Source: Nereocystis luetkeana
Lineage: Eukaryota; Sar; Phaeophyceae; Laminariales; Laminariaceae
DNA: 64,000 nt
Reading direction: 5' to 3'
Assembly: GCA_031213475.1 (NCBI GenBank)
Contig: JARUPZ010000012.1
Span: 7,848,878 to 7,912,877 of the forward strand
Under the pieces are notes generated by a model, which saw only the letters and a list, made by a program, of their open reading frames with translations, did not search any database and was not told where the DNA came from. The first letter of the stretch is position 1, and every line of letters starts with the position of its first letter. The translations under genes and the position numbers were made by a program. Positions 1-64,000 of this stretch are shown here, piece by piece.

Positions 1-550
1 TCCAGAACAACCAGTGCCCGTACCGATTCTCCAACCCTTTAAATAGAGAGATTCAAGCTCTGTGGTCACAAAACTACGATATCATTCTGGAGTCTGGAGT
101 CGACCTCGAGTGGGGAAAAAAAATCAGGAACAGCGGGATGCTGCCATTGCTATTGATAGCTGTCTGTCCTCCCGACGGAGGGTTTGGGTCGAGGCTGCGG
201 AGATTTAGCTCTCTCGCCATGGCGCTTCAATCGTACACCAGGGTACACGGCAAAAAGCACACCAACAGAACGGAGCCCAGAAACGCAGTTGCGGTGGTTC
301 CCACTTGCGCCCCTGGGCGTGCAGCGATGGCGGCGCTGTTCAGCCGCTTGTCGTTTACCTGGTATCCAATAGCTGCCCCGTCGTGTTCTTTTTTGTTTGG
401 TATTTTAAACCCGGGGACACAAAATCTCATGTTTAGCTGAAAACGCCTCACTATATACCACCAGACGCCACGGCGGGGGTTTCTGACATTTCTGTAGGCA
501 CCTTTTTTTTGTTTTTCGTCAAAATTAGAAACTCGCAAGCGCTCGTATTG

Positions 551-785
551 AATGAGTTCATGAAAGCTGCCGCCCTCGTGCAAGTCCGCCTCACAAGCTG
601 TTCTTAGTAGGATGCAGCTCACCCGTCATGCGACTCGCCGAATACCTCACGGCGCTACGCGCTTGGTGCAAGCAAGGTCTGCCTGGTCGGTGAAAACCTG
701 GTGTACTCCGTCCCGGCGTTGTATGAATGCGAGGGTTTATGGCCATACGACTACGACCATGCATGATAATGAGTACACCCCCACC
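551..785 (+). repeat. SINE-P fragment, 5' truncated
   Basis: This is a 3' portion of the common SINE-like family. It runs from the block equivalent to AATGAACTCATTGAAGCTGCC through CTGCCTGGTCGGTGAAAAC to CCATGCATGATAATGAGTACACCCCC. The C tail is short here. Confidence 0.8.
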
Positions 786-1048
786 TGTCTTGCATTAAAA
801 ACATAAAAGTGGCGTGTTGTATTTTTCGAGATACCCCTTTTGCAAAAGCGATTCCACCCGGCGAACATAGTCTACCGTATGAAAAGGTCTGTGCAGATCA
901 CATAGATCAGGGAAGTCCGCTGCCAATTACCAGGTGTCATGTGTCGACATGCTTCTTCTGTAGATAATAATTTCGGGTGTTACATGTTTGTATATTGATC
1001 TGCTGATCCTCCCGTGTCTGCACAACTGAAACTGCTACTTGAGCAACG

Positions 1049-1871
1049 TGTCTTCGGAACACCCTCGAAACTCAGGCTGTTTCATATGCGGTTCGATTTC
1101 GAGCTTCAGATTTGTGTTTTTCGATCTCAAAAACGAATGACCCTGCTCATGCAGTCCAAATATGCAAAATCCGACCGAAAAAAAATCGATTTGAGAATCC
1201 GATGACCCAAGTCGTCGGATTTTGGGCCAAATCCGACGACCTGGGTCATCAGATTTTCAAATCGAAAAATGACATGCTCTCTAAGTGCAAGATGTTATCC
1301 ATGACAGCAAACAGCAGCAGCAGAACGATCGATGAGTTGGATGGTGACAGAGCGGTATATCGAAGTTGCTTCGCGCCCGACGCTCGGGCGGCGGGGGGGC
1401 CGTCCCTCCGTGGCCAGACTACAGTCGTCTGGCGCGGGCTCGGGCCTAGAGACCAAGAGAAGCACACTCGGCACGCACCTCTCCGTGGATACGTACGAAT
1501 ACTCGTAGACTGCACTGCTGCACAGCAGCAGCAGTCAGTCACAAGATGGAACACAAAATACCAAGACAGGTTGGCTCTAGCGCACTCGCCACGTCTCTTT
1601 GCCGCCAGATCAAAGGCAGTCAGCCATCGCTCGCACGCTTGGGTCCTACGCGCAGGGCAGCGTACCCAGCGCATCTCATCGCGGCGCCAAACCACAAAAA
1701 CAGCAGTTGGACTCGGCGTTCGCTCGAATCTCTACACACACACAATAAATCTGATTTTTTCCGCATAGGAAGACTGTTTCGATGTGCCAACTTCACATCC
1801 GAAAATGCGATCGGGGCAAAATCTGAAGCTCAAAAATCGAACCGCATAGGAAACAGCCTCAGAACACGACA
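1049..1871. mobile_element. Non-autonomous TIR element, about 820 bp
   Basis: The block at about 1065-1112, containing AGGCTGTTTC, ATGCGGTTCGATTT and GAGCTTCAGATTT, recurs inverted at about 1820-1870, giving terminal inverted repeats near 50 bp. The interior has no recognisable transposase, so it is a decayed or non-autonomous DNA transposon. Confidence 0.6.
1201..1250. repeat. Near-perfect 50-bp palindrome
   Basis: The arms GATGACCCAAGTCGTCGGAT and its complement, with one or two mismatches, flank a TTGGGCCA centre. It would form a stable hairpin inside the TIR element. Confidence 0.6.
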
Positions 1872-2561
1872 ACTCTCCGACGCACCGCACTTGGTATTCG
1901 TGTGCTCGTGTGTTGCATGGTATCGTTTCCCTGTGGCCCCGCGGTACGAACTGAAACCCGTGTTGGCGTTTTTGGGTACTCGTGCCTCGCGTCGGCATCA
2001 TGGACGACAGCCACTACTTGTGACACCTACTGGTACGCATGCCACTGCTGCGGCAGAGCTACGGCCCAATCGAGAGGAGTTAGTTAACTTCCCGTTGCAA
2101 CAGGTGTGCCTCGCAGTCAGGAGCAAGTGTTGGGGGTAGGGCCGTGACGTGGTCGCCGTCAATTCAGCTGCAGAACGAATCCCTTGGCTGCCTGCATGGG
2201 GGCCGTAGCAGGAGCGGTGCGAGCTTGGTTAGAGGCAAAAGCGTGATGCCCACCATCGTCGACAGGTATCCTCCCGTAGGTTTGGTAGCGGTGGCGTTAG
2301 CGGTAGTAGCTGGGCCAATAGCAGGAGCAGGAGCAGGAAAAGTAGCAGGGGGAAGTATTGTGCCGATGTAGCACAACGGTCGTTGCGGTAGCGGCGGGAG
2401 TTGTCCACTCCAGGTATAAAACGAGTGCACTTGCTCACCTGCTGCTTGGCGCGAGAGGCGGCAGCAGTGCTTTCTTCGCAAGGTCTCGCAAGCCTCCAGG
2501 CATGAGTGATACGACGTGCTTGCGACCAGGTTTATGACTATCGTGTGGTACTTCAGTCGAC

Positions 2562-2670
2562 TATTACGGGGGACCATAGTGAATAGGACCAAATATTATT
2601 CGTAAAAATAGGTAAATGTATAGGTTTTTATGTGTACCATAGGTCCTATTAACTATGGTCCCCCGTGATA
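2562..2670 (+). mobile_element. MITE-A copy (TA-flanked, TATTACGGGGGACC termini)
   Basis: This MITE is about 109 bp, with inverted termini TATTACGGGGGACCATAGT and ACTATGGTCCCCCGTGATA. The interior reads AGGACCAAATATT, then GTAAAAATAGGTAAAT, then ATAGGTTTTTATG. The terminal TA is probably the duplicated target, as for Tc1/mariner-type MITEs. At least ten copies lie in the window. Confidence 0.85.
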
Positions 2671-3395
2671 GAATACGTACACTGACTGTGTACCAATTCT
2701 GACGCTGGAAACCTGTAAAGCCGCCGATGCCGCATGCGCGATACACGACACGGTGCAATCAGTTCAAGATGGTACTGCTGCCGTTCCGCCGATCCTACCA
2801 TACGATTCTTCAATGTTGAAGGAAACAGCCAACCACTCTGATCAGCAATGTAATATACCCGTTTGGGCGATGCTCTGAATATAAAAAAAGTTGCTTAATT
2901 TTTCGGCCAAGAGGGTTTCTTACGAGATACAGAGCGAGTTTCTACGCCACACCGCGTTAAAAAAAAAAAGAAGCTTGTACCCTGTGCCCCTCTCGAGCTG
3001 GCTGAAACCGAGTTCTGCATCCGAAGTGGTACGACCGCCGACCCAGATGAATGAATACGATGATCCAAATTCTCCACAGCAAACCAACACACACACGATT
3101 TGACGACAGGTACCGCTGAAGCATCCCACATACCAGAATCCCTGTCCAGCATAGAACTCCTCAATAAATATACGATGGGTCTTATCCGCCGTGTTCCTGA
3201 GCACGATCAGTTGGTACGAATATCCCCCCTGCCTGCAGTTCCTCGCCAAGAGGGACAGCTCGTACGTATACAGGAAAATGATACACCACAGAGAATCTCA
3301 CGTTCAACGGTGCGCCATGTATGTACCCGGTACGTATAAAACATACCGGTATGCGTCTCTGTTTCTCCTCCGCTTTTTTTTTTGCCCACCCTCAG

Positions 3396-3452
3396 CTCTG
3401 CTGGTCGACACGGACTCCGCCTTGCTTCGGCATGAGCTGGCCTACATTCTCG
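3396..3452 (+). CDS. DOHH: DOHH exon: first His-Glu motif
   Basis: This exon encodes LLVDTDSALLRHELAYILG. Its acceptor is TTTTTTTTTGCCCACCCTCAG and its donor is CTCG^GTGAGC. It starts and ends in phase 1. H and E of RHEL are the first iron-ligand pair. Confidence 0.9.
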
Positions 3453-6400
3453 GTGAGCGGGGTCGGGTCGGGGGTGGGGGTCGTCGTTCGTTGGATTCGG
3501 CTTCGCCCGCGTCCATAGTGATGGTCCTTTTTGTTTCTTTTTTGTTCTAGCCAATCAGGCGCTTTTACTTATTTCCAGCAGCTCAACCAATCAACTCGTA
3601 GGAGGTTTTGCCCTCGACGGCGGGCTTCGGCACAAGCCGTCACCACGGCAGTCGTCCACCCGCTCCGGCACGTAATGTATGTGCCTTCATTTTTATCACG
3701 CATAGGGTTCAGCATTCCCCTCTGCCCGTCGAACTGCATCGAACATTTGTTGTTGGAGGAGGTGGTCGCACGCGTTCTGTGGTTGGTCGCCCTTGAAAAT
3801 GGGGTGGAAGGTGGATTCGGGATTGTTCTTGAGGCTTTGGGTATCGGTCGAGCTTTTCGGGTGATCATGCGCAACGCGCGGTAGAATATACACCTGGTGA
3901 AACGTGATATGTTATACCAGGTATATGTGATGTGCGATGCTTGGTGGCGGTGCTGTGACGGTGTTTATTTGATTGGGCTGCTTTGATTGGCTGATTGGGT
4001 TCTTCGGTGCCCGCGGCTCAAGACCGTCCAGGTCTCTATTAAGGGCCGTTGTTATCCTTATCGGAAAGATTTATTTCCCCAATTTTTTCTATAACTGGAT
4101 TTTTTTTCAAATGGTACCAAGATACGGAGGGCGTTCTGTCGCAAATTGTGATTTTTAACTGACGGAAAAAATTCAGGAAAGTCAAGTTTCATATATTTGG
4201 GAAAACAAAATCAGGAAATCTGGAAGATGAAAAAATTGCGCGAGAAAAAACCGTCACAAACCGGGAAATTCTGGGAAAAAAAAAAGTCCGGTAACGGCGG
4301 CATAACTCGTACTCTCGTTGCCTTCCGATAACCAAAAACAAGTAATACACCCATAAACGACCACGGCATTTTTTACCAGGCAGTGTATATAGTACGAAGT
4401 ATATGTTCTAAATAGTAATACCTACCTGGTATGTGCCAGGTATAATGTTGCTCCCGCAGGATATCCATCGATAGAAGTTATGCACCCGTTGAGGGCGTTT
4501 GTCCTATCGACGCCAAACACCAGCGTTTACTTGTGAAGTGTAGAAATGTTGGGTCGCACGACGGAGGCTAAGGCTCATTCTTGTCAGAGAGCTTTTTTTC
4601 CCAGAATCTCCAAAGTTTGGAAATAATTGGAGATATGTATCAATATACGGAGGCGTTTTGTCACTATTCGTGAAATTCTCCTGAAGCGAGATAATCAGGT
4701 TTGTTAAATTCCACATATTTGGGAAAAAAGCATGAGAATCTGGAAGAAAAAAAAAAGGATCGAAAAAAACATGAAAATACGGGGGGAAAACTCTCAGATA
4801 AAAATGACCCTGACTATGTTGTTTATGGATTTTCTGCAGGACAAATGCAGAACGAGGCGGCCTGCGAAACTCTGGAGAAAGTTCTTGGAAACACCTCCGA
4901 CGACTGCATGGTCAGACACGAGGTGAACAGCGGCCCCGTGTTGCGAGAAGTAGACTAGTGAGTGGAAGCGGTGGAGGGGGGGGGGTACTTGTTGTGACCG
5001 CCGCGATAGACCATGTCTCGTTCCGTATGCTAAATCCGAAGCGCGATAAAAATGGCAAAAGCAGGTACCGGATGGGCAAGACGGGAGGGAGTAAGACGCC
5101 GGTGACCACTGCTTGTCCTGAAGACCGCTGAGGGTATTTAACCCTCCTACCTGGTATGCACGAAGCACGAGTTGAGCTAACGTGAAAATGACGATTAAAC
5201 GCGAATGCTGTTATGGGAAAGGGGTGCAATGTTTTTTCTTCAAAAGTCATGTCGTCAGTGTCTTTACGCACCTCTGTGCGATAGCTCCGACATACGTGCG
5301 ATAATTCCGATATCTGCGGCGGAAAACCGAATTAAATCGTTTGGTTCCAGTGTTTCTCACGCACCACTTCCCCCTGTGCCATGAACTTCGATCTATACGT
5401 GCGATCTATACTCAATAAAATCACAGCGTCTTTTACTGGTACCTGGTATTACTTACGGTGCGTCTCTGTGTGTGTTTTGACATTGAACCGTATCCAGCAC
5501 ATCCAGTGTCCGTGTCGATTCTCCAATCCCAGAAAGGTGCAAGCTGTGTGGTCATTACAAACCACGACACAGAAGAAGAGAAGAATAGATACCGCATTGT
5601 AAGGCAGTAAGCAGAGGGGGCAATGCCATGCCATGTCATCGTACTGGATACGGCAGGCAGGACATACACACGCTATTACGGGAGACCATGGTAAATAGGA
5701 TTTACGGTACACACGAAAACCTATACATTTACCTCTTTTTACCAACAGTACTTGGTCCAATTTACTAGGGTTCCCCGTAATGGCAATCAGGATCCGCGTG
5801 CGTTTAATGTGCCGTTTATATATTCAAAGAAAAACGCCTGCTACGATAGAGAATAGGGGTAGCACTTGACTTCGCCAAGAGATTTCTGACGGACTAGTAT
5901 ATCAGCATACCCCTAAACTGAGGGGTTTCTCATTGAGGCATGCGTTATCGCTTGGATATTATTTGTGTTATTTCGGGTTCGTTTTTCTTTGTTAGTTTTC
6001 TTTTGTTTATCCCATTTAGTGCCGTCGCCCTTTCTTCTTCTCCTCCCCTCCTACTTCAGCAGTCGCCACTCGGATCCGGGGGCCAACATGGCACGCTCTT
6101 CCCCCCCCCCCCCTTTTTGAAGGTGTTAGGTGTCTCTACTAGGAGTAGGAACGGTGCTCCGTCTCGAAAGGGATGCGTGCTCAATGGTCAAATGCCTAAG
6201 CCAAGCAACAAATGAGTACCCCCCCCCCCCTCCCCCCCCCCTCATATATGACCCCCCCCCCCCTCCCCACTACGGTTCGTGCCTTCATTTTTAATCGCGA
6301 CTAGAGTTGAGCCATTTCTTCCCTCGCCGGCCCGCGCCTAATCAAATCAACATGTTTCTGTGAATACTTGAAGCCATCATGGCATTATTTACTCATCGTG

Positions 6401-9400
6401 TTGCGCACGCTTTCATTTTTTTTTGTGTTCTTTTCTTTTTCTCGAGAGTCAGTTTTTTTTTTTTTTTTCTCGGGGTGGCTTATTTTTTTAGCATCACGTT
6501 CGTGGAGTTACAGTGGTTCATCGCGTGAGAAACGAGCCTCATGAAAAAAAAAAAAAAAAAAAAACTGACGTTTTGCAACCGACGGCCGCTGCGTGATCGG
6601 GTGGCCGTACCGGATTGGTGTCCCGAGTTTTTACGGCAGTGCCAAAGGAGTCGCACGACGGCGCGGGCCCAGCGTGACCGTACCCCGTGTGCACCATCTG
6701 GGCCCTCACGCTGAATCGTGGATGGTTGATATCACCAAGCGAAGTCAACCATTGTTTTGGTCGCTACACTGGTATCCCACAGGGGTTAACTTGGTTGAAG
6801 CCATCATGGCATTGATTATGGTTCGTCGGGTTTTTGCACGTTCGATTTTCTCGAGGTCAGGTTTCGGGCGACCCCTGCTTGTGGTGTAGTGTAGTAAAAC
6901 CTCAAGCGAGAAAACGCCTCATAATTTTTGTCAGGTACGCCTCTAATCGTAAGCGCAGCGTGTGCTGAGATCCCGCAGCAGAGAGACACACACACACAGC
7001 ACGCGACGCAGACACAGCAGCGGTGATACATGTGATAGGTAGCGATTCCGTTGCTTTCAAAGCTGTAACAGTTTGTACCAGGTGAAGAAACTCTGGAAAC
7101 CTCTCACACACGCACCGCAGACCGCGCGATCGAAATTGTCTTGCCGAAAGCTTGTAAATATGGGTTTTGAGAGCAAGTTTTCCGATTTCACAGCTTCGTT
7201 TTTTTTTGTTGTTTTTTTTGCCTTTATCAACGCACTGCCGACAAACCGCTGCAGCTCAGTGTGCGTCCCCGGAGCCACGCCTCCCGATAACGCGCAGTCG
7301 CCCTCACGCCGGAAGGGATGTGTGTTTCCCGGTGCGGAGGTCGAATACAAATAATTTCGCCTCTTGTTTTTTTTAACGCACCTCGGTGTGTACGCTAGAG
7401 ACGAGAGGGGCCTGTTCATATTTTTCCTCCGAACATTTTTACTGCATATTGTGGACCCTGAGACCAATCTTGAAGCGATATATTCCCCGCTCGACAAAAC
7501 ACATTTTGAGGGTTCACGGTATATGCCGCATAGATTGAAAAACACAGGCAGTTTAAGCGGTACAGCAGGAAGGCCCGACGTGGAATGAAGGCCAGGGCAA
7601 GCCAGGGCGACTCTCCTTCCTTGCTCCAGCAAGAAATCGAGTTATCGCAGTGCTGTGTACCGATCGTCCTTTTGGTCTCCCCGTCTAAGGCGCCAGTGCC
7701 GGCATTTCTGTTGGCTTTCAGCTGATCGTGTACCGTTTACCAATTCTAGCCCCTAGTATGTGTCCCCCCCTCCCGGTTCTCCCTCCCTACCCCCCCCCTA
7801 TTTTATATAGGTTGGGTTGGCGTCGGTTGGCAACGACACTGTAAAACATACCCCTCACTACGTGAGCTAGACAACCAGGGTACCGTTTTTTTGTTTGTTT
7901 TTTGGCGGTCGCCCACAGCTGGTTGTCGAGTTAGATCGTTTGTGCGAGGCAAAGAACCTTTACTTCGCACAATTGGGAAATGATCGTATCACGTAGTGTT
8001 CAAGGTAAGGCACCCAAGAGGCAGTTACATAGTGCTCCCATTGCTGTCTCTGGAATTGCCTACACCGGAAATTAAATCAACTTATTGAAGCTGTCGTCCA
8101 TATGCAAGTCTGCCTCAAAAGCGGTTCCCAGTAGGAAGCAGCTCACCCTTCATGCGACTCGGCGGACACCTCACGGCGCTTCGCGCTTGGTGCAAGCAAT
8201 GTCTGCCTGGTCGGTGAAAACCCGACATGCTCCGTCCCGGCATTGTAGGGATGCGAGGGTCTATGGTCATACGACTACGGCCATGCATGAGATCGAGCAC
8301 GTCTCTCCTATCGAGCACACCCCCCCCCCCCCTCTGGAAGTGGCCACGCCAGAAAATAAACCAGCTCATTGGCGGTGTCATCCATATGCAAGAAAATCCG
8401 CCTCGAAAGCGGTTCTTGGTAGGATGCAACTCCCCCTTCATGCGACTCGCCCAACAGCTCACGTTTCTCTTCGCATTTATTGCAATAAGCAATGCCTGCC
8501 TGGTCGGTGAAAACCCGACGTGCTCCGTCCAAGCATTGCAGGGATGCGAGGGCCCATGGTCATACGACTGCGGCCATGCATGACAATGAGTACCCCTCTT
8601 CCTTCCCCCCCCCCCGCATGAATTTTCCCCGCTCCTGCCCCCTTTGGCACCTGGGGTGGCGTTTTCTACTCACGTTTTTCCCGGGCGTCGTCGGGCTTCT
8701 TATGTGTCTTACAAAATGCTTGTACCCAAAACACCCATCTTTGACCTACCAGATATGGTATGTGCTTTTGTCAACCCAAGTCAAGTCAAGTTTCCCGCAT
8801 TTTGTTTTTTTGCCATCGTACTTAACATAATAAAGTCGACTTTCCCGCTTTTTTTGTTTTGTTTGTTCACCAACGTATTCGGGCACGAAAAATATTGAGT
8901 TTCGTTTTGCCGCCCCGCTCTCTTTTGCTTCCGCGCGCCCACGCTTTTCCACGCTTTATGTCCCCCGCCTGCGTGGGTGAACGCGCCTGCCCTCTTCTTT
9001 CTTTTTTTTTCGCGTTAGGCCGCAGAAGCGCTCGGCGCCATCGGTGCGGACAGCTCCGTGTCGGCGCTTGAGCGGTATGCGTCGGACCCCGCGCCCGAGG
9101 TGTCCCAGGTGCGAGTTATCATCTTTGAGCAGCAACAAGAGCAAACAGAACCGTCACTTGTCAATTGCCGCTGCCTTTTGTGCAAAGCTGCTGTAACGTA
9201 CAGGGCCATGCCTCTACCGCTCGTGCGGTTCCCCTACAGCGCGATTGACCTACAGCAGTGCGGTTCCTCCACAGTGCGGTTTATCTGAGTGGGGTTCGTC
9301 TACGTACAGTGCGGTTCTTCTACAGTGCGGTTAACCAACAGTGCGGTTATTCTACAGTGCGATTAGTCTACTGTGATGTTCCTCTACAGTGCGGTTCATT

Positions 9401-12400
9401 CACAGCAGTGTGGTAGGCGGGGGTACGTTTGGGCCCAAAGTGTTTCGACTGACGGGGGGGGGGGGGGGGGCTCCTCTATTGAGGAACTTCGTACGGTACC
9501 CAGCTCCTTTCCACCGCCAGTTTGTGACTTTACAGCGGTGATACCGCAAATGAGCGTTGAGTTTGATACCGTAAAGAGCGTTGAGTCTTGATACCGCAAA
9601 TGAGCGTTGAGTCTGATACCGTAAATGAGCGTTGAGTCTGATACCGTAAGGTTGAGTCTGACACCGTAAAATAGCGTTGAGCTTGATACCGTAGATGAGC
9701 GTTGAGTCTGATACCATGACTGAGCGTTGAGTCTGATACCGTAAATGAGCGTTGAGTCTGATACCGTAAATGAGCGTTGAGTTTGATACCGTAAAGAGCG
9801 TTGAGTCTTGATACCGCAAATGAGCGTTGAGTTTGATACCGTAAAGAGCGTTGAGTCTGATACCGTAAGGTTGAGTCTGACACCGTAAAATAGCGTTGAG
9901 CTTGATACCGTAAATGAGCGTTGAGTCTGATACCATGACTGAGCGTTGAGTCTGATACCGTAAATGAGCGTTGAGTCTGATACCGTAAAGAGCGCTGAGT
10001 TTGCACAGGGGTTTCGATCGCTTTTTTAGCGCTCGCTTTTTTCAGAACGGGGAAGGTTATCTGCCAATACCGAACCGAATAACGAGGCGTTTTCGGAAAG
10101 ACCCGGTCGAGAGCCGTCCGAAAAGTGTAAGGTTCGACTCTGCAGCAATACGAGCTCCCTCGTTGCCGCTGTTAAGATATAACGAGCGCTTAAAAAAAAA
10201 CACGTTATCATCCCGTGTGCGAACTCAACGGTTTTTTGCGGTATCCGTTGTATACCTAGCCCAGAGGACTGGCTAGCTTACGTCTACCTGCCCCACTGCT
10301 ATGTCAGAGCGTCTACCTCGCTGCTGGTATGTCTATCCCCCAGCTGTACGAGCAGAGTAGAGTCGTGACGGGGATGGTAAGCATGACATGAAAGCACGAT
10401 TGAGATGCGAGAGCGTGGGTTTTTCTCCGGGGACAGCAGGGGTGTGAAGGCAGACGAGTCGCGTATTGCTTCCCGTGCACCACCATGCGCCAGGGAAGCC
10501 GCGATGCCCCCCGCCCCACCCTCCCGGCCGGGTATTATCCCTCTGCTGTATTTTGGCGGTATCTGTCCCCCCACTCTACGACAAAGATGTCAGGAGACGT
10601 GTCAAGCAACGCAAAACGTGCGCTGTCGAGGGTGTAGGGCCTAGGGTTCCACGCTAAAACCTAGTAGTTTGGTGTCAGTCAAGGCATGTCAAGACAAATT
10701 TGCTGTCTGTAAAGGGGTGAAAGTGCTGTCTCCTGTGACATATTTGCTCTACAACAGCGTGTCAACACTCGCCCAAGGTATTTCCTGCCCCCCCCCCCTC
10801 TCTCCCGTTTTTGTGTTTCTGCGGTCGGTTACAGCTGGTGGTCGAGTTGGATAGTTTGTGCGGGATATCACGTACTGTAGTGTTTATGGTAAGGCACCCC
10901 AAGAGGCAGTTACTTAGTACTCCCATCGCTGTCTCTGGAAGTGGCCACACCGGAAAAGAAATGAACTCATTGAAGCTGCCATCCATATGCAAGCCCGTCT
11001 CACGAAGCGCAAGCAATGTCTGCCTGGTCGGTGAAAACCCGACATGCTCCGTCCCGGCATCGTAGGGATGCGAGGGTCTATGGTCATACGACTACGGCCA
11101 TGCATGAGATCGAGTACATATCTCCTATCTCCTATGGAGTGCCCCCCCCCCCCCCCCGCCCCTCCCCCGTCTATGGCCATGCAACTACGGCGAGGCACAA
11201 CATGAGAACCCCCCTTCCCTCCTTCCCGCCGCCTCCTCCTCCCCGCCCCCCTCTCCCCCCCCCCCCCCCCCCCCTCCCCTTTCCCCGCTCCCGGCAGACC
11301 TGCCAGCTAGCGTTGGACTTATTTGCCTGGCGCCGCAAGCAGGGGGCGGATGCTCCCACCCCTCGAGGCAAGGGGGAGACGAACCCGTACCTTTCTGTCG
11401 ACCCTGCCCCCAGCTGTGGCGTGGGAGGCGGGGAAGGGGGAGGGGGGGGGTTGGCGGGCGACGCTACTCCTGAGGAGATGGGGAAGAGGCTTCGTGACCG
11501 GGGCAGGAGCCTTTTCGAGAGATACAGGTGAAGCGCGACGATTCGGGGCTGTGTCCGGAGGCGTTCTACGGTAAAGAGGTTCACCCCAGATTTTCTGAGG
11601 CTCCTCACGTGAGGAGCTCCATACCTCGCCCGAAAACTGACTTTTTTAGCGAAAATCTAATTGCACCCCGATGGATAATCCGGTGGCCCAAGTGTACAAC
11701 TGCTTCATTTTTCGAAAAACAGACTTGACATTCGGACTATTTCGCGTTAAAGGAGCCCCGCCGTTCAGACAAGAAAAAAAAAAATCGGAAATGTGCTACC
11801 TCTATCGTAGAACGCGACATTCGGTTGGTTGTACGTACTCGTAGCCTCCCCCCTCGGCCTGGTCGGTGAAAACTCGAAGGTGCCCCGTCCCGGCATTGTA
11901 GGTATGCGAGGGTCTATGGGCATACGACTACGGCCATGCATGGCGTCGAGTCCTCCCCCCTCCCCCCCCCCCCCCCCAACTTGGTTTGTGTGGAATTGTG
12001 GTGAGCCTTATTACGGGGGACCATAGTTAATACTGAGTAGGACATATGGTATACATAAAAACCTATATATTTATCCGGTTTTACTAACAATATTTGGTCT
12101 TATTAACTTTGGTCCCCTATAATAGTATCACGAGGAAATGTAGTACTCAGGACCAAACATACTCTGTAAAAACAATGTAATATATAGGTTTTTGGGTACA
12201 TGATGGGTCCTGATTTCTATGGTAACATCTTTTTTTTCCCCATCGGCCGGAGAATTAAAATTTATAGGGAATGCGTTGAAAGATCTTTTGTGACCACGAG
12301 AGAGATTTCAGAGACACGAGCTGACTTCAGAACATCGTCATCATCATCATCATCATCATCATCATTATCATTGTCATCGTCCATTGTTTCATTCGGTAGA

Positions 12401-15400
12401 GTCCATATTTCCCCGCTGCGCAATGTATCCCACACTACTTATAAGTGATTTGTACCCCGTAACGGGTGTATTGTATCATCTATACAGTCTTTTTTTCTGC
12501 AACAATTGTTTCACACAACTTTTTCTGAAGTATTTTCCTCCCGGAGCGTGGGTGTACTCGTCCCATTCAGCTAAATTTCCTCGATATTCCTTCGAGCTCT
12601 CTCGGATCTTTCTACCATATTTTTCGGGTCTTTCTACTAGGTACGATTCTCGATCTTTCCTCACGCTTTCTTCGGACTTCTTTCGATTTCACTTATTTTC
12701 TTTCATTTTTTTTTGTCTCGCTCTCTCTTTCTGCATCGCCACCTCCATCTCCATCCCCACCTCCCCCCCCATCTCCACCGCCGGCCGAACCCCCCCTCTA
12801 CACGGTGGCCGCCGCCAGGGCAATGTTTTCTCTCAGAAATCGAGGAGGAGAAGTGTCGGCGCTGGAGCTGGCGTCGGCCTTCCACGACGAAGACAACTCT
12901 CTTTTCAAGCACGAGGTAACCATGTCAAGGGCGATGCCTTTCGTTATAGCACTACATACAGCATAAATCCGCTAGACCAGCCCCTCTGGGACTTGCAGTC
13001 GGCACAAACAAAAGTGTCCAAAGACGCGTTCTATACGATATAGAGACAGCACATTACCGCTAACATATTTTCTGAATGACGGGGTTCCTTCAGCTAGAAT
13101 CGTCGGACTGCCTATCTTGTTTCGAAAAATGTCGATTTTGTATACTTGGGCCATGGGATTATTCATCGGGAGGCAATTAGATTTTTGCTGAAGTCAGTGT
13201 CCGGGTGAGGTATGGAGCTCCTCAAGTGAGAGAGCCTCAGAAAAATCAGGGTGAATCCCTATCGTAGAACGCCTCCGAACGAAGTAGCGATTACAGCATC
13301 CATCCGTGGGCCGCGCGAACGAAGCAGACGTCGGGGGTGCCGAGGAAATGCGTGTTCGAAGTGCACCTGACGGGAGATGGGTGTACATGCAGAACGCGCG
13401 CAGTGTGTTGGTGGTGGTGGTGTTGGTGGTGAGGATGATGCTTGAGCTGTTGTTGCGCGCTGTTCCTGTACAGTTGAGACGAACCGTACTTGCCGCTTCG
13501 TAAGTCGCTATGCCATGGCCAAAAGAGCAAAAAGGGTTACCACTTTGCCAGGTATTACTATTACGGGGGACCATAGTTGATAGGACCAAATATTGTTGAG
13601 TAAAAATGGTCAAATATATAGGTTTTTCATGTATACCACAGGTCCTATTAACGATGGTCCCCCGTGATATTTATGCAAAGAAAAAAGGAACCGAAGTGAG
13701 CAACAGAACCAGCAGTAGGCGAGGCGGGTTCCGGGGAGTAGAGCTTGTACCACTTATTCGAGAAAATGGTTGACGCACATCCCTGTGTACCAGGTATGAG
13801 ACACAGGGGCTAGCCCTTAACCATTGGCTGGTTGGATCTGATTGGCTTGAGGGTCTAGGGTTATACGAAGTACAGCCTTAGTTGTGCTCGTCTCGTACAC
13901 AGCTTGTGTCTAAACCTTTTTGTCGAATAGGTTTCGTAAATCAGGCTGGGCGTGATAGCAACATGAGGCGTTCGGGAGTCGTTGTACTATCGGGGGTGTA
14001 CAACACACGCTTTCCCACTGCACCACAGCCCCTCTCATAAGAATACGCCCCACAAGAAACCCAGCCTCAAATTCCTGGGGAAACGATCAATATCAAACAA
14101 TCACTGCTTTTTATGAGTCGGACTCGGTAAATACGACCATTACATAACCGTACGATAGTTCTAACGAACAGTTTGGAAACAAACATCGGCTCGTAACTAT
14201 ACACCGGGTACGAAGTATATATATTTATGTTTTGTGCTTTTGCTTGGTGTTATTCTTGTTTCTGCTTGCGCTGTTTTTTTCCCCCCCGGTGCCGTCCTTG
14301 TTTTGTTCTCTTTTTATTTAATTATGGATCTGCTTGGTATTGCCATTTATTTGTTGTTATTTCAGTTTTCTTGCTGCTTTGCTTGGTGTAGCCACGCTCT
14401 TACGATTCAGCCCCCCCCCCCCCCCTGTGCGCGTTTGATAGGTGGCCTATGTCCTCGGGCAGATGCAACACCCGGCGACAGTGCCGGCTCTTGGATGCGT
14501 CCTGGCCGACCTCGGCGAGCACCAGATGGTACGGCACGAGGTGAGATTAACGCGGGCGCCTAAAATGTAGGCAAGCGGGTTGCTGATTTACACGGCCGCC
14601 TCAAATTAAGACCCCCCCCCCCCTCCCCTGGCGAAGCAGCCGGAGGTCCGCGCCGTCCGACCTGAAGTTGGAATCGCCGGAAAATATAAAATCGGCGTTT
14701 TTTGTTCGTTCTTGTCTTCGCCTTCTGCTGCTGTAGGCCTTCCACCGGCGCGCACGGTGTTGTTAATGCCCGACGACAGTTTCCCAAAAACAAAGTGTGC
14801 CACTGGGTGGGCATTTGTAGTAAGAATCAGAAACCACGATAGACTCTAAAAACCATCTATCCCTTTATGTTTGCTCACCACGTTTAGTTTTAATTACTAT
14901 TACGGGGGACCATAGTAAATAGGCCAAAATATTGTCAGTAAAAATAGGTAAAACATACCTAGTAGAGGTTTTTGTGTGTACCGTAGGTCCTATTTACTAT
15001 GGCCCCCGGTAATACAAGGTATTAGCTTGTTCCTCCCGTAGTCTGAAGAAAGGCAAAAAAAAAAAAACGAAGCTGTCAGATCGTTTTTTTTTCGTCTCTT
15101 CTTTTTTTAAGACTCGCCTTTGCAAGCTTGCTTGGTGTGGTGATTTCGATCACGCGCTCTGCGGGTTGTTTAGATTTCTCCCATGGTTTTGCTTGTGTCC
15201 GCCGCGGGGAACGGGCAGGCTTTTCAACGTGTGTGGTGAATTATTTATCAAATGCGCGCGCGTACGCTTTCGGGGCTTTCTGGCATGCGTGGAGGCGTTC
15301 TACGATAGAGGTTCACCCTGGATTGTCTGAGGCTCCTCACTTAAGGAGCTCCATACTTCATCCGAAAACTGACTGCAACGAAAACCAAAATGCATCGCCG

Positions 15401-18400
15401 CGAATAATCCCATGGCCCAAGTCTACAAAACGTTTTCTTTTTTCGAAGTCAAGATTGACATCCCGACGATTTGGGGTCCATGAAGCTCGTTTTTCAGAAA
15501 CCAAATAGCGGAAATGTGCTACCTCTATCGTAAAACTGGTCCGTGGGAAATGTGATGGGACGGGAACGACGGGCATGGCGCATCCGACGAAGGGAAGTTG
15601 CTGGGTTTGATGATGGCAGATAGATGTTGGGGATGTCCAAATTACGATGTAGGGGGGGGAAATGCGGGCCTATGGTAAAAACAATCCTTGTGAAAGACGT
15701 TGAACAACGCAAGCGAACCTCACGGGTGTATCGGCAACCTCTCTATTCAGCGCGCGCCTACGTAATGGTGTGCTACGTTTTGTTCGATGTCTCCAAAATA
15801 GGTTTCTTTCGCCCACGTTGTGCAGGGGGGGGGGGGGGGGTGTACTCGATAGGAGAGATGTACTCGATCTCATGCATGGCCGTAGTCGTATGACCATAGA
15901 CCCTCGCATCCCTACAATGCCGGGACGGAGCACGTCGGGTTTTCACCGACCAGGCAGAGACATTGCTTGCACCAAGCGCGAAGCGCCGTGAGGTGTCCGC
16001 CGAGTCGCATGAAGGGTGAGCTGCATCCTACTAAGAGCCGCTTGTGAGGCGGGCTTGCATATGGATGACAGCTTCAAATGAGTTAATTTAATTTCAGGTG
16101 TAGGCAATTCCAGAGACAGCAATGGAAGGGGGGGGGGCTCCGGCGATTAGACACTGCAATGCCATGGTGCCGTATTGGATGCGAATGGCACGACATACAC
16201 GAGCCAGCATACGAGACACGCTGCAGGAGGCGAGCAGACATGCCGCGTGTTTTTTTTTGTCGGTGTAATCCGTTTGTACCACTTCGAGATATTCGATGCT
16301 GTTGTGCACCTCCGAAGCCCACGGGTTGCACGGAACGGGCACAGCATGGGGCCCCTTGTGCTACTGCGCGCTCTCTCGTTTTATGGAGCTGATACTGCTG
16401 TCGTCGGAATTTTAACGTCTTCCGTCGCCGTATATGTCTCCATCCGAAAATGAACCATTCGGGGGTACACGGGGGGGGGTGTACTCGATAGGAGAGGTGT
16501 ACTCAATCTCATGCATGGCCGTAGTCGTATGACCATAGACCCTCGCATCCCTATAATGCCGGGACGGAGCACGTCGGGTTTTCACCGACCAGGCAGAGAC
16601 ATTGCTTGCACCAAGCGCGAAGCGCCGTGAGGTGTCCGCCGAGTCGCATGAAGGGTGAGCTGCATCCTACTAAGAGCCGCTTGTGAGGCGGACTTGCATA
16701 TGGATGACAGCTTCAATGAGTTAATTTAATTTCCGGTGTAGGCAATTCCAGAGACAGCAATGGAAGGGGGGGGGGCTCCGGCGATTAGACACTGCAATGC
16801 CATGGTGCCGTATTGGATGCGAATGGCACGACATACACGAGCCAGCATACGAGACACGCTGCAGGAGGCGAGCAGACATGCCGCGTGTTTTTTTTTGTCG
16901 GTGTAATCCGTTTGTACCACTTCGAGATATTCGATGCTGTTGTGCACCTCCGAAGCCCACGGGTTGCACGGAACGGGCACAGCATGGGGCCCCTTGTGCT
17001 ACTGCGCGCTCTCTCGTTTTATGGAGCTGATACTGCTGTCGTCGGAATTTTAACGTCTTCCGTCGCCGTATATGTCTCCATCCGAAAATGAACCATTCGG
17101 GGGTACACGGGGGGGGGTGTACTCGATAGGAGAGGTGTACTCAATCTCATGCATGGCCGTAGTCGTAATACCATAGACCCTCGCATCCCTACGATGTCGG
17201 GACGGGGCATGTCGGGTTTTCACCGAACAGGCAGACATTGCTTGCACCAAGCGCGAAGCGCCGTGAGGTGTCCGGCGAGTCGCGTGAAGGGTGAGCTTCA
17301 TCCTACTAAGAAACGCTTGTGAGGTGGACTTGCACATGGATGACAGCTTCAATGAGTTAATTTAATCCCCGGTGTAGGCACTTCCAGAGACAGCAATGGG
17401 AGTGCTATGTAATAGCCTCTCGGCTGCCTTACCTTGAACACTACGTGGTACGATCAATCCGCTTGTGCGGAGTAAAGGTTCTTTACCTCGCACAAATGTT
17501 CTAACTCGACAACCAGCTGTGGGCGATCGCCAAAAAACAAAACAAAAAAAACGGTACCCTGGTTGCCTAGCTCACGTAGTGGGCGGCATGTTTTACAGTG
17601 TCGTTGCCAACCGACGCCAACCCAATCTATATAAAATAGGGAGGGGGGTACTCATCTGTTGGTTGCGGTAATCCTTTGACCATTGACATCGCATCCCTTT
17701 CGAGACGGAGCACCGTTCCTACTCCTAATAGATACATCTCCAACAAATTAGGGCTCATGGCGTTGTTGCCATGTATTACATGGAAACGTTTTGCTAGTGT
17801 TATCCTCTTCCTGTTTCGCCGCCTGTGGCCACCATCCATCTTCTAGGATAGCAATCGTTTTCTCGCTGCTATCTAGAGTGCCAAACTCCTCCATGTCACA
17901 TTCGTCTATCTCCCTCATCTCCTCTCCTAATACAGCCCGTTCCTCCTTGTACATTTCACATTCTCTTACTGTGTGAGTTCTACTCTCTAAATGCTTTTGC
18001 CACATGCGCACATCTGAATTGCATCTACTTCCTCCTCCTCCCGGCTTCTGGTATACCCCTTTCTTCTTTCTGGCAGGTCCGAGTTCCCTACACGAAATCG
18101 CGGTTTCAGCGTTTCAGCGAAGTCCATTGGGCCGTGCAAATACGTTTTCATTCCTACCCCTTCGCGTAACCCCCCGAATGTGCCTCGAGTGTTTCTCCGA
18201 TTCCACCTTGTTTCTCAGCGCTACCGTAGCCCCCCCCCGTATTTTTATCATTTCTTCTGCTTCTGTCATGTACCTTCCAAACTTTTCTGCGGACATCAAC
18301 TATTTTCGGTTTCCTCCTATATTCTTCCATACTCTCTCAACTGCACTGCCCCACCTTGTTGAATTTCGCTCTTTTGTTACTTTCTCCCGCACAGCTTTAT

Positions 18401-20686
18401 CAACTATGGTTGGCAACCTCTTTTTGGGCATGTTGCTTGCTTTGTACAGGTATTGCCGTTTCAACTTGACTATGTCTCTATTTCTCTTGAATGGGTACAT
18501 TCCGAGCTCTGCTCTCAATGCTGAATGGCTTGTCGTACTCGAGCACCCTAGTTTTTTTTTCAGCTGATGTCATCTGTACCGCTCACAGCTGATTTACGAA
18601 CTTCGCGTTCCCTTCCCATACGTCTCCTGCATATTCTAGCTCTGGCACTGTCATACCCATGAGGATACATATCTTAATCCTAGTGTCAAGGTGCGAGTCT
18701 GTTAGGATTGTATCCATCTTGTCTACGAGTGCTTTACCCTTTCCCATTACTTTGCTATGGGTGTATCCTAAGAGGAGGGGGTGTACTCGATAGGAGAGAT
18801 GTACTCGATCTCATGCATGGCCGTAGTCGTATGAGCATAGACCCTCGCACCCCTACAATGCCGGGACGGGGCATGTCGGGTTTTCACCGAACAGGCAGAC
18901 ATTTCTTGCACCAAGCGCGAAGCACCGTGAGGTGCCTGGCGAGTCGCGTGAAGGGTGAGCTGCATCCTACTAAGAACCGCTTGTGAGGCGGACTTGCACA
19001 TGGATGATAGCTTCAATGGGTGAATTTAATTTCCGGTGTAGGCATTTCCAGAGACAGCAACGGGAGTACTATGTAATTGCCTCTTGGGTGCCTTACCTTG
19101 AACACTACGTGGTACGATCAATTCCCTTGTGCAGAGTAAAAGGTTCTTTACCTCGCACAAATGATCTAGCTCGACAACCAGCTGTGGGTGACCGCCAAAA
19201 AACGAACAAAAAAAAAACGGTACCCTGGTTGTCTAGCTCACGTACTGAGCGGCACGTTTTACAGTGTCGTTGCCAACCGACACCAACCCAACCTATATGC
19301 AATAAGGGGGGGAGATAATTCCTAAGAGGGAGTGGGGGAGGGGGGGTGAACGCGAGGGGAGGGTTTATATACTAAAACCATGCAAAAACGATTTTTTTTC
19401 CAAACAAGGTCATGTTCATTTTAGTTCGTCCAGAACTCTCACCGTGCTGATCAGTTAGTTTGCTTCTCGCTCTGGCCTTGAGATGGAGTGCAGATCGTTT
19501 TCTGTGTTTTTGTTTTTTTCGTGCGTGTACTCCTGGGCTACTGTCTACCGTAATCCCTGGCAGGTCTTTTGACTCTTCCACCGCCGCCGAACTCTTCCCG
19601 ACTCCGAATCCCAAGTAGGTTTTGTCTCTTTTCCCAAAACAGGGTTGCAGTTGCTGAAAGCCTGCACGCTTTCCGTGACTAACGGGAGAAACGATCCTCT
19701 GAGGTGCCGCCCGTTTTCTTTGCGCTCAAGTTTTTTTGCGCCGCAACAACGACGACAAGGACAACAACCATGGGTGAACAGATCTTAGCTGCTACGCCTC
19801 CTTCTCCTCCTCTCTCTCCCCCCCCCCCCGGCTCCTCCTTCCCCCTTCCATGATCTATTCCGGGGGACCATAGTTAATAGGACCTATGGTATACATAAAA
19901 ACCTACCAGGTATATATTTAACCATTTTTACTAACAACATTTGGTCGTATTAACTATGGTCCCCCGTAATAGATAGTTTAGAAGAGGACACGACTAAAAT
20001 AGACGCATGTGACATGGAGGAGTTTGGTACGCTAAGCAGTAGCGAGAAAACGATCGCGATCCTATCGTAGGAGTTATAGATGGTGGCCACAGGTGGCGAA
20101 ACAGGGAGGGGATAAGATGAGCGAAACTATTGTGTGTAATGTATGGAAACAACGTAATCAGCGCCCAATTGTCGGAGGTGTCTCTATTAGGAGTAGGAAC
20201 GGTGCTCCGTCTCGGATCTGGACGCGTGGTCAAAGGTCAAATGACTAAGGCAAGCAACAAATGAGTCCCCCCCTCCCTCCGTCATACGGCTACGGCCATG
20301 CATGATATCGAGTACACCCCATCCCCCCCCCCCCCCCTCCGCCGCTCCTCCTCCTCATATGGATAACTGCCTCTCTCGTTTATTACTGCCCCTCGCCACC
20401 TTCTACTGATATCAACTCCCCTCCTCCTTCTCCTCGTCTCCCTCCTCCTCGTCGTCCCCCAACATTATCATCCACAACAACAACCTGCCCGGGTGACGTG
20501 GTACCGGTGTAAAAAATGACACGACATGCCGCGCCGCCGGGGCAGGCGGCTGAAGCTCTGGGGGCGATCGGAGGAGAGGAGGCGGAGAAGCTGCTGAAAA
20601 CGTTCATGGAAGACGACGTCGTGGCAGTGAAAGAAAGCTGCGAGGTAGCGCTCGACACCATGGACTATTGGTCTGCTCGAGCCTGA
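3396..20686 (+). CDS. DOHH: Deoxyhypusine hydroxylase (partial, N-terminus off window)
   Basis: DOHH hydroxylates deoxyhypusine on eIF5A, the last step of hypusine synthesis, using a di-iron centre held by HEAT-like repeats. I join seven exons: 3396-3452, 4840-4922, 9019-9108, 11298-11527, 12819-12915, 14442-14540 and 20546-20686. All phases agree and every intron is GT-AG. They encode 264 residues plus a stop, against about 302 for the human protein, so roughly 45-50 N-terminal residues are missing to the left. All four metal-binding His-Glu pairs are visible: LLRHELAY, CMVRHE, LFKHE and QMVRHE. Each of the two halves ends in AAEALGAIG. The linker contains the family motif YLSVDPAP, followed by an unusual glycine-rich insertion. 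The C-terminus (VKESCEVALDTMDYW) matches the family. Identification is by motif order, without a database search. Confidence 0.94.
3655..3735 (-). repeat. tRNA-SINE tail fragment
   Basis: The segment ATGTGCCTTCATTTTTATCACG is the complement of the conserved tail block CGATAAAAATGAAGGCAC seen at 31560. No head is present. Confidence 0.5.
4080..4280. repeat. AT-rich dispersed repeat, copy 1
   Basis: The block CGGAGGGCGTTCTGTCGCAAATTGTGA, followed by TCATATATTTGGGAAAA and ATCTGGAAGATG, recurs in diverged form at 4590-4800 and inverted around 53860-54110. The family is unclassified. Confidence 0.5.
4590..4800. repeat. AT-rich dispersed repeat, copy 2
   Basis: It shares TATACGGAGGCGTTTTGTCAC, GTGAAATTC, CCACATATTTGGGAAAA and GAGAATCTGG with the copy at 4080. 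It ends just upstream of a DOHH exon acceptor, so a repeat supplies part of the splice context. Confidence 0.5.
4840..4922 (+). CDS. DOHH: DOHH exon: second His-Glu motif
   Basis: This exon encodes GQMQNEAACETLEKVLGN, then TSDDCMVRHE. Its acceptor is TTTCTGCAG and its donor is CACGAG^GTGAAC. The intron falls directly after the metal-binding Glu, in phase 0. Confidence 0.93.
5674..5781 (-). mobile_element. MITE-A copy
   Basis: The termini are TATTACGGGAGACC and GGTTCCCCGTAAT, with the interior in the reverse orientation (AAACCTATACATTTACC, then CAGTACTTGG). It is more diverged than most copies. Confidence 0.75.
6123..6241 (+). mobile_element. LINE-P 3' end with poly(C) tail
   Basis: It carries the LINE 3' block GTGTCTCTACTAGGAGTAGG, GTGCTCCGTCTCGAAAGGGA, then AAGCAACAAATGAGTACCCCC and a run of C. 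The unit is 5'-truncated at about 120 bp. Confidence 0.75.
6270..6345 (-). repeat. tRNA-SINE tail fragment
   Basis: Read on the minus strand it has CGCGATTAAAAATGAAGGCA, then CGAACCGTAGTGGGGAGGGG. This matches the tails near 31570 and 33160. Confidence 0.55.
7798..8332 (+). repeat. SINE-P, near full length, with poly(C) tail
   Basis: This copy of about 535 bp starts at CTATTTTATATAGGTTGGG and ends at GAGCACACC followed by a C run. Internal landmarks are ACGTGAGCTAGACAACCAGG, GTATCACGTAGTGTTCAAGG, CTGCCTGGTCGGTGAAAAC and CCATGCATGAGATCGAG. It has no ORF of note. Its TA at 7994-7995 is an empty site for the insertions seen at 10873 and 30723. Confidence 0.85.
8333..8615 (+). repeat. SINE-P, second copy abutting the first poly(C) tail
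   Basis: A 5'-truncated copy begins at TCTGGAAGTGGCCACGCC, immediately after the C run of the previous copy, and ends at CAATGAGTACCCC plus a C run. Copies are therefore chained tail to body. Confidence 0.8.
9019..9108 (+). CDS. DOHH: DOHH exon: AAEALGAIG block, first half
   Basis: This exon of 30 codons encodes AAEALGAIGADSSVSALERY, then ASDPAPEVSQ. Its acceptor is CGCGTTAG and its donor is CCCAG^GTGCGA. It completes the HEAT repeat that begins with the second His-Glu pair. Confidence 0.93.
9221..9415 (+). repeat. Minisatellite, CTACAGTGCGGTT type
   Basis: Degenerate direct repeats of about 18-20 bp carry the core CTACAGTGCGGTT. About nine units are visible. It lies in a DOHH intron. Confidence 0.8.
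9536..10001 (+). repeat. Minisatellite, GAGCGTTGAGTCTGATACCGTAAAT type
   Basis: About 19-20 units of roughly 24-25 bp are present: GAGCGTTGAGTYTGATACCG followed by YAAAT. Some units are shortened, and blocks of several units are themselves repeated. It is open in the minus frames, which explains the long repetitive ORFs there. They are not genes. Confidence 0.9.
10002..10800. other. Intronic stretch, nothing recognised
   Basis: This part of the DOHH intron has no recognised repeat or exon. A short piece at 10186-10226 has low GC. Confidence 0.4.
10808..11157 (+). repeat. SINE-P with internal deletion, poly(C) tail
   Basis: This copy lacks the first ~80 bp and the segment with the GCGACTCG/CACGGCGC block. 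The tail is GATCGAGTACATATC plus about 16 C. At 10873-10879 the usual CACGTAGTG reads CACGTACTGTAGTG, that is, TA replaced by TACTGTA. Confidence 0.8.
10873..10879 (+). other. Candidate excision footprint TACTGTA
   Basis: Five other SINE-P copies have TA at this spot. This copy has TA-CTG-TA, the form left by Tc1/mariner excision (TACWGTA). Confidence 0.55.
11298..11527 (+). CDS. DOHH: DOHH exon: inter-domain linker
   Basis: This exon encodes TCQLALDLFAWRRKQ, then NPYLSVDPAP, a glycine-rich stretch CGVGGGEGGGGGLAGD, and GKRLRDRGRSLFERYR. YLSVDPAP and LFERYRAMF are DOHH landmarks. Acceptor CCCGGCAG, donor ACAG^GTGAAG, ending in phase 2. The Gly run is encoded by a G-rich tract (GGGGGAGGGGGGGG) that may vary between alleles. 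Confidence 0.92.
11559..11815 (+). mobile_element. MITE-B copy (GGCGTTCTACGATAGAGG termini)
   Basis: This TIR element is about 255 bp. AGGCGTTCTACGGTAAAGAG at the left matches the complement of CTCTATCGTAGAACGC at the right. The interior shows TGAGGCTCCTCACGTGAGGAG and a C-run-free core. Five copies lie in the window. Confidence 0.8.
11858..11978 (+). repeat. SINE-P 3' fragment with poly(C)
   Basis: It starts at GGCCTGGTCGGTGAAAAC and ends at GGCGTCGAGTCC plus C runs. It is 5'-truncated. Confidence 0.75.
12009..12124 (-). mobile_element. MITE-A copy
   Basis: The termini are TATTACGGGGGACCATAGTT and GGTCCCCTATAATA, with the interior reversed (AAACCTATATATTTATCC). The TA inside CCTATATATTT is the empty counterpart of the filled site at 19904. 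Confidence 0.8.
12126..12228 (+). mobile_element. Diverged MITE-A relative, adjacent copy
   Basis: It shows CAGGACCAAACATAC, GTAAAAACAATGTAATATATA, GGTTTTTGGGTACATGA and GGGTCCTGATTTCTATGG. The order matches MITE-A, but the GGGGG/CCCCC ends are gone. A second member of this variant is at 31990. Confidence 0.55.
12335..12372 (+). repeat. (ATC)n microsatellite
   Basis: A run of CAT/ATC triplets lies in a DOHH intron. Confidence 0.85.
12819..12915 (+). CDS. DOHH: DOHH exon: third His-Glu motif
   Basis: This exon encodes RAMFSLRNRGGEVSALELAS, then AFHDEDNSLFKHE. The acceptor is GCCGCCAG, preceded by a C/T-rich tract, and the donor is CACGAG^GTAACC. The intron again follows the metal-binding Glu in phase 0. 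RAMFSLRN is the second-half equivalent of RFRALFTLR. Confidence 0.94.
13024..13274 (-). mobile_element. MITE-B copy, reverse orientation
   Basis: This element is about 250 bp between ACGCGTTCTATACGATATAG and CTATCGTAGAACGCCT. The internal block CTTGTTTCGAAAAATG with CATGGGATTATTCATCGGG is shared with the copies at 32868 and 51389. Confidence 0.8.
13559..13669 (+). mobile_element. MITE-A copy
   Basis: The termini TATTACGGGGGACCATAGTT and GATGGTCCCCCGTGATA are well conserved. It has the forward interior and lies in a DOHH intron. Confidence 0.85.
13670..14441. other. Intronic stretch, nothing recognised
   Basis: No repeat family or exon is seen up to the next DOHH acceptor. A TACCAGGTA motif lies at 13788. 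A C run at 14411-14425 sits close to the acceptor. Confidence 0.4.
14442..14540 (+). CDS. DOHH: DOHH exon: fourth His-Glu motif
   Basis: This exon of 33 codons encodes VAYVLGQMQHPATVPALGCV, then LADLGEHQMVRHE. The acceptor is TTTGATAG and the donor is CACGAG^GTGAGA. HE is the last iron-ligand pair, and the intron position repeats that after the second and third pairs. Confidence 0.94.
14898..15014 (+). mobile_element. MITE-A copy with TACCTAGTA insertion
   Basis: The termini are TATTACGGGGGACCATAGTA and TATGGCCCCCGGTAATA. In the interior the consensus AAATATATAGG is replaced by AAACATACCTAGTAGAGG, consistent with a TA expanded to TA-CCTAG-TA. Confidence 0.8.
15293..15535 (+). mobile_element. 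MITE-B copy
   Basis: This copy is about 243 bp, from AGGCGTTCTACGATAGAGG to ACCTCTATCGTAAAAC. The core contains CTGAGGCTCCTCACTTAAGG and AATCCCATGGCCCAAGT. Confidence 0.82.
15825..16121 (-). repeat. SINE-P copy in first tandem unit
   Basis: It reads as poly(G), TGTACTCGATAGGAGAGATG, then CATGCATGGCCGTAGTCG and onward, ending near GAGACAGCAATGG. It is 5'-truncated. Confidence 0.85.
15841..17117. repeat. Tandem duplication, two near-identical 638-bp units
   Basis: The units are 15841-16479 and 16480-17117. Each consists of a SINE-P 3' part (minus strand) plus a 350-bp segment with CAATGCCATGGTGCCGTATT and a CCATTCGGGGGTACACG end. The only differences I see are a few substitutions and one indel (CTTCAAATGAG/CTTCAATGAG). 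The duplication is recent, or is an assembly artefact. Confidence 0.9.
16471..16759 (-). repeat. SINE-P copy in second tandem unit
   Basis: This is the duplicate of the 15825 copy, with GAGAGGTGTACTCAATC instead of GAGAGATGTACTCGATC. Confidence 0.85.
17110..17640 (-). repeat. SINE-P, near full length
   Basis: This minus-strand copy runs from poly(G)-TGTACTCGATAGG to AATCTATATAAAATAGG. It is directly followed by the 3' end of a LINE-P remnant across a short G-rich junction. Confidence 0.85.
17641..18772 (-). pseudogene. LINE-P remnant: C-terminal part of a reverse transcriptase ORF
   Basis: On the minus strand the ORF remnant reads KMDTILTDSHLDTRIKICIL, then PELEYAGDVW, typical of the thumb region after the RT domain. 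Downstream come MYPFKRNRDIVKLKRQYLY and a CCHC-like end with HTVRECEMYKEER. At least three in-frame stops and one likely frameshift break it. The 3' end carries SIRSRNGAPSRKGC and finishes ATGAGTACCCCCC. This is a non-LTR retrotransposon fragment without its N-terminal half. The clade is not assigned. Confidence 0.75.
18775..19306 (-). repeat. SINE-P, near full length, joined to LINE-P
   Basis: Read on the minus strand, the SINE-P body ends at GAGTACACCCCC and continues directly into LINE-P coding sequence at TCTTAGGATACACCC. This is a SINE-LINE junction at a C run. Confidence 0.85.
19856..19971 (-). mobile_element. MITE-A copy with TACCAGGTA insertion
   Basis: The termini are TATTCCGGGGGACCATAGTT and ATGGTCCCCCGTAATA. 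The interior reads AAAACCTACCAGGTATATATT where other copies have AAAACCTATATATT. Removing CCAGGTA restores the consensus exactly. Confidence 0.85.
19904..19912 (+). other. Filled TACCAGGTA site inside MITE-A
   Basis: Compared with the empty copies at 12009 and 26864, TA has become TA-CCAGG-TA. This is a clean 7-bp gain that includes a TA duplication. Confidence 0.65.
19975..20277 (+). mobile_element. LINE-P 3' fragment
   Basis: It encodes remnants of the LINE C-terminus (GACATGGAGGAGTTTGGTAC, DMEEFGTL in frame), then GATGGTGGCCACAGG, GGAAACAACGTAATCAGCG and AAGCAACAAATGAGTCCCCC. It is followed by a SINE-P fragment. Confidence 0.75.
20278..20337 (+). repeat. SINE-P 3' tip chained to LINE-P tail
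   Basis: GTCATACGGCTACGGCCATG, CATGATATCGAGTACACC and C runs follow the LINE-P C tract directly. Confidence 0.7.
20546..20686 (+). CDS. DOHH: DOHH terminal exon
   Basis: This exon encodes AAEALGAIGGEEAEKLLKTF, then MEDDVVAVKESCEVALDTMD and YWSARA, followed by TGA at 20684-20686. The acceptor is GGGGCAG. Human DOHH continues about 15 residues further, so this C-terminus is slightly shorter. Confidence 0.94.
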   Translation, partial: AAEALGAIGGEEAEKLLKTFMEDDVVAVKESCEVALDTMDYWSARA

Positions 20687-21061
20687 CGACGAAATACGAA
20701 CACTGACTTCGGAGTTACTTGTTTGTGTTTCGAATCTTATGTGTCCTTGTTTCTTCCCCTCTTTTTTTTTGTCCTTCTTTCTTTCTTTCTTTCTTTCTTT
20801 TTAAATATTCGCTTCTTCGAATTCCTGTTTCAAGTCGCACGCACAACTTACGTTTCTGATACACCCTACGACGTATTGTTTCAAACGTTGATTTTGAGAG
20901 TACCTGGTACTCCGTATTATTTTTTGTTTTATTACTGAGTGCGATCGATTTGCCCTATCGTTTCCCCGTCCCCCCCCCTTTTTATTTCTTGCTTTTGTTT
21001 TTCGACTTCATAATTGTTTGAGCCTGTCTTGTTACCACGGAGTAGATGAGGGCGATGAGGT
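20687..21061 (+). other. DOHH 3' flank, probable 3' UTR
   Basis: The stretch is T-rich, with a (TTTC)n run at 20778-20800 and a TACCTGGTA at 20901. No certain polyadenylation signal is seen. Confidence 0.4.
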
Positions 21062-21297
21062 GCCTTATCACCCTAGGGTGATAAGATATCACACCCCCTT
21101 GGACGAATTTCAGAGCCGATTTTTTCCAAAGCGTTCCTTAAGAGGGGCATGCACAACGAAAATGGTGGCTTTAGAAACGGCTCGTCGACATCTTCCCACA
21201 TCGACACGTTGCTCTCTCCCCGTTGCCGAGAAAACCAGCGTTGGGATTCATCCGAGGTGGGGGGGGGGGGGGGTTATCTTATCACACCCGGGTGATC
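21062..21297. mobile_element. TIR element, TATCACACYRGGGTGATA termini, copy 1
   Basis: The inverted ends are TTATCACCCTAGGGTGATAA and ATCTTATCACACCCGGGTGA. The interior shares TGGACGAATTTCAGAGC, CGAAAATGGTGG and AGAAACGGCTCG with the copy at 22456. About 235 bp. Confidence 0.65.
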
Positions 21298-22455
21298 CGG
21301 TAGTGGAACAGCAACAACAGCAGGCAGGTGGCGGTCTGCCCGCTCGAGAGCTTGGCGGAGGGTTTCGACTACTCTGGTCTGGCCGCTAATACAGTTGCCG
21401 TTTGGACTCTGATACGAATATTAAATACTCTTAAGAGCTTATATTTCTTGACCATAGGGGGTATGTATGCCCGTGTTTTTTTTTTCTGTTGTGTAGGCGT
21501 TGAAGCGGCAGGAAGTTCGCACGTAGTTGTTGGAAACTAAAAGCTGCAGGCAGTGTTTCGTTGGCAGCCGCGCAGCCAAGTACTCATCGGGAGACCCACC
21601 TCTGCTGTACATAGATGGGCCTTGAATGAAAGGAGCTTGGGGTATAAATACGCAGACCAAACGAAGGCACCCTCCATGTCCGTCCGAAGCGATAAGCTGC
21701 AGGCGGTGTCGCTGGGAGCTCGTGTGGTAAGCTCTGCCGACAGCTAGTTGTTGGAAGCTTTAGCTGCAGGCAGCAAATGTGCTACGAAAAATTCGGGAGG
21801 GGGGGGGGCAAAAACAAATACCTGGTACCATTTTTACAGCAACCCCCACTGCGTGATTAGGGGGGTAAACACAATGGTTGGTGCCCTGGTGACAGTGCAA
21901 TGAGTCGTATGGAACAGGCGCAACCTGATCCTGTGATACCTCCTATCTGTACTGCTGCTAGCTGGGGAGGTGACGCTGCTCGTACATAGCCGATTGGTTT
22001 CACCAAAATGGTCGTTGTTTCGGTCGGTATCTCGGGGTTGAGGCCCAAGGGGTCCATAGGGTGGCCGGTCTTTTCGGGCAACTCAGGGCTCTCTTCTGGC
22101 CTTGCTGTAATGATGTCAGTGCGCGGGCGGGGCGGCCAGTCGAAGGGGGCCGAACCGCAGTCTCCTATCATTTGGCGTGGTTGATTCGTAGTAGTAACTG
22201 CTGTTGGAAAGCTGCTGGAGCACTTGCTGGAGCTTCGGGGCTACGGCAGTGAGCCAGCTGCAGGCGCTGTTGTAGGCTGCTGCAGCGGTTGGCAGGCGTG
22301 GGGGTGGTGGTTCAGTAGGTGGCGTTTCCGCCGCCTCTGCTTTGACTCGACGCCGTGCTGGCTGCAATAACCCCGTCAGAAATGAGCCGACATGTTAAAC
22401 TACTTGGCACTATTAATAGTGTGGGACAGCTTTCGCAGCAGTCAAAAGGGTCACC

Positions 22456-22684
22456 GTGTATCACACTAGGGTGATAGAATAACACACCCCCTCGGACGAT
22501 TTTCGGAGCTGATTTTCTCGACAACGGCGAAAGCCCATACGCTAAGCGATGCGTCTAATGAAAGATCTCTTCAAGAACTTTCCAATACCACCATTTTCGT
22601 TGTGTTTAGTCCCCTGGGTTTGGAGAAACTCGGCTCGCAAGTTAGCCCAGAGGGTGTGTTATCTTATCACCCGGTGTGATATAT
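22456..22684. mobile_element. TIR element, same family, copy 2
   Basis: The ends are TATCACACTAGGGTGATAG and ATCTTATCACCCGGTGTGAT. The interior has CTCGGACGATTTTCGGAGC and GGAGAAACTCGGCTCGC. It is non-autonomous. Confidence 0.65.
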
Positions 22685-22716
22685 ACGGTAATGGGCCGAT
22701 GGGGGGGAGGGGGGGT

Positions 22717-22775
22717 GGGGGGGGGTGTACTCGATAGGAGAGATGTACTCGATCTCATGCATGGCCGTAATCGAT
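22717..22775 (-). repeat. SINE-P 3' tip between G tracts
   Basis: A short copy, TGTACTCGATAGGAGAGATG to CATGCATGGCCGTAATCG, is bounded by G runs on both sides. Confidence 0.75.
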
Positions 22776-22847
22776 GGGGGGGGGGGGGGGGGGGGGGTCA
22801 ATGCTTTGTCTTCTGCGGCGACTGGGCGAGAAAGACATCTCGTGCAC

Positions 22848-22932
22848 GCAGTTTCCTGATTGGTCATTTTTTTGGATTTTCCACCAATAAAGCTATTCCA
22901 ACCTAAAAATATGACCAATGAGAAAACTGCGA
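22848..22932. repeat. 85-bp inverted repeat
   Basis: GCAGTTTCCTGATTGGTCAT and its inverse ATGACCAATGAGAAAACTGC flank about 45 bp. It could be a small MITE. Note CCAAT in both arms. Confidence 0.55.
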
Positions 22933-23152
22933 ACACGAAGTATTTTGTTCTCCACGTGCGCTAATCATTGGTGGTTCCGTTGGCTGGCGTTTTGTGTGTT
23001 GTGTGCGTTTTTCATCGTGTGCTCTACTAAACCGAGATGCGGAACGCCCGGAGGCGACACTCACTTTTTTTCCGGTTTGATTTGGGGTTTTGGGTTTTTG
23101 TACTCCAAGGAGGCGGCGGTTCATAGACCGCAAGAAGCTTTCGACCATTTTT

Positions 23153-23668
23153 GAAAAGGCCATCTCTTACGTATGGCAAACCGGTTTTGGTTTCTGGAAA
23201 TCGAGGTTTCAGCACCTTCGCAGGCGTGTTTGAACAGGGAAACGGGCGAATCGGGCCCGCTTTTCTTGAAGTCCCACGAACCAATTTGCGAGAGACATGC
23301 AACGCCGTTTGCCGTTTCTTCGGGATAGCAATTTGAAAAATTGTCGGTACACCCCAGTTTCCTCTATTCAGTTTCGGACGCGATTTATCTGAAAAAGAGG
23401 CGATTTTTTCGGCGGAAACGTCGACATATATCTGAAAATACTTCGTTCATTTTTTTATCTGAAAATGACAACATCGTAAAAATCTCGAACGACACCCCTG
23501 GAGAAAAGAAAAATGGGTCTAGATACCTCTCCCCAAAAGACTATAAGTATTCTGAGGTGCCTCATTCGGTCGGACTCCTGGTCTAAAATACGTTCAAGCA
23601 CGGATAAAACACAGTTTCGAGAAACTTTTTCGGTTTTCAAAACCCTCCCATAAGAGATGGCCTAAAAG
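23153..23668. mobile_element. TIR element, about 515 bp
   Basis: AAGGCCATCTCTTACGTATG at the left is inverted as CATAAGAGATGGCCTAAAAG at the right, with weaker pairing inward (CCGGTTTTGG/GGTTTTCAAAACC). No transposase is visible. Confidence 0.55.
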
Positions 23669-23672
23669 AGAA

Positions 23673-24617
23673 AGACCAGTTTCCCCCCTTTTCGGGGCGA
23701 AAGTTCGTGCGAACGTGGCGAATGAAGATGTTTCAACTGACTGCAAATCGGACCGCACGCGGTAAGAATTGACTAGGTTTGCGAGACCTCGGCAGCCACA
23801 GCAGGACATCCCACAGATGACCGAGGAAGGAGCCGGTTGGGGATCCATTCATGAGCACTTGCCGGAGTAAATCACTGAATCGTCTGACGTCTCTGTATTG
23901 TTTTTTGGCACGAACAATAATGTTTGATGGACCAGGGCTCAGAACCACTTGAATTTAGACCAAATGCCATAGAAGGTAGTTTTAGTGCACGTTTCTTTGG
24001 GCATCACAAAAGCGGGTACATTCTATCGATAGGAAATTTTGATGGACAGCGGGTTTTTGGTAGATGCTTCTTCGGAGTTGCTTAAGGAGGGGAGTGGACG
24101 TTTTTTGGTGGACGAGATGGAGGGATGCTGGTTGTAGTAGTATTCATGTGCGTCACATCAGTTTTGATCTGTCGTGGGATACTGCCGCGCTTTTGTTCTG
24201 GAGAGTTCTTCACTTTCTGTTAGTCGTTTATTAGAACAAAACTACACATTGTCGAATGGCAAGCATAATAATAATAATAAATACCTGGTAGGAAATTAGA
24301 CTGAATGTGAAAGAAGGCAGTTTTAGTGTACGGTGATGGGGGTCACTTTTTTCTTTCGGATGTTGAGGCTCCAATCTAAAGCCTGTAGGATAGACCTATC
24401 GAGGGAGTATCCGGAACACATCCCCCTACGCTGCGAATGAGGTATTCGGTGCCGTGTACTGCTGGGGGCACGAGCTACGAACTGAGTACCACCTCCTACC
24501 TTCTACCCTCCCCCTCCCCGACCCCCGACCCCCCCCTTTCCAGGGGTAGAAGCGATAATGATGGTTGATGGCTGAACATGGACAATGATGGTTGATGGAT
24601 GAACATGGACCAGCCAC
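23673..24617. other. Intergenic stretch, nothing recognised
   Basis: No coding sequence is recognised. An (ATA)n run and a TACCTGGTA lie at 24265-24290, and a C-rich patch at 24500-24540. Confidence 0.4.
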
Positions 24618-24963
24618 TTGTTAAGGTCTTAGTCCGTTGGGCTGAATGTAAAAGGTTAACCGATTGCCTATATCCAATCTAAGCCTTATAACACTCTCCC
24701 CCCCTGGCACGGACCGGATTTTAAGGGTCGACGCGCCACCACACGCGGTTCCAATTTCTGGGGATCCAGAAGTAAATTTTCAGATTCTTGACATGGGGGA
24801 AACTCACTTTTCTTTAAGGAGCGATTTCATGGTGGACGTGAGATTCGAACTCACGACCAACGACCCATGTCCTGCCGACGACGCCATTTGTTGAGGTCTT
24901 ACTCCGTTGGGCTAAAGGTAAAAGGTTAACCAGTCGCCTACCCAATCTAAGCCTTATAGTATA
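24618..24963 (-). repeat. tRNA-like SINE remnants, two copies
   Basis: On the minus strand 24960-24828 has an A-box-like TAGCCCAACGGAGTAAG. About 65 nt later a T-arm GTGAGTTCGAATCTCAC with perfect 5-bp pairing follows, then GTCCACCA. The acceptor stem does not pair, so this is not a functional tRNA. A second A-box half lies at 24618-24690. Confidence 0.55.
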
Positions 24964-25245
24964 ACACACTGACATGGGGGCAGCTATCAGCTACGTACAG
25001 CAGTGACTGGAGGATTCTCCTCTCAATAAACCTCATCTTTGATTTTCGTTATTATGCTCTCCAACTCTAAAAGGGCTTCGAATATGCGCCTGCGTGCATT
25101 CAGGTCCCACCGCCGTCACGATTCCCCACACCCACTACTACTAATAGTTGAAACTATCCATATACATGCATGTAACTGAGTTTGAACATCAGCCAGGCAT
25201 CTCGCTTTCCCGAGGGCTCAAGAATGTAAATTCCAGTACTACTAC

Positions 25246-25354
25246 TATTACGGGGGGCCATAGTTAACAGGACCAAATATTGTTAGTAAAAATGGTGAAA
25301 TATATAGGTGTTTATGTATACCATAGGTCCTATTAACTGTGGTCCCCCGTAATA
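25246..25354 (+). mobile_element. MITE-A copy
   Basis: The termini are TATTACGGGGGGCCATAGTT and TGTGGTCCCCCGTAATA, with an intact forward interior. It lies 625 bp upstream of the ACADSB start. Confidence 0.85.
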
Positions 25355-25659
25355 CTATTAATTCGCACCTACCAGGCACGAACTGCTGTTTGTTGTTGAA
25401 ATAATTTACTTTTTACCCGTGGAAATTGCGGTCATCGCGCCATCGTCGCGATTCCGCGCACCCACGAGCAATTTTAATTCGACACGTACGTACGTACATC
25501 AATCTGTCGGTGCTCAAGAATGTATTCTACTGGGCGCACAATTTCAGTGCGAAATAGGCAAAGGGCGGTACGGTCCTCCTCCTCCTCCCTCCCTCTAGTC
25601 TCCCTCCTACCTCTGTCCCTGTCGGCTGTCGGCTGGAGGACGGTTCTCCGGATTCCGGA

Positions 25660-25978
25660 TTCCAGATCTCCGATCTCAGACCAATGAATGACCAATGATA
25701 ATCTCGCCGCGTTTTGGGAGAAAGTTGAAGTCGAGGACCAGCGATTACGGGCACGAGACACAGGCTAGCAGCTAACTTCTCTGTTGTTGCTCAGGTATCG
25801 GCGACCTTCTCCAGCTGGAGGCTCGACAAGGCAAGAGACCGGCTGTGGGATAACCAGGAACGGTGGGGTTCTATATACGTCCGGTGCCGCAAAAGCGATA
25901 TTATCGTGGTGCCTTTTTTCAGAGTCCCCTGTCGCCTCTCTCACATCAACTTGAAAAGTCCTCAAGAAACGCATCGCA
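25660..25978 (+). promoter_or_regulatory. Presumed ACADSB promoter / 5' UTR
   Basis: Two CCAAT pentamers, 25681-25685 and 25692-25696, lie in direct orientation about 290 bp before the ATG. The position suits a promoter. No TATA box is evident, and the start of transcription is not determinable. Confidence 0.3.
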
Positions 25979-26042
25979 ATGGCTCTGCTTCATCGACATC
26001 TCCGCCCGCTGATGCTGACCGCGAGGAGAGCTGCATCGTCAG
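25979..26042 (+). CDS. ACADSB: ACADSB exon 1: presequence
   Basis: This exon encodes [20 protein letters not shown] plus one Ser. It is rich in Arg/Leu/Ala with no acidic residue, as expected of a mitochondrial presequence. The donor is TCAG^GTGAAA, phase 1. Confidence 0.8.
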
Positions 26043-26439
26043 GTGAAAGGGGTGATCAATGCTTAGTGTCTCTCGTTGCATGTGTGTTGTGTTGTTGCTG
26101 CTTCTCTACTTGCTTTGCGCTGCACACCGAAATCTGGTACCAGTACCTACACAGCAGCAGCAACAGTAGTAGTTTTTTACCAGGTACCTTGGTAGTACAG
26201 CATTCACACAAGAAATATTCTGGTGAACGCGTTGAGGAATGACTCGCAGGTTTTTGTGCTGGGTGGTGTCGCTTAGAAATGAGAGCAATCCCGAGACTTC
26301 ATTTTTATTCATAACCAAATGCGTTTGCTTCAACCAACAGGCAGTACGTACGTACTGGAATCGTTTGTCCAGGTTGAGCTCCTAATAGTGTAGAGGTATA
26401 CCACTTTAGAAGTAGGGATAGTAGTAGTAGTAGTATTAA

Positions 26440-26478
<39 letters not shown>

Positions 26479-29211
26479 CAGTAGTAGTAGTAATAGTAGT
26501 AGTAGTATAGTAGTAGTAGTAGTAGCAGTAGCAGTAGTAGCAGTAGTAGTAGTAGTAGTAGTAGTAGTAGCAGTAGCAGTAGCAGTAGCAGTAGCAGTAG
26601 TAGTAGCAGTAGTAGTAGCAGTAGTAGTAGTAGTAGTGGTATTCATATAATAGTAGTAGTAGAAGTAGTGGTGGTGGTAATACAGCACTCAGACTTGATT
26701 GCGCCGCATCCGGTATTCCCACCTTCCGCGTCCTCGACGCCACGAACGCGGGCCGCCGCGGCGAGAGACGCCCGGTTTCCCCTTGTCTGCAGCCATGCCC
26801 AGGCACCCACGGCGAGATCCGAGGCGGAAACGCCCCAGGGCGGCGCGCCCGCGAGACCAACACTAATACGGGGGACCATATTAAATAGGACCTACGGTGC
26901 AAACAAAAACCTATATATTTCGCTATTTTCACTAGCAATATTTGGTCCTGTTTGCTTTGGTCCCCCGTCATAGGCTGAAGTGATGTGGAGATCGACATAA
27001 AACGACAATGAACTATGAATACAAAAGAGACAACAGGTTTATGTTTCACAATAATAGTATTATATTAATAGTATTAATAGTAATAGTATTAATAGTAATA
27101 GTACAATATGTACGTGCTGTATAGTATCAATAGTACATTTTTTTTTTTATTCATCATTTTTACTTTCGAGCCTAACTTGTACCTGGTAGGAGGTTTTACC
27201 CTCAACGAGCTTCTGAACAAGCCGTGGTCACAGGTGTCTACCCTTCTCCCCCCCCGGTACGTTATATATACGGTCGGTGGGACGCAATGATGTCATGACG
27301 TGATGAGTGACGCAGCTGCAGTTCAGAATGACGATGTGTGCGGACTACTCTGATGGTGGCAACGGCCGAGAGCAGCACCTGTTCTGGGTTGATGAGAGCA
27401 AGCTGTTACACACGGCGGCAACTCGTTCAAGGTGCACAAAAATGTGTACCATGAAAGAGGGCCGCCGGACGAGTCGCAGTGCCTCGCGCGGCCTCGCGCG
27501 GCCTCGCGTGATGGCATCCTCGCGCGGCCTCGCGTGATGGCATGCACTTGTATTGATAAGCATCACACTTCGGAGTATAATGTGACCACGGCATACTGCT
27601 CAAGTTAGTGAGCGGGACGGGCCGCTCAAGCCCCGCTTTGTGCGCACTTACCGTACTTCGTAGTTTAGTTTATCTAAAAAGTGCGAGTACGTACGTACAG
27701 AATAGTGTGCTCTTCAGTACGTACAGCAGCGCGCCAGCAGCAGCCTGCGACGCTCAAATGGCGTTGCATGATACCTGGTATTACGGAGTGCATGCGTACA
27801 GAAGTAGCTGTCTTGAGGATAGAGGGATGCACTACGATAACTACTCGTGCATACCTTCGCATATTAGACGCACTCGTGTCTCGTCTGCAATGGCTTGAGC
27901 TCCTGTGTCAAGTGTTTCAAGCTCTCAAGTGGACCGACTTATACTTCGTACAAGCGCCGCAGGCCGTGTGCGCTTCAAACACTGCTTGCTGTACAGCAGA
28001 CAGCAGCAGCAGATCGTATCCGTCCACAAGGAATAAGCGTAAACACTCGTGCTACTGTATCAGATTCTTCTCATTTGTTGGTCAAAGTAACGCCAGGCCC
28101 CCCTCGTACACACATCCGGCTTCTTTACGCCGAAGGTGTTGAAACGTGTTTTTACGCATACTATAGTTGTTGGTACCGGTACACGTGGTATGTTCTTTTT
28201 GATGCCTGTCACTCGATGCGGACGCTCCCTGCTTCGAATGCTCCAACTCTTCCACTCTACCTGAAACCCTGCTGGGACTGCAGTCTCGTTTTAAGGACCG
28301 CTTGGTCTTGATATTAATGTGTAAACGGTACTTATATTTCCGTCCAGAGTGGTACACATCAAAGTCGCTTTTGCACCCTGACAAGTCGTTTTACTCCGCC
28401 TGCGTTTCACCACGGCTACGCAATGTGCACCGAGCAGTAGTCACCACCACGTCGCCGACTTGCTGGGGAGCGCCTTTCAGCGGCTGTGGTGGTCGCCCGG
28501 CGCGTTCTCCAAGAGGACGTCGGCCGGCGACAACGCTGCCCGAGGCTCAAAGAGTACGATGGTCATCATCCTCATCATCTTCTTCTTCTTCTTCTTCTTC
28601 TTCTTCTTCTTCTGCATGTTCGTCGAGGGATTTTCGTGAAGAGGAAGAAATGATCCGGGAGACAGGTGCTTGAACATGACCCCCTTTATGTTTTCCATCC
28701 ACCCGCGTTTCGGGGACAAAATGTACTTGGAATTAGAGTGGATTTGTTCATGCTTCCAGTATTTACGGGGGAACCCCCTATATGTTTTCCATCCACTCAC
28801 GTTTCGGGGACAAAATGTACTTGGAATTAGAGTGGATTGGTTCATGCTTCCAGTATTTACGGGGGAATCCCCTACATGTTTTCCACCCACGTTTCGGGGA
28901 CAAAATGTACTTGGAATTAGAGTGGATTGGTTCATGCTTCCAGTATTTACGGGGGAACCTACTGCAGTACCAGGTAGTCGTCAGAACCCAAAAATGGTGT
29001 GCAAACTTACGAGGATGCCTCGTTTTTAGGCCCATCGTGGTCTGATTTCTAGGGTATAGCGCCCTGCAGTATTTAGAGTAGCAGTAGAACTACCTGGTAC
29101 AGCAGTAGTAACTTGACTGCACCCACGTTTTTTGTTGGAAGACTCACCTGTATTTAATGAAGGATACGTTTCGCAGCAACAAAAAGGGTTGAGAAAAGGC
29201 ATTCGCTGTTT

Positions 29212-29260
<49 letters not shown>

Positions 29261-32200
29261 GTTGTCTTCTATTGGAGGCGTTTCTGTCCGCCGGCATATG
29301 GTGCCAGTATTGTTTCGTGGATGTTGGCTCTTGGCGCTCAGAAGACACCGGGGCGAGGCAATCGAGAATTGAGTGTTGCCGAGCGAGTGTAAGAATTCTA
29401 CAGCAGTGTCACCGTGCATTTCCAGAGACAACCTGTACAGGTGTGAGAGAATTTTCGGTCCCTCTATCTACAGCAGTAAGTGCCCATAGGTATCCCCTTT
29501 TCCCTTCTATTGTTGTGGAGGCGTTACTGCTGTTTCTCGGAAAGAAGACATACTTGGCCCTCTTTCAGAAGTCATCTGGAGAAAGCAGGAATAGCTACTC
29601 ATGACGAAGTAAAACAAACCGCGTATGAATGACCAAGATCAACCCGAGACAACCTGCACAGCAGTAGCCGCTCCAGTCCCACACCGCATCGTCGTGTTCA
29701 GTTACCACGAGTTCATGACTTAGGCCTATGACGCACTGCCTGCCGTATGATACCTAAAACCGTTTGACACATGGGGGCAGAAATATGACGATCTACAGTA
29801 GATATCCTACAGATAGCCTACAGATAGATCATCTAGATCATCTAGTTCCTCTACTGCTGTTATGAAACGATGTGCCGGATCTGTGAAGTACAGATCCAAC
29901 CCAGGAGACATGCCTAGAGGACACAGGTTGTATTGCTCCCATCCGGCAACATTAGCTAAACCATACAGATCATACAGATCATCCAGATCGTACAGATCTG
30001 ATATCTATCTGCCCTGAACTACATTAGATCATGAAGCGGGAGTCGATGCTCTATCCGAGGTGTGAACCCTTCACAACCTGCTACGGTTGTGCCCATGACT
30101 TGAAGGCGAGCTACTTAGGGAGTTAGTCGGTCCGGTATGGGCCAGCCTGAAAGCTATCTTGTGAACATTTCCCCCGAGCGTTATCGCAGTTCTTGCCGTC
30201 GCCGCCCGACCCGCGTTAAGCCTCCCGCCTGCGTGCGGCTCTTCAGCTTGCCAAGCTTGGAGTTTTTTTTGGTTCGCGTCGCCCCGTTATCCCTCTCACG
30301 ACCGAGAAAAGCCTTCACAGTTACGGCAAATTTCATGCGGGGCAAGAATGGGGGGTGCAGTCATGGCATGCATGGCCGTGGGGGGGAGGGGGGGGGGTGT
30401 ACTCGATAGGAGATATGTACTCGATCTCATGCATGGCCGTAGTCGTATGACCATAGACCCTCGCATCCCTACAATGCCGGGACGGAGCATGTCGGGTTTT
30501 CACCGACCAGGCAGACATTGCTTGCACCAAGCGCGAAGCGCCGTGAGGCGTGTTGGGCGAGTCGCATGAAGGGTGAGATGCATCCTACTAAGAACCGCTT
30601 GTGAGGCGGACTTGCATACGCTTGACAGCTTCAATAAGTTGATTTGATTCCCGGTGTGGCATTTCCAGATACAGCAATGGGAGTACTATGTAACTGCCTC
30701 TTGGGTGGCTTACTATAAATACTACCAGGTACGTGATAAGGGGGTGGTTTCTGCAGTTTTGGCGGTTTCGGGGGCGTTTTTTGCACCGTTTCGGAGGCGT
30801 TTTGGCACCCCCGTTTTTGGGGACTAAACCCTTGGAGCGTGGAATATTTTTGGCGGTAGTGAAAAAACGAGTAGCCAACCACGCTGAATGGTACACCATG
30901 CTGATGATGGTGATGGTGGTGGTGATGGTGATGATGACAATGATGATAATGATGATGATAATGATGATGATGATAGTGATGATGGCGTACTCACATTCGC
31001 TCATTTCCCCGAAATCTAGCCCGTAGTCACAAAAGGAGGCATTTCATTCGAGTATGTGTATCATGATAAGCTCTTGAAACAAAATTACCCCCGCCAAAAT
31101 AAACAGTGTCCAGCTTCGCGGCGGATTTCATCGGGCCGCGCGTGCGAGGTATGGACACGGAGAGCGCCATGGACCCGGCCGTCATTTCCGCGCTGTTCGA
31201 GCACGGCTTGATGGGAGTGGAGGCCCCCGAAGGCCTTGGGGGTGAGTGCAACCAAACAGGCAGTACGTACGTAAGTAAGTACGAATTCTACGAACGTACC
31301 ACTATGTACCGAAATATACGGACCGTTTTCACACTATTACGGGGGACCATACATGGCCTGTCGCCCCGGTGGTTCAAGTGGTTAACCTCGAATTCTACTC
31401 GTGTTTGAGTCCTGGGTTCGAGCCCCAGGTGGGTCGGACATTTGACTTTATTTGCAAAAATAAAAATAAAAAAGGATTCAATTGTTGATAGCGCCTTGCA
31501 GCGTGGGTAGGCACAATTCGATGCAAGTCGACGAGGGAAGAAAAGGCTGAAGTTTTCTCGCGATAAAAATGAAGGCACGTACCGTAGCGGGAAGGGGGTA
31601 GAAGAGCCTGCTATGTGACCCCGGATCTGAGTTACGAGTTGGAAGGAGGGAGAGAAGAAGATGGACGCAGATAATAAATGGGATGAGCAAAAAAAAAAAG
31701 AAGTTAATAGGACCAAATATTGCGCGTAAAAATAGGTAAATATATAGGTTTTTGTGTAGACCATAGGTCCTATTAACTATGGTCCCCCGTAATAATACTA
31801 CTGTAACATGAAAACATTCCGTATTTTAACGGTAGAGGAGTCGTAGCATTTACGCCTCGGCCGGGCTTCGACGAAAATGGTTGGCACGGTAAGTCAGCAC
31901 TATTGAGATCTTCTCGTTACGTCTACTATCTTTATACCGAGAAGATTTCCCCTGTTTGATCGGGGTTGGGGGGTATGAGTAGTGTTGTTGACGGGGAAGC
32001 GTACTAATCAGGACCAACCATGGTGAGTAAAACATACCAGGTAAGGGGATATGTGGATTGTGGGTCTATCGTGGATTCTGATCATTACTACTAATCGCTT
32101 CCCCCGTGATACTGTTCACAGTCAAGTACCAGGTATACTATAGCCATTGTGTCGAAGATGGCCGGGGCGAGCAAGGCCTTATCATAAACCCCTGAAAAAA

Positions 32201-35200
32201 CGGGACGATTTTTTTGTGTGGCTGATGAGCAGACACCCGATGGCAACCAACAATCAGTCCCATGGTCTATTGTATGTATATGTACCAGGCAGGTATCATG
32301 AAAACACAAAATGACTAGTGTTCCAGCGATAGTAAAGTACTAGGTGTGCCTTATTGGCTAGATCCTTGGTGCCCATGAATTGTTTGGCAAAAAAAAAAAA
32401 CTTACTAGTCGTATGGTACATAGCACGCGTCTGCTGCTCACCCTGTGTGTAATATTTGGTGATATAATACTTTGAATGGTTCGGTGAGATGGTTTGTGTA
32501 GGGGTGGTAGGAGTGGTAGCACCCTAATTTCTATTAGGCTCTCCTCGCCTTGTGGAGCTCCACACCGCAATCAAAACCACCCCCCCCCCCCCCCCGAGGA
32601 GCAGCTTACGTAACCGTAGGCTTCGATTCAACCGTTTTGGGGCCGCGGTCCACGTTTTGGGGGACGAAGTGCTCGGAATTCGAAGTAGCTTATTCCCGAG
32701 TCGGGGCTACAGTCCTACGTAGAGGGGTTTAACAGACGAACTTAATATTCCCCCATGGCCTATATAGGTTGCACAACGAGTACTATGGCGCAAGAACAAA
32801 AGGGTATATAAATACCGAGTAACGCCTACGGGCAATAATAGCTTGGGTTTGTTAAATTCGACTCGATACGCGTTTTACGGTAGAGGTGTTGATATCGCGT
32901 TTCCGGGGGTTCCTTAACCCAAAATCGTCGGAATGCTAACCTTGTTTCGAAAAATGACGTTTTCGTATACTTGGAGGGCATGTGATGATATTTCATAGGG
33001 ATGCAATTTGATTTTTGCTGAAAATCACTTTTCGGGTGAGGTACAGAGCTCCTTCCTGAAGTCAGGAGCCTCAGAAAAAATAGGGTAAATCAACCCCTAT
33101 CGCAGAACGCCTCTCGAGAAGACGAGGGAAGTAAACGCGGAATTCTTCCCCGCGATAATAACCAAGGCACAAACCGTAGCGGGGAGGGGGGGAAAGGGTG
33201 CCTGCCATGTGGCCCCGGACTTGAGTTTCCACTGGGAGGGGAGCGGGAGAAGTATTATAAATGGGGTGGAGATGAGCCAGAAAAACTAAATCGTTAGTTC
33301 AGGAGCTCCGTCCGTCACAAGAATGGCCTCATAAGTTAAAAAAAAGGGCTTCCTCTGTCGTGGTACGCGTAACGTATAAGGCAGATCGCCTCACCGTAGC
33401 TCGGAGCTAGGTCATTTCAGGGGAAGATAAATAATAATTATATACAAGGCGCTTCGCTCCGCGGGCGGCCTACGCCGCCCGCTACGCTCGCTCTGGAAGG
33501 AAAAAAGTACATCAATTTATGCGAAGTGACAGAGGTCCACGATTGAGTTTAGGTCGTAATTGCAAACCGGCGACTTGATAATGCCAAGAGTCCCGCCGCC
33601 ATGCTTCAGGAAAAAACAGCTCCGACGCCAGCTCGAATGCCACATATATATGCGCTTCGCGTCGCGGATGTCGTACGTACGTACATACCCCAGGTAGGAT
33701 GCTGCTGTCTGTACTTATTTTCTTCTTTCGATATACTCTTATGTCTGTACTCGTATGTAGGAAGAAGGCGAAAGCACAGCACGGCACGGCAGCAAAAAAA
33801 ATGAAAATGAAACCGAAAACTCGGAAAGGAAAAAATATCCCCGTCCCCTCTCGTGTAACAATTTTCTGCCTGATTGGAACACCTTGCACCCGGTCAAAAA
33901 GAAGAAAAGAAAAAAAACGCACAGAAGGGCTTCTCTCTCAGCCTCGTACGCCGTCTGCCCCTCTCGCGACCACCTCGCTACCGATTCGGTCCGGGTAAAG
34001 CTTGTATCACTCTCTGCCACAATCAGCCCCGTCGCCCGCCTCGCGTGAAGCCCGGTGCTCACCGTGGCCGTCGTTCGCCAGCTCGATAACGTTGGTGTTC
34101 AAACTGCACACCTACTTCTTTCAAAATCAGCGTGGTCGCAAAAATAAGCACCGCTTGAATAGTATCTTGCCCTCCTGAACGACCTTTATAAACTCGTACA
34201 TACTCTATCAACAATCATAAATCGAAGCCAGACAAAGCCCGTTCATGCATCCCTCGTGTCTCGAGGCACACGCGACGCCTAGGCACGAAAGCGGCGACCG
34301 CGCTCCTTGCAACCCCCCCTCTACCCGCCAGCACCCGCTGACACCCGCGACGGTGCCGGGCTCTCCAGCCGTGCCGTGCTCGGAGAACACGCACGCACAC
34401 GAAACGAAAGACGAAAAAAGGAAGAAAGAACGTGCCAAGAGAAATGGAGAAAACCAAGAACTGCTGGAAAGGTCCGGCAAGTAGTAATGAAAAGCTGCCT
34501 GATTGGAGCACCTTGCACCCGGTCGAAAAGAAGAAAAGAAAAAAATCGCACGGAAGAGCTTCTCTCTCAGCCTCGTACGCCGCCCGCCCCTCTCGCGACC
34601 ACCTCGCTACCGATTCGGTCCGGGTAAAGCTTGTATCACTCTCTGCCACAATCAGCCCCGTCGTCCGCCCCGCGTGAAGCCGGGTGCTCACCGTGGCCGT
34701 CGTTCGCCAGCTCGATAACGTTGGTGTTCAAACTGCACACCTTCTTCTTTCAACTTCAGCGTGGTCGCAAAAATAAGCACCGCTTGAACAGTATCTTGCC
34801 CTCCTGAACGACCTTTATAAACTCGTACATACTCTATCAACAATCATAAATCGAAGCCAGACAAAGCCCGTTCATGCATCCCTCGTGTCTCGAGGCACAC
34901 GCGACGCCTAGGCACGAAAGCGGCGACCGCGCTCCTTGCAACCCCCCCTCTACCCGCCAGCACCCGCTGACACCCGCGACGGTGCCGGGTCCTCCCGCTA
35001 TGCCGTGCTCGGAGAACACGCACGCACACAAAACAAAAGAAGAAAAAAGGAAGAAAGGACCGAGAAAACAAAGAACTGCTGGAAGGGTCCGGCAAGTAAT
35101 GAAAGGAGGCGGTTTGGAAGTGGGAGCTCTGAGAGGCCAGGGATGCACCAACCGAGCACGCTCAGGGGTTGTGATCTAAGTATGTAGTTCTATATCTATA

Positions 35201-38200
35201 CATGCGGGAGAGCTACAGTACGTACATTGAGCTATCATCCACACTTACAGGGCCGTGAGCTGCCGTTCGACAGCTCTTCTGCACATGTTTCGACGGGGGT
35301 GAGCTGTGGGGTGTACTCGATATCAGGCATGGCCGTAGGTAGTCGTATGCCCGTAGACGCTCGCATCCCTCCAAAGCCGGGACGAAGCACGTCGGGTTTT
35401 TCACCGACCAGGCAGAGATTGCTTGCACCAAGCGCGGGGCGCCGCGAGGTGTTCGGCGAGTCGCATGGAGGGTGAGCTGCGTCCTCCTAAGAACCGCTTG
35501 TGAGGCGGACTTGCATGTTGACGACAGCTTCAATGAAAATAATTATTCCCGGTGTGGCCACTTCCAGACCTATGGGGGGGTTGAGATGTAATGGTATGCG
35601 AGTGAAGTCCTCATCCAGGCAGGTTGATAACGCCTGGCCAGGTATCATATGCAATGAGGGGGACACTTCCTACGAATCGTATTGCCACAGCAGGGGAGAG
35701 GGGATGAAGCCATAACAGATATATGAGCTACGGAAGCTTTTCGGGTCGTTGTACCTGCTGTGTCAAGGGGGACGTCACACCTCTCCTTGCCGTGCTAAGC
35801 CACCGCCAGTCGTCCCGTACAGCACAGCGCTGCTGTTACGCTAAACTCCGTCCCCAGCCAAGCGCCCACCGAGGTGTCGGCTCTGTCTTCTCCCCGCACG
35901 TCTGCTCCGACCCTCTCGTGCGTGCCCTCGCTCTCGTATGCCACGTAGACGAGACAGGTGCGACACGAGGTGTTTTGTCGGTAGAATGTTTGTACACTGA
36001 TTTCCCGTTACCCTTTGCCAACCAATAATTCGAATGCCATTCACGCCTCCACAGACTCCGCATTCCTACGTAAAACTACACTTTGCTACAGCTCAAGAAT
36101 TCTGGATTTATGAGTTATTTTCGCAATGCCGGCAGGACCGCTGCGGGCACAAATTGCGAGTATTGGGGCAAGCCGCCCCAACCCCTTATAACACATCACA
36201 CAGCAGATGGGTGAGCTAGCTAGCTCGTGAGATATCCATTTTTTTTTAAAAGCGTTTTAGACGTCGTACCTGGTTCCCCCCCATCCCCACCAATAGCGTT
36301 TTTTTCTAAATGGGCGGGAAAACGCCTCTCGTTGTCGCCCTAAGCCGCACGCTCGCCATTTTGCCGGTGGTGCAGGCAGCGGCCTCAATTTCATGTCGGC
36401 CTGCATTGTCGTCGAGGAGATCGCTAAGGTGGACCCGGCCGTCGCGGTCCTCGTCGACATCCAAAACACCCTCATCAACAACATGCTTAGGTATGAGGGT
36501 AGGAGGGCGGGGGGCGGGGGGCGGGGGGCGGGGGTGGAGCGTACTCATTTGCAGCTTGCGTTGGTCATTCGACCATGGACCACGCATCCCTTTTTCAGAC
36601 GTTTGTTGCTTCCCTTAGTCATTTTTTCCGTTAACCACGCATCCCATTCGAGACGGAACACCGTTTCCAACTCCTGGCAAACACACGGCGCTCACTACGT
36701 GTTTTCCCCACATATTACACAGAAAACAACAGTATCGTATCCCCTTCCTGTTTCGCCGCTGTGGCCACCATCTGTCTCCTAGGATTGGAGGTACTAGGAA
36801 GGGGGGGGGGGGGGGGGGGGGGGGAGCTCATTGTCATGCATGCCCTTACTCGTAAGACCATAGGGTCCTCGCATCCCTACAATGCTGGGACGGGCCACGT
36901 CGGGTTTTCGCAGACCAGGCAGACATTCCTTGCACCGAGCGTGAAGCGCAACTTGAGGTGTTCGGCGAGTCGCATGAAGGGTGAGTTGTATCCTGCTATG
37001 GACCGCTCTTGAGGCAGACGTCGGCACCTTGTGGGAGTGGGGGCTGGTGGGGGGGTGTACTCACGCCGTGCATGGCCGCAGCCGTGAGACCATAGACCCG
37101 GGAGTGGGGAGGATGGTGGCAGGAAGGGGTCGTGGGTGGGGAGGGCGAGTAGATGATGGTGGTAATGGTTGTTGTTGGTGGTGGTGGTGGTGGCGGTGGT
37201 GGTGGTAGTGGTGGCGGTGGTGGGGGTGGTGGTGATGGTGGTCGGTAGTGTTGGTGGTTGGTATTACTGGTGGTAATGGGGTGGTGGTTGTAGTGGGGGG
37301 CTGGGGTGGGGGTGGTGGAGGTGAGGAGGTTTGAGTCCGGAAGGGCGGGAACGACAGCAAATGTTTCATTTTTATACTCGTCCTTTACCATCATGTTCTC
37401 TTTGAAACTCGAGAAGGCCCTACTTTTTTTGTCAGAAAAACGCCAGCCGCTACAGCAGTCGTTCTTTGCTGCGCGTATGATATCCTACCGGATAGGTGTT
37501 GCTGTAGACCGAAAGCGGCGCACGGGGTAGGACGACGAGTGGGCGTCGAGGACAGATCGGGTTTAACAAGCAAGCCGGTGCCTAGACCTCTCCCGATACA
37601 TTTTATTCGGTAGCAATCGGGACGATATTGATGTTTGCCACGCACGCTTTCTTTCTTGCTGCCAGACAGCCGCTCGGGATGCTGAATTGTCTACGCTGAC
37701 GGCTAGTATGAAAACAGTGAAAAAAAACACGCCTCGGTCAAAGAGACCACAAACGTTGGCACCTACAATAAGCACCAGGTCCACTTTAACTAAATGGATT
37801 TGTTGCCGAACGACCCCCGCTCCCCCCCCCCCACTCCCGATACTCCCGATTCGAATCCCGATAGTGTTAAGGGGAATAACCCCTCCACCCCCCCAACCTC
37901 TCCTCCAGGTACCTTCCCAATACCCTCACGGTACCCCTATACTGGTGGCTAACAGCCTTTTTGCCCCCCCCCCCCCTTTAGGTTGGGTTGGCGTCGGTTG
38001 GGGACGACGCTATAAAATACCCCTCTCACAACGTGAGCTAGACAGCCAGGGTACCGTTTTTTTTTTCCTTTTCAGCGGTCACCAAGGCTGGCGGTCGAGT
38101 TAGATCTTTTTTGTGCGGGGAGAACCTCCACCCCACACAGGGGGGATGATCGTACCACGTAGTGTGTATAATGGAAGGCACCCACGAGGCAGTTTCATAG

Positions 38201-40455
38201 TAAACCCGTTGCTGTCTCTGGAAGTGGCCACACCAGAAATTAAATCAATTCATTGACGCTGTCATCCATATGCAGGAAAATTTGTCCCAAAAGCGGTTCC
38301 CAGTAGGATGCAACTCACCCTTCATGCGACTCGCCCAACACCTCACGGCGCTCCGCGCTTGGTGCAAGCAATGTCGGCCTGGTCGGTGAAAACCCGACGT
38401 GCTCCGTCCCGGCATTGTAGGGATGGGAGGGTATATGGTCATACGACCACGGCCATGCATGAGATCGAGTGCACCCCCCCCCCCCCCTCCCCCACTACCC
38501 CCCCCCCACCCCCCGATCACCACGATACCCCTGATACCCACCCCGATACCACCCCGATACACCCGATACCCATTCCGATACCCATTGCGATACCCACCCC
38601 TGTGCCCGCGCTACCCATCCCGCTACCCTTTTCAATTCGCACCCCGATAACCCCGATGCCCACACCGATACCCATCCCAATGAGCACCCCGATACCTGTC
38701 CCGATACCTACCTCGATACCTGCGATACCCATACCGGTACTCCCCGTACCCATTCAGGCACCTGTACCCTTTATACCCACCGTGATACCCCCCAACAAAG
38801 GTTCTGGGGAAGCAAAGAACTGCAGGAGAAGTACTTCCCCATGCTCTGCTCCGGCTCGGTGGCTAGCTTCTGCCTGTCCGAGGTGGGATCGGGTAGTGAT
38901 GCCTTCAGCCTCTCTACAAAAGCCACCGCATCCCCCGATGGCTCCTGCTACACCATCGAGGTGCGTGGTCTTGAGTTGTCACAACGAGGCAGTTTTTTGT
39001 AAGTTTTTGGCGAAAGTGCCTGTTCATTTGTGCGGCGCGTACATGCAGCCTTCCGTAACAGAAGTAAGGCGCAGAACAAGTGCGCCCGATGCATTCATGC
39101 AACTTTAAACACAAATGAGTATCAACCACTCAATCGGTCGAACTCACAGCTGACGTATGTTGTAATATTTTTAATAAGTGTTTTACGCATGGGGCATCTG
39201 TTCGCCTGCTGTGTACAGTGTACTGCGTAGTTTTTTGTCGTGTGTATTTTTTTTTATTCAGCGTTGATTGCGAGAGTTGAAAGTAACCGATTTCCACAAG
39301 CCCCGCGTCAGATAGCGGCACGCAAGTGTCGGCCCGGCGGGCGGGCAGGGTAGCAAGCGGGCTTGAAGCGGGCGAGATCGGACCATAGCGCGGTGTATAG
39401 GGTTCGTCGCAGTGCCATGCGTAGTTTCGACTTGGCCGCGGTCGTCGCGCTACAGTGGTTCCGGTGGCGGGTTTAGAATTGCGGCGGGGGTTTGTCGCCC
39501 CCCCCACCCTTCATGCGACTTGCCAGACACCTCACGGCGCTTCGCGCTGGGTGCAAGCAATGCCTGCCTGGTCGGTGAAAACCCGACATGCTCCGTCCCG
39601 GCATTGTAGGGATGCGAGGGTCTCTATGGTCATACGACTACGGCCATGCATGAGATCGAGTACATATCTCCTATCGAGTACACCCCCCCCCCCCCGCCCC
39701 CCCCCCCCACCTAGTGAAAGCGATGTCTGCCTTGTGGGTAAAAAACCGGCATGCTTCGACACGGCACTGCTGTGGGCATGCGATGGTCTATGGGCATAAG
39801 ACCGGCCATGCATGACATGCGTGCACCCCCCCCCCCCCCCCCCCCCCGCCCCCACACCCAATCCTCTTTTTTACTTCGAACGCACACGACCTTCTGCATG
39901 TATCAGGCAGCCAGCCCTGCCTCGTTTACCTTTCTACTCTTTGATATTGCGACCCAAAAAATGACAATTTCTGTCGAGTCAGCCGGCTATCATCAGTGAG
40001 TTTTGTGTTGAGCTGTTTTGAGACTGTATTGACCGAGGGAGAGGGAGAGAGGGAGGGACGGAGGGAGTGAGGGAGAGGCGGAGGGACGGGGGGAGGGAGG
40101 GACGCAGGGAGGGAGGGACGCAGGGAGGGAGGGAGGGAGGGAGGGCGGTAGTGTTTCCCTCCTGTATGTTCGGATTCGCTCAACCCGTCTGTCACTTTGC
40201 CCCCCAATTGTGTCCGCGCGATTGGCTCAGCCTTCGCGAGGTTACCACTTCTGTACTCGTCGTTGGTGCGGTAAGAGGCGGTACGCCGTGCAACACTGTT
40301 TAGTATCATTTGCATATATAGCTTGCGGAATTTTGGTTTGCGGTCACTTTTTGTTTGTATGCGCGTTTTTGCGTATCTTGCGGTGGATTGTGGCGATTGA
40401 AAGCGAAGGTGGTCGCCCACGCGTTTGCCGCTCCCCCCGCCGCCGCCGCTGCTGC

Positions 40456-40492
<37 letters not shown>

Positions 40493-43400
40493 ACTGGTGC
40501 TGGTGCTGCTGCTGGTGTTGGTGCTGGTGCTGGTGCCGCTACTGCCGCTGCTGCCGCTGCTGCTGCTACTGCTGCTACTGCTGCTTCTGCTGCTGCTGCT
40601 GCTGCTGACCTGACACCACCTTCGACTGGGCTGCCACCGACGGTGCGACGTGCTGGCAGGGAGAGAAACAGTGGATTTCTAACGCCAAGGAGGCGGACAT
40701 TTTCTTCGTTTTTGCGAATGCCGACCCCTCCAAGGGGTACAAGGGCATCACTTGCTTCGTCGTCGAAAAAGGTGAGCGCTGCTGCTGATGCTGCTGCTGC
40801 TGCATACGATAGGGTTGGGTCTACTGCAGTCGTTCTGAGGCTCCTCGCATGAAGAGCGCTACACGTATTGGCCCGCGAAAAATATATATATATATATACC
40901 TGGTATATATCAGTATTAGCAAGGCTCAGAATATTATTGTGACACCGTCCCTTGATTGAACAGCCTTGAGCTATGCGGATGTTGTGTACCCTGGAAGGAT
41001 TTAGTGTGCTGAGCACGACTTCTTTCATCCATTTTTCTGAGCTTTTCCCTCCCGAAAAAGTGAACCTTATACACCTCGGACACATCATCGACAGATCATC
41101 GACATATCATTCCCACTTGATGATCTAGATCCTTCCGGGCAGATAGATCTATCTGTGCCCGATCTCTGTACATACGAGTTAGCTCATGTTGCCGGGTGGG
41201 GACCCGTATGGTCCGCATGATCTTTGTAATACATGTTTCCTGCTGGGTTGGATCTATATGCACAACCTCTCTCCCAACGGCGGGTGAGGAACTAGATCAT
41301 CTATTTGTAGACAGATGATATAGGTCATGATATATCTGTACGAGCTGTGGGGCATTATGTTGTTACTAATAGTAGGTTACCCTCTTGCTCGTGTTACTAA
41401 TAGTAGGGGTATGTTCGTTTATAAAGGATAGACCACTGAGCTACTCAGTCAGCGCTGACTTTTCCCTTCCTATAGTCCCCCTCCCTAGTCGTGAGTTCTT
41501 TTACTCAAGTGGTTCACTCCACTTTCGACTCTCTGGTCGAGTGTTCTTTTATCGTGGTTCTCTCCACCCGACTTACCTTTTTCTACCCACGGCAGAAAAA
41601 GCGGAAATACGACGTCTGGCGGGACTCGAACCCCGGACTTAACGAACAGGTTACCCAACAAACCGATGCTGAGAAAGAAACGCGTACCGCTCTCTCGGCG
41701 AAAATGTGAGGACCGCTTGGTCTTCATATTTACGCCACAACGGTCCTTACATTTCCTGGACACAGTGGTGGTACGCGCAACCCGATAAGAAAATTTCCAT
41801 GGGCTACTCGTAGGCATATTACGAAATATATATTTGCACATATATATAATGGTACAAGGTTCCCCTTCGGGATGTGGTTGACTTGGAATCCCGGGGGGGT
41901 GTCGGATTTTGAAACGGGGGGAAACAAAAAGCAAAGGCGTTCCCCCTGTGCAAATGAGCGCATGAGCCGGCACTGCAAGGTTCGCTGCTGCTGGTGTACA
42001 GCTGCTGTGAGACTGTTGTTTTGTGCCGCTGCTGTGAGACTGCTGTCTGTTCCGCTGCTGCTAGACTGGTGTTCTGGGGAGATGCTTTTGAAATTCAACG
42101 GAAGCGTTCCGAGGATGAGCTGCTGCTGCTGCTGCTGCGGGGTTGCCGAGACTGTACGTATGCGATGTGGCTCGACTTGGCAGCCGAACCGAATAAATGT
42201 CCCCAAATCAACAGAGAAACGTTCAGAAAATGGACCCACAGCAGATTTCCCGAAGCAGAACCAATTGCACTGCTGTTTGTGAGATATTTCCATGTGTCGT
42301 CCTCGAACACCACACACATAAGAGCGCCTTGGCACGAAGAAAGGAGCTCCAAGCGTGACTGCTGTTGCCTACGAGGAGAGCCGGGGTGGGAGGTTGGAAA
42401 GGGCGACCACACTCGAGATGTGAAGTGGCCAGGCGATCAGGCGAGGCGCCGGCTGTTACATGTGCACACCACAGGAACTTGCGAGACCCTGATGCGGTCC
42501 ATCTTGTTCGTTGGGGTTCCATCGTCGTCCTGCTTGGCTTTAGCATGTCGGAATGGCTCCCCGTGATTGCTAGCCAGAGTTCGCGACTTTGAAGGCCCAG
42601 GGCACGCGCCACGGATCCCAGCCGGGACCTGTATTTGCACCGTGGTGTACACCCCCCCCCCTACGTGCCATGCAGCCGAGAGCGCGAGAGAAGGCCGGCG
42701 GCCCGAAGGGAAAAGCTTTGTCCCCCCCCCCTCCCCCCAAAGTATATTTCGTACATAGACATACACGTAAAAAAACTGGGGTAAATCTTCAGTCGAGGAG
42801 CCGTGCTAGTCAGCTAGAAAATGTTTGGGCCCTTAAGAACCTCCTCTACCGCACTATAGAGGCATGTTTCTGTAGTCAGCCAGAAAACGTTTGGGCCTTT
42901 AAGAACCTCTACCGCACTGTAGACGCATGTTTCCGTAGTCAGCTAGAAAACGTATGGGTCCTTAAGAACCTCCTCTACCGCGCTGTAGACGCATGTTTCT
43001 GTAGTCAGTCAGAAAAGAAACGTTTGGACCCCAAAGTACCTCCTTTACCGCTCTGTAGACGCATGTTTCTGTAGTTCGAGCAAGCCCCCCCCCCCCTCTC
43101 TCGCGCTTGGTGCGAGCAATGCCTGCCTGGTCGGTGAAAGCCCGACGTGCTCCTTCCCGGCATTATAGGGACGCGAGGTGCGACGCTCTTATATTCGTAC
43201 AACTACGGCCATGCATGGCATGAGTACAGCCCCCCCCCCCACCCCCCGCCGTTGATAATATCACAGCGCCGTCGATTTCCAGAGGTCGGAAATCCGGAAT
43301 CTTGACGCGAAGCAAAGGCCCTGGAAAACCGGTCTTCGTGGGGAGGGTCAAGGCCTCTTTAGGCCCAAATATTCAAATATACTAGTTTCAGTGTACGGGG

Positions 43401-46400
43401 GCGGTCAGTCAAGGGGCCAAACTGCGGTCTCCTGGCGTTGTTGGCGTGAAGGGTGCTCCGTCGATCGAAAGAAACTCGATCGATGATGATGGCGGCTCTT
43501 GAGACGACCGACGGTCGCCTAGGGGTACTCGCGGTGCAGTTGCGCAAGAACTGCCGTTGATGACTGATATTGATAGCTGAGAAGCGTCTCCGTAACTGCC
43601 GTAACAGTCGCTTTTCCACACTCGAAGCGTTTGTTGCCGATGTTTGTCGAGGATCAGCAGCGTTTTGCCTGCCGTCGAGGGTTAACTTTGCGGTGGAGAG
43701 GCCTTTCTGCCACTGCCGAGAATCGCATAAATATTACCTGGTAGAGAACAGCGACTGCCGCCAAGGTGACCATGACCAACTTCACCACCCCCACCACTAC
43801 CGCCACCACCAAACCTAACGCTAGCGCTAACGCCAGCTACCATCAACACCAACACCAACACCACAGGTGCTCCAAAAACACAAACACAAACACCAACACC
43901 ACCACAACCATCAACACCGCCACCACCAACACCATGAACACCACCACCACCGCCAGCATCAACAAACTAACACCCCCATATAGCCCAGCAATGGACCCCA
44001 ACCCCCCACCCTCCTAAACACCAACAACACCAACACCACCACTCACCACCCTCGCCAACACCATCATCACCACCACCGCCACCACCACTATCACCCCCCC
44101 CACCACTGCCTGGTCGGTGAAAACCCGACGTGCCCCGTCTCGGCATTGTAGTAATGCGAGGGTCTATGGTCATACGACTAAGGCCAGGCATGATATCGAG
44201 TGCACTCCCCCCACCCCTCCCCATTATCACCACCACCCTCACGACGCCCGCCAACACCACCACAGCTATCCCTACTACCACCATCACTAACCCCCACACC
44301 AACATCACCACCACCGACCCAACCTAAACCACCAACCTATGACCGCGCTTGCTTGCTTCCTTTTTGTGTTCGTATGATACTCCGCCCCGCGGTGCAGGGT
44401 TCGGGGGGGTTCACGTCGGCCCGAAGGAAGACAAGCTCGGCATCCGAGCTTCCTCCACTTGTCCCGTTACGTTCAGCGACTGCGAGGTTTCTAGGGAGAA
44501 CATCCTTGGAGAAGTGAGCGCATTAAATAGGTGGTTACGCTTTAAAATAATTTATTATGCCTGCTCTGTTCTGTTCTGCTGTGCACTGTTCTGTTATGTT
44601 CTGTTCTGTTTCTTTCCATTCCATCGTTCCGCCCCCCGCCCATCGTCCCGCCCCCCGTACCTCTCACGCACCGCACCGAAAATGCACACCCCACCGCGCC
44701 TCTTACCTCCATCCGTGCGACAAAACCAAACCCAATACAACCTAAACCCGAGAACCAAATCCACACCAAAATCAAAACCACATATCAAAGACCTAGCAAA
44801 ATAAAATAAAACGAAACGTCCATGGCGCCGGTGGTGGTGATATCGTGATGATGTAGAGGTCGGACAAGGCGGTACGCGATCGAGGTACTTGAGTGTTTGC
44901 AATAATCCGCTTTGGTTGGGTTATTGAAACAATTGAAACCAACAAACTTGAGCTGGTTGGTTAACAACTGAATCAGAAGCTGCTCGGTTTTCTAACCAAC
45001 CCAAGAATACTTACAGTAGGTTAAAAAACGTCACTTTGGTCACGTTTCTCCATGGCAATTCATTTTTCATGGGTTGGGCTTGCCAGTATATACCAGGTCC
45101 AGGTACCTGGTAAGAAACAGACTACAAGAAACCCAACCCAACCAAATTATTTGCAAATACCCTGTTGCACGAGGGCTGCATTAGGGCCGGTGCGCAGATG
45201 GTTGTTATCTCGAAAGGGTGTCCGGCAGCCACCCAAACCAAACCAAAACCGAAAACCAAAAACGAACAGCATGAAGCGAAAAAATGAAAGTCAAAAAAAA
45301 AAGAAAAAAAAAAAAGATACAGCCTCCAAACCTAATCGAAGAACGATACAGACCTGGTACGTACGTTGAAAAAAAACGAAAGAGAAAACTCAAAAAACTC
45401 AAAACCAAAGAGCCAACGCCAAAGCCGGAACGCCGTTCATTACTTACGATGGTTGTGGGGATGATGATAGGTACGATCGAGTGTCGAAGTGGCATCGGTG
45501 CGCAAATGGTTGGTTGGATTGACATCGATGCACGTACTCTTGCATACTGAAGCAAAACAAGCATACACACAAACGAAAAACGAAAAACTAACAAGAAAGC
45601 CAGCAACCAACAACCAAACACCGAAAACGTAAAAAATAAAAGCAAGCGAAAACCCAAAGTTAAACCCAGAAGAAATAACAAATAAAACCAAAACCGAAGA
45701 AAACCCCAGCAAATCGGAATCAACTTGACTATACAGAACAAAACGAGATAAAACTGAAAAGAAAAACTAAAAGCCATAGCCAAAACGCCATCCACCGACT
45801 GCGATGGTTGTCATGATGATGATAGGTAGGACAAGGCTACCGGTACGCTATCGAGATATTGAACGAGGGTCGCATCGGCATCGGTGCGCAAATGGTTGGC
45901 CTCTCGAAAGGCTGTCTGGATGCCACTGCTCCCTACCTGTTCGAGCGAAAGCAGTTCGGCGAGCTGGTAGGGGACTTCCAGGGCATGCAACACCAACTCG
46001 CTCAGGTTTCCACGGAGATCGAGGCGGCAACGTGAGCGGGGCGCGCGCGCGCGGCGGGGGGGGGGGGGCGTACTCATTTGTTGCTTGCCTTAGTCATCTG
46101 ACCATTGACCAAGCATCCCTTTCGAGACCGGGCACCGTTTTTACTCCTAATAGAGACACCTCCAACATTTGGGCGCTCATTACGTTGTTTCCATGGGAGG
46201 GGGGGGGGGTTGTTGATGGTGATGTGGGTGGTTGTTGGTGTTGGCGGTGTTGGTGGTGCGAGCACTGGTTGTGTTGGTGTTGGTGGTGTTGGTGGTCGTT
46301 GTGGTGGTTTAGGTTGGCGGTGTTGTTGGAGTTGGTGGTAGTGGTGGCGGTGGTGGTGGTGCTAGGGTTGGTGGTATTGATGTCAATGTTGTTGCTGCTG

Positions 46401-47527
46401 TTGTTGCTGTTGTTGATATAGGCGATGTTGGTTGTAGTTGTGGTGGAGGAGGGGGAGGCTAGTTGGTGGTGTTAGTGTTGGGTGTTGATGATGGTAGTCG
46501 GGGGCGGGGGGGAGGGGGGCCACAGTACAGCGCGAGGGTATTGCTCAAGGTATATTTTCGAATGCGCTAGGTATGAACTCGACCAAACCAATTGGTCGAT
46601 ACCCAACTATTCTAGCTACGCGTACAAACGTTACGTCCGAGTCGCGCGTTTCCTGACGAGATTGCGTGCCAGGCCGTCGCAAAACGATAAGACAGTCGTT
46701 TCACGCACTGCTGTATCATACCTGTGTATCCGTACGCTATTAAAAGCATACCAGTGTATCAGCATATGAGTATACCGGTATACTAGTCACCAGTATACAA
46801 GTACCGGTGTACAAGTTGCCGTCCATAGTATATGCCAGGTATGGATTGTACTAATTGTAGGTAGGGCAAATGTGCTAAAGGAGAATAACCCGGCAGCCGT
46901 TCGAATAACCCCCCCCCGCCCTTCCTCCTCGAAAGGGATGCGTGGTCAATGGTCAAATGACTAAGGCAAGCAACAAATGAGTACCCCCCCCCCCCCCTCA
47001 TACGACTACCGTCATCCATGATATCGAATACCCCCCCCCCTCCCCCGCAATGTCTGCCTGGTCGGTGAAAACCCGACGTGCTCCGTCCCGATATTGGAGG
47101 GATGCGAGGGTCTATGGTCGAATGACTACGGCTATGCATGATGATGAGTACACCCCCCCCCCCCGTGCTCTATGGTCATACAACTACGGCCATGCATGAT
47201 AGTGAGTACACCCCCCCCCCCCGCTCCGCCTCGGAATATTGACCCCCAGAGCTTTGTACCGATCAGCCGCAAGAATGAAAGAGGCGGGCCAGCCATTCGT
47301 TAAGGAAGCCGCCATGTCCAAGCTCTACGCTTCACAGGTGAGCGGGAAAAGAGGTAGGGGTGGGAGGAGGGGGGAGACGGCTTATTTCCGGAGGTTGCGA
47401 TTGTTCCGGTTGTTGTTGCTGCTGCTTACTGGTGCTACTGCTGCTTTTGTTTTCGATTGTTGTGTTAGTGTTGGTGCTGGTGTTGTTGTTTTGTCGGTGT
47501 TCGTGATGCTTCTGCTGTTTTTGCTGC

Positions 47528-47560
<33 letters not shown>

Positions 47561-50473
47561 TGTTGTTGTTTGTGTGTTGTGTCGGCGTTGTTGGTGTTGT
47601 TGGTGTTCCTGCTGTTGCTGCTATCGTGATGTGTGCGTAGTCAGGTTTGTGCCCAATCGTGCACATCATGGATGCGCATCGGAGGATCGGAACACTGGAG
47701 CAACGAGAGCAAACAACATATCAATAACAGCAACAACAGCGAGAACAAATGTCACCCTGGTCTTGCGTTTCTTTTTTCCCCTTCGCCGCCGCTACCACCG
47801 CACCAGGTTGCCGAGAGAACCGCTTCCAAGTGCGTTGAGTGGCTCGGGGGAGTAGGGGTGAGTCCCTGGATAGATCCTACCAGTACAGCAGTGCAGTCCT
47901 TCAGTAATGTTTGGTGCGAACTTTCAGTCGTAAAACGAAAAGACACGCACTCTGCTGTGGGTTAGCGTTCACCTTCCCTTTAAACTCCGCTCAAGTTTTT
48001 TGGTGAAAATTGCTTGGATTTAGCGTTAGCTATTGATTGCAGTAGGAAAAGGAATAAAGCGCGACCTGCGCCGTATACAATACCCTCCCGCGCGGGCAGC
48101 ATGTTTATTGGTCTTCGGCACGAGTGCCCCCTGTCCCCTCCCCTCTCACTGACGAGGGATGCATGTGCGATGATGTGCAATCTGGGGCACGAGTGCCCCC
48201 CCCCCTCAGCGCGAGTACAGGTAGCGTGATTTATGGTGTTTAACATTAACTCGGTAAGCTCACCCCCCCCCCCCCCCCCCCCCCCTCCACGTCCCCTGCC
48301 CCCTGGCTCCCGACATGGCTTTTATTCCAGCTGCAGGCTTACGGCGTGATCCGATCCCCGTCAAGCTATACATACACCTGTTGGTGTTCTCTCTCGGCAA
48401 AATAGACCCCGCACTCTTCTCAACGAAAAGAAAATGAAATTATCAGGCTCTGTAGTACCAAATGCTCAATGATATTTGGTACTTTTCCCCCCCCCCTCCC
48501 GGCCGACACAGCCCGTCGGACAACAAGGCAACGGTAGGAGCCTTTTTCGCCCCAAAAACCATACTCTCTTTTTATTTTAAGTTGTTTTCGTGACCATGCA
48601 ACTTCTGCCCGGGGAGAGACGGCAAGGTTGGGGGGGGGGGGGGGGCGTACTCATTTGTTGCTTGCTTTAGTCATTTGACCATTGACCACGCATCCCTTTC
48701 GAGACGGGGGGGGGGGGGGGGGAGGAGGTGACGCGATTGAACGGCCCAAACGCCCTTCCCGTATGCCACTTAGCGCCTAGCGCAAGCATACCAACATACT
48801 ATGTAGCATATATATACGCAAGCCCATTGGGTTCGATATTCTTAGGACTCTTCCACGGATCGGGTCAAATCTCGCGGGTGAGATCGGGTCAGGTAAGGGT
48901 GCCGGGGTTGGAGGGGGGAAGGGCAGGGAGGGGGAGGGGGGGGGGTGGCGGGAGGGAGGGAGGGGGGGGGGGGGCTAGGGCGTGGGGAGCCGAGGGGGGT
49001 AGTTGCTTACTCGCTCATGACGTCACGCGCTTTTGCGCCCTGTCCTCTATTGGTGTTTTTCAGTTCACGAAGGCATTTATGGCGGAGAAGTTCTACCGGG
49101 ACTGCAAAATCGGAGCCATCTACGAGGTAGGCTGCGGGAGGAGAGGGCTTGGGTTGTTCCTGTTTGTTTGGATATATCCCCACCCCCTATACACCTGGTA
49201 TATATGTATAGGTTGGATTGGCGTCGGTTGGCGACGATGCTGTAAAACACGCCTCTCGCTGCGTGAGCTAGACAGCCAGGGTACCGTTTTTTGTTGTTGT
49301 TTTTTTTGGCGGTAACCACGGCTGGGGGTCAAGTTAGATCATTTTTGTGCGGGGAGAACCTTTGCTCCGCACAAGGGGGATGGTCGTATCACGTAGTGTG
49401 TATATGGTGAGGCACCCACGAGGCAGTTACATAGTAAACCCATTGCTGTCTCTGGAAGTGGCCACGCCAGAAATAACATCAACTCATTGATGCTGTCATC
49501 TATATGCAAGAAAATCCGCCTCACAAGCGGTTCTTAGTAGGCTGCAGCCCACCCTTCATGCGACTCGCCGGACACCTCACGGCGCTTCGCGCTTGGTGCA
49601 AGCAATGTCTGCCTAGTCGGTGAAAACCCGACGCGCTCCGTCCCGGCATTGTAGGGATGCGAGGGTCTATAGTCATACGACTACGGCCATGCATGAAAAT
49701 GAGTACACCCTCCCCCCCCTCCCCCCTCGCGCCCACACCTAGGAGATGGATGGTGGCCACAGGCGGCCAAACAGGAAGGGGACAGGATTAGCAAAAACGT
49801 TCTATGTAATATACTCCGTATGGAAACAACGTAATGAGCGTCCAACTGTTGGGGGTGTCTCTATTAGGAGTAGGAAACGTGCTCCGTCTCGAAAGGGATG
49901 CGTGGTCAATGGTCAAATGACTAAGGCAAGCAACAAAGGAGTACCCCCCCCCCCGCCCCCCCCGCCCCCCCGACTCGCGCCCCCAACCCCCGACACAGAA
50001 AACGCGATACCGCTTAAAAAACCATTTCGTTGTTTTATGTGAGGCAGAGTTCCTCTTCCACTATTTTTCGGTGTGCAGTATGCTCCACTTCCTAAGAATA
50101 TCTTATTTTGGGCCAGACTCGCTTTGTTTCTTATGCAGGGCCGGGTGCGTTCTGCTCTAATGTCAGTATTACGAAGACTGCATGCCTGTCTTGAGTGAGA
50201 CTGCATGCCTGAAATGTAGTTACTCCCAAAGGCGTAAGTGCCTGCCGAGTGCTGTGTATAGTCATACAGTAGTTCTCGTACGTTGCATGCAGAAATCGAG
50301 CCAAGGTTTCTTGACTCTCAAGTGCTCAAAGTTTCTGCCGTGTTTGTATTAAGTTTACTGTATGTCCGTCCTCTCTGGCGTGGTTTTGGCGTCGCTTTTG
50401 CTCGTGGCAGGGAACGTCGAACATCCAGCTGTCCACGATCGCGAAGCTCCTTCGCAAGGATTACGCTCCATGA
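25979..50473 (+). CDS. ACADSB: Short/branched-chain acyl-CoA dehydrogenase, mitochondrial
   Basis: This FAD flavoenzyme oxidises 2-methyl-branched and short acyl-CoAs in isoleucine breakdown and passes electrons to ETF. Exons: 25979-26042, 26693-26774 (tentative), 28628-28665, 31107-31241, 36376-36490, 38801-38960, 40660-40771, 44398-44513, 45826-46031, 47250-47337, 47807-47857, 49064-49126, 50411-50473. With the tentative exon the frame closes at 430 residues (human 432). The Arg-rich start [19 protein letters not shown] looks like a mitochondrial presequence. Family blocks follow in order: [100 protein letters not shown], and the catalytic Glu in [15 protein letters not shown] fits better than isovaleryl-CoA dehydrogenase because the base is the YEG glutamate and ASSTCP is present. 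No database search was made. Confidence 0.94.
26414..26680 (+). repeat. (TAG)n / (CAG)n microsatellite
   Basis: About 265 bp of TAG with CAG and TGG interruptions lie just upstream of the tentative ACADSB exon. On the minus strand it reads as long poly-Thr/Leu/Tyr ORFs, which are artefacts. Confidence 0.95.
26693..26774 (+). CDS. ACADSB: Tentative ACADSB exon 2
   Basis: This is inferred from phase. Exon 1 ends in phase 1 and the 28628 exon needs two preceding bases. This GC-rich segment, from acceptor CACTCAG to a weak donor GCCCG^GTTTCC, fits both phases. It is open ([20 protein letters not shown]), and it brings the protein to 430 residues. The poor donor leaves it uncertain. Confidence 0.35.
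26864..26972 (-). mobile_element. MITE-A copy
   Basis: The termini are TAATACGGGGGACCATATTA and TTTGGTCCCCCGTCATA, with the interior reversed. It sits in an ACADSB intron. Confidence 0.8.
26973..28470. other. Intronic stretch, mostly unclassified
   Basis: It contains ATAGTA repeats near 27050-27115, a GTAGGAGGTTTTACCCTCAACG segment at 27185 that resembles 3598-3640, GCGGCCTCGCGTGATGGCAT repeated at 27490-27540, and TACCTGGTA at 27180 and 27772. No exon is recognised. Confidence 0.4.
28287..28352. repeat. 65-bp palindromic repeat, copy 1
   Basis: TTTTAAGGACCGCTTGGTCT, ATATTAATG, ACGGTACTTATATTTCC. The arms pair imperfectly. Related copies are at 41694 and 59598. Confidence 0.55.
28562..28612 (+). 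repeat. (TCA)n/(TTC)n tract acting as polypyrimidine tract
   Basis: The triplet run ends 16 bp before the acceptor TTCGTCGAG of the next ACADSB exon. It would also read as poly-Ser if the exon began further left. Confidence 0.7.
28628..28665 (+). CDS. ACADSB: ACADSB exon: [11 protein letters not shown]
   Basis: This 38-bp exon encodes [12 protein letters not shown], the start of the acyl-CoA dehydrogenase N-terminal helical domain (compare F-T-x-E-E in the family). The donor is GACAG^GTGCTT. The left edge could lie further upstream, because the frame stays open to 28471. Confidence 0.75.
28684..28965 (+). repeat. Tandem repeat, three units of 90-94 bp
   Basis: The units carry CGTTTCGGGGACAAAATGTA, then CTTGGAATTAGAGTGGATT and TCATGCTTCCAGTATTTACG, with CGTTTCGGGG at 28706, 28800 and 28890. 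GGGGACAAA plus CTTGGAATT is also the core of MITE-C, so the array probably grew from such an element. Confidence 0.85.
29209..29262 (+). repeat. (TTG)n microsatellite
   Basis: About 18 TTG triplets lie in an ACADSB intron. Confidence 0.95.
29270..29780. other. Intronic stretch with CAGCAG motifs
   Basis: No repeat family or exon is recognised. TACAGCAGT-type motifs occur at 29398 and 29469. Confidence 0.4.
29780..30095 (-). repeat. GATC-rich dispersed repeat, copy 1
   Basis: Multiple CAGATCAT and GATCATC units flank a core with ACAGATCCAACCCAGGAGAC and CTCCCATCCGGCAACAT. Six copies lie in the window, this and 57940 in one orientation and the others inverted. Confidence 0.65.
30384..30745 (-). 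repeat. SINE-P copy carrying TACCAGGTA
   Basis: It runs from poly(G)-TGTACTCGATAGGAGATATG through CATGCATGGCCGTAGTCG to the block equivalent to CACTACGTGGTACGATC. Here ACTACGTG is replaced by ACTACCAGGTACGTG. Confidence 0.85.
30723..30731 (+). other. Filled TACCAGGTA site inside SINE-P
   Basis: Five other SINE-P copies (7994, 17442, 19106, 38160, 49394) have only TA here. This copy has TA-CCAGG-TA. The copy at 10873 has TA-CTG-TA at the same TA. Confidence 0.65.
30899..30988 (+). repeat. (GAT)n microsatellite
   Basis: GATGATGGTGATGGTGG grading into ATGATGATAATGATG; intronic. Confidence 0.9.
31107..31241 (+). CDS. ACADSB: ACADSB exon: [14 protein letters not shown]
   Basis: This exon encodes [20 protein letters not shown], then [20 protein letters not shown] and PEGLGG. 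The acceptor is AATAAACAG and the donor is TGGGG^GTGAGT. It is the N-terminal alpha-helical domain. Confidence 0.93.
31335..31794 (+). mobile_element. MITE-A copy interrupted by a tRNA-SINE
   Basis: The left end TATTACGGGGGACCATA (31335-31351) and the right part GTTAATAGGACCAAATATTG to CCCCCGTAATA (31703-31794) belong together. The 351 bp between them are a later insertion. Confidence 0.85.
31352..31702 (+). mobile_element. tRNA-derived SINE with A and B boxes
   Basis: The head contains A box TGGTTCAAGTGG (31370) and B box GGTTCGAGCCC (about 31416-31426), correctly spaced as in a tRNA. The tail has CGATAAAAATGAAGGCACG, ACCGTAGCGGGAAGGGGG and a terminal A run (AAAAAAAAAAAG). It would be transcribed by RNA polymerase III. 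Tails alone are seen at 33113 and 50575. Confidence 0.75.
31990..32111 (+). mobile_element. Diverged MITE-A relative with TACCAGGTA
   Basis: AATCAGGACCAACCATGGTG, AGTAAAACATACCAGGTAAG, then GATTCTGATCATTACTAC and CTTCCCCCGTGAT. It is the same variant as 12126. The TACCAGGTA lies where the 14898 copy has TACCTAGTA. Confidence 0.5.
32112..32867. other. Intronic stretch with a diverged MITE-C
   Basis: At 32610-32735 CCGTTTTGGGGCCGCGGTCC, GGGGGACGAAGTGCTCGGAA and GGCTACAGTCCTACG resemble a decayed MITE-C. The rest is unclassified. Confidence 0.4.
32868..33112 (-). mobile_element. MITE-B copy
   Basis: From ACGCGTTTTACGGTAGAGG to CTATCGCAGAACGCCT. Internal landmarks are CTTGTTTCGAAAAATGACG and GAGCTCCTTCCTGAAG. 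Confidence 0.8.
33113..33295 (+). repeat. tRNA-SINE tail copy
   Basis: GACGAGGGAAGTAAACGCGG, CCCGCGATAATAACCAAGGC, ACCGTAGCGGGGAGGGGG, CATGTGGCCCCGGACTTGAG. It is headless and abuts the MITE-B terminus. Confidence 0.6.
33440..34494 (-). mobile_element. Hairpin-ended repeat, copy 1
   Basis: On the minus strand the element ends GCGGGCGG-CGTAGG-CCGCCCGC, a strong hairpin, then GGAGCGAAGCGCCTTGTATA. A GC-rich hairpin about 12 bp from the end recalls Helitron 3' ends, but the terminus reads CTTG and not CTRR. No Rep/helicase is present. Related to 60428-61320. Confidence 0.55.
33866..35105. repeat. Direct duplication, about 620-bp units
   Basis: 33866-34494 and 34495-35105 are about 95% alike by eye. 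Both run from CTGCCTGATTGGARCACCTT through CGCTACCGATTCGGTCCGGG and CTCGTGTCTCGAGGCACACG to GAACTGCTGGAARGGTCCGG. Confidence 0.9.
35300..35575 (-). repeat. SINE-P copy without poly(C) tail
   Basis: TGTACTCGATATCAGGCATGG, TTTTCACCGACCAGGCAGAG, CGAGTCGCATGGAGGGTGAG. It is a diverged copy. Confidence 0.75.
35576..36375. other. Intronic stretch, nothing recognised
   Basis: No repeat family or exon is recognised before the ACADSB acceptor at 36375. Confidence 0.4.
36376..36490 (+). CDS. ACADSB: ACADSB exon: [13 protein letters not shown]
   Basis: This exon encodes [20 protein letters not shown], then [19 protein letters not shown]. The acceptor is GGTGCAG and the donor is CTTAG^GTATGA. It is a highly conserved SBCAD block. 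Confidence 0.95.
36510..36798 (-). mobile_element. LINE-P 3' fragment
   Basis: Read on the minus strand: CTAGGAGACAGATGGTGGCC, then GAAACAGGAAGGGG, GTTTTCTGTGTAATATG and GGGATGCGTGGTTAACGG, ending in GAGTACGC and C/G-rich sequence. The 3' end is partly duplicated. Confidence 0.7.
36799..37032 (-). repeat. SINE-P copy joined to LINE-P
   Basis: It begins after a run of about 24 G: GAGCTCATTGTCATGCATGC, CCTTACTCGTAAGACC, GGGTTTTCGCAGACCAGGC. Read 5' to 3' on the minus strand it is SINE-C(n)-LINE-3' end, as at 49203. Confidence 0.75.
37050..37112 (-). repeat. SINE-P 3' tip
   Basis: GGGGGGTGTACTCACGCCGTG, CATGGCCGCAGCCGTGAGAC. Confidence 0.6.
37154..37330 (+). repeat. (GGT)n microsatellite
   Basis: About 175 bp of GGT/GTT/GGC triplets in an ACADSB intron. 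Confidence 0.92.
37978..38487 (+). repeat. SINE-P, near full length
   Basis: It runs from TTTAGGTTGGGTTGGCGTC to GATCGAGTGCACC plus a long C run. It has an empty TA at 38160 for the footprint comparison. Confidence 0.85.
38488..38790 (+). repeat. CCCGATACCCA minisatellite
   Basis: Degenerate repeats of about 12-18 bp contain CCCGATACC, with variants GCGATACCC and CCGGTACTCC. It ends at the ACADSB acceptor CCCAACAAAG and appears to grow out of the SINE C tail. Confidence 0.85.
38801..38960 (+). CDS. ACADSB: ACADSB exon: [13 protein letters not shown]
   Basis: This exon encodes [20 protein letters not shown], then [20 protein letters not shown], then [13 protein letters not shown]. It carries the acyl-CoA dehydrogenase signature around the flavin. 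The donor is ATCGAG^GTGCGT. Confidence 0.95.
38961..39506. other. Intronic stretch, nothing recognised
   Basis: No repeat family or exon is recognised. The segment ATCAACCACTCAATCGGTCG followed by AACTCACAGCTGACGTA (about 39120-39158) recurs at 56516-56552, a low-copy repeat. Confidence 0.4.
39507..39698 (+). repeat. SINE-P 3' fragment with poly(C)
   Basis: ACCCTTCATGCGACTTGCCAG to ATCGAGTACACC plus a long C run. Confidence 0.8.
39712..39847 (+). repeat. Diverged SINE-P 3' fragment chained behind it
   Basis: GTGAAAGCGATGTCTGCCTT, GGCATGCTTCGACACGGCAC, GGCCATGCATGACATGCGTG, then more than 15 C. It abuts the previous C run. Confidence 0.7.
40019..40146 (+). repeat. GGGAGGGA-rich tract
   Basis: GGGAGGGACGGAGGGAGTGA and similar. 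It is purine-only on the plus strand. Confidence 0.9.
40438..40612 (+). repeat. (CTG)n tract before ACADSB exon
   Basis: About 55 CTG-type triplets (CTG, CCG, CTT, GTG) lie 50 bp before the acceptor. A shorter CTG run follows the exon at 40775-40802. All frames through it are homopolymeric ORFs without meaning. Confidence 0.95.
40660..40771 (+). CDS. ACADSB: ACADSB exon: WISNAKEAD
   Basis: This exon encodes [20 protein letters not shown], then [17 protein letters not shown]. The acceptor is GCTGGCAG and the donor is AAAAAG^GTGAGC. W-I-S-N lies over the flavin in the family. Confidence 0.95.
41075..41345 (+). repeat. GATC-rich dispersed repeat
   Basis: CACCTCGGACACATCATCG, ACAGATCATC, GATGATCTAGATCCTTCC, CATGTTGCCGGGTGGGGACC, GGGTTGGATCTATATGC. 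Confidence 0.65.
41455..41670 (-). repeat. tRNA-like SINE remnant
   Basis: On the minus strand GTCCGGGGTTCGAGTCCCGCC is a perfect B box in a T-arm context. The anticodon region and acceptor stem cannot be folded convincingly, so a SINE head is likelier than a tRNA gene. Confidence 0.45.
41694..41765. repeat. 65-bp palindromic repeat, copy 2
   Basis: GAAAATGTGAGGACCG, CTTGGTCTTCATATTTACG, CGGTCCTTACATTTCC. The arms pair over about 14 bp. Confidence 0.6.
41766..42810. other. Intronic stretch with unassigned open frames
   Basis: A 190-codon plus-strand frame (41994-42566) and a 201-codon minus frame overlap here. Both contain CTG-derived homopolymers and match no family I know. Codon content does not resemble the ACADSB exons. 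I do not call a gene. Confidence 0.3.
42811..43076 (+). repeat. Tandem repeat, four units of 63-66 bp
   Basis: The unit is CAGCYAGAAAACGTTTGGGC, CTTTAAGAACCTCCTCTACC, GCACTGTAGACGCATGTTTC, with starts at 42811, 42877, 42940 and 43006. The first three units stay in one open frame ([13 protein letters not shown] and so on). Confidence 0.88.
43098..43240 (+). repeat. SINE-P 3' fragment with poly(C)
   Basis: CGCGCTTGGTGCGAGCAATG, CTGCCTGGTCGGTGAAAGC, GGCCATGCATGGCATGAGTAC plus a C run. A C run also precedes it. Confidence 0.78.
43776..44105 (+). repeat. (CAC/CCA)n microsatellite
   Basis: About 330 bp of ACC, AAC and CAC triplets. Confidence 0.92.
44106..44216 (+). repeat. SINE-P 3' fragment inside the CAC tract
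   Basis: CACTGCCTGGTCGGTGAAAAC to GATATCGAGTGCACTCCCC. It splits a (CAC)n tract that continues to 44330. Confidence 0.78.
44398..44513 (+). CDS. ACADSB: ACADSB exon: [10 protein letters not shown]
   Basis: This exon encodes [20 protein letters not shown], then [19 protein letters not shown]. The acceptor is GGTGCAG and the donor is GGAGAA^GTGAGC. ASSTCP is characteristic of SBCAD. Confidence 0.95.
44831..44895 (+). pseudogene. Degenerate copy of next ACADSB exon, 5' part
   Basis: GTGATGATGTAGAGGTCGG, ACAAGGCGGTACGCGATCG, AGGTACTTGAGTG aligns with the acceptor and first 40 bp of exon 45826 (GATGATAGGTAGGACAAGGC, TACCGGTACGCTATCGAGA). It is not usable as an exon. Confidence 0.6.
45168..45232 (+). 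pseudogene. Degenerate copy of ACADSB exon, middle part
   Basis: ACGAGGGCTGCATTAGGGCC, GGTGCGCAGATGGTTGTTAT, CTCGAAAGGGTGTCCGGC aligns at about 75% with 45862-45925 of the true exon. Confidence 0.65.
45447..45545 (+). pseudogene. Degenerate copy of ACADSB exon, with acceptor
   Basis: GATGGTTGTGGGGATGATGA, TAGGTACGATCGAGTGTCG, then GGCATCGGTGCGCAAATGG. It includes the acceptor context and an internally deleted exon start. GGCATCGGTGCGCAAATGG is identical to the true exon at 45877. Confidence 0.7.
45826..46031 (+). CDS. ACADSB: ACADSB exon: [14 protein letters not shown]
   Basis: This exon encodes [20 protein letters not shown], then [40 protein letters not shown] and VSTEIEAAT. The acceptor is GATGATAG and the donor is GGCAAC^GTGAGC, phase 2. 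It contains the FAD and tetramer contacts of the C-terminal helical domain. Confidence 0.95.
46058..46212 (-). mobile_element. LINE-P 3' end with poly(C) tail
   Basis: G run, CGTACTCATTTGTTGCTTGCC, CATTGACCAAGCATCCC, CTCCTAATAGAGACACC, TCATTACGTTGTTTCCATGG, G run. It lies 27 bp after the exon donor. Confidence 0.78.
46205..46445 (+). repeat. (GGT/TTG)n microsatellite
   Basis: About 240 bp of GTT, GGT and GTG triplets following the LINE-P G run. Confidence 0.9.
46928..47223 (+). repeat. Chain of LINE-P and three SINE-P tips, each ending in poly(C)
   Basis: LINE-P tip 46928-46997 (CGAAAGGGATGCGTGGTCA to CAACAAATGAGTACC). SINE-P tips 46998-47046, 47047-47164 and 47165-47223, each ending in GAATAC or GAGTACACC and a C run. 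Every unit starts at the preceding C run. Confidence 0.85.
47250..47337 (+). CDS. ACADSB: ACADSB exon: [12 protein letters not shown]
   Basis: This exon encodes [20 protein letters not shown], then [10 protein letters not shown]. The acceptor is GACCCCCAG and the donor is TCACAG^GTGAGC. The acceptor pyrimidine tract is largely the C tail of the SINE-P tip that ends 27 bp upstream. Confidence 0.94.
47405..47600 (+). repeat. (TGC/TGT)n microsatellite
   Basis: TTGTTGCTGCTGCTTACTGG grading into (TGC)n and (TTG)n. Confidence 0.92.
47807..47857 (+). CDS. ACADSB: ACADSB exon: [17 protein letters not shown]
   Basis: This 51-bp exon has acceptor CACCAG and donor GTAGGG^GTGAGT. It corresponds to the S-K-C-I-E-W-M-G-G-V-G block of mammalian SBCAD. 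Confidence 0.94.
47858..48628. other. Intronic stretch with C runs, otherwise unclassified
   Basis: Two inexact copies of GGCACGAGTGCCCCC (48117 and 48185) are palindromic around GAGTGC. Poly(C) lies at 48264-48285 and 48488. No exon. Confidence 0.4.
48629..48722 (-). mobile_element. LINE-P 3' tip between G runs
   Basis: CGTACTCATTTGTTGCTTGC, TTAGTCATTTGACCATTGACC, ACGCATCCCTTTCGAGACGG, with G runs on both sides. Confidence 0.75.
49064..49126 (+). CDS. ACADSB: ACADSB exon: catalytic glutamate
   Basis: This exon encodes [20 protein letters not shown] plus E. The last codon GAG is the catalytic base (Y-E-G). The acceptor is TTTTTCAG and the donor is TACGAG^GTAGGC. Confidence 0.95.
49203..49731 (+). 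repeat. SINE-P, near full length
   Basis: TATGTATAGGTTGGATTGGCG to AAAATGAGTACACCC plus C runs. CACCTGGTA at 49192 lies at its 5' edge. It has an empty TA at 49394. Confidence 0.85.
49739..49971 (+). mobile_element. LINE-P 3' end following SINE-P
   Basis: CTAGGAGATGGATGGTGGCC, CAAACAGGAAGGGGACAGG, TGTCTCTATTAGGAGTAGG, CTCGAAAGGGATGCGTGGTC, AACAAAGGAGTACC plus C runs. The LINE part starts at the SINE C tail. Confidence 0.8.
50411..50473 (+). CDS. ACADSB: ACADSB terminal exon
   Basis: This exon encodes [20 protein letters not shown] and TGA. The acceptor is CGTGGCAG. The end matches the usual SBCAD C-terminus in length and pattern. Confidence 0.95.
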   Translation, partial: GTSNIQLSTIAKLLRKDYAP

Positions 50474-50574
50474 TCTACATTCAGCACTACTACTACTACG
50501 CATATACCATCCGTACCTACAAACGCATCTGTGCATGAATAGCATTTGTGAGTTACTGTAGTAGCGCAAACCGG

Positions 50575-50765
50575 CTCGAGTCAGGCGAGGGAAGGTAGTG
50601 CTGGACCCTTGTCACGGCGAAAATGCAAGGCACGCACATTATTGGGGGGGAGGGTGGGGCTGAAAATATGTGACTCTGGATCTGAGTTACGGCTAGGGAG
50701 GGAGCGGGAGAAAGAAGGCGAAGATTATGGATGGGGATCGGAAAAAACGAAACGAAATAAGGACG
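50575..50765 (+). repeat. tRNA-SINE tail copy
   Basis: GGCGAGGGAAGGTAGTGCTG, GAAAATGCAAGGCACGCAC, GACTCTGGATCTGAGTTACG, GGGAGAAAGAAGGCG. It is headless and starts about 100 bp after the ACADSB stop, so it may sit in the 3' UTR. Confidence 0.6.
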
Positions 50766-51169
50766 TGTAAAGTACATTGTGCGGCACGTGTTGCTCTTGC
50801 CCCCGCTTTTGACCCCTTTGTGGCTTGGGTATAGTGTGACAGTATAGCGACCCGGGAGAAAAAAAACGAGAAGGAAGGGCTGTCTCACGAGCCGAACCGC
50901 CCAAGAAAAGAGTGCCTGCGTATTAATTGCAGAGCATCGCCGAAGTATCGCCATGCTGCGCGAGCGCGTGTCGTGTACCTCCCTCCGTTGCACTTCGGGC
51001 ACATCCCCTGTTTGCCCCCTGTATACCCCCGATGGCGCGCCTCGATAGGGGTACATAGTTCGGGAGTGTACGTACGGTAGTAGCACCCGAAACGTCTGAG
51101 GCTGCTTGCTCACTCGAGGAGCTCCACGCCTCAATACCCGCAGTCACCCCATGGCTGACTTTTGAGGGG

Positions 51170-51250
51170 GGGAAATTGTCCGTTCGCTTTACCCTTTTGA
51201 GGACTGCAGTCAGTCCCTGTTTGAGGACAGCAAACACGACTTGTAACAAT
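51170..51250 (+). repeat. MITE-C fragment
   Basis: CTTTACCCTTTTGAGGACTGC, AGTCAGTCCCTGTTTGAGGA. Only the left half is present. Confidence 0.5.
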
Positions 51251-51388
51251 CTGAGGTAGTTCGTCCCACCTACGACGGGACTCCAATTTCCCCTAAAACA
51301 AAATACTTCAAATGTTTTTCAACCCGATGAGCCAACCCCATGGCCTGCTGGCAGGTGTTGTGTAACGGACAGCAGTATTGCCAACAAA

Positions 51389-51635
51389 AGCGTTCTACGA
51401 TAGAGGTAACACATTTCCGCTAAAATGTTTTCTGAAATGACGGTGGCTCCTTAGCCCAGAATCGTCGCAATGTCGATCTTGTTTCGAAAAACGACGTAAT
51501 TGTATACGTGTGCCATGGGATTGTTCATCGGGATGCAACTTTATTTTTGCTGAAGTCAGTTGTTGGGTAAGGTACGGAGCTCCTCAAGTGAGGAGCCTCC
51601 GAATTTTTAGGGCGAATCTCTATCGTAGAACGTCT
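51389..51635 (-). mobile_element. MITE-B copy
   Basis: AGCGTTCTACGATAGAGG to CTCTATCGTAGAACGTCT. The core has CTTGTTTCGAAAAACGACG and GAGCTCCTCAAGTGAGGAGC. Confidence 0.85.
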
Positions 51636-51639
51636 CAAC

Positions 51640-52370
51640 ACAGATTAAAAAAAGAGGGTACGTGCCGAATAATTCCTCGGGTGAGGAGCGCTCCGTAAAA
51701 CCGGGAGCATACTCGCCCGAAGAGTGTGGTACTAGCAACGTTTCTGTCGTAACCCCCCGGTCGCTCGCTTTGTGTGTGGTCGATGATGTGGTTAGCACAC
51801 GCCATTTTTTTTTTCTTTAGCACGTTTTCCCCCTGAAATCACAAAGTGGTTGGCATACATACGGTATATGGGCCCGCTAACAAGAAACACCTAATCTGGG
51901 CAAAGCCTGTGAGATTCTTAATCGGGGCGCCATCTTCGTACAACCTTGAGCATGGGCTATTGGGTACCTGGTAGGGTTTGGTGTAGAGTTCTCACACCAC
52001 GGAGCCGTTTCTCTCGACCCAATTTTCTCAGCGTTCTCCAAAAAGTGAGCGTTGTGTTCTTGTTGGGCACTCTCTGATTGGCGGGCGTACGCTGTACTGG
52101 TATACGAGTTTCGTGTTGCACGCTGACTTGTTCAGCAACCACTCATACAGGGTGTTGGTACCATGTGTGTGCGCCAACTTCAAGTAGTTTGCGATGCCCC
52201 GTCACGTTAACTCGTCAAAGGATCATCCTTTTCTTTTTTGTCGATGGCGTCCGGAGAGAGAGAGAGAGAGAGAGAGGGAGGGAGAAAGTGTTCCTCGAAT
52301 GCACGAGCGAGCGCCCCGTGCTTTGCCTCCCCTCTCGCTCCTCGGCCTCTCGCGCCGAAAACGAGACTGC
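51640..52370. other. Intergenic stretch, nothing recognised
   Basis: No exon is seen. An (AG)n run lies at 52255-52279. Confidence 0.4.
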
Positions 52371-52373
52371 TCT

Positions 52374-52476
52374 TTAACCCTTTTAGGACTGCAGTCTTGT
52401 TTAGGGGACAACTTGGGACAAACTACTTGGAATTTGACTGGTGTGTCCCCAAAACGGGACTGCGGTACTAAAAGCG
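52374..52476. mobile_element. MITE-C copy (AGGACTGCAGTCCCGTTTTGG arms)
   Basis: This palindromic element is about 100 bp: CCCTTTTAGGACTGCAGTC, GGGACAAACTACTTGGAATT, TGTCCCCAAAACGGGACTGC. Four further full copies lie at 53177-60204. Confidence 0.8.
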
Positions 52477-52727
52477 TCAAGAGCACCGGTTCGCGGCCTC
52501 TCTTTGTCGCCCGCGAAATATTCTCTACTATTTTTTCACACCTGGTGCTTGGTGGACGTACTACGGAGTTTGTATGGCGAGTGTATTCATGCGTGTGGTG
52601 CGCTCTGCATGCTTCTGTATGAATGCGCCCTCCAGCGTGGTAAGTATCTTTGCATGGCTCGTTGTCTGAACGAGTCATTGTGCCGCTTGTTGTACTCGTG
52701 CCGGCTATTGATTTCCGCCACAGTCGC

Positions 52728-52785
52728 GGAGCAGTTTGTCCCCAAAACGGGGCTGACTGCAGTCCTTAGAGAGGGTATGCGTACT
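52728..52785. repeat. MITE-C half copy
   Basis: CAGTTTGTCCCCAAAACGGG, CTGACTGCAGTCCTTAGAG. Only the right half is present. Confidence 0.65.
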
Positions 52786-53176
52786 GTGGTGCCAGGTATG
52801 TACGTATGCAACTGGTAAGTCCCGAGCTATACTACTGAAACGAGCTTAGATTTCGTTGAGGTCGATAAGCTGATGCATGTAGTGGCCAGCGGAGCGAGAA
52901 CGTTTGCGCCGGGGCGGTGCAACCAAGACACAATATTAATAGTAGGAGCGCGAGAAAATCGACAAAAAAAACGAGGGGGGGGGGGTCAATTTTTTCGTGG
53001 GCTATTAATAGGTGTACAACGGACATGAATAAAAACGAACAAGTTTTTTTTGGGGGGGGGAATAAGCCTCGGAAGAGCTCTCTTTCGACCTATGGCCCCC
53101 ACAAAAAGGAAATATGGGTTACTTTATATGCCCCCGCTATATGTATACCCTCTCCCGTCCCTTCCACCCAACCCAG

Positions 53177-53276
53177 CTTATCCCTTTTAGAACCGCAGTC
53201 CCGTTTTGGGGACAAACCACTCAAATTCCAAGTAGTTTGTCCCCAAAACAGGACTGCGGTCCTGAAAAAACGGGAC
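53177..53276. mobile_element. MITE-C copy
   Basis: CCCTTTTAGAACCGCAGTCC, GGGACAAACCACTCAAATTCC, AAAACAGGACTGCGGTCCTG. The interior is in the reverse orientation. Confidence 0.8.
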
Positions 53277-53756
53277 GAGGGAATCATTTTGTTGGCCGCT
53301 CATCGGGATATTTATCCACCACCCCGAGCCAAATATGTCGGCTGGCGGTCCAGTTTTCGCCAAGCCAAGGTATAAGTAGACCTACGGTAGTACACTAGTT
53401 TTAGTGGAGGGGAAGTTTCATCGACGGCTACTACAGCAACAACTCTTCGGACTTCAGAGGGAAAAACTTGACGATTGCGAACAGCAAGCGGCTACTGCGC
53501 GATTGGGGGGGGGGGGGGGGGGGTGAATCAGATTGGCTCCCGAGTTACTCCAATGAAAAAGAGCCGTACGGCATAGAGAGGCACAGCATATTCCTACTAT
53601 TAATAGACCCGTGCTGGTGCATGTAGACCGTAGACCGTACTACTGCTGTAGTAGACAACACCAACCGTTTTCAATGTTTTCGTCGCTGTCTCGGGGGGGG
53701 GGGGGGGCATATAGCCACTAAAAAAAAACGAACCAGTGAATACGATCTTATCAAGC

Positions 53757-53853
53757 GTCTTATCCCTTATAGGACCGCAGCCCCGTATTGAGGGCAAATT
53801 ACTTGGAATTTCACTGGTTTGTCCCCAAAACGGGACCGCAGTTCTAAAAGTCG
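53757..53853. mobile_element. MITE-C copy
   Basis: CCCTTATAGGACCGCAGCCC, ACTTGGAATTTCACTGG, CCCCAAAACGGGACCGCAG. Confidence 0.8.
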
Positions 53854-53859
53854 GAGAGT

Positions 53860-54130
53860 TTTCTTTCTCCAGAATTTCCAGATTTTCCGGGGTCTTTTTT
53901 TACGCGCAATTGTTTCGTCTTTCAGATTTTCATGTTTTTTTTTTACTTTTTTTTCAACTACTGGTACGTGAAATCTTTCCTGGTATTTTCTCTTCTGAAG
54001 AATTTCACAAATCGTGACAGAACGCCTCCTACGTATCTTGATACAAAATTCCCAAAATTCCCAAAATTTTGAAATTCTTGGGGAAAAAAACTCTCTCGAT
54101 AAAACCGGCCCGAAGTTGGAAAAACGTGCA
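53860..54130. repeat. AT-rich dispersed repeat, copy 3
   Basis: TTTCACAAATCGTGACAGAAC, GCCTCCTACGTATCTTGATAC, AAAACTCTCTCGATAAAACC. Inverted relative to 4080 and 4590. Confidence 0.5.
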
Positions 54131-54292
54131 GTAAGCGAGTATATATATCTCCATGCTACTACTGTACGCGCGCGGCATTCATCTCCTTACATTGCAAGGC
54201 TCGAGCCACACTCTACCCCCAGCGATCCCGGCTACCTCGTGGGGCCGTTTGGTCGATGGTGTGATCGTCCTATAATTTCGACACTAATTTCT

Positions 54293-54590
54293 ACACCTCG
54301 GACGGATCATCGATTCCCACAGTTAGTTGATGATCTATAGACCTGTCTGGGCAGACAGATAGATACGGTAGATCCCCGTTCTGTATGATCTACTGTAGCT
54401 CACGTTGTCGGTTGGGGCCCATATAATTTTCATGGCCTAGGATTTGTTTCCTGGGTTTTGGATCTGTAGTACGAGTATAAACCAGATAGATTCTGCACAG
54501 CACCTCAGGACGGCAGGTTAGGATTTAGATGATCTATCTATCTGTCGGTGATCTGTCCGACGTGCGAGCAATCTCCCCGCACGTCTCAAA
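54293..54590 (+). repeat. GATC-rich dispersed repeat
   Basis: CACCTCGGACGGATCATCG, TTGATGATCTATAGACC, GATCTACTGTAGCTCACGTTG, CTGGGTTTTGGATCTG, GATGATCTATCTATCTGTCG. Confidence 0.65.
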
Positions 54591-54596
54591 AGGGGT

Positions 54597-54702
54597 TAAC
54601 CCGATTAGAACTCCAGTCCCGTTTTGGGGACAAACCACTCAAATTCCAAGTAATTGTCCCCAATTGTCCCCAAAACGGGACTGCAGTCCTAAAAGGGTTA
54701 AC
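54597..54702. mobile_element. MITE-C copy
   Basis: GTTAACCCGATTAGAACTCC, CAGTCCCGTTTTGGGGACAA, then inverted CCAAAACGGGACTGCAGTCC and AAAAGGGTTAAC. The ends GTTAAC are perfectly inverted. TTGTCCCCAA is duplicated internally. Confidence 0.82.
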
Positions 54703-54854
54703 AAAGACCGAGGGCTGGGGACATACCCAGCAGTCCGGATGCCTACCATTTGCGTGAATTCGTTCTAAAATACTTTTTGTAGTGTTTTCGATTTTTCTCT
54801 AGAATTACTTCGGCAGGGTGTAGCACTCGTCGAACTTTCTTTCGTGGGAACTGA

Positions 54855-55272
54855 TAATCACGACCACGTCAGGCGAGATTAAAAATCACGACGGGGACAT
54901 TTACGAGCCATCCCCGGATTTCAGCCCTTGCGTTTCGGGTTGGAGATAGGGTTAGGGCTATGATAGTGCTATACTAGTTGCTGGTCTTAAAGGGCTTTGA
55001 GAATTACAGCGGCGGGACATTACGTGATATTTACCTACAGTAGAATTTCTAGGGTGTATTCAGCAAGACAAACGCTGCTGAAGGGCTCAGCTGTTGTTGC
55101 ACGCTGGCTTGTGGGTCAGCTGTTGTTGCACGCTGGCTTGTGGGAGTTGGCTGGTGTTCTGGAGAGGACGGCTGCAACGGGAAATGCGAAACGCAAGGCC
55201 TGAAACCCGGGGATGGATCGTAAACGTCCACGTAGTCGTGATTTAAGCCTGGCCTACGTAGTCGCGATTCGT
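54855..55272. mobile_element. TIR element, about 415 bp
   Basis: AATCACGACCACGTCAGGCG followed by TTAAAAATCACGACG at the left. GTCCACGTAGTCGTGATTTA and GGCCTACGTAGTCGCGATTC at the right form inverted subterminal repeats. Non-autonomous. Confidence 0.55.
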
Positions 55273-55279
55273 ATCACTT

Positions 55280-55904
55280 CCTGAATTTTCTGCCGTCATC
55301 AGCGGCTTGCTCCAGCGCAGAAGAAGTACGGTGATACCCCCCTTTCCTCCCGCGCGTCCCTCTCCACCTCCTTCTCATCTGGACAAAGGCGGCCGCCCTC
55401 TTTCTTCCGGCCATACGTTACTACTTAAACCGATCGGTTCGCTCTTCATTTTTAATTCGCCAATCCATACACGGTTTGACAAAACTCTTCAAGCCAAAAA
55501 GTATCAAGTCAACGCCAATCCATACACGGTTTGTCAAAACTCTCCAAGCCACAAAGGTATCAAGTCGACAGGAGCAACTCAAAAGGCCCAAGAACAACGG
55601 ATCAAGTCAAACGCTGAGCATGTCCATTTCACCACTTACCACCACCATCGCCGGTCGCTACATGCAACCAAAAACAAACACGCGGAACGGGGGGGGGGGG
55701 AGAGAGGTCACCCGACGCGATAAACGCCCACTCTCATCCACCACTGCATACGTACGTACACAACAGCAGAGTCAGAGCGTCGGCAGACAATTTTTCAAGA
55801 TCGACAATCGGAATTCCTGGTACAACAGGAGTACCAATACAAAACACCAGCCAAACCCGGCCCGCGAAACAAAACTCTACGACGGTATATACGTCATTAA
55901 ACCT
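55280..55904. other. Intergenic stretch near NDUFS6 3' end
   Basis: GCCAATCCATACACGGTTTG occurs twice (55458, 55514), each followed by CAAAACTCTYCAAGCC. Otherwise unclassified. Confidence 0.4.
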
Positions 55905-56265
55905 TCCGGGCCGTTCGGAACCATACGGTACAAAACCATCCGAAACGCAACCTCCGGTATGGAACCATACGGTACAGCACATCCCCGCACAGAAAACCGT
56001 GTAGGAATGGAACCAGACGCCACGGAGACATCCGGCACGAAGTCACCCAGAACGCAACTACCCGGCACGACACCTTCCGGTGCATAACCATACGTTACGG
56101 AGCCACCCGGTACGGAACCGCGGGGCGCGAAACCTTCGGGGTTAGAACCATACGGTACAGAACCACACGGTACAGAACCATACGGTGCGGAGTCATAGGT
56201 ACGGCACGAAATCTTCCGGTACGGAGCCGATCGGCACGGAACCATTCCGTATGCTATCACAGCAC
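55905..56265 (+). repeat. ACCATACGGTACRGAACC minisatellite
   Basis: Degenerate units of about 18-24 bp contain ACGGTACRGAACC. The array ends about 60 bp beyond the NDUFS6 stop codon and so may be transcribed in its 3' UTR. Confidence 0.8.
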
Positions 56266-56325
56266 CCCCATCCCAGCCGCCGTGGACAGCCGGCTACAAC
56301 CCACAGCCTCCCTAGGCCGGTGATT

Positions 56326-56435
56326 TCAGTGGCGCTTCATCTGGTACCGGATGCCGCAGTACTGACAGGCGCGCGGGCCACCGTCCGGGCTCGCGAGCTG
56401 GATGTAGTCCAGGGGGTGTCCGAGCGCCCCTCCGC
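56326..56435 (-). CDS. NDUFS6: NDUFS6 exon 2: GGALGHP and CQYC
   Basis: This exon encodes GGALGHPLDYIQLASPDGGP, then RACQYCGIRYQMKRH and TGA. It carries three of the four zinc ligands. Confidence 0.93.
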
Positions 56436-59400
56436 CTAGTAAAAATGACAAACACAAGAGCGAACAAGAACCGAAATCAAGCGGCGGGGTTACCGTATCT
56501 CACGAAACGAAGAGCATCAACCATTCAGTCGGTCGAACTCACAGCTGACGTACTTGCATTAACTTCATAAAACGGCAAACTGAGCACCCGGTCTTAACTA
56601 CTGCACCGTAAGCCGAACGCACAAACACCCCAAGACCTTTTACGAATGCAGGAGCTCCAGGCGGACTGTCGCTCAGAGCCCGTTTCAAACCGCGAACACG
56701 TTTTTTTGGGACAAAAAAATGAGCTCACAAATCGGACAGATCGTCCCGACAGATCACTTGCAGTTCATTATCTAGATCTTCCAGGGAGCCTAGATTTCCT
56801 GATCTGTGTGATCTAGCTCATGCTGCCGGGGCGGGAGCCGTATTTTCTGCAGGGTCTAGGACGTGTTTCTTGGTTTGAAACCCGTACTATACATGCAGGT
56901 CCTGTACAGCATCCCATAACGGCAGGAGAGGATCTACATGATCTGTCAGTGGATTACATATCTGTACATGATCTGTCCAACGTGAGAACTGCTTGGAGGT
57001 ACTCTAGTGCGATATCACTTTGGCAGTTTCAAAGGGCGCCCGGCGTAGTGGGCAGCCCCACATAGCCGCGCTACGCATGCACCCACGGCCGCATGGAGTG
57101 GGCAAAAACGGAGGACGGGGTAAGCGGCAGACACGGGCACCATCTCGTCCGAGATTGGAAAAAACTCCGGACGCCGGCATCGTACTGTGATGGTATTCGG
57201 AAGGGCTAGGAACTGGTAGCTCTAGACATGAGACTTCAGCAACCAGGAACCTGGATCCGACCGGGATTTCGGCCGCGGCGCCCCCGGAGGGCCCCGCTAA
57301 AGGCGCCCTAACGGAGGCCCGTTTTTACGCGTTTTGGCTTCACCACGAGCTAAAACATGCGTATAACTTTTGGGCCGGTTGTGGGACAAGGCCCAACAGG
57401 CACCAACGCACAACCCCATCCGACCTGTGCTCGGGGGGGGGGGGGGCGGATACCCCACGCAACTCGCGGTTCTCGCGCCCGCCTTCGACGCGATGTGGCA
57501 AGGTGGCGGGCAGATACCATACACCCCCCACCCATGTATACGGGGCGGTCGGGGGGAACAATCCGATAGGGGTAAGGGGTACTACGGCACACACGGAGGC
57601 AGGGGCTACGGAGGATTTGCTCGTGGACGGGGGCGGGGGTGGGGGGTGTACTCGATAGGAGGTATGTACTCGATCTCATGCATGGCCGTAGTCGTATGAC
57701 CATAGACCCTCGCGTCCCCACGAACAATGCCGGGACGGAGCATGTCCGGTTTTCACCGACCAGGCGGACATTGCTTGATTGCACCAAGCGCGAAGAGCCG
57801 TGAGGTGTCCGACGAGTCGCATGGAGGGTGGGGGGAGGGGGGGGGGGGGGGGGTCCCAGGCGAAGAGGGGGGGGCAGGCCCGTCTGCAGCAAGTGCACGT
57901 AGAGTGCCACCATTCCTGCACGACCTCATCCGACTCGTCGGGGGACGGCGGGTAGCACATATCCAACCCAGGAAACATGCCCTCGATGATGCACATCAGG
58001 TGGCTCCCAACGTGAGATAGATCATACACATCATACATATCATACAGATCATACAGATCAAATCTGCCCTGAAATGTATACATCAAAAGTGGGAGTCGTT
58101 GAAAGAACACCAGGTGCCACAAGTGCAACCGCTTGGCTCATATTGGCACTACCTGCTGTATTTCAACCTGAGTACATAAATCTGCAAGCCGAGGATTTCT
58201 CGTGTGTGTTCTGTGGTTTTGTGGGTGTGTGTGCTATACTTTCTGACTAGGAGGAAGTCCGTTGGTGAGTACCTCTGGGAAAGCTCAGAAGTTTACAGAC
58301 TGAAAGAAGGTATCGAACCCTCTCATCTGAAAAGCTCTGATCGGAAAGGAAGGCCTCTGTAATAGCACAGTAAACAGTTGACGGTCTAGACGGTCCAGGT
58401 TTGACCCGTCAAAGCCCCTTGCGATTATTAATCAACATCATAGTTTTAGTGTCACGAGTTCCTTGGCGGCCCCTTGTGACTTAATACACTCGTTTGGGTG
58501 TGAGTACTTCCTTGACGGCAAGGGTCACTTCCGATCAATTAAGCCTCCTTTCGACGTACTGTACTATTACGGGGGACTATTAACAGTTAATAGGACTAAA
58601 TGTTGTTGGTAAAAATGGTTAAATATATGGGTTTTTATATGTGCCATAGGTCCTATTAACTATGGTCCCCCGTAATACTGTAGTTTTAGTTTGAGGAGCT
58701 CCTTGACGGCCGTCCGACAATGGCCAGTCTTCACATGTCAAAGACCCCCTTTTCGGTCCAATGTACTATTCACAGTTGTGATGTGAGGGTTTCCTTGACG
58801 GCCACCCGTCAAGGGCAAAGAATGGCGTCAACCGACATCTTCGCTGCACAGCGGCCGCCGACGGAGCCATCCCGACGCGTTCGACCGGCGTGGTTCGCTT
58901 TCCTTCGAAACCCACCGACTTACCACGTCGCTTTTTTTTTTTTTTTGCGTACGTGTACGCAAGCTTCCACCGTCTGCCTCCTCCCACGACCGCAACACTT
59001 GCCTCTGAATCGCGCAAGCAGGTGGGCCTATGCGTACCACGACCCCTGCCGTATAATATTCGTAAGCCTAAAAAACAACCGGTGTGATATCGAGGATATG
59101 TGTACGTACCAGGTATCATACACCAGGTACAGAAGAAATGAGGGAGGTTCCCTTGGGGCGATTAATATATCTGCCATACATAGAGGACGAACACCTCAAC
59201 AACATCTTACGCACCTCAACAACATCTTACGACAACCAAAAACCCAGATGGCCCCTACGCCCCAATTTTCTACTCCTGACTTCTACCGTAACCCTTGTGG
59301 GACATAACGTCAGCGGGAGAATTGAAACGGGTGTCGCTACGTACGCACAGCATTAGCCTCACGAAGCCAGCCCGGGCTGCCGCTGAGATAGGGAGGGGAC

Positions 59401-62400
59401 AGGGGACGTGTCCGGAATACAACGACAGGAGGTGCGCAGCATGTCAAATCGACAAAATACAGGGCGTCATCGGTCGCACGGCTCCTGCGTACCTATTGTA
59501 GACGGCCGGTAAGGCGTAAGACCGCTCCTGACACTTTTTTTTTTTTTTGGTCAATACGATTACGTCTACCTGGGTCCCATCTACATACCGCTCTGGGCGA
59601 AAATACAAGGAGCGTCTGGTCTTCATGTTAATACCCCAACGCTCCCTATATTTCCGGCCGGAGTAGCGCAACACATACCTGGTATGTACGAACCCTAGCC
59701 CCTCACACCTCGAACAGATCATCCACAGATCATCCACAGATCACCTACAGATCATCTACAGATCACTCACTCTTCATCGTGTAGATATTTCAGGGGCAGA
59801 TATATTCCTGATCTGTTTGATCTAGATCCTGTTGCCGGGTGGGAGCCGTACAAAATCTGGACGACCTTCGCATATAGGACGCGTTTTCTTGGTTGCATCT
59901 ATACTTCATACAGATCCTGCACAGAATCTCGCGACTGCGTGGATGATCTACAGAACAGCAGTAGATCGCAATCTGCCTGAAGTAGGTAGGTACAACCAAC
60001 TTTCGGGGCCGCTGGAAACGCGGAACAAGTCTAATCTACCGCAGTGAGGTAAAAGGAAAAGTAAAATCTCAAGTACCACTCTCCCCCGAAACAGAAGGAA
60101 AACTTTGGGTGCTAACCCTTTTAGGGCTGCAGTCCCGTTTTGGGGACAAACTACTTAGAATTTGAGAGCTTTGTCCCCAAAACGGGACTGCAGTTCGAAA
60201 GGTACTGACATCACACCCAAAACGTTTACCGTATTACGGGACATAGTGGTATAACAGTTATACCTGGTACTACGTTGCTCCCAACTGCAACACGTGGACG
60301 CAGTTTTCCACGCACGATGAGATAGACTCGCTGAGGGTGTGCGTGGGTGACTGCTGTCTTGTAGTCTACGTACTGCCACTACTGTGGTCGGTAGGGAACA
60401 TCCTGGGTATAAGACGCAGCTACCTGCTGTAATCAATACAAGACGCTTCGCGTAGCGGGCGGTTCCGCCCGCACCGCCCGCAACGCTCGCTCACGAGGAA
60501 GAATGGAACGTAACAGACGGTCTAAACAGCTACCAAGGGTAGGTGCGCACAGGCGACTTGCAAATGCCAAAAGCGTTAAGCATGCTCCATCCAGGAAAAC
60601 AACCTGAACGCCGCATGCATGTGCGTACGTACATGCTTCCTTTTTTATTTTGATATGCACGAAAGAGAAAACACAGTACGGCACAGCACCGCCAGAACAA
60701 CGAAAATGAAGAACGAAATTCTTGAAAAAAAGCCTTCCTATCTCTTCTGATGTAATCATTTCCTGCCTCATTGGAACACCTTGCGCCGGTAAAAAAACAA
60801 ACAAAGAGCAGAGCCTCTCTTGGCCTCGTACGATGCCCGCCCTCCTCGTGACCACCTCGCCACCGATTCGGTCTGAGTGAAGCTTTCCTCCCTCTCTGCC
60901 ACAGTGAGCCCCGTCGCCCGCCTCGCGTGAGCCTGGTGCTCACCGTGGCCCCCGCTCGCAAGCTCGACAATGTTGGCGTTCAGACTGCGGAGCTCTCTCT
61001 GTGAACTCCAGCTTGGTCGCAAAAGTAAGCACCGCTTGAATTTTATTTTGCACACCAAAACGACCCTTAATATACTCGTACATAATATATCTAACCTCAC
61101 ACCAGGAGGCCAGACAGAGCCCGTTCATGCTTCCCTCGTGTTTCGAGGCACACACGACACCTAGCCACGAAAACGGCGACCGCGCTCCGTCCAACCCCCC
61201 CTCTACCCGCCAGCGCCCGCTAACACTCGCGACGGCGCCGGCCTCGCCCGCGGTGCCGTGGTGTTTGAACGCGCACGTACACAAAACAGATCGAGAAAAA
61301 AGGGAAAAAGAAAAAATCAGGGCTTTTCGATAGTCAGGTCAAGCCTCACGGGTCGGGTCGGGTCGGGCTGGGTCAGCTGACCCGACCCGACGCGCGAAAA
61401 TTTTGAGGTGCGTTGACTTGGCCCGGCCCGACCCGCGAGATTTTGAAACCCTCGTGACCCGACCCGACCCAACCCGTGATATAACAAAAACTGCTGACCT
61501 GACCCGACTCGACCCGTGAGATTCGAAAATCTCCTGACCCGACTCGACCCCACCCGCGAGATTTAAAAACCTCCTGACCCGACCCGACCCCACCCGCGAG
61601 ATTTGAAAACCTCCTGACCCGACCCGATACGACCCGCCACCTTCCGATTGACCCGTGAGACACAGGTTTCATGCGGGTCGGGTCACCTCGACCCGCGGAT
61701 CCCGCACGTGGTTCGACACTTCAAAAACAATTACCTGGTAAATACTAACATTTGTGCCCCGCAGCGATATGTGGCCTGGCTGTAGTGGGTATGGATGGAT
61801 GCGGGCACGCGTATATGGATTTGGCGATGTTTTAATGTTTGAACATTTTATGATACCAAAGGATTCAAGTGTCGGATCCACGAGCCTGAAGCACGGGTGC
61901 GACCCGCGGGTAAGCAAAAAACAACTCGCGGCTCGTGCTGGCCCGACCCACGAGTGACCCGTTTCTCGCGGGTCATGACCTGACCCGATTCGTGAGCTTT
62001 TCATCACCTCTTGACCCGACCTGACCCGACCCGTGAAAATTAAAAATATTCTCGACCCGACCCGACCCGACCCGTGAGATTTGAAGAACTATTGACCCGA
62101 CCTGACCCGACCCGCGAGATTTGAAAATAGTTTGACCCGGCCCGACCCGACCCGTGAGATTTTGAAAACTTCCTGACCCGACCCGACCCGATCCGACCCG
62201 TGACATTTTGAACACCCCGTGACCCGACCCGCGGGTCGGGTCATGACCCGCGAAAAGTCCTGGAAAAAAGGCTCTCGCCGGCAAGTAAAATAAATAATAG
62301 TAGTAGGAGCAGTGCAGAGACACGACGGTAATAAGTATCTGGGTACATGCACGCACACAAACCACAGTAAGAAAACAAAAAAAAGGGCTCTCGCCGGTAG

Positions 62401-63140
62401 GTACTGTAGTAGAAGGAGGCGGTGTCCAAGTGGGAGCTCTGAGATGCCAGGCTGAGGATATTATCTTAGTACGTGTAATAAGAGCCAGCAAAACAACTAT
62501 TATTAATACCAGGTATTACTAAAGTCTCCGCCAGGTTGTTGTCTACGGGTTCTCCAAAGAGTGTCCGGACACAGTTTGTAAGCACCGAGCTCGAGGTCAG
62601 TACTAACGTATGGATAGGTGCATACAGGTTCGCTGTTTAGTTGTTGCTGTTCTCGCGAGACAGAGCCCAGTCCCAGGTCCAGGAGCCAAAATGGTGTATA
62701 TCTCCCAACACACCCTGCTGCTCTGCTGCATCCATCAGAGATTACATACGAACTCGTACAGGCTTTGATGGAAAGAGGGTACGTGCACAACAACAGCACA
62801 TACGTACAGCAGTAGTCGAACAACGACACGCCATGTATTTCGCGCTCGCACCCCTCCTCTCACCTCCGTCACACAGTGCGACCGGGCCATCCACCCAAAC
62901 CACTGGTACCTCCGCTATTTTGGCCTCAGCATCGCTTCGGTGAGCTCCGTACTCGTACACCGACTTCGAACGCTCCTTAGAGAATAACGAGTGTGTCTGC
63001 TGCTGGCTCCCCGTGATGCCCCTTGCTTGTCGGGCAACCGTAGCTAGGCCGGGGCGTAACGCCGTCGCACCGCTCTGAGGAGCGATCCTCCCCGCTATTT
63101 TCCCAAGTAAGTTTTTAGCAGCTGGTACCCGAACCATCAT
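56326..63140 (-). CDS. NDUFS6: NADH dehydrogenase iron-sulfur protein 6 (complex I 13-kDa subunit)
   Basis: NDUFS6 is a zinc-binding accessory subunit of the peripheral arm of mitochondrial complex I, needed for late assembly. Exon 1 is 63140-62864 and exon 2 is 56435-56326, joined in phase 1 (donor GGAG^GTGAGA, acceptor TTTTTACTAG). The 128-residue product is close to human (124). The N-terminus, MMVRVPAAKNLLGKIAGRIA, is Arg/Lys-rich and lacks acids, as in a presequence. Then come AEAKIAEVPVVWVDGPVALC and the zf-CHCC core CDGGGGALGHP, with YIQL and C-Q-Y-C near the end. The four zinc ligands (C, H, C, C) are all present. An in-frame ATG at 63221 would add 27 residues rich in Ser/Pro and acids. 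I prefer 63140 because the presequence starts cleanly there. The two exons lie 6.4 kb apart, and the split codon rebuilds the invariant GGGGALGHP exactly. Confidence 0.93.
56735..56995 (+). repeat. GATC-rich dispersed repeat in NDUFS6 intron
   Basis: GGACAGATCGTCCCGACAGA, TTATCTAGATCTTCCAGG, CATGCTGCCGGGGCGGGAGCC, GTCCTGTACAGCATCCC, ACATGATCTGTCCAACGTGAG. Confidence 0.65.
57000..57620. other. NDUFS6 intron stretch, unclassified, GC-rich
   Basis: No repeat family I can name and no exon. A G run lies at 57434-57446. Confidence 0.4.
57622..57855 (-). repeat. SINE-P copy bounded by G runs
   Basis: TGTACTCGATAGGAGGTATG, CATGCATGGCCGTAGTCG, TTTTCACCGACCAGGCGGAC, CGAGTCGCATGGAGGGTG, then a long G run. 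C/G tracts flank both ends. Confidence 0.8.
57940..58100 (-). repeat. GATC-rich dispersed repeat
   Basis: CATATCCAACCCAGGAAACATG, then several ATCATACAGATC units and AAATCTGCCCTGAAATG. Same orientation as 29780. Confidence 0.65.
58105..58560. other. NDUFS6 intron stretch, nothing recognised
   Basis: The phrase TAGTTTTAGTGTCACGAGTTCC (58441) has echoes at 58682 and 58770 (ACTCGTTTGGGTGTGAG, GAGGAGCTCCTTGACGGCC), a weak repeat around the MITE that follows. Confidence 0.35.
58565..58677 (+). mobile_element. MITE-A copy
   Basis: TATTACGGGGGACTATTAAC to TATGGTCCCCCGTAATA, with a small rearrangement after the left end (CTATTAACAGTTAATAGG). Forward interior. Confidence 0.83.
58680..59700. other. 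NDUFS6 intron stretch
   Basis: Contains CACCTCAACAACATCTTACG twice in tandem (59191, 59212), a TACCAGGTA at 59107 and a 65-bp palindromic repeat (59598-59672: GAAAATACAAGGAGCG, CTGGTCTTCATGTTAATAC, CGCTCCCTATATTTCC). No exon. Confidence 0.45.
59704..59990 (+). repeat. GATC-rich dispersed repeat
   Basis: CACCTCGAACAGATCATCC, five ACAGATCA units, TGATCTAGATCCTGTTGCC, GGGTGGGAGCCGTAC, CAGATCCTGCACAGAATC. Confidence 0.68.
60112..60204. mobile_element. MITE-C copy
   Basis: CTAACCCTTTTAGGGCTGCAG, GGGGACAAACTACTTAGAAT, CCCCAAAACGGGACTGCAG. Confidence 0.82.
60428..61320 (-). mobile_element. Hairpin-ended repeat, copy 2
   Basis: On the minus strand it ends GCGGGCGGAACCGCCCGC (hairpin), then TACGCGAAGCGTCTTGTATT. 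The body matches 33440-34494 (CACCGATTCGGTCTGAGTG, CTCGTGTTTCGAGGCACACA, AACCCCCCCTCTACCCGCCA). The shared CTTGTA end defines the boundary. Confidence 0.6.
61330..61720. repeat. GACCC satellite, block 1
   Basis: Units of about 54 bp: GACCCGACCCGACCCGTGAG, ATTTGAAAACCTCCT. The left edge is inverted (GGGTCGGGTCGGGTCGGGCT), so the block starts with a large palindrome. Confidence 0.88.
61721..61889. other. Spacer between satellite blocks
   Basis: A unique 170-bp segment with TACCTGGTA at 61732. Confidence 0.4.
61890..62262. repeat. GACCC satellite, block 2
   Basis: The same unit as block 1. It ends in GACCCGCGGGTCGGGTCATG, again inverted. Confidence 0.88.
62864..63140 (-). CDS. NDUFS6: NDUFS6 exon 1: presequence and first zinc Cys
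   Basis: This exon of 92 codons plus one base encodes the presequence, then HRSDAEAKIAEVPVVWVDGP and VALCDG. In the family, I-A-E-x-P-x-x-V-x-G-x-x-x-x-C-D-G is the conserved lead-in to the zinc site. Confidence 0.93.
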
Positions 63141-63493
63141 GGTACCTGTGTCGTGGGGTGCACTACTCTCTCGGTACGATGACCGTGGCGGGCTAATCTC
63201 GTCGTTCGGGGGCAAAGACAATCCCCGTTTAGCTTAAGCCTTCCAAGGTGTTGAAATTTTGAACTGCTGTTGTTTCGTGCCGGAAAATGCTACATCTCCT
63301 CTTGCTGTATTAGGTGGCGATAGTAGGCCTTGCTCACGTCGCACACCTCGAGGTTCCCGGTGCAACTCTGACGTGGTAGGATTGCCTCCGATAGACGCCT
63401 CTCTTCCTGAAGAAGGAAGGCGCGCGATCTACGACCCCTAACGCCAGCCACAGCCACATGGACAAAGTTCCTACGTTTGGTTATTCTCTCACG
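63141..63493. promoter_or_regulatory. Presumed bidirectional promoter
   Basis: These 353 bp separate the divergent NDUFS6 and leader-peptide starts. ACGT-core elements face each other: CTCACGTCGC near 63333 and CTGACGTGG near 63367, typical bZIP-type sites. No TATA box is seen. Both genes must start here or inside their 5' UTRs. Confidence 0.45.
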
Positions 63494-63940
63494 ATGCGAG
63501 CGGCGGTGGCCACTTCGTTTGGGGCGGTGGCTGTGCTGCTGACCACCACGGCCGATGCATTCGTCGCCACGGCCACAGGTGTGCGATTCGCGGGGAATAT
63601 TTTGGTGTGGAATAGACGGAGGGAAACAGCGAGAGCGAGAGAGAGAGCAGCGACCCTTGTTCGAGAGTTTCTGCGCGCCGAGCAAGCAACCAAAGTTGGA
63701 TGATCATTGTCCCAACACGTACGAACATGCACCCCGCACACAAAAGATCACACCAGTTTTTGAATGGTGTCTTCCTCAATGCGTCCACGGTGGCTGGCTA
63801 ACGGTAGGATAGTGTATGCGTGATGTTTGCGTAACCTCCGAGCGGCATCGCTCCCCTCCTTGCAGCAGGGGCCGGGAGAACCGCTTTCGTGAACCCGTTG
63901 TCGGCTCGGACGTGGGTCGCTTCTGGATCGACGGCCGAAG
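63494..63940 (+). CDS. 5' part of a gene with a plastid-type or secretory leader (partial)
   Basis: Exon 1 is 63494-63578 and exon 2 is 63869-63940 (63866 if the earlier AG is used). The next intron starts GTGAGA at 63941 and the gene runs off the window. The product begins MRAAVATSFGAVAVLLTTTA, then DAFVATAT: a basic start, a hydrophobic core and an A-D-A/F-V-A cleavage region. Exon 2 gives GRTAFVNPLSARTWVASGST, rich in Ser/Thr/Arg without acids, like a stramenopile chloroplast transit peptide. A secreted protein is the alternative. The mature protein is not visible, so no function can be given. An in-frame ATG at 63458 exists, but the 63494 ATG has A at -3 and starts a better signal peptide. 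Confidence 0.6.
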
Positions 63941-64000
63941 GTGAGAACCCCGCAGCTGTCCACCATCATACAGACAGCAGTACCCTTTTACCCTGCTATG

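Follow-up and report, generated by a model that had tools for sequence, protein, structure and literature searches.

Copies of TACCWGGTA in a brown algal genome as probable excision scars of a TA-targeting transposon

As described in the available portions of the literature, Tc1/mariner elements cut with overhangs of 2-3 nt (PMC3878927, PMC2170065) and leave footprints of 2-4 bp (PMC7913693), those of Passer being 0-4 bp (PMC9976928). Sleeping Beauty and Frog Prince duplicate TA, and the short palindrome that they leave, C(A/T)GTA, has A/T at its centre (PMC3878927); a palindromic AT-rich target preference has been described for mariner/Tc1, these two elements included (PMC5481204, PMC7913693). 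In grasses, Osmar5 and Stowaway leave TIR fragments of 1-4 bp beside each TA; these TA-bounded scars, which lie in an intron and were recognised via allele comparison, include putative ones that total 5-6 bp (PMC1925063). Among brown algae, Ectocarpus carries 17 Mariner-Tc1 families, with mostly non-autonomous copies, according to the available text of a paper in whose main text the words footprint and excision are absent, and which describes other brown algae as lacking detailed analyses of their transposable element landscapes (PMC12477816).

Here we describe a 9-bp palindrome, TACCWGGTA, dispersed through a 64-kb stretch of the genome of Nereocystis luetkeana (hereafter the window). Its copies resemble the Sleeping Beauty and Frog Prince scars in the duplicated TA, the short palindrome with a central A/T and the palindromic AT-rich target preference, but they carry the 5-bp CCWGG in place of the 3-bp CWG and, unlike those scars, number 182,395 in one genome, the presumptive element being known from scars alone. 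Their target bias peaks at +7, whereas ZB and SB are described, in the portions available, with ATATATAT around TA. They are also TA-bounded and partly intronic, like the scars of Stowaway and Osmar5; there, however, the available text describes several different scars at one locus, with 2-4 bp at one end and 1-2 bp at the other, whereas here a uniform 5-bp palindrome occurs genome-wide. Besides TA, the uniform 5 bp exceed the 2-4 bp given for Tc1/mariner and fall within the 5-6 bp of putative Stowaway scars, so that, on these partial sources, five lies at the long end and the oddity is rather that there is one uniform palindromic 5-bp scar. Among the titles listed in a literature search on motif and scar, none reports a TACCWGGTA scar.

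Abundance and genomic setting of the palindrome

All 27 exact copies that the original prediction had reported in the window, against about 0.5 predicted, lie where it placed them, and dinucleotide-preserving shuffles of the 64 kb (n=100) gave a mean of 0.50 copies and a maximum of 3, which rules out chance or composition as the origin of the motif. Among the odd 9-bp palindromes of the window TACCWGGTA is the sole outlier, the runner-up having 9 copies, and the spacing of the 27 copies is random (dispersion p 0.24-0.67). The excess extends to the whole assembly, where 182,395 copies were counted in 465,085,209 bases (1,987 contigs) against 1,744 of the reversed control pattern, about 100 times the control and far from expectation; the density is one per 2.55 kb in the genome and one per 2.37 kb in the window. 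Among the matches listed, 238 loci selected for two motif copies within 30 bases were examined and none had more than four separated clusters, from which we draw nothing.

Two genes with long introns were mapped in the window. The exon matches of a deoxyhypusine hydroxylase (DOHH) gene lie between 3347 and 20683, with best named relatives in Ectocarpus (73% over 81% of the joined exons), Ascophyllum, Scytosiphon and Pylaiella, and an acyl-CoA dehydrogenase (ACAD) gene extends from 31103 to about 50470, its best named relative being that of Discosporangium (63%). Part of the ACAD exon at 45826-46023 is echoed at 45150-45221, as if by a decayed partial duplicate. In the window, Rfam at the gathering threshold gave no matches and ARAGORN with the bacterial code found no tRNA; a scan of viral_contigs with two repeats of the window gave no match. 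Eleven of the 27 copies are intronic (6 in DOHH, 5 in ACAD) and none falls in the 17 mapped exons; the earlier statement that the motif is never exonic thus holds as a count, but is uninformative, since only 0.87 copies are expected in these 2,058 bases and P(0)=0.41. The exact copies, strand-neutral, are as follows.

356..364, TACCTGGTA, upstream of the first mapped DOHH exon
3915..3923, TACCAGGTA, DOHH intron
4423..4431, TACCTGGTA, DOHH intron; near copies at 4374 and 4434
5148..5156, TACCTGGTA, DOHH intron; in a repeat common to 27180
5440..5448, TACCTGGTA, DOHH intron
13788..13796, TACCAGGTA, DOHH intron
19904..19912, TACCAGGTA inside a MITE copy, DOHH intron; eight empty paralogues in the window and two in L241 and L246
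20901..20909, TACCTGGTA
21819..21827, TACCTGGTA
24282..24290, TACCTGGTA
26178..26186, TACCAGGTA
27180..27188, TACCTGGTA; paralogue 5148 also occupied, third copy equivocal
27772..27780, TACCTGGTA
28968..28976, TACCAGGTA; TA-bounded inverted pair with 29091, 13/14 bases
29091..29099, TACCTGGTA; TA-bounded inverted pair with 28968
30723..30731, TACCAGGTA at the end of a repeat copy; ambiguous against window copies, L241:1501 being a clean insertion in the same family and TA
32035..32043, TACCAGGTA, ACAD intron; empty paralogue at 14813-14899
32127..32135, TACCAGGTA, ACAD intron
40897..40905, TACCTGGTA in a TA run, ACAD intron
43735..43743, TACCTGGTA, ACAD intron
45104..45112, TACCTGGTA, ACAD intron; near copy at 45091
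51965..51973, TACCTGGTA
59107..59115, TACCAGGTA; near copy at 59121
59676..59684, TACCTGGTA
60261..60269, TACCTGGTA
61732..61740, TACCTGGTA
62507..62515, TACCAGGTA

Insertion at TA and its interpretation

Comparison with empty paralogues showed that the motif arrived by a 7-bp insertion at TA (TA to TA-CCWGG-TA) at three sites: 19904, 32035 and L241:1501. The MITE copy at 19845-19985 reads AAAACC-TACCAGG-TATAT where other copies read AAAACC-TATAT, and when the flanks of 19904 are joined without the scar, eight window copies in direct orientation align with them, showing no more than one gap close to the junction (one of the eight has CA for TA); two further empty copies are found in L241 and L246. 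Site 32035 has one empty paralogue. At L241:1501 the scar sits at the TA of a repeat of which nine aligned rows lack the motif (five in the window, three in L241 and one in L240); 30723 occupies the equal TA position, although taken alone it allows a gapless alignment. L240:1501 and L246:1501 favour insertion more weakly, owing to a poor right flank or a tandem-repeat setting. Sites 5148 and 27180 are scarred copies of one repeat, of which a third copy (3540-3680) may be empty, although its best alignment has no clean gap and the case is equivocal. The related sites are listed below.

14956..14964, decayed scar (TACCTAGTA on the plus strand), at a neighbouring TA in another copy (14886-15027) of the MITE of 19904
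14813..14899, minus strand, empty paralogue of 32035
25241..25354, 2561-2672, 13558-13664, 58564-58677 and 31702-31794, minus strand, empty MITE paralogues of 19904
12009-12125, 26863-26973 and 5673-5781, plus strand, empty MITE paralogues of 19904
10873..10879, 3-nt scar of the Sleeping Beauty type (TACWGTA; here TACAGTA), a 5-bp insertion relative to the copy at 7950-8095

In these comparisons, only alignments that are gapless at the junction count as clean. Within the window a junction-crossing paralogue was found for 4 of the 27 sites and not for the other 23; 79 of 220 control TA-N5-TA sites had a junction-crossing match under a loose criterion that does not discriminate, the strict count covering motif sites only. 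A survey of the window's self-alignments that was blind to the motif and took in gaps of 4-30 bases (66 positions) picked out TACCAGG at 19904, a 7-bp insertion that duplicates TA. It also listed two insertions of this length, at 12031 and 49814, which have other sequences and likewise duplicate TA.

The MITE is about 110 bp long with a TIR near TATTACGGGGGACCATAGTTAATA, ten copies having been aligned (including 2561-2672, 13558-13664, 19856-19971 and 25241-25354). In one of its copies TA has become TACTGAGTA at 12031-12039, a second 5-bp TA-bounded scar and odd palindrome, which is the reverse complement of TACTCAGTA; the putative Stowaway scars of 5-6 bp include TACTC...AGTA in the available text (PMC1925063). 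At 49811-49822, TACTCCGTA is a 7-bp TA-duplicating insertion relative to a paralogue. TAGGWCCTA (7 copies) was considered as a second scar type and rejected, being internal to the MITE.

We consider it likely, with good though not full confidence, that each TACCWGGTA is the repair scar of a departed TA-targeting cut-and-paste transposon that left 5 bp. Insertion of such an element would have duplicated TA; empty sites have one TA and scars two, a duplication read from scars rather than from a resident element. Its inverted ends would start with CCAGG or CCTGG beside the duplicated TA, and excision would have cut at the 3' ends of the element and, at its 5' ends, five bases further in, giving five-base 3' overhangs. 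These TIR-derived overhangs, CCAGG or CCTGG on both sides, may then have annealed via their outer CC/GG and been sealed. The original prediction had already interpreted the motif as an excision footprint: its insertion component, 7 bp at TA, stands at three loci, while the excision origin is probable and the 5-nt 3' overhang and the A:A repair are putative. The alternation of A and T at the centre, which it had taken as evidence of mismatch repair, loses that meaning, since an invariant CCAGG gives the same picture when it can be inserted both ways round; the data are strand-symmetric, CCAGG reads as W either way, and A:A mismatch repair is thus unreadable here.

A direct targeted micro-insertion of 5 bp plus TA, by faulty repair or aborted integration and mostly with no full element ever resident, would also account for a highly uniform scar and for a window with neither donor nor remnant, and the comparison of empty and scarred sites cannot separate one step from two. 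The palindromic CC..GG between duplicated TAs is, however, what annealed TIR overhangs predict, and a scar of the Sleeping Beauty type also occurs, at 10873, in the repeat family of 30723 and L241:1501 and at their TA, so that we regard micro-insertion as unlikely. We know of no enzyme that performs such a targeted insertion of TA and 5 bp.

Target choice, nested copies and decay

The description of the flanks as unrelated proved nearly right, except for the repeat shared by 5148 and 27180 and for a symmetric A/T preference at +7. Counted outward from TA on both sides, +7 is A/T in 48/54 arms, where all TA sites together predict 27.6 (p=4.6e-9, or about 2e-7 after correction, +7 being the best of 45 positions), with 26/27 right and 22/27 left arms. 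The preference recurs in six other loci (19/22 arms, p=6e-4), and in 14/16 arms when L243, where the base is fixed by neighbouring or nested scars, is left out; in the near copies it is weak for those of transition type (18/28 arms) and absent for those of transversion type (6/16). A symmetric A/T at +7 is what an enzyme complex with two-fold symmetry would be expected to choose. The ATATATAT core was not seen at motif sites, positions 1 and 2 having no significant A/T excess.

Among the first 100 genome-wide places listed, all on one contig (C1), inspection by eye revealed eight pairs (16 places) at a spacing of 7, TACCWGGTACCWGGTA, where about 0.04 pairs are expected from density. The two centres agree in five pairs and differ in three, and simple duplication of a unit therefore cannot account for all of them. 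These pairs look as if a second visit had used a TA that an earlier scar provided; within a scar two TAs lie five bases apart, which meets the +7 preference. Among the 27 window copies there are no pairs at this spacing, where the rate on C1 predicts about two.

Allowing up to one mismatch, 52 places were found in the window against a shuffle total of 10.87, so that there are 25 near copies, not the roughly 15 one-base variants first reported. Three of these (17442, 19106 and 38153) belong to one repeat family and are left out of the decay counts. The remaining one-mismatch neighbours comprise 14 transitions (3.3 expected), 7 transversions (7.1) and 1 central change (0.5); because the excess consists exclusively of transitions, the motif appears to decay as under neutral ageing. 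An excess of about 10.7 on 27 exact copies with eight fixed bases suggests a mean divergence of about 5%. The form TACCGGTA, with five copies against 0.87 expected (3344, 28174, 38732, 45838 and 46773), could represent scars minus the central base. TAC[CG]GTA occurs 33 times in the window, 21 of them outside a tandem array, against about 6 expected. A tandem array at 9539-10000 has about 19 copies of TGATACCGTAAATGAGCGTTGAGTC, each about 25 bp long. At 45091-45112, TACCAGGTCCAGGTACCTGGTA resembles a decayed triple scar.

This pattern of decay bears on the idea that the motif is a functional palindromic site for protein binding or DNA modification, selected or spread as such. It is a perfect palindrome in very high copy number, 11 of 27 copies lie in introns of two genes, and the CCWGG core resembles a methylation site; yet the near copies decay through transitions (14 vs 3.3, with transversions at 7 vs 7.1), the spacing is random and a clean 7-bp insertion was demonstrated, which together make a functional site very improbable. 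Least probable of all is copying of the motif within longer ordinary repeats, which can hold for single pairs such as 5148 and 27180 (one repeat, motif in both) and is contradicted as a general account, and with it a single repeat family for all copies, by the otherwise unrelated flanks of the 27 and by the motif-free copies of motif-bearing repeats, as the original claim that the copies form no single family had it.

A candidate lineage and the donor search

Returning to excision as the preferred origin, we give roughly even chances to a more specific proposal: that one TA-targeting lineage with a five-base staggered cut, which exceeds the 2-3 nt described for Tc1/mariner overhangs, left about 180,000 excision scars in the germline and thereby about 1.3 Mb of extra DNA, that its own copies are rare or gone, and that scars served as new targets, giving nested series. 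On the excision reading itself some 180,000 departures would have accumulated and decayed neutrally, with the donors rare, gone or unrecognised. Judging from the scars alone, the candidate donor would act like a Tc1/mariner element. The TACAGTA at 10873, which shares the repeat TA of 30723 and L241:1501, and TACTGAGTA at 12031, which on the opposite strand agrees with a published scar of Stowaway type, suggest that other TA-targeting elements left their marks as well.

Genome surveys count resident elements, and excision is largely invisible to them. A 9-bp palindrome every 2.55 kb would be a countable and datable record of departures, from which the number of hops per resident element, the choice of targets and the decay of scars could be measured in one assembly. 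If the proposal is true, the 5-nt stagger would widen the range of cutting geometries described for transposases that target TA, and the history of the lineage would be recorded by its scars and not by its elements.

No donor was recognised in the 64-kb window. Besides the 27 copies the window has 22 half sites, and a search of it for paired CCWGG termini whose inner sequences match well found none; the best inner match of all pairs is 10/14, in the A/T-rich flanks of two scars. A Pfam search of 20 of the 350 open segments of the window identified no transposase. TA-bounded inverted pairs number 93 in the window and the motif takes part in two, 19904-21827 (12/14) and 28960-29107 (13/14), the latter a 148-bp TA-bounded stretch with two complete scars in its inverted ends that adjoins CTGC(A/T)G, a common repeat here. 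Because each pair consists of two complete scars and the second lies near the common CTGC(A/T)G, both are read as chance pairs, the second being worth a look.

The scar expected from full fill-in, TACCWGGCCWGGTA, is absent from the window. At 35633-35644 lies CCTGGCCAGGTA, which is near the product that filling both overhangs before joining would give.
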